The notes beneath the pieces were generated by a model. The model was given only the letters and a program-made list of their open reading frames with translations. It was not told the origin of the DNA and did no database searches. This document shows positions 1-21,676 of a stretch of 21,676 nucleotides of DNA, in pieces (positions within the stretch are counted from its first letter, which is position 1; each line of letters begins with the position of its first letter). The stretch is from Baffinella frigidus (lineage: Eukaryota; Cryptophyceae; Cryptomonadales; Baffinellaceae), in NCBI GenBank assembly GCA_026770585.1, contig MU646377.1:777705-799380 (forward strand), given 5' to 3'. The position numbers and the translations under genes are program-made.

Positions 1-141
1 CCCGGAGGTCCCGCCCCCCCCGGAGATGCCGGATGCCCCGCCCCCACCGGAGATCCCGACGGGAGGTGGCTGGGCGAGACCCCCGCGGCGCTCAGCCGCG
101 CCATGCTCCCCCGCGCCCCCTGCCGCGTGCGCGTGCGCTGC
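1..141 (-). CDS. DCAF15-like exon 11, partial, Gly-rich
   Basis: Open in the phase left by exon 10: AAHAHAAGGAGEHGAAERRG then a GISGGGG(A/T)SG repeat to the window edge. Acceptor GAACAG followed by G. Similar acceptor-like segments at 218-256 and 386-410 make the exact start ambiguous. Confidence 0.35.
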
Positions 142-3100
142 CTGTTCCAGGTGGGGGGGCGTTGAGCGTTCTCACGTGAGTAACGACACGGTCCTCACAG
201 CGCGCCGCCGCCCCCTTCTCCCGCGGGCCCCCTGCCGCGTGCGTGTCCACCTGCGGAAACGATTCAAAACATTACGTTCTGGCACAATGAAATTTACCAC
301 ACAATTAGTTTTTACTACTAATAGTGAAATATCTGTGCAGTAATTTTCGTTGCCAGAAAAGTGACATTTTCAATCGTTTCCGGAGTTGAGCGCGGCCTGT
401 TGCCAGGTGGGGGCGAAGTATGTATCAGCTTCTGACCACGTACGTATATATACGTTGTCACACGATTCAGCTTCAGACGCTGCAGTATGTGACCACGTAT
501 ATACACATGAGCTTCTGAAGGGCCCCCAGCCGCGTACGGTGCCTGCACCACGTAGGGGCGATCAGCTCTCTCACCTAAGTACCCACAAAGGTTCCTGATC
601 CTGCTTTTGGTCCGGATACCACTACTCCTGGTACCAGTACAGGAGCTGGTACTAGAACCTTCACCGGGTACTAGTGGCAGTACCTGGCACCGGTACTGGT
701 CCCGCCACAAGTTTTCCTATCAGCCTGTGGTTTCATATGAGCTGGGCTTCCGATCCGGGCTTAGTTTTCCTATGAGCGGGCTCGATCCGGGCTTAGTTTT
801 CCTACGAGCCGGGCTTACCGGCGGCGGCGCGGAGCGGCGTGCCACAGAAAACGGGCGTGCGCGCGACACATCCGGAACCCTTGCTTCAGAAACCCGTGTG
901 TTTCCTTGCTTCAGAACGCTCGACGCGGGCGTCACGTCCCCGCGCGTCTCGTCCGACGCGGGATTTTCGCCCGCGCTGCAGGTTGCGAGCCCCGCCCGCC
1001 CATTCGACTTTTCACGCCCCATCTGCCCATTCGACATTTCGGGCCCCGTCCGCCCGTTGGACTTTTCGGGCCCCGGCCGGCCGGTTGACGCGTTCGACGC
1101 GGGGGCGGCGGCCTCGGCGCTCTCGTCGCGCTCCTCGGTTCTGGGGAAGGATGCGTCGCCCCCTGCGGGTTGTAGCGTTGAAGGGTCAGCCCGCTTCGGG
1201 TTTGGTAGGGGTCAGGGGGGTGCGGCATGGGTTGCGTGTTTGGGGTGTAGGTTGCGCCCCTCCCGTCGCGCGCCTCCTCGCTACCGGGGAACGCTGTGTC
1301 GCCCCCTGTACGGTGTAGGGTGTGGGGGTCAGGTTTCACGGGGTGGGTTAGGTTGAAAACGCTTTACAAAAATGCTTTACAAAAAAGCTCAACCGTGAAC
1401 CGTAAACCGTAAACCCTAGATAGGGTGTAGGGCCTGGCGGACCTCCGCACGAGTCGACCAGCTGCAGATTTAGTAACAGGTTCAGCGTGTGGGTTTCAGG
1501 ATGAAACCGAATTACAAAAAACGCTTTACAAAGAACGCTGTTCGAAAACGTTCAGCTTCAAATCCTAAGGGATCTAAAGGGTGCAGGACCTGGTGAACCT
1601 CCGCACGATAGTCGATCAGACACAGGTCTGATCGGACAGCTGGTAGGTGCCCGCGGTTGTTGATGGTCAAATTGATGGTCCCATTCCGCGGGCAGGAGCG
1701 AAAGGTCCCATCCTTTGGGTGTTTCTGTAGTCCCACCCAGCTGTAATTCTTCAAGAGAGCAGCTCTCTCTCGTTCAGGGTGTAGGGCCTGGCAGACCTCC
1801 GCACGAGTCGATGAGGCGCAGGTCGTAGTCAGACAGCTGGTAGGTCCCCGCGGGCAGCAGCGCTGACGCCTGGCATGGGGTGGGAGAGGTTTAGGATACG
1901 GGGGTTAGGATTCAGGGTTCAGAATTTAGGGTCCCGGGTTCCGGGTTGCCCGCAGAGCGCGGATGCCTGGTGGTGGTTAAGATTGAGAGGTTAGGGTTGC
2001 GGGAGCCAGACAGTGCGCGAGAGGGGTTCAGGGTGCGGGGTTTAGGGTTTAGGGTTTAGGGTTCAGGGTGAATCCAGAATCCAGGTCGTTGGGGTTCAGG
2101 TTTCCAGGGCTTAGGGGTTGAAGTTAAGGGTGTGGGTTGAGAACGGAGGCCTTGAGCTCGGCGAGGAGCTACCCTTTGGGTTTAGGACTCAGAGTTTATG
2201 GTGTAGGGTTCGGAGTGTGTGGTTTAGGATTCAAGTTGAGTGTTCACAGTTGAGTGTTCAGGGTTCAGGGTTCAGCGGCGTGGGTTGAGGGAGGAGGCCT
2301 TGAGCTTGGAGAGGAACCCCCCTTCCGATTTAGGACTCAGAGTTTATGGTTTAGGGTTCAGAGTTTAGTGTTCACAGTTTAGGGTTGAGGGTTGAGGGTC
2401 CAGGGTTGAGGGTTCAGGGTTCAGGGTTCAGCGGTGAGGGTTGACGGAGGATGCCTTGAGCTTGGCGAGAAGCTCCCCAAGGTGGGCCTCCGCGTCGAAG
2501 CACGCATGCACCAGCCGCGCCGCTCCTGGTGTTGTGAGGTTGCGTTTGAACCAAAACCCCACACCCCAAACCATGCACCAGCCGCGCGGCCCCTGCAAGC
2601 GTGCACATGCTTCTGTGTCAACCCGCAAAGCATGCACCAGCTGCGCCGCCCCTGCACACCCTCGCCAAGGTTCAGCGGTAAATACATCAGGCTAGACCCA
2701 GGGCCTAAACGGAAGAGGCCTACACTCTGATTTACCCCCACACATCAGGGTAGGGGTAAATATATCAGGGTTCAGGCCGTCAGGTTAGAGTTAAGGCCTT
2801 AGGGGGGGTGGGCTCTAAACCATGAAAGGGGCTAGGCCGAAACCCCGAGGGGAACTCCCGAGGTTGGCCTCAGCGTCGAAGCACCAGCGGGGCATGGTTT
2901 GGCTTTCCCGTTTAGGCGTTGGGGTTTAGGCCTAGACCCGAAACAACCATTGGAAAAATCTGGGGCCGAGTCCCGAAATCACTGTCGGGCAAATGGGTTT
3001 GGGGCTTAGGGTTTGGGGTTTGGGGTTTGGGGTTTGGGGTTTGGGGTTTGGGGTTTGGGGTTTAGGGTATAGAGTTTGGGCGGTTCTAGACCTGCGGGAG

Positions 3101-5327
3101 GCGCGTCGACAGGACTGCCTCGCTCGTCTACATACCTGGATCGGGGCTCACGGTTGGGGTTTACGGTGCAGGGCTCAGGGTTCAGGGTTCGGGGTTTGGG
3201 GTTTGGGGTTTGGGGTTTGGGGTTTGGGGTTTGGGGTTTGGGGTTTCAGGTTTGGGGTTTCGGGTATCAAATCCAGGGTCTCGAGTTTAGAGATCAAGGT
3301 TTGGGGTTTCGGGTTTTGGATTTCAGGTTTGGGGTTTCGGGTTTCGGGTTTCGGGTGTCGGGTGTCGGGTCTCGTGTTTCATGTCTCGTGTTTCATGTGT
3401 CGGGTCTCGGGTCTCGTGTTGCGTTTTTTCGGTTCTCAGGTCTCGGGGCTTGGTGTTCGGGTGTTAGGGTGTGGGAGTTACCCGAGCGAGGCCTCGATGT
3501 CGTGTTGGTCGCCGAATGGCACGTGCGTCGGCGCGCCGAACGCCGAAACCTGTATACACCATTTTTACTTTTTGTTAACAACCGCCAAATGGAATGTTGG
3601 TTAAGCACACAAATGCTCAGTCCCCAAACCCTAATTCTTTGTTCAATCCCCAAACTCTGAATCCGTGCGTATGCAGGCGTGCGCACATAATTATGTGATC
3701 GAATGATACACCATTCGGAGCCTGATACGTTCTTGACAATTCACCTGGACAAATTGAGCATGCGGAGGTGCACACGGTCTTCAAAAATCCACGACAGAGA
3801 GGGGGCTTAGGGTTCAGGGGTTCGGGGTGCGGGGTTCGGAGTTTGGGGTTCGGGGTTCAGGGTTCGGGGCTAGGGGTTAGGGGTTAGGGGTGAGAGGTTA
3901 GGGGTAAAGGTTGAGTGTTGAGTTTTGAGTTTTGAGTTCTGAGTTTTGAGTGTTGGTTGTTGGGTGTTGGGTGTTGAGGGTCGAGTGTTGAGGGGGGGGG
4001 GGCGATACCGCGGAGACGAACCGCACCGAGTCCCCCGTGTTGACCTGATGTCGGGGTTCGGGGTTCGTCTTGCGTCTTTCGTCTTTCGGGCTTCGGGTCT
4101 ACGTGCAGCGTGTGGAGTTCGTTTTGACACGCTTCACACAGCAGTCATGGCGCACGGCGCTTCAAAAAACGTGGTTGGTGGAGTTAGGGTTCCGAGCGCT
4201 GACCGCGAGCGAGAAACGGCCAGGGTTTCGGGTTTCGGGTGTCGGGGTTCGGGCAGCTACTGCGAGCGAGACGGGGAGAGAGTCGGGGCGGTCCGAGCGG
4301 GAGAAGGGCACTTCCACAAAACATCCACGGTTCACGGCTCTTCAAAAAACTTCTAGGGTTTCGGGTTTCGGGTTTCGTGCTTCGGGGTTCGGGTTTCGGG
4401 TAGTTACCGCAAGCGAGACGGGGAGGGTGTCGGGGCGGTCCGAGCGGGGGGAGGAGGGCACACACCATTCAGGGGCCACGGCTGTCTTCAAAATCTCGCG
4501 GGGTTCGGGGTTACGGCCCTTCAAAACGGTGAGGGTTTCGGGTTTCGGGTAGTTACAGCGAGCGAAACGGGCAACGCGTCAGCGCGGCAGGAGCTCTTCA
4601 AAAACGCTTCGGGTTTCGGGGTTTGGGTTTCGGGTTTCGGGTAGTTACCGCGAGTGAGACGGGTAATGCGTCGGGTTGGTCCAAGCGGGAGGAGGGCACG
4701 ACGCAGATCGACGGCTGCACTGCGGGGTACGGCGGTCGCACCTGCTTGCACGGTTCGGGTTCCGAGTTAGAGAACCGAAACCCGAAACCACACGGATACA
4801 ATCTATCTCGGGAGAACGTGTTTCAGGGGTAGGGCGATCGCACTTGGGGGGGGTTGCTTTCGGGTTACGGCCGTCGGGTTTCAGGTTTCGGGGTTCGGGT
4901 TTTCGGGGTTGAGTTTTTGGGTGTACAGGTTATGCTCCACACTGGGTACGGCGGTCGCACCTGCTCCCGGGGTTCGGGTTCCGGGTTAGAAACCATAAGC
5001 CCTAAACCCTAAACCAGGCTGATAGAATCTATCTCCGGAGAACGTGTTTGAGGGGTACGGCGGGGGTCGCGTTCCGGGTTACAAAACGCCGAAACCCGAA
5101 ACCCGAAACCCGAAACCCGAAACCCGAAACCCGAAACCAGGCTTCGGGTTTCAGGTGTCCAGATTATGCTCCCGCGGGAGCACATGCCGTGAGGACGGGG
5201 GATTTAATCTCAGAACATAACACAATCTGTCAATAAGTACACTCGTCTAAGCCTTGGTTTTAATTCAGGGTTTAGGGTTCAGGGTTTAGGTTTTGGGGTT
5301 TAGGATTTAGGGTTCAGGGCTTAGGGT

Positions 5328-5373
<46 letters not shown>

Positions 5374-7380
5374 GGTTCAGAGTTCAGGGTTTAGGGTTCA
5401 GGGTTCAGGGTTCAGGGTTTAGAGGGATGAGACCAGGTAGGTGGCGTGGAGGACGAGCGAGCCAGCGGGAGAGCGCGGGGAGAGGACCAGTGACACCGAC
5501 TGCCGCCGCGAGGGTTGCGTTTCCTGCGGCCGCGCCAGGTCACACGGCTGCGCCAGGTCACACGGCCGCGCCAGGTCACAAGCGGGCATTCGCCTACAGT
5601 TCATTCGGAGGTTCTTTCCCAGGAAACACGCCAAAACTCGTGAGACCGACTGCCGCCGAGAGGGCTGCGTTTCCTGCCGCAGGAGGGGAGAGAAGTAGCC
5701 GTTTATTGGAAGCGACATGAGGGGCATGCGTTCCCCCCTGCAGAGGCTGTGGTGGCCTCGGAGAGGAAACACGAGTTTATGAATTCTTGTCCATTTTGGG
5801 GTTCCTGCGGCCCGGGTGAGACAATGCCGAAGCGTCCCCAACGGGGGGGGGATGGGAGAAGCTACGCGTTTGTTTGGACCGCAACCAATATGCCCTCCCG
5901 AGGGGGGTGTACACGCGGGTTGGTTCAACGGTGTGTGCAGCACGAGGAAGGCGACGGGGTTGTGTGTCTCCTGGTCGTTTTCAGGGGATTCAGTTTCCTA
6001 GAGCGATTTCGCATCTGTTGGCCACGAAAAAATCAAAACTATGGCAAACGGTGTCGGTTTAGTACCAGCACCGTCAACGTATGCCATTATTTCATTCTGT
6101 TCTCAGTTTGCGGGCAGCGGACCCGAGCCATCTTTACCCAAAAGCCACTCTACTCTCCAAACCCGCACCCACCCGGTGAGTCCCCTCGGACCAGCCCCTT
6201 CAGGGGGTCCCACCACCCTCGCCTAACCCAACTCATTCCTCGGACAACGAATTCCCTGTCTGCTCAAAACACTACGAGGCACAGCAGCCCAGGATATCCG
6301 GTGTAATGTGACCAACAATTGCTGAATTTTGGCGTGTTTCCTAAGAAACAATCCAATCATTGACTTAAGACTGTTCCTCCTAGTGTTCTGAGTGGCAGTC
6401 CTCGTCCTGGCAGAAACCCACGTAAGGAACCCATTCAATGTCAGCCGCCTTTTGTGCTATCTTGAGGGTTAATTTTGTCAGATTGTGCTATCTTAGCTTC
6501 GACATAGCTTTACCACAGGACAAACCCCACCCCAAGAGAGAAACCCCACGGTTTATATTGAATGGCCTTTCCGATAAATTTCAGGCAGGCTGCGGTCCCT
6601 AGACAGGCGCTCTTGTCTGATGAAGTTTGTTGGAACCAATGAAACCGCAGAATCCAGGGCGTTGCAGAACGGAATCCAGCCGAGCGCGACCGCGCAAGCC
6701 ATTAGGGGCGGCTTAGCCCTCGGTCTCGTATTACTTTTGTGGTCTCATTGTACTGGGGCTCGAGGGGCGGATGGAGTGACTTGCCTGGTCGAGTTCCCAC
6801 GGGGAGCCGCTGCCCGCGACGAGGATGAAGTGCGGGGACGTGCACTCCGCGCACACGATGCTGGCTGGCACCGCGTCGAAGCACTCCGTCGCGCCTGCGC
6901 CCGCCGAGCCTCAGAGCTTGCGAGGGGAAGCGCGCACATGATGCATTTGCAGGAGCCGGGTTGGGCGCTGCGGGTGTCCGGGGTTCAACGTGCAGTGTGC
7001 ATAGTCTAGGGGTGGTGGGCGCAGGCCTCACCAAAATCGAGAGCGTTTGTGCCGCAGGAAAAAACAGGGACGGAGAACGCCAGGCTCAAGGTCCCGATTG
7101 CCCCGGCTGGCATCCGCCACAGCTCGAGCACGTACCCCCCGCCGTTGCTTTCCTCCCCGGAGAACGTGTAGCTCAGCAGGTGCTCGCCGTCAGAGGTGAA
7201 GCCCAGGATGACCGACCCCGCCGCGGGATGACCTAGCCCAACAAGGGAGTCCAGCTCGATCTCCTCTCTCCTCTCGCCAAACGGCGCACTGCGCAGCGCT
7301 GTAGGGAGGCGCGCGGTGCTCTCGCGCCGCTGCAGGCCCGCGAGGAGACCTCGCGAACGCTTCGCGGACCGCTCTTCCAT
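1..7380 (-). CDS. DCAF15-like CUL4-DDB1 substrate receptor, 11 exons, 3' end outside the window
   Basis: Ten complete exons give 426 codons in phase, plus a partial eleventh. Residues 49-72 contain LGH...SVILGFTSDGEHLLSYT, resembling the DCAF15 N-terminal WD40 segment GHxFLGFSxxGxYVLSYT. Exon 2 (CFDAVPASIVCAECTS), exon 3 (SLVLHATYL), exon 4 (YPAVQPSICVVP), exon 5 (VNTGDSVRFVSA) and exon 9 (YQLSDYDLRLIDSCG) line up in order with DCAF15 blocks, the last with FSDYDIVILEV. DCAF15 presents substrates to the CRL4 ubiquitin ligase; in animals, aryl sulfonamides make it target the splicing factor RBM39. The assignment rests on remembered similarity, and a divergent DCAF relative is possible. The start is the first ATG of an open frame 245 bp from the SMU1 start. 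Exons 10-11 are low-complexity and least certain. Confidence 0.75.
255..381. mobile_element. Inverted-repeat (MITE-like) element, ACTACACA family, copy A
   Basis: Terminal arms begin GGAAACGATT (255-264) and end with its complement AATCGTTTCC (372-381). Imperfect arms continue inward through TGGCA...AAATTTACCACACA. The interior shares TAGTAAAAACTAATTGTGTG with the other two copies. No convincing target duplication seen. Lies in DCAF15-like intron 10. Confidence 0.7.
420..720. repeat. Unassigned part of DCAF15-like intron 10 with GGTACTGG and ACGTATATA repeats
   Basis: GACCACGTACGTATATAYACG-like segments recur at 434-455 and 491-508, and GCTTCTGA at 429 and 511. From 628 to 705 a GGTAC(C/T)AGTAC-type short repeat gives local dyad symmetry. 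A CGGGCTTAGTTTTCCTA direct repeat lies at about 755-772 and 789-804, partly overlapping the region next to exon 10. No gene seen. Confidence 0.6.
819..1162 (-). CDS. DCAF15-like exon 10, low-complexity insert
   Basis: Two bases plus 114 codons without a stop, from GDASFPRTEERDESAEAAAP to RRSAPPP. It has a threefold short peptide repeat (GPEKSNGRT, GPEMSNGQM, GREKSNGRA) and reads as disordered sequence. Acceptor CCGCAG, donor CCG then GTAAGC (good consensus). Phase fits exon 9, but no conserved domain is visible, so a non-coding GC-rich repeat is an alternative. Confidence 0.5.
1262..1325 (-). repeat. Acceptor-edge copy of DCAF15-like exon 10
   Basis: CGGGGAACGCTGTGTCGCCC + CCTG (1287-1310) matches GGGGAAGGATGCGTCGCCCC + CTG (1144-1165) at the true acceptor; adjoining CTCCTCG is shared. 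Confidence 0.7.
1424..1660 (-). repeat. Two decayed copies of DCAF15-like exon 9
   Basis: GGACCTGGTGAACCTCCGCA and TCGATCAGACACAGG...GGACAGCTGGTAGGTGCCCG (1584-1652) copy most of exon 9 with indels. GGCCTGGCGGACCTCCGCAC (1431-1450) copies its last bases and donor. Both lie on the donor side. Confidence 0.82.
1797..1869 (-). CDS. DCAF15-like exon 9
   Basis: 24 codons plus one base: ASALLPAGTYQLSDYDLRLI and DSCG. LSDYDLRLID resembles FSDYDIVILE of the DCAF15 C-terminal domain. Acceptor TGCCAG, donor GGAG then GTCTGC. Two decayed copies follow at about 1573-1660 and 1424-1462. Confidence 0.72.
2138..2325 (-). repeat. Two donor-edge copies of DCAF15-like exon 8
   Basis: GGAGGCCTTGAGCTCGGCGA at about 2143-2162 and GGAGGCCTTGAGCTTGGAGA at about 2293-2312 match the exon 8 end GGATGCCTTGAGCTTGGCGA at 2449-2468. 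All carry the GC donor context. Confidence 0.82.
2455..2525 (-). CDS. DCAF15-like exon 8
   Basis: Two bases completing Gly, then AARLVHACFDAEAHLGELLA and KLK. Acceptor CACCAG, donor is GC (AAG then GCATCC). It is flanked upstream by acceptor-edge copies that start CAG-GGGC, and downstream by donor-edge copies; only this copy is complete. Confidence 0.65.
2565..2900 (-). repeat. Acceptor-edge and internal copies of DCAF15-like exon 8
   Basis: GCATGCACCAGCCGCGC at 2504-2520 (exon) recurs at about 2572-2588 and 2632-2648 (CAGCTGCGC), each followed by CCCCTGC, a CAG acceptor on the minus strand. A more internal copy (GGCCTCAGCGTCGAAGCACC) lies at about 2867-2886. The sequence from 2900 to 2990 is unassigned. 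Confidence 0.82.
2993..3260 (-). repeat. GGGGTTT heptamer arrays, DCAF15-like introns 6-7
   Basis: Near-perfect GGGGTTT tracts at about 2999-3064 and 3188-3246 on the + strand flank exon 7. Seven-base periodicity gives a long spurious + strand frame rich in GLGFGVWG. The variant is distinct from the TTTCGGG form that dominates next to exon 4. Confidence 0.85.
3092..3135 (-). CDS. DCAF15-like exon 7
   Basis: Completes a Gly codon, then YVDERGSPVDAPPA and one base. Acceptor ATCCAG, donor GCAG then GTCTAG. It is the piece that reconciles the phase-2 exit of exon 6 with the phase-1 entry of exon 8. Confidence 0.58.
3260..3480 (-). repeat. GGGTTTC and GTGTCGG-type array, DCAF15-like intron 6
   Basis: From about 3265 the unit changes to GGGTTTC and then to TCGTGTTTCATG/GGTGTCGG variants, running to within a few bases of the exon 6 donor. 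No gene-like content. Confidence 0.7.
3482..3549 (-). CDS. DCAF15-like exon 6
   Basis: 22 codons plus two bases: VSAFGAPTHVPFGDQHDIEA and SL. Acceptor ATACAG, donor GG then GTAACT. A non-repetitive island in heptamer-rich intron sequence; phase fits both neighbours. Confidence 0.62.
3800..4000 (-). repeat. GGGTTAGG / GTTTTGA repeats, DCAF15-like intron 5
   Basis: GGGGTTAGG-type then GAGTTTTGAGT and GGTGTTGG-type short repeats, ending in a G run next to exon 5. The stretch 3560-3800 between exon 6 and this array is unique-looking AT-richer sequence without a recognisable gene. Confidence 0.65.
4009..4044 (-). CDS. DCAF15-like exon 5
   Basis: 12 codons, VNTGDSVRFVSA, phase 0. NT-S(V/L)--SAV resembles LLNTSYSLVACAV in DCAF15. 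Acceptor CATCAG, donor GCG then GTATCG. Short, so confidence is moderate. Confidence 0.6.
4194..4600 (-). repeat. Four donor-edge copies of DCAF15-like exon 4
   Basis: Each unit holds a version of TTACCGCGAGCGAGACGGG (the complement of exon 4's end plus its donor) at about 4198, 4250, 4396 and 4548. Two of them (4250, 4396) extend through CGGGGCGGTCCGAGCGGG and GGGCAC into more of the exon. Units are separated by TTTCGGG heptamers and CTTCAAAAAAC. All lie on the intron side of the exon donor. Confidence 0.82.
4649..4741 (-). CDS. DCAF15-like exon 4
   Basis: 31 codons, phase 0: VRPPYPAVQPSICVVPSSRL and DQPDALPVSLA. YP-VQPS resembles YPFPTFQP of DCAF15. Acceptor AAGCAG, donor GCG then GTAACT. 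Four donor-edge and three acceptor-edge copies surround it, more than for any other exon. Confidence 0.72.
4826..5075 (-). repeat. Three acceptor-edge copies of DCAF15-like exon 4
   Basis: GGGTACGGCGGTCGCACCTGC at the true acceptor (4734-4744) recurs nearly intact at about 4946-4966 and weakly at 4829-4845 and 5055-5072. AGAATCTATCTC(C/G)GGAGAACGTGTTT is also repeated (4799-4823, 5026-5049), so the duplicated unit was larger than the exon edge. Confidence 0.8.
5087..5140 (+). repeat. CCCGAAA array in opposite orientation
   Basis: About seven CCCGAAA units on the + strand, opposite to the surrounding GGGTTT-type orientation. One of the few inverted heptamer blocks in the DCAF15-like gene. Confidence 0.85.
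5262..5425 (-). repeat. TTTAGGG / TTGAGGG / TTCAGGG array abutting DCAF15-like exon 3 donor
   Basis: A block of TTGAGGG repeated about eight times (5328-5382), flanked by TTTAGGG and TTCAGGG units. It ends nine bases from the exon 3 donor, so splicing machinery there works beside pure heptamer repeats. Confidence 0.88.
5434..5523 (-). CDS. DCAF15-like exon 3
   Basis: 30 codons, phase 0 at both ends: ETQPSRRQSVSLVLSPRSPA and GSLVLHATYL. LHATYLV resembles LHTKYQVV of DCAF15. Acceptor GCCGCAG, donor CTG then GTCTCA. An acceptor-edge copy lies upstream near 5640-5680. Confidence 0.7.
5523..5690 (-). repeat. GCCAGGTCACACGGC tandem repeat and acceptor-edge copy of exon 3
   Basis: GCGCCAGGTCACACGGC occurs three times at about 5530-5583. 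Then GACCGACTGCCGCCGAGAGG and CTGCGTTTCCTGC at 5645-5677 copies the first half of exon 3 with its acceptor. The remainder up to 6290 has no recognisable gene. Confidence 0.78.
6290..6405 (+). repeat. Dispersed repeat copy 1
   Basis: Starts GGATATCCGG and includes GTGACCAACAATTGCTGAAT, TTTTGGCGTGTTTCCTAAGA, AACAATCCAATCATTGA and TAGTGTTCTGA. Closely similar to 11514-11627. Lies in DCAF15-like intron 2. Confidence 0.75.
6785..6894 (-). CDS. DCAF15-like exon 2
   Basis: Completes a Gly codon, then 36 codons: ATECFDAVPASIVCAECTSP and HFILVAGSGSPWELDQ. Acceptor GCGCAG, donor is GC (CAG then GCAAGT). Phase fits exons 1 and 3 exactly. Confidence 0.8.
7032..7380 (-). CDS. DCAF15-like exon 1
   Basis: 116 codons plus one base, from MEERSAKRSRGLLAGL to GTNALDF. 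A basic head is followed by ARLPTALRSAPFGERR and the WD40-like core LGFTSDGEHLLSYTFSGEES. The donor GTGAGG is the best consensus in the gene. No in-frame upstream ATG was recognised. Confidence 0.82.
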
Positions 7381-7625
7381 CTCGTTGTGCTGTCCCCGCC
7401 CACAAGCCCCTCCGCTGCAAATCCAAGAGCTCCAATTCCCAAATATACGATAAGAGTCGTATATTTGGGCTAAGTTTGCAGGTTAACTTAGCCCAAATAT
7501 ACGACGTGAAAAGCTCACGCTCACTCTCGCTCTGTCCCTCGCGGCCTTGCTTGTGTTTGAGGACAGCTGCAAGCAGACACAACCACCAGCGCTTCCGGCG
7601 CCGTGGAGGAGCGTGTACCGTCGCC
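7381..7625. promoter_or_regulatory. Shared divergent intergenic region / bidirectional promoter
   Basis: The 245 bp between the two start codons must hold the 5' leaders and core promoters of both genes unless there are upstream non-coding exons. It contains a nested palindrome (7438-7504) and a CT/TC-rich stretch before the SMU1 ATG. No canonical TATA box can be assigned, though TATATTT lies inside the palindrome. Confidence 0.65.
7438..7504. repeat. Nested palindrome with three copies of CCCAAATATACGA
   Basis: CCCAAATATACGA occurs at 7438-7450 (+), 7457-7469 (-) and 7492-7504 (+). The second and third are the ends of perfect 20-bp arms, TCGTATATTTGGGCTAAGTT at 7457-7476 against 7485-7504, with an 8-base loop. 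It may be a dyad binding site for both promoters or a short inverted-repeat element. Confidence 0.85.
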
Positions 7626-7652
7626 ATGTCCGAGCTCGAAGTCGACGCCCAG
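7626..7652 (+). CDS. SMU1: SMU1 exon 1
   Basis: Codes MSELEVDAQ (residues 1-9), ending CAG before donor GTAGGT, phase 0. The ATG is preceded by GCC. A tiny first exon is supported because exon 2 continues directly with the LisH motif. Confidence 0.85.
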
Positions 7653-10600
7653 GTAGGTCCCCGGCGCCCAGGGTGCAGGGGGTCCAGAGCTGCGTGCCGG
7701 CTGGACGGAATCCGGTCGCCTTCGCTCCGTGGGTCCCGCGGCCGAGAGTGCAACAGACAACAAGCACTGCCCCTGGAAGTTCATCCGCAGGATTACAAAA
7801 GTATCGACACGACTCTCCTCGGAGCCCTGGAGGCGGAGGATGTGTGATGCCCAGAGAGGGACCGGCGGGGCGCGGGCGGATCTCTGCAGACGGAATCCAA
7901 ACGCGGGTGTCTGACGCCAACTGCCCCACGTTCAGGATGTCGTGCGCCTTATGCTCCAGTTCTGCAAGGAGAACGGGCTCAAGGACTCCCTCAGAACTCT
8001 GCAGACAGAGTCGCAGGTCCCCTCAGCCCCCGCTTTCCCTAAAGGTGAGCGCGCAGCAGGTCGCGAGGCGCTGTGACCACCAGTGCCACCTGTTCCCTCC
8101 CATGCACCCCGCACTCTGCCACAAAATACTTTCATAGCAGGAACTCCACTACAAAAGCCGCAACCAAAATGCATTTATTTTTCGAAGCGCACCCTGCGTC
8201 CAGCACCACCTAGCGCCCTCCGCCGGCACCTAGCACCCTCCGCAGTCCCACCCCCGCTGTGGTGGGTAGGTGGTGAGAGATACATGGCGGATGTGTCAGC
8301 ATTAGCACCGGTCTCTCATTTGGGACTCGGTGATGCCGATCGGGCTGCTCCTGCCTCATGATCCTCCTCAGCTGGTCAGCGCGCGCTGAGTTTTTTGGCG
8401 TTTAGTCCCTAGTCTTACAATACAAGGCCTTCACGGAAGGGAATACGTGGTGGCCGCGTTGGTTTCGATCCGACATAAACGCACGTTTCTCTCCTGAGGC
8501 GTTTGGCGGATCCTGAGCAGGTGGCGCTCAACACGGTCGAGAGCGTAGAGCGCTTCCTCACAGACGTTCAAACAGGCAAGCGCCCTACCCCCCAACCCCC
8601 AACCCCAACCATTAAACCTAACCATGAACCCTGAACCCTGAACCCTGAAGCGCCCGCTCCCGCGCCACCGCCACGCGGCCCTTTCGAGAGGCTGAAGTTG
8701 ATCAACTTAAGAGACTGAATTTCATCAACTTGAGAGACTGAAATTGCCAACGTATGGTACCTCAACCCTGCACCCTAAACCCCAAACCCCTACACCCCAA
8801 TCCCCAAACCCCACCCCCCAAAGCGTAACCCCGCGCGCGCCGGCAGGCAACTGGGACGTAGTGCTCACCGCGTGCCAGTCTCTCCAGCTCCCTACCTCCA
8901 AGCTCCAGGTTCGCACACATGAAGTGTATTACATGCCTACCTCTGTCTCAGCCTATTTGGATTTATCAATTTGGTGAGCCGGGGCCGGGAAAGAGCCCGG
9001 GCTCCCGACCTGAAAGCTCCAGGTCCGCGCACCCACTCGAGGCTGGAAGAGGGACTACATGTTGATTTTTTGCCAGTTTCTTCCTGAAAGTTGTAATCGC
9101 GACCTCGAAGCTCTAGATTCCCAGGTCTTTATCAGTCTATTTGGGCTCACCCGTTTGGTGAGCGCGGGCTCTTTCCCTCTCCAAGTCAAGTCGAGAAAAG
9201 TCAGTCAACCCGAGCGAGGCAGAGCTAGGCACTGCATCACCTGGAGTTTGGTACGGCTCCTACTCCAGTAGGTAGCTGGAGTAGGGAGTCCTAGCTCTGC
9301 CTGAGTTTTATTCTGGCTCGTCCTAAAGGCTTTCTATTCGCCCTTTTGTATTGGATATGCATTCTTAAATAGTGTCAAGGACGAGCCAGAATAATACTCA
9401 GGCAGAGCAAGGAGTTGGTACTAGTGCGGCGGGGGTTCATCCGTGGCCGCTTCCCAGTAGCGGCTGGGGGAGTTTATCCGGGGAAACCTATTTTTCTTTC
9501 ATTTGATTCCAATGAAAATTACTACACGAATGATTTAATATTACTAGTAAAAACGAATTGTGTAGTAATTTTCATAGCCATCAAATGAAAGAAAAATAGG
9601 TTTCCCCGGATAAGAGTTACCTTCGCGACATGTGCGGTGATGGGCGCACCGGGAAGCCCTCGCCATGGCTGACCGACCCGCCCTCTGCCCGATATTTGAC
9701 GCGCCCTCTGCCTCATTGTTTTGAATAGGCCCGTTTCTAGCGCCGAGTGGACATGGGATAAAGGTCTCTAGGTATGCTGCCTCATAACCTGTTGTTGTTA
9801 ATACCTCGCAACCTCTATCTCTCTCTGTCTCTCGCGGCAGGCCATGCACAAACAACACCTCATAACCTGTTGGTAGCAATAAGGGTCTCTCTCTCTCTGC
9901 ATAGTACGTTATCAATACCTCATAACCTCTCTCTCTCTCTCTCTCTCTCTCTCGTGGCAGGCAATGTACGAGCAGATCATCTTCGAGCTCCTCGAGCTCC
10001 GCGAGGTCTGCTGCCCCAGCCCTCCGAAGTGGACCACATCGTGAATCTGGCTATCTGGATTGTAGGCGTTTTTGGGGGGCATTGGCCTCAAGAATTCGGG
10101 GCTTGCCTGGCGAAAATCGAGGAAGATAAAACCGGATTTTGGTCCACTTCGGTGGGCTAGTGGTTGCCCTGTGCCCTAAACCACAAACAACAAACCCTAA
10201 ACCCTAAACCCCAAATCCCAAACCACAAACCACAAACCCCAAACCCTAAGAGAGCTAAGAGAACTCCGCGGTCTGCTACCATAAACCCTAACACCCCGGA
10301 ATTTCAGAAGTAGTAACGCGGAAGTCAAATGGTGGAGATCTCACGTGCAAACCCCCAAACCCTACCCCCTAACCCCCACACCCCAAACTCCAAACCGCAA
10401 ACCCCAAACCCCACACCACAAACCCCAAACCCTCAGCCCCAAACCCAAACCCAAACCCTCATCCCTAATCCCTAATCCCTAATCCCTTATCCCCAAACAC
10501 CAAACCCAAATCCCTAATCCCTAATCCCTTATCCCCAAACACCAAACACCAAACACCAAACACCAAACCCGAATCCCGAATCCCTGCGGCAGACGGACGC

Positions 10601-13600
10601 GATGCTCCGCATGTCTGTTTGAGGAAAACGCGTATCGACTACAATACACACCGGAAATCTAATTCACTGCAATACAAACTCTGGTGAAGAAAACACATAA
10701 AAATCGGTCAAATGACGAACTGGTCGAATGACAACTGGTCAAATAGGTGGACGTGGCGCGCGCGATGCTGCGGCAGACGGAGGCCATGCTCCTCATGAAG
10801 CAGGAGGCCCCCGATCGGTACCCCACCGCCCCCATTCGATTGTTTGACCAGTCTGAGATTACTGGTCAAACGTTTGACCTGTCTGAGATTGCTCCAGCCA
10901 CACAGCGGGCCACGAAGGGATTTTTTGTCGGATTCTGACAACCTTTTCGTTCCCTTGTACGTAGGAACCTCCCTATGTCTGGTATTTCCTACCGTAGGAT
11001 CCTATGGATTAGCCTTGATGGGTTATTCAAGGAATCGCTTTGGAGTCCAGTCCGCTGTGTGGCGTCCCAAATGAGAGACCTGCAGACAGGAGTTGAGACG
11101 CGTCCGGGTATACGTGGTCGTCAAAGCACGTTCGGAACCCCAGAATCAGCCGCATGCACGGGCACGAGCACACCATCCGGGGTTTTCGGTTTTAACGCTG
11201 CCCCCGTATGAGTAGGTACGTTCCCAAATAAAACCAGTGAATCAACACAAATTAATCGACAAAATACTCAACAAAACCAGTTGCCGGGGCACATGTCGCG
11301 CCCCCCCCCCCCCACCGAAGGTAACCCTGAACCCTAAGCACTAAACGCTGAAGCCCTCAAAAGGTACGTGCGGCTGGAGTCGCTGTGCACGCGGCCGATC
11401 TGGGACTCCCGCGAGGCGTACGAGCCTGGACAGACCAAGGAGTCCCGCCGCGTCGAGCTTGCCAAGTCCCTCTCCACTGAGGTACCACTCGGGAGGCTAC
11501 CAAGCACGTCTTGCCCGGATATTTGGACATAACGTGACCAAAATTGCTGACTTTTGGCGTGTTTACTTAGAAACAATCCAACAGTTAAGTTTAGAATGTT
11601 CCCCGTAGTGTTCCGAATGGCGTCGGCAGTCCGTAGGGTGCTTTGGTGTGCGATACGGTAAGGTGAGACGGAATGCCGGAATTGGGTTCACGTCAAGTCG
11701 CTGGAGGTGCTCAGAAAACTCTGGTCTCTGATTTCTGACAAACTCGAGCTGCAGGGCCGGATCAGGGTTTGGGGATCAGGGTTTGGGGGTTGGTGGCTGA
11801 GGTTTAGGGCTTAGGGTCCACACGTCCCTAAACACCCCACACGCAGGTGTCAGTGGTCCCCAAACATCCGTAGGATATTTACAATATCCTTAGGATATTA
11901 TGTAGAAATATCCGTAGAATGTTATACATAAATATCCGTAGGATGTTATATAGAAATATCCGTAGGATGTTATATAGAAATATCCTGAAAATATCCTCCG
12001 GATATTTCTTGGTTCGTGGGCAGGCCACGCCCAGTCGTGAGTTAGGGTTATAAGCGGATCGGGGGTAGGGGAATGGGAGGGGCATGCGGGAGGGGGGATC
12101 AAAACCGCCGGAAACTTGTAGGGCGGGAACCTGTCGATCGTGGGTTTGGGGTTTCGTTTAGAGGGAGTTAGAGTCTCGCCGGACAAATTTACCGCAGCGC
12201 ATGCTTGTTGCGCTGCGGACGAACACCGCGCGTACACACCAACCTGGCGGGTTCGCTGACCACACGCATTCCGGTTTGCGTCACTGATTGCTGCCTCCGG
12301 ATATTTCTTCGTGGGTGGGTGGCCACTCGCCGGGCAAAAGGTAGCAAGGCTTTCCTGCAGAACCAGTTCCAGTGTCCGCCCAGGTTGGCAGCTCGAAGAA
12401 CTCAACGGACATACACCCTAAACCGCAGAGCATCTCGCGGCTCCTGGTGCTCATCGGGCAGGGTTGGGGGGTGGGGGTTTGGGGTTTAGGTGTTGGGGTG
12501 CACCCTACACCCTGAACCCTAAACCCTAAACCCTAAACCCTAAACCCTAAACCCTAAACCCTAAACCCTAAACCTTCACCGCTAAACCAGCTTCACTCAC
12601 AAAACTCCTCACCTGCAACAACCCGCACACCCCTCGGCCAAACCCACCCCCCCCAAACGCAGGTGACGGTGGTCCCGCCCTCGCGTCTGCTGGTGCTCAT
12701 CGGAGGAGTTTTCTGATTGAATCTCAACCCTAAACCCTATACCCTAAACCCTAAACCCTAAACCGTTAACCGCAGGTGACGGTGGTCCCGCCCTCGCGTC
12801 TGCTGGTGCTCATCGGGCAGGCGCTCAAGTGGCAGCAGCACCAGGGCCTCCTCCCGCCCGGCGCCCAATTCGACGTCTTCAGGTGCCTTATCGCGAAGGA
12901 TACACTTTCATTATTGCATACGGTAGCACATTACGGAATGCCGGGACTAAGATGCCGTCGGGATTCAAGGCGTTCTGTCCTCCGGTATTATCTCAGATAA
13001 ACACTTTTAAAAGTCGTTTTCCTAAGTCAACTCCCCCACAAATCTGTCAACTTATGCTTTACTCTGCGAGCCCGTACGCATAAGTTGCCGGATTTGTGGG
13101 GGAGTTGACTTAGGAAAACGACTTTTAAAAGTGTTTATCTGAGATAAGGTAGTGGCAGCAGCACCAGGACCTGCTCCCGCCCGGCGCCCAATTCGACGCC
13201 TTCAGGTGCCCCATAGGGTGTATAGTCCAGGGTTTAGGGGCGATCACACAGGGCCCTCTACTCGAGGCGGGCCAAGAGGCGGACCAAGACCTCTTTTAGA
13301 CCATGACTTATCGCGAAGGATACACTTTCATTATTTCGTACGGGAGCACACTACGGAAAGCTGGAATTAAGGAGACGTCAGGATTTAGGGCGTCCTGTCC
13401 TCCCTTAGTGGCAGCAGCACCAAGGTCTCCTTCCGCCCGGCGCCCATCAGGCACGTCCTCAGGTGCCGCATAGAGTTTAAGGGTTAGGGTTTACCACGCA
13501 AGGCCTTTGACGTCTTCAGGTGACTTATCGCGAAGGATACTTTTCGTGCCGTTTGTCGAGGAGGTGTGCGTCTCAACACATGGATAATGCACGCAGACTC

Positions 13601-16600
13601 TGAGCAGAAGCGTAGCTCTATACGAATTTGAACATAATAAATATATCTTCATAATAATCTTAACAAACGAATCTAACATCACAGGGTTCTTAACAAACAG
13701 ACGGCACGTTTCAGGGGCAGGGGTTCTTCAATCGTAAATTTCGCAATTTGTAGATCCGTGGGGGTGCAGGGGCACAACAGTGGCTCAATTTTTGAACTGC
13801 TGGATTCCGCAGGGGCACGGCGGCGGCGAAGCCCGACGAGGCGGATGAGTACCCCTCCAAGAGCGGCCAGATGATCAAGTTCGGCAAGAAGTCGCACGCG
13901 GAGTGCGCCGCCTTCTCGCCCGACGGACAGTACCTCGTCTCCGGTCCTGCCCTCCCTCTAATTAATAATGATATGGCAAGGTGTGTTGTACCGGGGACGG
14001 TGCGTATATTAGATGTAGGGACTATACATACATATAGCGGAAAGAGGAAGGGGCGTATAATAGATGTAAGGACGATACAGGAAGCGTTGTGTACCAGGAA
14101 AGGGGGGTACAACAGGTTGTAGTGTGAATGATTGTAATTTAGATGATCAAGTGCGGCAAGAAGCCGCAAGAAGCCGCATGCTGAGTGTGCCGCCTTCTCC
14201 CCGGACGGACAGTACCTCGTCTCAGGTCCTGCCCCTACTGAAAACCGGTGTTTTGAAACCCTGAACCTTGAATCCTAAACCCTAAACCTTAAACCCTAAA
14301 CCCTAATCTCTAAGCCCCAACCCCCAACCCCTGAACCCTACACTCTGCCTCTTTCCCGCGCGAAAGTTTGCGCCGTTTCGAAACCCTAAACCCTAAGCCC
14401 TCACTCCGAAACCCCAAACCCTGAACTCCTACACCCTGCCTCTTACCCTAAACCCTGAACCCTACACCTTAGTTAGACCTTGGACCCTAAACCCTAAACA
14501 CTAAATCATGCACCCTTAACCCTAAACCCTAGACCCTAAACCCTCGACCCTAAACACTAAACACTAAACACTGAATCCGTAACCCTAACTAAACCCGAAT
14601 CCCTAAACCCTAAACCCTAAACCCTAAATCCTCAACCCTAAATCCTAAACCCTAAACCCTACACCCTAACCCAGGGACGATCGACGGGTTCGTGGAGGTG
14701 TGGGACTACGAGACCGCGAAGCTCCGCAAGGATCTCAAGTACCAGGCCAACGAGGCACGCCCCTCAACCCTAAACTCTAAACCACAAATGTTTGACCACA
14801 ACAAGTTTTGACCAGACCTCGAAAGCTTCCCTGAAGATGAACCGTCACCCTAACCCTTGACCCTGGAAGCAGGAGTTGATGATGCACGACGCCGCAGTGA
14901 TATCGCTAGCGTGGTCCAAGGACAATCCTTGCCCCTAAACCCTGACCCTAACCCTAAACCGCAAACCCCCATCCCTAAACCCGCAACCCCTAACCCCTAA
15001 CCCCACGCGTGGGACCTGAGCTCAAACCTAGCCCTCAACCCTGAATGCTCGCCCCTGATCCTGAAACGTTTCACTGAAAGCAGGAGTTGATGATGCACGA
15101 CGACGCAGTGCTATCGCTAGCGTGGTCCAAGGACTCAGAACTCCTCGCCACCGCCGACCAGACCGGCAAAATCAAGGTCCGTTTCACCTCGGATTTGTTT
15201 CCCTCCAGTTTAGGGTTTAGCTCGCGAGACGTTTGAAGGTTGTTTTTCCAGTTTCGTCTCTCCTCTCTCTCCTCTCCTCTCGCGCGCTCTCTCTCCTCCA
15301 TCCCCTCTCTCTCTCGCTCTCTCGCTCTCCTCTCCCTCCCCCCCTCTCCCTCCCTCTCTCTCCTCTCTCTCCCCCCCTCTCTCTCTCTCTCATCTCTCTC
15401 CTCTCCTCTCTCTCCCCCGAGCGGGAAGTTTCCAAGCGTTGGATAGATGAGAACAACACACCTGTGCGGTTCCCGGCGGTGTTCAGCCAAGGGAAATGGT
15501 CCAATCAGCTGCAGGAAACAGGTGCAGGGCTGTGTTGGCAGATGGGTGTTGACTTTCGACATCTGTCAACAAAAGTGGACGGCATGCGGGCCTTGCTCCG
15601 CCACCAGTCCGATGAAAGTCGCCGCTTTCTGCATCGCGTGCTTTGCACTAGTGGCATTTCCCTCTCTCGAATGTCATTTCTCTCTCGATTGTCATTTCTC
15701 TCGCTAAGGTCATTTCTCTCTCTGATTTCATTTCTTTCTCTCATGTCATTTCTCTACACTCTTTCATGTCATTTCTCTCGCTGGTGCAGGTTTGGAAGGT
15801 GCGGACGGGGCAGTGCGTGCGCCGCTTTGACAAAGCTCACGCCCAGGGTAACCTCTAAACCCCTAACTCCAAACACTAAACCCTAAACCCTAAACCCTAA
15901 ACACCTACCCCAACCCCTAAACACCAAACCCTGAACCCTAAACCTCAAACCCTCAACCCTAAACACCTACCCCAACCCCTAAACACCAAACCCTGAACCC
16001 TAAACCTCAAACCCTCAACCCTCAACCCCAAACACCAAACCCAAAACCTAAAAACCAAAACCTAAAACCAAAACTCCTAAGCCCCACCCCCTAATCTCTG
16101 ATTCCCGAAAATTTGTGGGACTTGACTTACCACGGCGCACCCCTGCGGGATTTGGGGTTTGGGGTTTGGGGTGTAGGCCCTCAACCCTTACCCTCAGCCC
16201 TAAACCCCCAACCAGGTACATCCCTAATCCCTAAACCTCTACCGCAGGGATCACACGCCTCTGTTTTCACGCGATTTCCACCTGTACCTCCGAACGATGA
16301 GGAAACCCTAAACCCGAAACCCTAATGGAATATTCGCGGTTACGCAGGGGTTAACTGCCTCTGCTTTTTACAACTTCAAGGTTGTGGGTGTTGACTTACT
16401 GAAACGTTGTGGGTGTTGACTTACCGCAGGGATCACGTGCCTCTGCTTTTCACGCGACTCGACGCAGCTCTGCTCTGCCTCGTACGACGCGTCATTGCGC
16501 ATGCACGGGTGCTCCCGAACCCCGACACCGGAACACGGAACACGGAATCCATAACCCGAAACACGGAATCCGAAACCCGAAACCCTAAAGCATGCACGGG

Positions 16601-19600
16601 TACCCCCGAATCCCGGAATCAGAGACACGGAATCCGAAACCCGAAACACGAAACCCCAAACCGGAAACACGAACCATAAAGCATGCACGGGTGCCCCCGA
16701 AACCCGAAACACGGAATCCGAAACCCGAAACACAAAACCCTGAAGCCTGAGCCCGAAACCCGAAACCCTGAAATCTAATCCCTGAACCCTGAGCCCGAAA
16801 CCCGAACCCCTGAAACCTAATTCCTGAACCCTAACCCCTAATCCCTGCACCGTAGTCCCTAAACCTCTAATCCCTCCACCTTAAACCCTAACCCTGCACC
16901 CTAATCCCTATTCTGTCGGTACCTCAACCGCTTCGCCAACCTCTCAAGAGAAGAGAAGCATTATTTGAAACACCCCTACACCCCAAACCCTAAACCGCAC
17001 CCTCACCGCTAACCGCCAACCGCTAAACCCTCTATCCCTCAAGTGGCGAGGCCGTCAAATTTGACGGCCAAGAGGTCCTAGGCAGATCCTGGGGACCTAC
17101 GGTAGGGCGTATGAGCCTACTCGCCTCTGAAGGGGTATCATACTGAAAGATATACCCTAAACCCTGCAGGCTCAAGTCCGGGAAGATGCTCAAGGAGATG
17201 CGCGGACACACCTCGTACGAACCCCACACCCTCAACCCCAAACCTCAAAACCCTAAACCCTAAACCCTAAACCCTCAACCCTGAACCCCCACACCCCCAA
17301 ACCCTAAACCTCAAACCTCAAACCTGAAACCCCAAACCCGAAACCCCGAACCCTGAACCCTAAACCCTGAACCCTGAACACCCTGAACCCTGAACCCTAA
17401 ACCCTGAACACGAAACCCGGAACCCGAAACCCGAAACCCGCAACCACAAACCACAAACCACAAACCACAAACCACAAACTCGGAACCCGATCCCTACACC
17501 CGAAACCCCAAACCCCAAACCCTAAACCCAAACCCCAAACCCCAAACTCAGATACATCAACCACTGCACGTACACACTGGACGGCCTGCGCATCGTCTCC
17601 TCGGGCAGCGACGGCTGGGTCAAGGTGCTGCACTAATCATTCAATTACACACATAATTTAATTATACGCATTACTCAATTATACATATAATTTGATTAAA
17701 CACATGATTTAATAAGACACATAATTTAATTATGCACTCATTTTTTTGTCCGCTACCAATCGGGGGCAGGGTTTTTGTACCAGGGAAGGGCTGTACATGT
17801 AAATTACGTAGGGGCATTGGCTCTACATGTGGTGTTGATGCATCGTCTCCTCGGGCGACGGCTGGGCCAAGGTGCTGACCTCTCCTTTGTCAATAGTTGT
17901 AGCGCCCACTACAACTCAAGGTCCTAACCTCTCCTTTATTCATAGTTGTAGCGCCCACTTCATTACGGGGGGCGTTTTTTTGTACCAGGAGAGGGCTGTA
18001 CATTTAGTTGTATGGGTTATACGTGTCCTGTTTGTTCATCGTCTCCTCGGGCAGCGATTAAGGTCCTAATCCCCCCCCCGCTACAACGCGCTGGGGGGGG
18101 CGGGTCACCAAGCTACCCCCACCCCCCCCCAGGTTGCATACCCTCCCGAGGTGGCCGTCTTCGATCAACACTTAACGCGAAAAAAAATTGACTGTTGTGA
18201 ACTCTCAACCCTCAACCCAAACACTAAACACTAAACACTAAACACTAAACCCTTAACCCTTCATCCTAAACCCTAAACCCTAAACCCTAAACCCTAAACC
18301 CTAAACCCTAACCACGAAGCCCGAAACCCTAAACCCTAAACCATAAACCATAAACCCTAAACCCTTAACTCCAAACAATGTGCTGTCTTCAGGTGTGGGA
18401 CCCGAAGACATCGGAATGCGTCTCGTCGTTCCGCCCCAACCCCGCTGGGTGCTCCTCCCCCTCCACCGCAACACTACACTCTATCCCCTTAACCACACGC
18501 GCTGCTCCCCTCGCGCATTTGTGGGCGAAGCCCCAACCCCGCCGGGTGAGCCACCTTACTCACCCCTACGGAACGACCTTTGTTGAAATCAAGAGTCTTT
18601 GACTGGCACTGGAAACCTTTCTGATGTTCCGCCGCAACCCCATTGGGTGAGCCACCTTTGCTCGAAACCCGACACCCTAAACCCTAAACCATCCCCGCTG
18701 GGTGCGCGACCTTTGCCCTAAACCCTAAACCCTAAACCTTAAACCCTGAACCCTGAACCCTGAACCTTCAACCCTATACCCTAACCCCTGAACCCCAAAC
18801 CCTAAACCCTGAACCCTAAACCCTGAACCTTGCACGCCCTAACCCCACTGGGTGAGCGGCCTATGCCAACTTAAGTCACATCAATGTTAGTCGGCTCAAC
18901 GCCACTTGACCAATACATCGTCTGGTTACTCATATCACAAGTCCTTGATTGATACATCACGACTTTTCTGGCACTAAAGGGTTGAGCGAGTGGCATTTTT
19001 GGTTGCCAGCATGGCCACCACATATTCCCTCACAAGGAGGCTAAACACAATCCCCAAACCCCAAACTCCAAACCCCCAACCCCAAACCCCAAGCACCAAA
19101 CCCCAAACCCCAATAACTTTCCTACACCCTACACCCTAAACCCTAAACCCTAAACCCTAAACCCTAAACCCTAAACCCTAAACCCTAAATCCCAAACCCC
19201 AAACCCTAAACCCCAAAACCCAATCCCCAATAACTTTCCTAAACCTTAACTATTAAACACTCAACCCCAAACAGGCAAGAGATCCCAATCAACTGCTGCT
19301 GCTGCTTTTCCAAGTCAGAGCAAATCGTGGTGTGCGATCGCTCGTCCACCGCCTACGTCATGACTCTCCAGGGCCAGGTATCTCCATCAATTTCATAATT
19401 TTAACGAATAAATTTGTACATATATGGCAACGAAATTTACTACACAGGTTTTTTACTATTTCTAGGATATTCCAATCGTGTGTAGTAATTTGTTTTGCCA
19501 GCCAAGTCGGGGGAAATCGTCAAGTGCAGGGCCAGGTGTCTTCATCTGCCGAAACGAAGATACATCCATACGTTTCTGGCAAGAAACTTACTACACACGT

Positions 19601-21676
19601 TTACTACACACGTGCAAATCGGATTCCGTGTTGGCCTAGGCTGGCTGTTCCACTTAGCAGCCACCGGGGCCTTCGATGATGTGTCAATCTGAACGATTCT
19701 GATACAAATTGCAATTCATTTCAGGGTGAGGGGCTTGAAATGACTCAAGGAAATCCGGTGAAGATAGAACTCGGGCGCTGCTAGGTGGTTTGAGCGAGAT
19801 CACGCGCATGGTCGCACGCAACCGTTTTGTCTGAGGAGGCACCGTTCCCATACAGTCTCCTCTTTTCCTGGTTAGCGAAGAGCGCAAACGGGGCCACCAG
19901 CCCATGGGACTTGGCGCGTCAATCGCCTCGTCCTCTGTCCGTGGATTCACGCCCTATATACTCCTAGCCCAGTCCCAGAGTATTTGAGCTCACCAATTTG
20001 GTGAGCCCAGCTCTTTGGAGCGGACGCCTATATACTAAGTGCGTGTGGCATGTCAACGGCGGTTGTGCTAGAGAGAGCGAGGCCTTTATTACTACCAACA
20101 CGGCCGCCATGCACCCCCGCCTGGGCCGTGTCTGGGCAGGGCCTCGTGGCTTCCTGTAGATGGTCCTCGTGGTTTTTAAGTCCTTTTTGGCGTCTAGGTT
20201 CTAGACTGACAAGGCCTTCACAGAAGGGAATCCATGGTGACCATGTTGGTTTGGATCCGTACAAAACGCACGTTTCTGTCCTGAGCTTTTGGCGGGTCCT
20301 GAGCAGTTGGAGCTCAACACGGTCGAGACCTCATAAACCAACGTTTCTTCCTGCAGGTGGTTCACGGAAGGGAATACACGGTGACCGCGTTGGTTTCGAT
20401 CCGTAACAAACGCGGGGTTCCTCCGGCTGCAAGCTTTCGGTCGCTCTAGACTACTGGATTTGATCTGTCAACGGACTTTTCGCGCTGCAGGTGGTGCGCG
20501 CGATTTCCAGTGGCAAGAAGACGGGCGGTGACTTCCTGAGGTCCGGCCATCCCGCCACCCCTCCAACTGTTTTCAAGTGCTCTCTTCGCCGCTACTACTA
20601 GTATTATTGTGTCGACCGGCTATGTATATACCTCCTTAGTACAACTTTGTGGTGGTGCTGGAGCGTGTAAACCCCAAACCCTGAACCCTGAACCCTAAAC
20701 CCTGAACCCCAAATCCTAAACCCTGAAGTAAACCCTAAACCCTAAAACCGAAAACCCAAACCCGAAAAACGAAACTCTAAACTCTAAACCCTAAACCTTC
20801 CACCCTAAACCCTACACCTTCCACCCTACACCCAAAACCTTAAACCCTAAACCCTAAACCCTAAACCCTAAACCCTGAAGCCTAAACCCACAACCCTCGA
20901 CAGTGCGTGCGTGAGCCGCATGGGGACGTGGCTCTACTGCCTCGCCGAGGACAACGTGAGCACCCTAACCACGTTCGTTCTGGGTTTGGGTTGGGTTCGG
21001 TTCGGTTCGGTTGGGTTGGGTTGGGTTGGGTTGGGTTGGGTTGGTTTTCATTTGAATCCGAAGGCCACCCGGAACCCTGAGAATGAAATCAGCCCTGGAA
21101 TTGAATTAGCTGGACCCTCGACCAATTGAGTTTCGGTTCGATTTGATACGAAGCCCATCCGAATGCGTGAGCCGCATGGGGAAGGGGCTCTGCTGCCTCG
21201 CCGAGGACAACGTGAGCGACCCCCTCATTTCGGCGTCCTTCGATTTTGATCCGAAGCCCATCCCGAACCCCGAGAACGAAGTTAGCCCTGAACCTTGGAA
21301 ATGCATAAGCTGGATCCTCGACCAACTTAGTTCATCTCTTCGACGCATGGGAGCCAGGCCTCAGCGTGGGAGCAAATCGCTGTTTTCAATGCGCTTGATT
21401 TGTACTGGAGGTTGCCGGAATCCGGCGATGGTGCTCACAACCTGTGTGTGCGCAGATGGGCTCGTAAGGAGGGGGATTGGTTTGAGCAGTAAGTAACGGT
21501 GTCTCGTTTGGTCTCGCAGATGATGCCGCGCCTCAACCCTAAACCCCAAACCCCAAACGCGGGGTACTACCCCAGTTGGTAGTGATGAACGTCTGTCCTT
21601 TGGTTTCGCAGATGATGTACGTGTTCGCGACCAAGGACGGAAAGCTGGAGCACATCGTCCAGACCCACGAGAAGGA
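7626..21676 (+). CDS. SMU1: SMU1-like WD40 spliceosomal protein, 20 exons, 3' end outside the window
   Basis: Twenty exons joined in phase give 483 complete codons plus two bases of the next. The protein has a LisH motif (about residues 7-38, exons 1-3), a CTLH-type region (about 39-95, containing [11 protein letters not shown] and [13 protein letters not shown]), the hallmark linker [20 protein letters not shown] (about 156-175), then WD40 blades from about residue 205 ([67 protein letters not shown]). SMU1 is a nuclear component of the spliceosomal B complex that acts with RED/IK. The family is about 510 residues; the visible part ends in THEKD, leaving roughly 27 residues outside, so no internal exon appears missing. 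Exon identity is seen directly; function is family knowledge. The start ATG lies in GCCATGT and opens [10 protein letters not shown], the expected N-terminus. DCAF15-like diverges from the same intergenic region. Confidence 0.96.
7936..8016 (+). CDS. SMU1: SMU1 exon 2 (LisH)
   Basis: Residues 10-36, starting [20 protein letters not shown], the LisH helix pair. Acceptor TTCAG before G; donor CAG then GTCCCC. A better-looking GTGAGC lies at 8045, but using it would add PSAPAFPK and break phase with exon 3; the chosen donor joins ...TESQ to VALNTVES exactly as in the family. Confidence 0.88.
8391..8543 (+). repeat. Source copy of intron 2/exon 3 dispersed segment
   Basis: Runs from TTTTTTGGCG through AAGGCCTTCACGGAAGGGAA and GTTGGTTTCGATCCG to the exon 3 acceptor and its first 23 bases. 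It recurs at 20184-20328 and partly at 20359-20421. The rest of intron 2 (8045-8390) shows TAGCACCCTCCGC-type short repeats only. Confidence 0.82.
8521..8575 (+). CDS. SMU1: SMU1 exon 3
   Basis: Residues 37-54 ([18 protein letters not shown]) plus one base of Gly55. The donor is GC (CAG then GCAAGC). The next exon also starts GCAA, so the intron is flanked by a direct CAGGCAA repeat. Confidence 0.9.
8584..8830 (+). repeat. C-rich heptamers and GAGACTGAA repeat, SMU1 intron 3
   Basis: CCCCAACC/CCCTGAA-type repeats at 8586-8650 and CCCCAAA-type at 8765-8822 flank a tandem repeat of TTGATCAACTTAAGAGACTG / TTCATCAACTTGAGAGACTG (about 8697-8745). Confidence 0.8.
8847..8908 (+). CDS. SMU1: SMU1 exon 4 (CTLH region)
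   Basis: Completes Gly55 and codes [20 protein letters not shown] (56-75), the CTLH-type segment. Acceptor GGCAG, donor CAG then GTTCGC, phase 0 exit. Confidence 0.92.
8896..9127 (+). repeat. SMU1: Donor-edge copies of SMU1 exon 4
   Basis: CCAAGCTCCAGGTTCGC at the true donor is echoed by GAAAGCTCCAGGTCCGCGCA (9012-9031) and TCGAAGCTCTAGATTCCCAG (9105-9124). The intervening TTTGG(T/G)...GGTGAGC palindromic pieces also repeat (8957-8986, 9137-9166, and again near 19986-20010). Confidence 0.7.
9295..9407. mobile_element. Inverted repeat, possible MITE
   Basis: CTCTGCCTGAGTTTTATTCT and ten more bases (9295-9324) are matched on the other strand at 9378-9407 with one mismatch in 30; the loop is 53 bp. 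A related AGGCAGAGCTAG lies at 9217. No target duplication identified. Confidence 0.65.
9474..9613. mobile_element. 140-bp inverted-repeat element with GAGT target duplication, copy B
   Basis: Perfect 34-bp outer arms start TTATCCGGGGAAACC (9474-9507 and 9580-9613); the arms extend to about 55 bp with mismatches. GAGT flanks both sides (9470-9473 and 9614-9617). No coding capacity. The inner part carries the AAAATTACTACACA family core. Lies in SMU1 intron 4. Confidence 0.85.
9775..9912 (+). repeat. SMU1: Acceptor-edge copies of SMU1 exon 5 region
   Basis: ACCTCATAACCT + CT tract + CTCTCGTGGCAGGCAATGTA at the true acceptor is copied at 9780-9855 as CTCATAACCTG...CTCTCGCGGCAGGCCATGCA. A further CCTCATAACCTGTTGG + CT tract lies at 9859-9900. 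The upstream copy has a plausible acceptor but no open frame match. Confidence 0.8.
9961..10005 (+). CDS. SMU1: SMU1 exon 5
   Basis: Codes [15 protein letters not shown] (76-90), matching the conserved YEQ-LELIELRE block. A long CT tract leads to the acceptor GTGGCAG. Donor GAG then GTCTGC. Confidence 0.93.
10018..10158. mobile_element. Inverted repeat beginning 13 bases after the exon 5 donor
   Basis: AGCCCTCCGAAGTGGACCA (10018-10036) is matched by the complement of TGGTCCACTTCGGTGGGCT (10140-10158), 18 of 19 bases. A 141-bp non-coding unit adjacent to the SMU1 exon 5 splice donor. No clear target duplication. Confidence 0.6.
10165..10585 (+). repeat. C-rich heptamers, SMU1 intron 5
   Basis: CCCTAAA, CCCCAAA, AACCACA, TCCCTAA and ACACCAA variants run through 10165-10575. 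A donor-edge copy of exon 5 (GAGCTAAGAGAACTCCGCGG + TCTGCTACC) lies at about 10252-10281, and a copy of exon 6 interior (CTGCGGCAGACGGACGCGAT + GCTCCGCATG) at 10584-10613. Confidence 0.8.
10690..10910 (+). repeat. TGGTCAAA short repeats around SMU1 exon 6
   Basis: CGGTCAAATGACGAACTGGT, CGAATGACAACTGGTCAAAT upstream of exon 6, and TGTTTGACCAGTCTGAGATT / CGTTTGACCTGTCTGAGATT downstream. The 10920-11290 stretch of intron 6 has no recognisable gene; a CTCCCTATGTCTGG...CCTACCGTAGGATCC dyad is the only structure noticed, plus a C(16) run near 11299. Confidence 0.6.
10747..10817 (+). CDS. SMU1: SMU1 exon 6
   Basis: Residues 91-113, beginning [20 protein letters not shown], then two bases of Arg114. 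Acceptor AAATAG, donor CG then GTACCC. The frame stays open to 10938, but the family continues with exon 7 sequence, which places the donor. Confidence 0.92.
11364..11481 (+). CDS. SMU1: SMU1 exon 7
   Basis: Completes Arg114 and codes residues 115-153 ([20 protein letters not shown] through AKSLSTE). Matches the family block RYxxLExLxxRxxxDxxEAY. Acceptor AAAAG, donor GAG then GTACCA. Confidence 0.92.
11514..11627 (+). repeat. Dispersed repeat copy 2
   Basis: Starts CCCGGATATTTGG and includes CGTGACCAAAATTGCTGACT, TTTTGGCGTGTTTACTTAGA, AACAATCCAACAGTTAAG and TAGTGTTCCGAATGG. Begins 33 bp after the SMU1 exon 7 donor. A third, inverted fragment (TTTTGGCGTGTTTCCTGGGA on the minus strand) lies at about 5608-5636. 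Confidence 0.75.
11862..12003 (+). repeat. 24-bp minisatellite, ATATCC type
   Basis: About four to five diverged copies of a unit near GAAATATCCGTAGGATGTTA + TATA, ending CTCCGGATATTTCTTGG. CTCCGGATATTTCTTCGTGG recurs at about 12296-12315. Lies in SMU1 intron 7. Confidence 0.8.
12480..12580 (+). repeat. Perfect CCCTAAA array with polarity flip
   Basis: About nine uninterrupted AACCCTA heptamers (12510-12573), directly preceded by a short G-rich GGGGTTTAGG block (12462-12500), forming a head-to-head junction at GGGGTGCACCCTACACC. Confidence 0.9.
12776..12882 (+). CDS. SMU1: SMU1 exon 8 (conserved linker)
   Basis: Residues 154-188 ([20 protein letters not shown], then [15 protein letters not shown]) and two bases of Arg189. 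This is the most diagnostic SMU1 segment. Acceptor CGCAG after CCCTAAA repeats; donor TTCAG then GTGCCT. Partial copies lie on both sides. Confidence 0.95.
12829..13545 (+). repeat. SMU1: Tandem donor-side copies of SMU1 exon 8 plus intron start
   Basis: Unit 1 (12829-12987) starts in the exon at GTGGCAGCAGCACCAGGGCC and runs through the donor, TTATCGCGAAGGATACACTT and TCCTCCGGTA. Unit 2 (13152-13407) repeats this with an about 95-bp insertion after AGGTGCC. Unit 3 (13408-13545) repeats it with decay. The inverted-repeat element is inserted between units 1 and 2. Confidence 0.9.
12988..13147. mobile_element. 160-bp inverted-repeat element with GGTA target duplication
   Basis: Perfect 57-bp arms, 12988-13044 and 13091-13147, start TTATCTCAGATAAACAC and continue inward with few mismatches. 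GGTA flanks both ends (12984-12987, 13148-13151). The arms are nearly identical, so insertion is probably recent. It sits in a tandem copy of the exon 8 donor region; the sister copy (TCCTCCCTTAGTGGCAG at about 13399-13414) lacks it. No coding capacity. Confidence 0.9.
13813..13943 (+). CDS. SMU1: SMU1 exon 9 (start of WD40 domain)
   Basis: Completes Arg189, then residues 190-232: an acidic linker [20 protein letters not shown] followed by [20 protein letters not shown], the first WD40 blade. Ends one base into Gly233, donor GTCCTG. Confidence 0.94.
13975..14130 (+). repeat. GTATAxTAGATGTAxGGAC short repeats, SMU1 intron 9
   Basis: GCGTATATTAGATGTAGGGA and GCGTATAATAGATGTAAGGA, with flanking GTACCRGG and TACAAC pieces, occur twice. 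They resemble the GTACCAGG...GCTGTACAT repeats of intron 15. Confidence 0.6.
14141..14235 (+). repeat. SMU1: Copy of SMU1 exon 9 3' half with donor
   Basis: AGATGATCAAGTGCGGCAAG and GCCGCCTTCTCCCCGGACGG + ACAGTACCTCGTCTCAGGTC copy 13870-13949. A 12-base AAGCCGCAAGAA-type duplication and a TGA break the frame, so it is an exon fossil. Confidence 0.9.
14255..14672 (+). repeat. Degenerate CCCTAAA array, SMU1 intron 9
   Basis: Over 400 bp of CCCTAAA with CCCTGAA, CCCTACA and CACTAAA variants, running into the exon 10 acceptor (CCCTAACCCAG). TACACCCTGCCTCTT is repeated at about 14338 and 14428. Confidence 0.9.
14675..14754 (+). CDS. SMU1: SMU1 exon 10
   Basis: Completes Gly233, then [20 protein letters not shown] and KYQANE (234-259), a WD blade. 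Acceptor ACCCAG directly after CCCTAAA repeats; donor is GC (GAG then GCACGC). Confidence 0.94.
14865..14924 (+). repeat. SMU1: Copy of SMU1 exon 11 5' half
   Basis: GGAAGCAGGAGTTGATGATG, CACGACGCCGCAGTGATATC and GCTAGCGTGGTCCAAGGAC copy the exon 11 acceptor and first 17 codons with few changes. It reads in frame [17 protein letters not shown], then hits a stop after four more codons. C-rich heptamers follow (14930-15010). Confidence 0.9.
15084..15176 (+). CDS. SMU1: SMU1 exon 11
   Basis: Residues 260-290, [20 protein letters not shown] then [11 protein letters not shown], phase 0 on both sides. Acceptor AAGCAG, donor AAG then GTCCGT. A partial copy lies 219 bp upstream. Confidence 0.95.
15240..15420 (+). 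repeat. CT-rich low-complexity tract, SMU1 intron 11
   Basis: About 180 bp of nearly pure CTCTC(C/T) with C runs. It produces long spurious Ser/Leu-rich or Arg/Glu-rich frames. The stretch 15421-15650 between it and the minisatellite is unique and unassigned. Confidence 0.9.
15652..15789 (+). repeat. TCATTTCTCTC minisatellite ending at the exon 12 acceptor
   Basis: About eight copies of a 15-17-bp unit near ATGTCATTTCTCTCTCG. The last copy reads straight into CTGGTGCAG, the exon 12 acceptor, so the repeat forms its pyrimidine tract. Confidence 0.9.
15790..15847 (+). CDS. SMU1: SMU1 exon 12
   Basis: [19 protein letters not shown] (291-309) plus one base of Gly310. The acceptor GTGCAG is the end of a CATTTCTCTC minisatellite. 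Donor GTAACC. Confidence 0.94.
15855..16090 (+). repeat. CCCTAAA array with a 60-bp higher-order repeat, SMU1 intron 12
   Basis: CCCTAAACACCTACCCCAAC...AACCTCAAACCCTCAA occurs twice (about 15893-15955 and 15957-16019), then degenerates to AAAACCTAAAAACC. Confidence 0.88.
16100..16427 (+). repeat. SMU1: Acceptor-edge copies of SMU1 exon 13 and local repeats
   Basis: CCGCAGGGATCACGTGCCTC + TGCTTTTCACGCGA at the true exon is copied as CCGCAGGGATCACACGCCTC + TGTTTTCACGCGA (16243-16275) and ACGCAGGGGTTAACTGCCTC + TGCTTTTTACAA (16343-16374). GTTGTGGGTGTTGACTTAC is a tandem pair (16381, 16406). GGGATTTGGGGTTTGGGGTT at 16147-16170 is an opposite-polarity block. Confidence 0.85.
16430..16508 (+). CDS. 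SMU1: SMU1 exon 13
   Basis: Completes Gly310, then [20 protein letters not shown] and SLRMH (311-335), plus two bases of Gly336. Acceptor CCGCAG, donor GG then GTGCTC. Acceptor-edge copies lie upstream and donor-edge copies downstream. Confidence 0.94.
16520..17040 (+). repeat. SMU1: CCCGAAA/CACGGAA repeats and donor-edge copies of exon 13
   Basis: GCATGCACGGGTGCTCCCGA at the exon 13 donor is copied at 16590-16609 (GTACCCCCGA) and 16681-16700 (GTGCCCCCGA). Between and after are CCCGAAA, CACGGAATCCGAAA and CCCTAAT-type repeats. Confidence 0.85.
17170..17214 (+). CDS. SMU1: SMU1 exon 14
   Basis: Completes Gly336, then [14 protein letters not shown] (337-350) and two bases of Ser351. Donor GTACGA is chosen because it joins in phase to TAC ATC AAC CAC in exon 15 (SYINH). 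Confidence 0.92.
17225..17550 (+). repeat. C-rich heptamers filling SMU1 intron 14
   Basis: CCCTAAA, CCCTGAA, CCCGAAA and AACCACA variants fill almost the whole 337-bp intron, up to CAAACTCAG at the exon 15 acceptor. AACCACAA is repeated five times near 17443-17477. Confidence 0.9.
17552..17624 (+). CDS. SMU1: SMU1 exon 15
   Basis: Completes Ser351, then [20 protein letters not shown] and GWVK (352-375). The acceptor CTCAG is followed by A, one of three exons not starting with G. Donor AAG then GTGCTG; reading on would meet a stop at 17634. Confidence 0.93.
17638..17745 (+). repeat. AT-rich ACACATAATTTAATTA minisatellite
   Basis: About five copies of a 21-25-bp unit near ACACATAATTTAATTATACG in SMU1 intron 15, starting 13 bases after the exon 15 donor. 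Strikingly AT-rich in a GC-rich setting. Confidence 0.88.
17770..18070 (+). repeat. SMU1: Tandem copies of SMU1 exon 15 donor edge with intron sequence
   Basis: GCATCGTCTCCTCGGGCAGC (exon 15) recurs as GCATCGTCTCCTCGGGCGAC + GGCTGGGCCAAGGTGCTGA (17840-17878) and TCATCGTCTCCTCGGGCAGC + GATTAAGGTCCT (18037-18068). TTTTTGTACCAGGGAAGGGC (17773) / TTTTTGTACCAGGAGAGGGC (17977) and ATAGTTGTAGCGCCCACT (17893, 17941) repeat with them. Confidence 0.85.
18205..18375 (+). repeat. CCCTAAA array, SMU1 intron 15
   Basis: ACACTAA, then about seven near-perfect AACCCTA units (18265-18310) and CATAAAC variants, ending about 25 bases before the exon 16 acceptor. The 18070-18200 stretch has C runs and no gene. 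Confidence 0.9.
18393..18448 (+). CDS. SMU1: SMU1 exon 16
   Basis: [18 protein letters not shown] (376-393) and two bases of Gly394. Acceptor TTCAG, donor GG then GTGCTC. Four donor-edge copies follow in the intron. Confidence 0.92.
18529..18868 (+). repeat. SMU1: Four donor-edge copies of SMU1 exon 16
   Basis: CCCAACCCCGCTGGGTGCTC at the donor recurs as CCCCAACCCCGCCGGGTGAG (18531), CGCAACCCCATTGGGTGAGC (18635), CATCCCCGCTGGGTGCGCGA (18689) and CTAACCCCACTGGGTGAGCG (18839). Three copies carry the better donor GTGAGC. CCCTAAA heptamers separate them. Confidence 0.87.
19045..19270 (+). repeat. CCCCAAA and CCCTAAA array, SMU1 intron 16
   Basis: CCCCAAA variants at both ends enclose about eight perfect CCCTAAA units (19134-19190). 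CAATAACTTTCCTA is repeated (19111, 19228), marking a higher-order unit. The 18870-19045 stretch is unassigned. Confidence 0.9.
19275..19377 (+). CDS. SMU1: SMU1 exon 17
   Basis: Completes Gly394, then [20 protein letters not shown] and [14 protein letters not shown] (395-428). YVMTLQGQ is strongly conserved. A run of four cysteines comes from a TGC repeat. Donor GTATCT. Confidence 0.95.
19427..19502. mobile_element. Short inverted-repeat element, ACTACACA family, copy C
   Basis: TGGCAACGAAATTTACTACA at the left is matched by the complement of TGTAGTAATTTGTTTTGCCA at the right. The interior ATAGTAAAAAACCTGTGTAG (minus strand) resembles copies A and B. Lies in SMU1 intron 17. A further scrap, TTACTACACACG twice, lies at about 19586-19611. 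Confidence 0.72.
19499..19548 (+). repeat. SMU1: Internally deleted copy of SMU1 exon 17
   Basis: CCAAGTCGGGGGAAATCGTC + AAGTGCAGGGCCAGGTGTCT fuses exon 17 CCAAGTCAGAGCAAATCGTG with its end CAGGGCCAGGTATCT, skipping about 45 bases. It lies at the edge of inverted-repeat copy C. The 19620-20180 stretch has no recognised gene or array. Confidence 0.8.
20184..20328 (+). repeat. Distant copy of the intron 2/exon 3 segment in intron 17
   Basis: Matches 8391-8543 through AAGGCCTTCACAGAAGGGAA, GTTGGTTTGGATCCG and CCTGAGCAGTTGGAGCTCAA + CACGGTCGAGA. The last part is exon 3 acceptor plus exonic sequence, with the acceptor AG-G changed to AG-T. Confidence 0.82.
20359..20421 (+). repeat. Third, partial copy of the intron 2/exon 3 segment
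   Basis: TTCACGGAAGGGAATACACG and GTGACCGCGTTGGTTTCGAT + CCGTAACAAACGC match 8431-8483 closely, without exon sequence. Adjacent to the second copy, so a local duplication followed the long-distance one. Confidence 0.8.
20491..20540 (+). CDS. SMU1: SMU1 exon 18
   Basis: [16 protein letters not shown] (429-444) plus two bases of Ser445, matching the conserved SSGKxxGGDF. Acceptor GCTGCAG, donor GTCCGG. Confidence 0.94.
20665..20900 (+). repeat. CCCTAAA array filling SMU1 intron 18
   Basis: CCCTGAA, CCCTAAA and CCAAACCCGAAAA variants with a CCTTCCACCCTA repeat, and about five perfect CCCTAAA units at 20842-20875, reaching within a few bases of the exon 19 acceptor. Confidence 0.9.
20904..20955 (+). 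CDS. SMU1: SMU1 exon 19
   Basis: Completes Ser445, then [17 protein letters not shown] (446-462). The acceptor GACAG is followed by T. Donor AAC then GTGAGC. A whole-exon copy with an open frame follows at 21163-21214 but lacks an obvious acceptor. Confidence 0.9.
20990..21052 (+). repeat. TTGGG / TTCGG pentamer array
   Basis: About ten units of GGGTT or CGGTT at 20991-21044 in SMU1 intron 19. G-rich on the sense strand and five-base, not seven-base, so different from the dominant repeat. Confidence 0.9.
21163..21335 (+). repeat. SMU1: Whole-exon tandem copy of SMU1 exon 19 with following intron
   Basis: TGCGTGAGCCGCATGGGGAA and GGGGCTCTGCTGCCTCGCCG + AGGACAACGTGAGC (21164-21217) copies exon 19 and its donor without an indel, reading [31 protein letters not shown]...GAACCCCGAGAACGA matches 21055-21090 after the first exon 19. 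No acceptor AG immediately precedes it. Confidence 0.88.
21510..21560 (+). repeat. SMU1: Acceptor-edge copy of SMU1 exon 20
   Basis: GTTTGGTCTCGCAGATGATG (21507-21526) copies TTTGGTTTCGCAGATGATGT at the true exon, then becomes CCGCGCC and CCCTAAA/CCCCAAA repeats. The decoy acceptor is intact. Confidence 0.88.
21612..21676 (+). CDS. SMU1: SMU1 exon 20, cut by the window edge
   Basis: [20 protein letters not shown] then K and two bases of the next codon (463 on), matching the conserved GKLE...HEKD. Acceptor TTTCGCAG followed by A. Confidence 0.93.
   Translation, partial: MMYVFATKDGKLEHIVQTHEK

Follow-up and report, generated by a model that had tools for sequence, protein, structure and literature searches.

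Internal duplication within genes has reportedly been surveyed by Gao and Lynch. In potato RdRp, a tandem duplication runs across a splice junction and the splicing signals are inherited from the parent copy, and a second tandem duplication of 83 bp within an intron leaves the gene structure unaltered (PMC4974935). Tandem duplication has been reviewed as a mechanism of intron gain, and the same source attributes direct repeats at gained Daphnia introns to staggered break repair (PMC3443670). Interstitial telomeric sequences are described as being inserted during break repair, sometimes with flanking duplication (PMC2246262).

The locus described here resembles these systems in part. As in potato RdRp, tandem duplication appears to cross splice junctions, but there one duplication built a new intron and an exon segment (PMC4974935), whereas here many duplications seem to lengthen existing introns and to leave unused partial exons at about one third of all junctions in the two genes. 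The intron-gain model likewise derives extra donor and acceptor sites from local duplication, but it places duplicated exon-internal sequence in a new intron (PMC3443670); what is seen here is the lengthening of existing introns rather than a new one. Short direct repeats are also reported near intron borders, where they pair the two end regions of an intron over 4-30 bp (PMC11782384), whereas here an exon edge pairs with an intron interior over up to ~150 columns. As far as the accessible literature goes, the unit event is already known, and what is new is its density, its serial arrays and the accumulation of unused decoys in two genes on one contig. In agreement with the preliminary suggestion that such a density had not been reported, the searches made returned no recognised description of partial exon edges at about one third of junctions.

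The window (the whole stretch of 21,676 nucleotides analysed here; 54.8% G+C, no N) carries two eukaryotic genes placed head-to-head and transcribed divergently (Table 1). One encodes SMU1, a spliceosome-associated WD40 protein, and its product was matched to the solved structure of human SMU1 (best chain 6q8f, E 2.2e-186). The model is identical over its full length (100% identity and coverage) to P0001, a public SMU1 protein of 512 aa from JGI, except for one additional Glu in P0001, which is regained when the end of exon 10 is set at 14754 rather than 14751. P0001 is intronless because its source contigs are at most 2280 bases long; since it comes from separate contigs and agrees with the model, the 19 SMU1 splices are supported. 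The second gene is named from a match to Pfam DCAF15_WD40 in one of 8 scanned reading frames (E 1.8e-4, under the Pfam cut-off), and a search with its 337 residues returned no homologue at E ≤ 0.001, so that the borders of its exons (X1-X10) are less sure. Across both genes the introns have 25 GT and 3 GC donors and 28 AG acceptors; a TTTAGGG telomere and GC donors are both described for dinoflagellates (PMC11453091).

When the window was compared with itself after masking of heptad and other short-period arrays, strong direct repeats were found to link exon edges with neighbouring introns. Exons queried with 40 flanking bases on either side gave 30 direct matches and one inverted match at 30 bits or more, while dinucleotide shuffling of all non-exon sequence, repeated 40 times, gave a mean of 0.05 per shuffle; the inverted match (E6/intron 2, 30.1 bits) was taken as chance, the shuffle maximum being 31.9. 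Alignment of exon sequence only, at a score of at least 40, placed copies in 13 of the 56 exon-intron pairs that are adjacent and in 0 of the 784 that are not, which bears out the preliminary observation that introns hold copies of the adjoining exon edges. Lowering the threshold to 28 gave 16 adjacent pairs and a single non-adjacent one (E3/intron 17, score 37), with antisense matches in 0 adjacent and 1 non-adjacent pairs. The comparison with shuffled exon-intron pairs that the preliminary description had proposed was run within these two genes, and the observed sum of scores was attained in 0 of 20,000 permutations. With junctions and 40 bases on each side as queries, the own intron outscored all 27 others with a score of at least 28 at 19 of 56 junctions (12/38 in SMU1, 7/18 in the DCAF15-like gene). 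These belong to SMU1 exons 4, 6, 8, 9, 11, 13, 15, 16, 17, 19 and 20 and to DCAF15-like exons 3, 4, 8, 9 and 10. The DCAF15-like exons are those originally listed, and the SMU1 list stands apart from exon 5, which fell under the threshold, and exon 3, whose copy is real and lies ~12 kb away in intron 17 rather than nearby. At six junctions a foreign intron also scored at least 28: three reflect true copies, detected from their wrong side or at a distance (E3, E19 5', X9 5'), and three look like chance (E7 5', E10 3', X10 5').

The copies are local as well as adjacent. Direct repeat pairs lie less than 1.5 kb apart in 29 of 35 cases, local pairs being spaced by 59-637 bases, and a complete exon intervenes in none of 29 pairs. 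Among the matches to exons with 40-base flanks, copies of 5' edges occupy the upstream intron and copies of 3' edges the downstream intron, E3 excepted. Masking concealed one further copy, that of the exon 13 3' edge, which opens a 91-base tandem array. The region highlighted in the preliminary description begins at 1262, within the copy of X10.

Table 1. Genes, exon-edge copies and heptad-rich intron stretches of the window (exons numbered for SMU1, X-numbered for the DCAF15-like gene)
Feature	Positions	Strand	Evidence or remark
SMU1 gene	7626..21676	+	exons E1-E20, E20 truncated at window end; open frame matches P0001
DCAF15-like gene	819..7380	-	exons X1-X10 modelled; weak Pfam DCAF15_WD40, open frame; may extend below 819
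Exon 4 3' edge + donor	9001..9032	+	self-comparison, junction alignment
Inner exon 6, in upstream intron	10584..10613	+	self-comparison; short of splice site
Exon 8 5'-part fragment	12434..12457	+	self-comparison; ends before splice site
Exon 8 5' edge	12661..12703	+	41 exon bases identical, AG acceptor 12661-12662
Exon 8 3' edge + donor, copy 1	13151..13210	+	95% over 60 nt
Intron portion of exon 8 unit	13304..13403	+	84% to 12884-12983
Exon 8 3' edge + donor, copy 2	13407..13467	+	
Exon 8 3' edge, copy 3	13506..13540	+	14 nt exon, 21 nt intron
Exon 9 3' edge + 9 nt intron	14141..14234	+	
Exon 11 5' edge + acceptor	14867..14923	+	96%
Exon 13 5' edge	16247..16274	+	
Exon 13 5' edge, second copy	16343..16371	+	
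91-bp tandem array, 2.9 units	16499..16767	+	unit 1 begins 10 nt within exon 13, repeating its 3' edge
Exon 15 3' edge + donor	17840..17877	+	
Exon 15, second copy	18037..18057	+	damaged splice edge
Exon 16 3' edge	18530..18548	+	
Exon 16 3' edge, second copy	18626..18649	+	
Exon 16 3' edge, third copy	18835..18854	+	28.3 bits, weakest listed
Exon 17 3' edge + donor	19527..19546	+	junction alignment
Intron 2 end + exon 3 5' edge, distant copy in intron 17	20184..20328	+	152 columns, 83%
Exon 19 3' part + donor	21164..21222	+	48/52 nt; intron part next at 21268-21332
Exon 20 5' edge with acceptor	21504..21525	+	junction alignment
X10 5' edge + acceptor	1260..1308	-	
X9 3' edge, second copy	1422..1457	-	with 21 nt intron
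X9 3' part + donor + 21 nt intron	1578..1656	-	
X8 3' edge, second copy	2145..2174	-	
X8 3' edge	2287..2322	-	GT changed to CT
X8 5' edge	2572..2595	-	
X8 5' edge, second copy	2630..2654	-	
Inner X8, in upstream intron	2857..2884	-	short of splice site
X4 3' edge + donor	4255..4311	-	
X4 3' edge + donor, second copy	4402..4461	-	
X4 3' edge + donor, third copy	4551..4580	-	
X4 5' edge + acceptor	4944..4965	-	homology continues into ~48 nt upstream intron
X3 5' edge + acceptor	5640..5676	-	
Heptad-rich intron examples	12502-12574, 17220-17547, 18207-18369, 5267-5422		

No antisense copies were found at an exon-only score of at least 40 in the 56 adjacent or the 784 non-adjacent pairs, an absence that would suit reverse transcription of the gene's transcripts and their reinsertion into the gene. 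The adjacency of the copies is unexpected on that route. Moreover, 0 of 28 exon-exon junctions were found among the copies (junction 24-mers, at most 4 mismatches), whereas 11 of 56 exon-intron boundaries recurred in the same type of search, indicating that the source was not spliced mRNA. Unspliced RNA is a possible source of copies; reverse transcription overall strikes us as exceedingly improbable.

For the anatomy of the copies a set of 30 was picked by hand, which does not include E3, E17 or E20 or the array at the 3' edge of exon 13, and in which the E9 copy starts at 14142, one base from its listed start. A false GT or AG is retained in 25 of the 30 (GT in 16/18 copies of 3' edges, AG in 9/12 copies of 5' edges). 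The preliminary statement that every copy spans a splice site applies to most of the curated copies: three of the 12 5'-edge copies end before the junction and so carry no false AG, one copy has a damaged edge, and one (X8, at 2290-2322) has CT in place of GT. With near-identical false splice sites present in its introns, the splicing machinery must pass over many decoys. Each copy keeps between 14 and ~75 exon bases, and no copy of a whole exon with both splice sites was found in the window, the nearest being that of exon 19, which keeps 48 of 52 nt and lacks the acceptor. All copies lie within introns, and SMU1 has no extra coding segment relative to P0001.

Identity between copy and exon ranges from complete (all 41 exon bases in the exon 8 5' copy) to ~80% (X4, X10), a spread that suggests events of different age. 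Differences fall at codon positions 1, 2 and 3 in 19, 21 and 40 cases, copies of one exon not being independent and E4, E13 16343, E16 18530, X10, X8 2572 and X4 4551 contributing no differences to these totals; an excess at position 3 fits an exon under constraint paired with a copy released from it. Some copies also differ from their exon by indels. These features bear on whether the copies are an artefact of assembly or stem from the collapse of paralogues or haplotypes, a concern raised by the fact that the locus is a single contig: the copies are partial, they diverge from their exons by 0-20%, in some cases with indels, and P0001, which comes from separate contigs, matches the exons. We accordingly give an artefact hardly any weight.

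We consider it probable that short tandem duplication has been frequent at this locus, with selection sieving out events internal to exons and splice-spanning copies persisting as decaying decoys. Under such a scheme, short stretches of DNA, in pairs ~60 to 640 bases apart, would be tandemly duplicated again and again throughout the introns. Where a duplication ran across a splice junction, the intact exon would still work and the extra partial edge, with its splice site, would join a longer intron; once intronic, the edge would decay neutrally. Duplications inside exons would be removed by selection. Further rounds would copy the copies and so build small arrays (exon 8, exon 16, X4, X8, X9), and the original splice sites would remain those used by the splicing machinery.

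Were a copy made by tandem duplication, the intron that separates it from the exon edge would be expected again on its far side. Judged against intron stretches that are unrelated, 16 of the 30 curated copies, these 16 belonging to 9 exons, have further non-heptad intron sequence in common with their source (p ≤ 0.02 for each; 0.6 copies expected by chance), although these 16 are not independent (both exon 13 entries are one match, and the entries for X3 and one X8 copy comprise 10-13 bases). In intron 8, for example, the shared stretch spans 100 columns (84%), and in intron 19 it spans 65 (74%). Shared intron stands out clearly for SMU1 introns 8, 15 and 19 and, in the DCAF15-like gene, for J3, J4 and J9; the signal is weak at X3 and at one copy of X8. 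Direct, local and adjacent copies, of which these share further intron, support the proposal made at the outset that local duplications running over splice sites have repeatedly lengthened the introns here and left decoys in them.

Against tandem duplication stand the 14 curated copies in which no non-heptad intron shared past the edge was detectable, the distance of 12 kb to the exon 3 copy, and the exon 9 copy, which ends after 9 intron bases and resembles an insertion with long flanking duplication. Staggered double-strand-break repair would insert filler and fill in long overhangs, leaving a splice-spanning stretch on both sides of the filler. This arrangement, in which an edge is duplicated around a spacer of unrelated sequence and no more of the intron is shared, is seen in the copies of exons 9, 11 and 6 and in those of the exon 8 5' edge, which could be filler insertions with long flanking duplication. 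Break repair sits poorly with the curated copies that do share intron beyond the edge, and telomere-like filler, present in 10 of 30 spacers where 11.7 were expected, is not enriched there. Duplicates of 30 to 80 bases also seem long for staggered break repair, and we regard it as an unlikely general explanation. A variant in which telomerase supplies the filler with flanking duplication was rejected on the same spacer counts; the window and the published interstitial telomeric sequences (PMC2246262) both have telomere-like internal repeats, but here the heptads show no preference for the space between edge and copy.

The distribution of local repeats bears on whether tandem duplication need be directed at junctions. 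Local repeats cover 24.1% of exon bases within 50 bases of an edge (525/2176 unmasked) and 0.9% of those further in (5/562 unmasked), and 17.2% of intron more than 150 bases from an edge (1224/7103 unmasked). General duplication with selection against exon-internal damage would account for most of this distribution. Because intron interiors are repeat-rich too, the preliminary reading of the copies as splice-site duplications can be refined: duplication need not target splice sites, and was probably not aimed at them. Intron within 50 bases of a junction has 7.1% in local repeats (124/1749 unmasked), below the interior, where a simple model predicts otherwise; faster, two-sided decay of introns and masking of heptads may contribute to this low cover.

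Mobile elements, either introners or MITE-like palindromes, might instead have captured exon edges and carried them into introns. The exon 3 edge and 129 nt of intron 2 do occur together in intron 17. Introns 4 and 8 contain near-perfect palindromes, and in introns 9 and 15 the copies are preceded, at 51-64 bases, by a motif of TGTACCAGG type. The two ends of one intron also resemble each other, in direct orientation, more closely than permuted ends do (p 0.022; 28 introns). However, the exon 3 copy is the single non-adjacent direct copy found, and the ends of the 28 introns gave no target-duplication (p 0.28) or inverted-repeat (p 0.19) signal by permutation. Repeats shape the introns both here and in introner-bearing genomes, and palindromes occur here too, but the locus differs from the published introner elements (PMC9860276, PMC7789003) in this lack of terminal signals and in that its exon-derived repeats are gene-local. 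Capture by mobile elements thus appears very improbable.

The introns contain other repeats. Telomere-like heptads (CCCTAAA, CCCTGAA, CCCGAAA, CCCCAAA) fill many introns of both genes and follow the sense strand of each (346 CCCNNAA vs 44 TTNNGGG in 28 introns); they look like a phenomenon separate from the edge copies. Sense CCCTAAA is free of AG and GT, and its reverse would give an acceptor-like TTTAG in each unit. A scan for the heptad pattern returned 20 stretches among genome contigs, in bacterial records, and no match among viral contigs. At 12988-13147 lies a near-perfect palindrome with 70-bp arms, apparently bounded by GGTA on either side and without a counterpart in the sister unit near 13403; it looks like a MITE that came in once the unit had been duplicated. 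Further palindromic stretches occupy 9474-9613, 19403-19501, 279-378 and 7456-7505, the first three with a common TACTACACA core at no more than one mismatch. A dispersed repeat of 93 bp (83%) occurs at 6304-6396 and 11530-11621, in one intron of each gene. The TGTACCAGG-AAGGG motif is found at 14090, 17776 and 17981 and may belong to an element associated with the copies.

The SMU1 protein has close public relatives: P0002-P0005 (MMETSP, JGI, ENA) are 80-84% identical to it among the best 120 of 1533 matches, and in an SMU1 tree P0001-P0005 form one clade (SH-aLRT 99), apart from the dinoflagellate Effrenium and from P0008. Among the matches listed, Effrenium SMU1 has 48% identity and P0008, labelled Prorocentrum minimum, 60%; P0008 groups with Pyramimonas in the tree, and this EukProt entry is likely contamination. 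A joint clade of P0001-P0005 with Effrenium and P0163 was neither shown nor rejected (p-AU 0.298). A scan of viral contigs found no SMU1 relative. The predicted SMU1 of P0005, an ENA protein, seems to contain a retained intron immediately ahead of VSSGSDG. The exon 15 copies in the window start only a few bases from that point, which may be coincidence.

Looking beyond these two genes, we tentatively raise the possibility, for which we would claim less than even chances, that the introns of this lineage lengthen genome-wide by continuing junction-spanning tandem duplications, and that the spliceosome finds the true sites through information outside the junction, for example exon definition or splice-inert, sense-oriented CCCTAAA-like arrays. 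If general, the process would provide a plain mutational route to intron growth that could be dated copy by copy, and would show how the material from which new introns and exons can arise builds up. It would also furnish natural experiments on splice-site choice, in the form of paired junctions, identical or nearly so (for instance those sharing the 41 identical exon bases at exon 8), of which only one is used.
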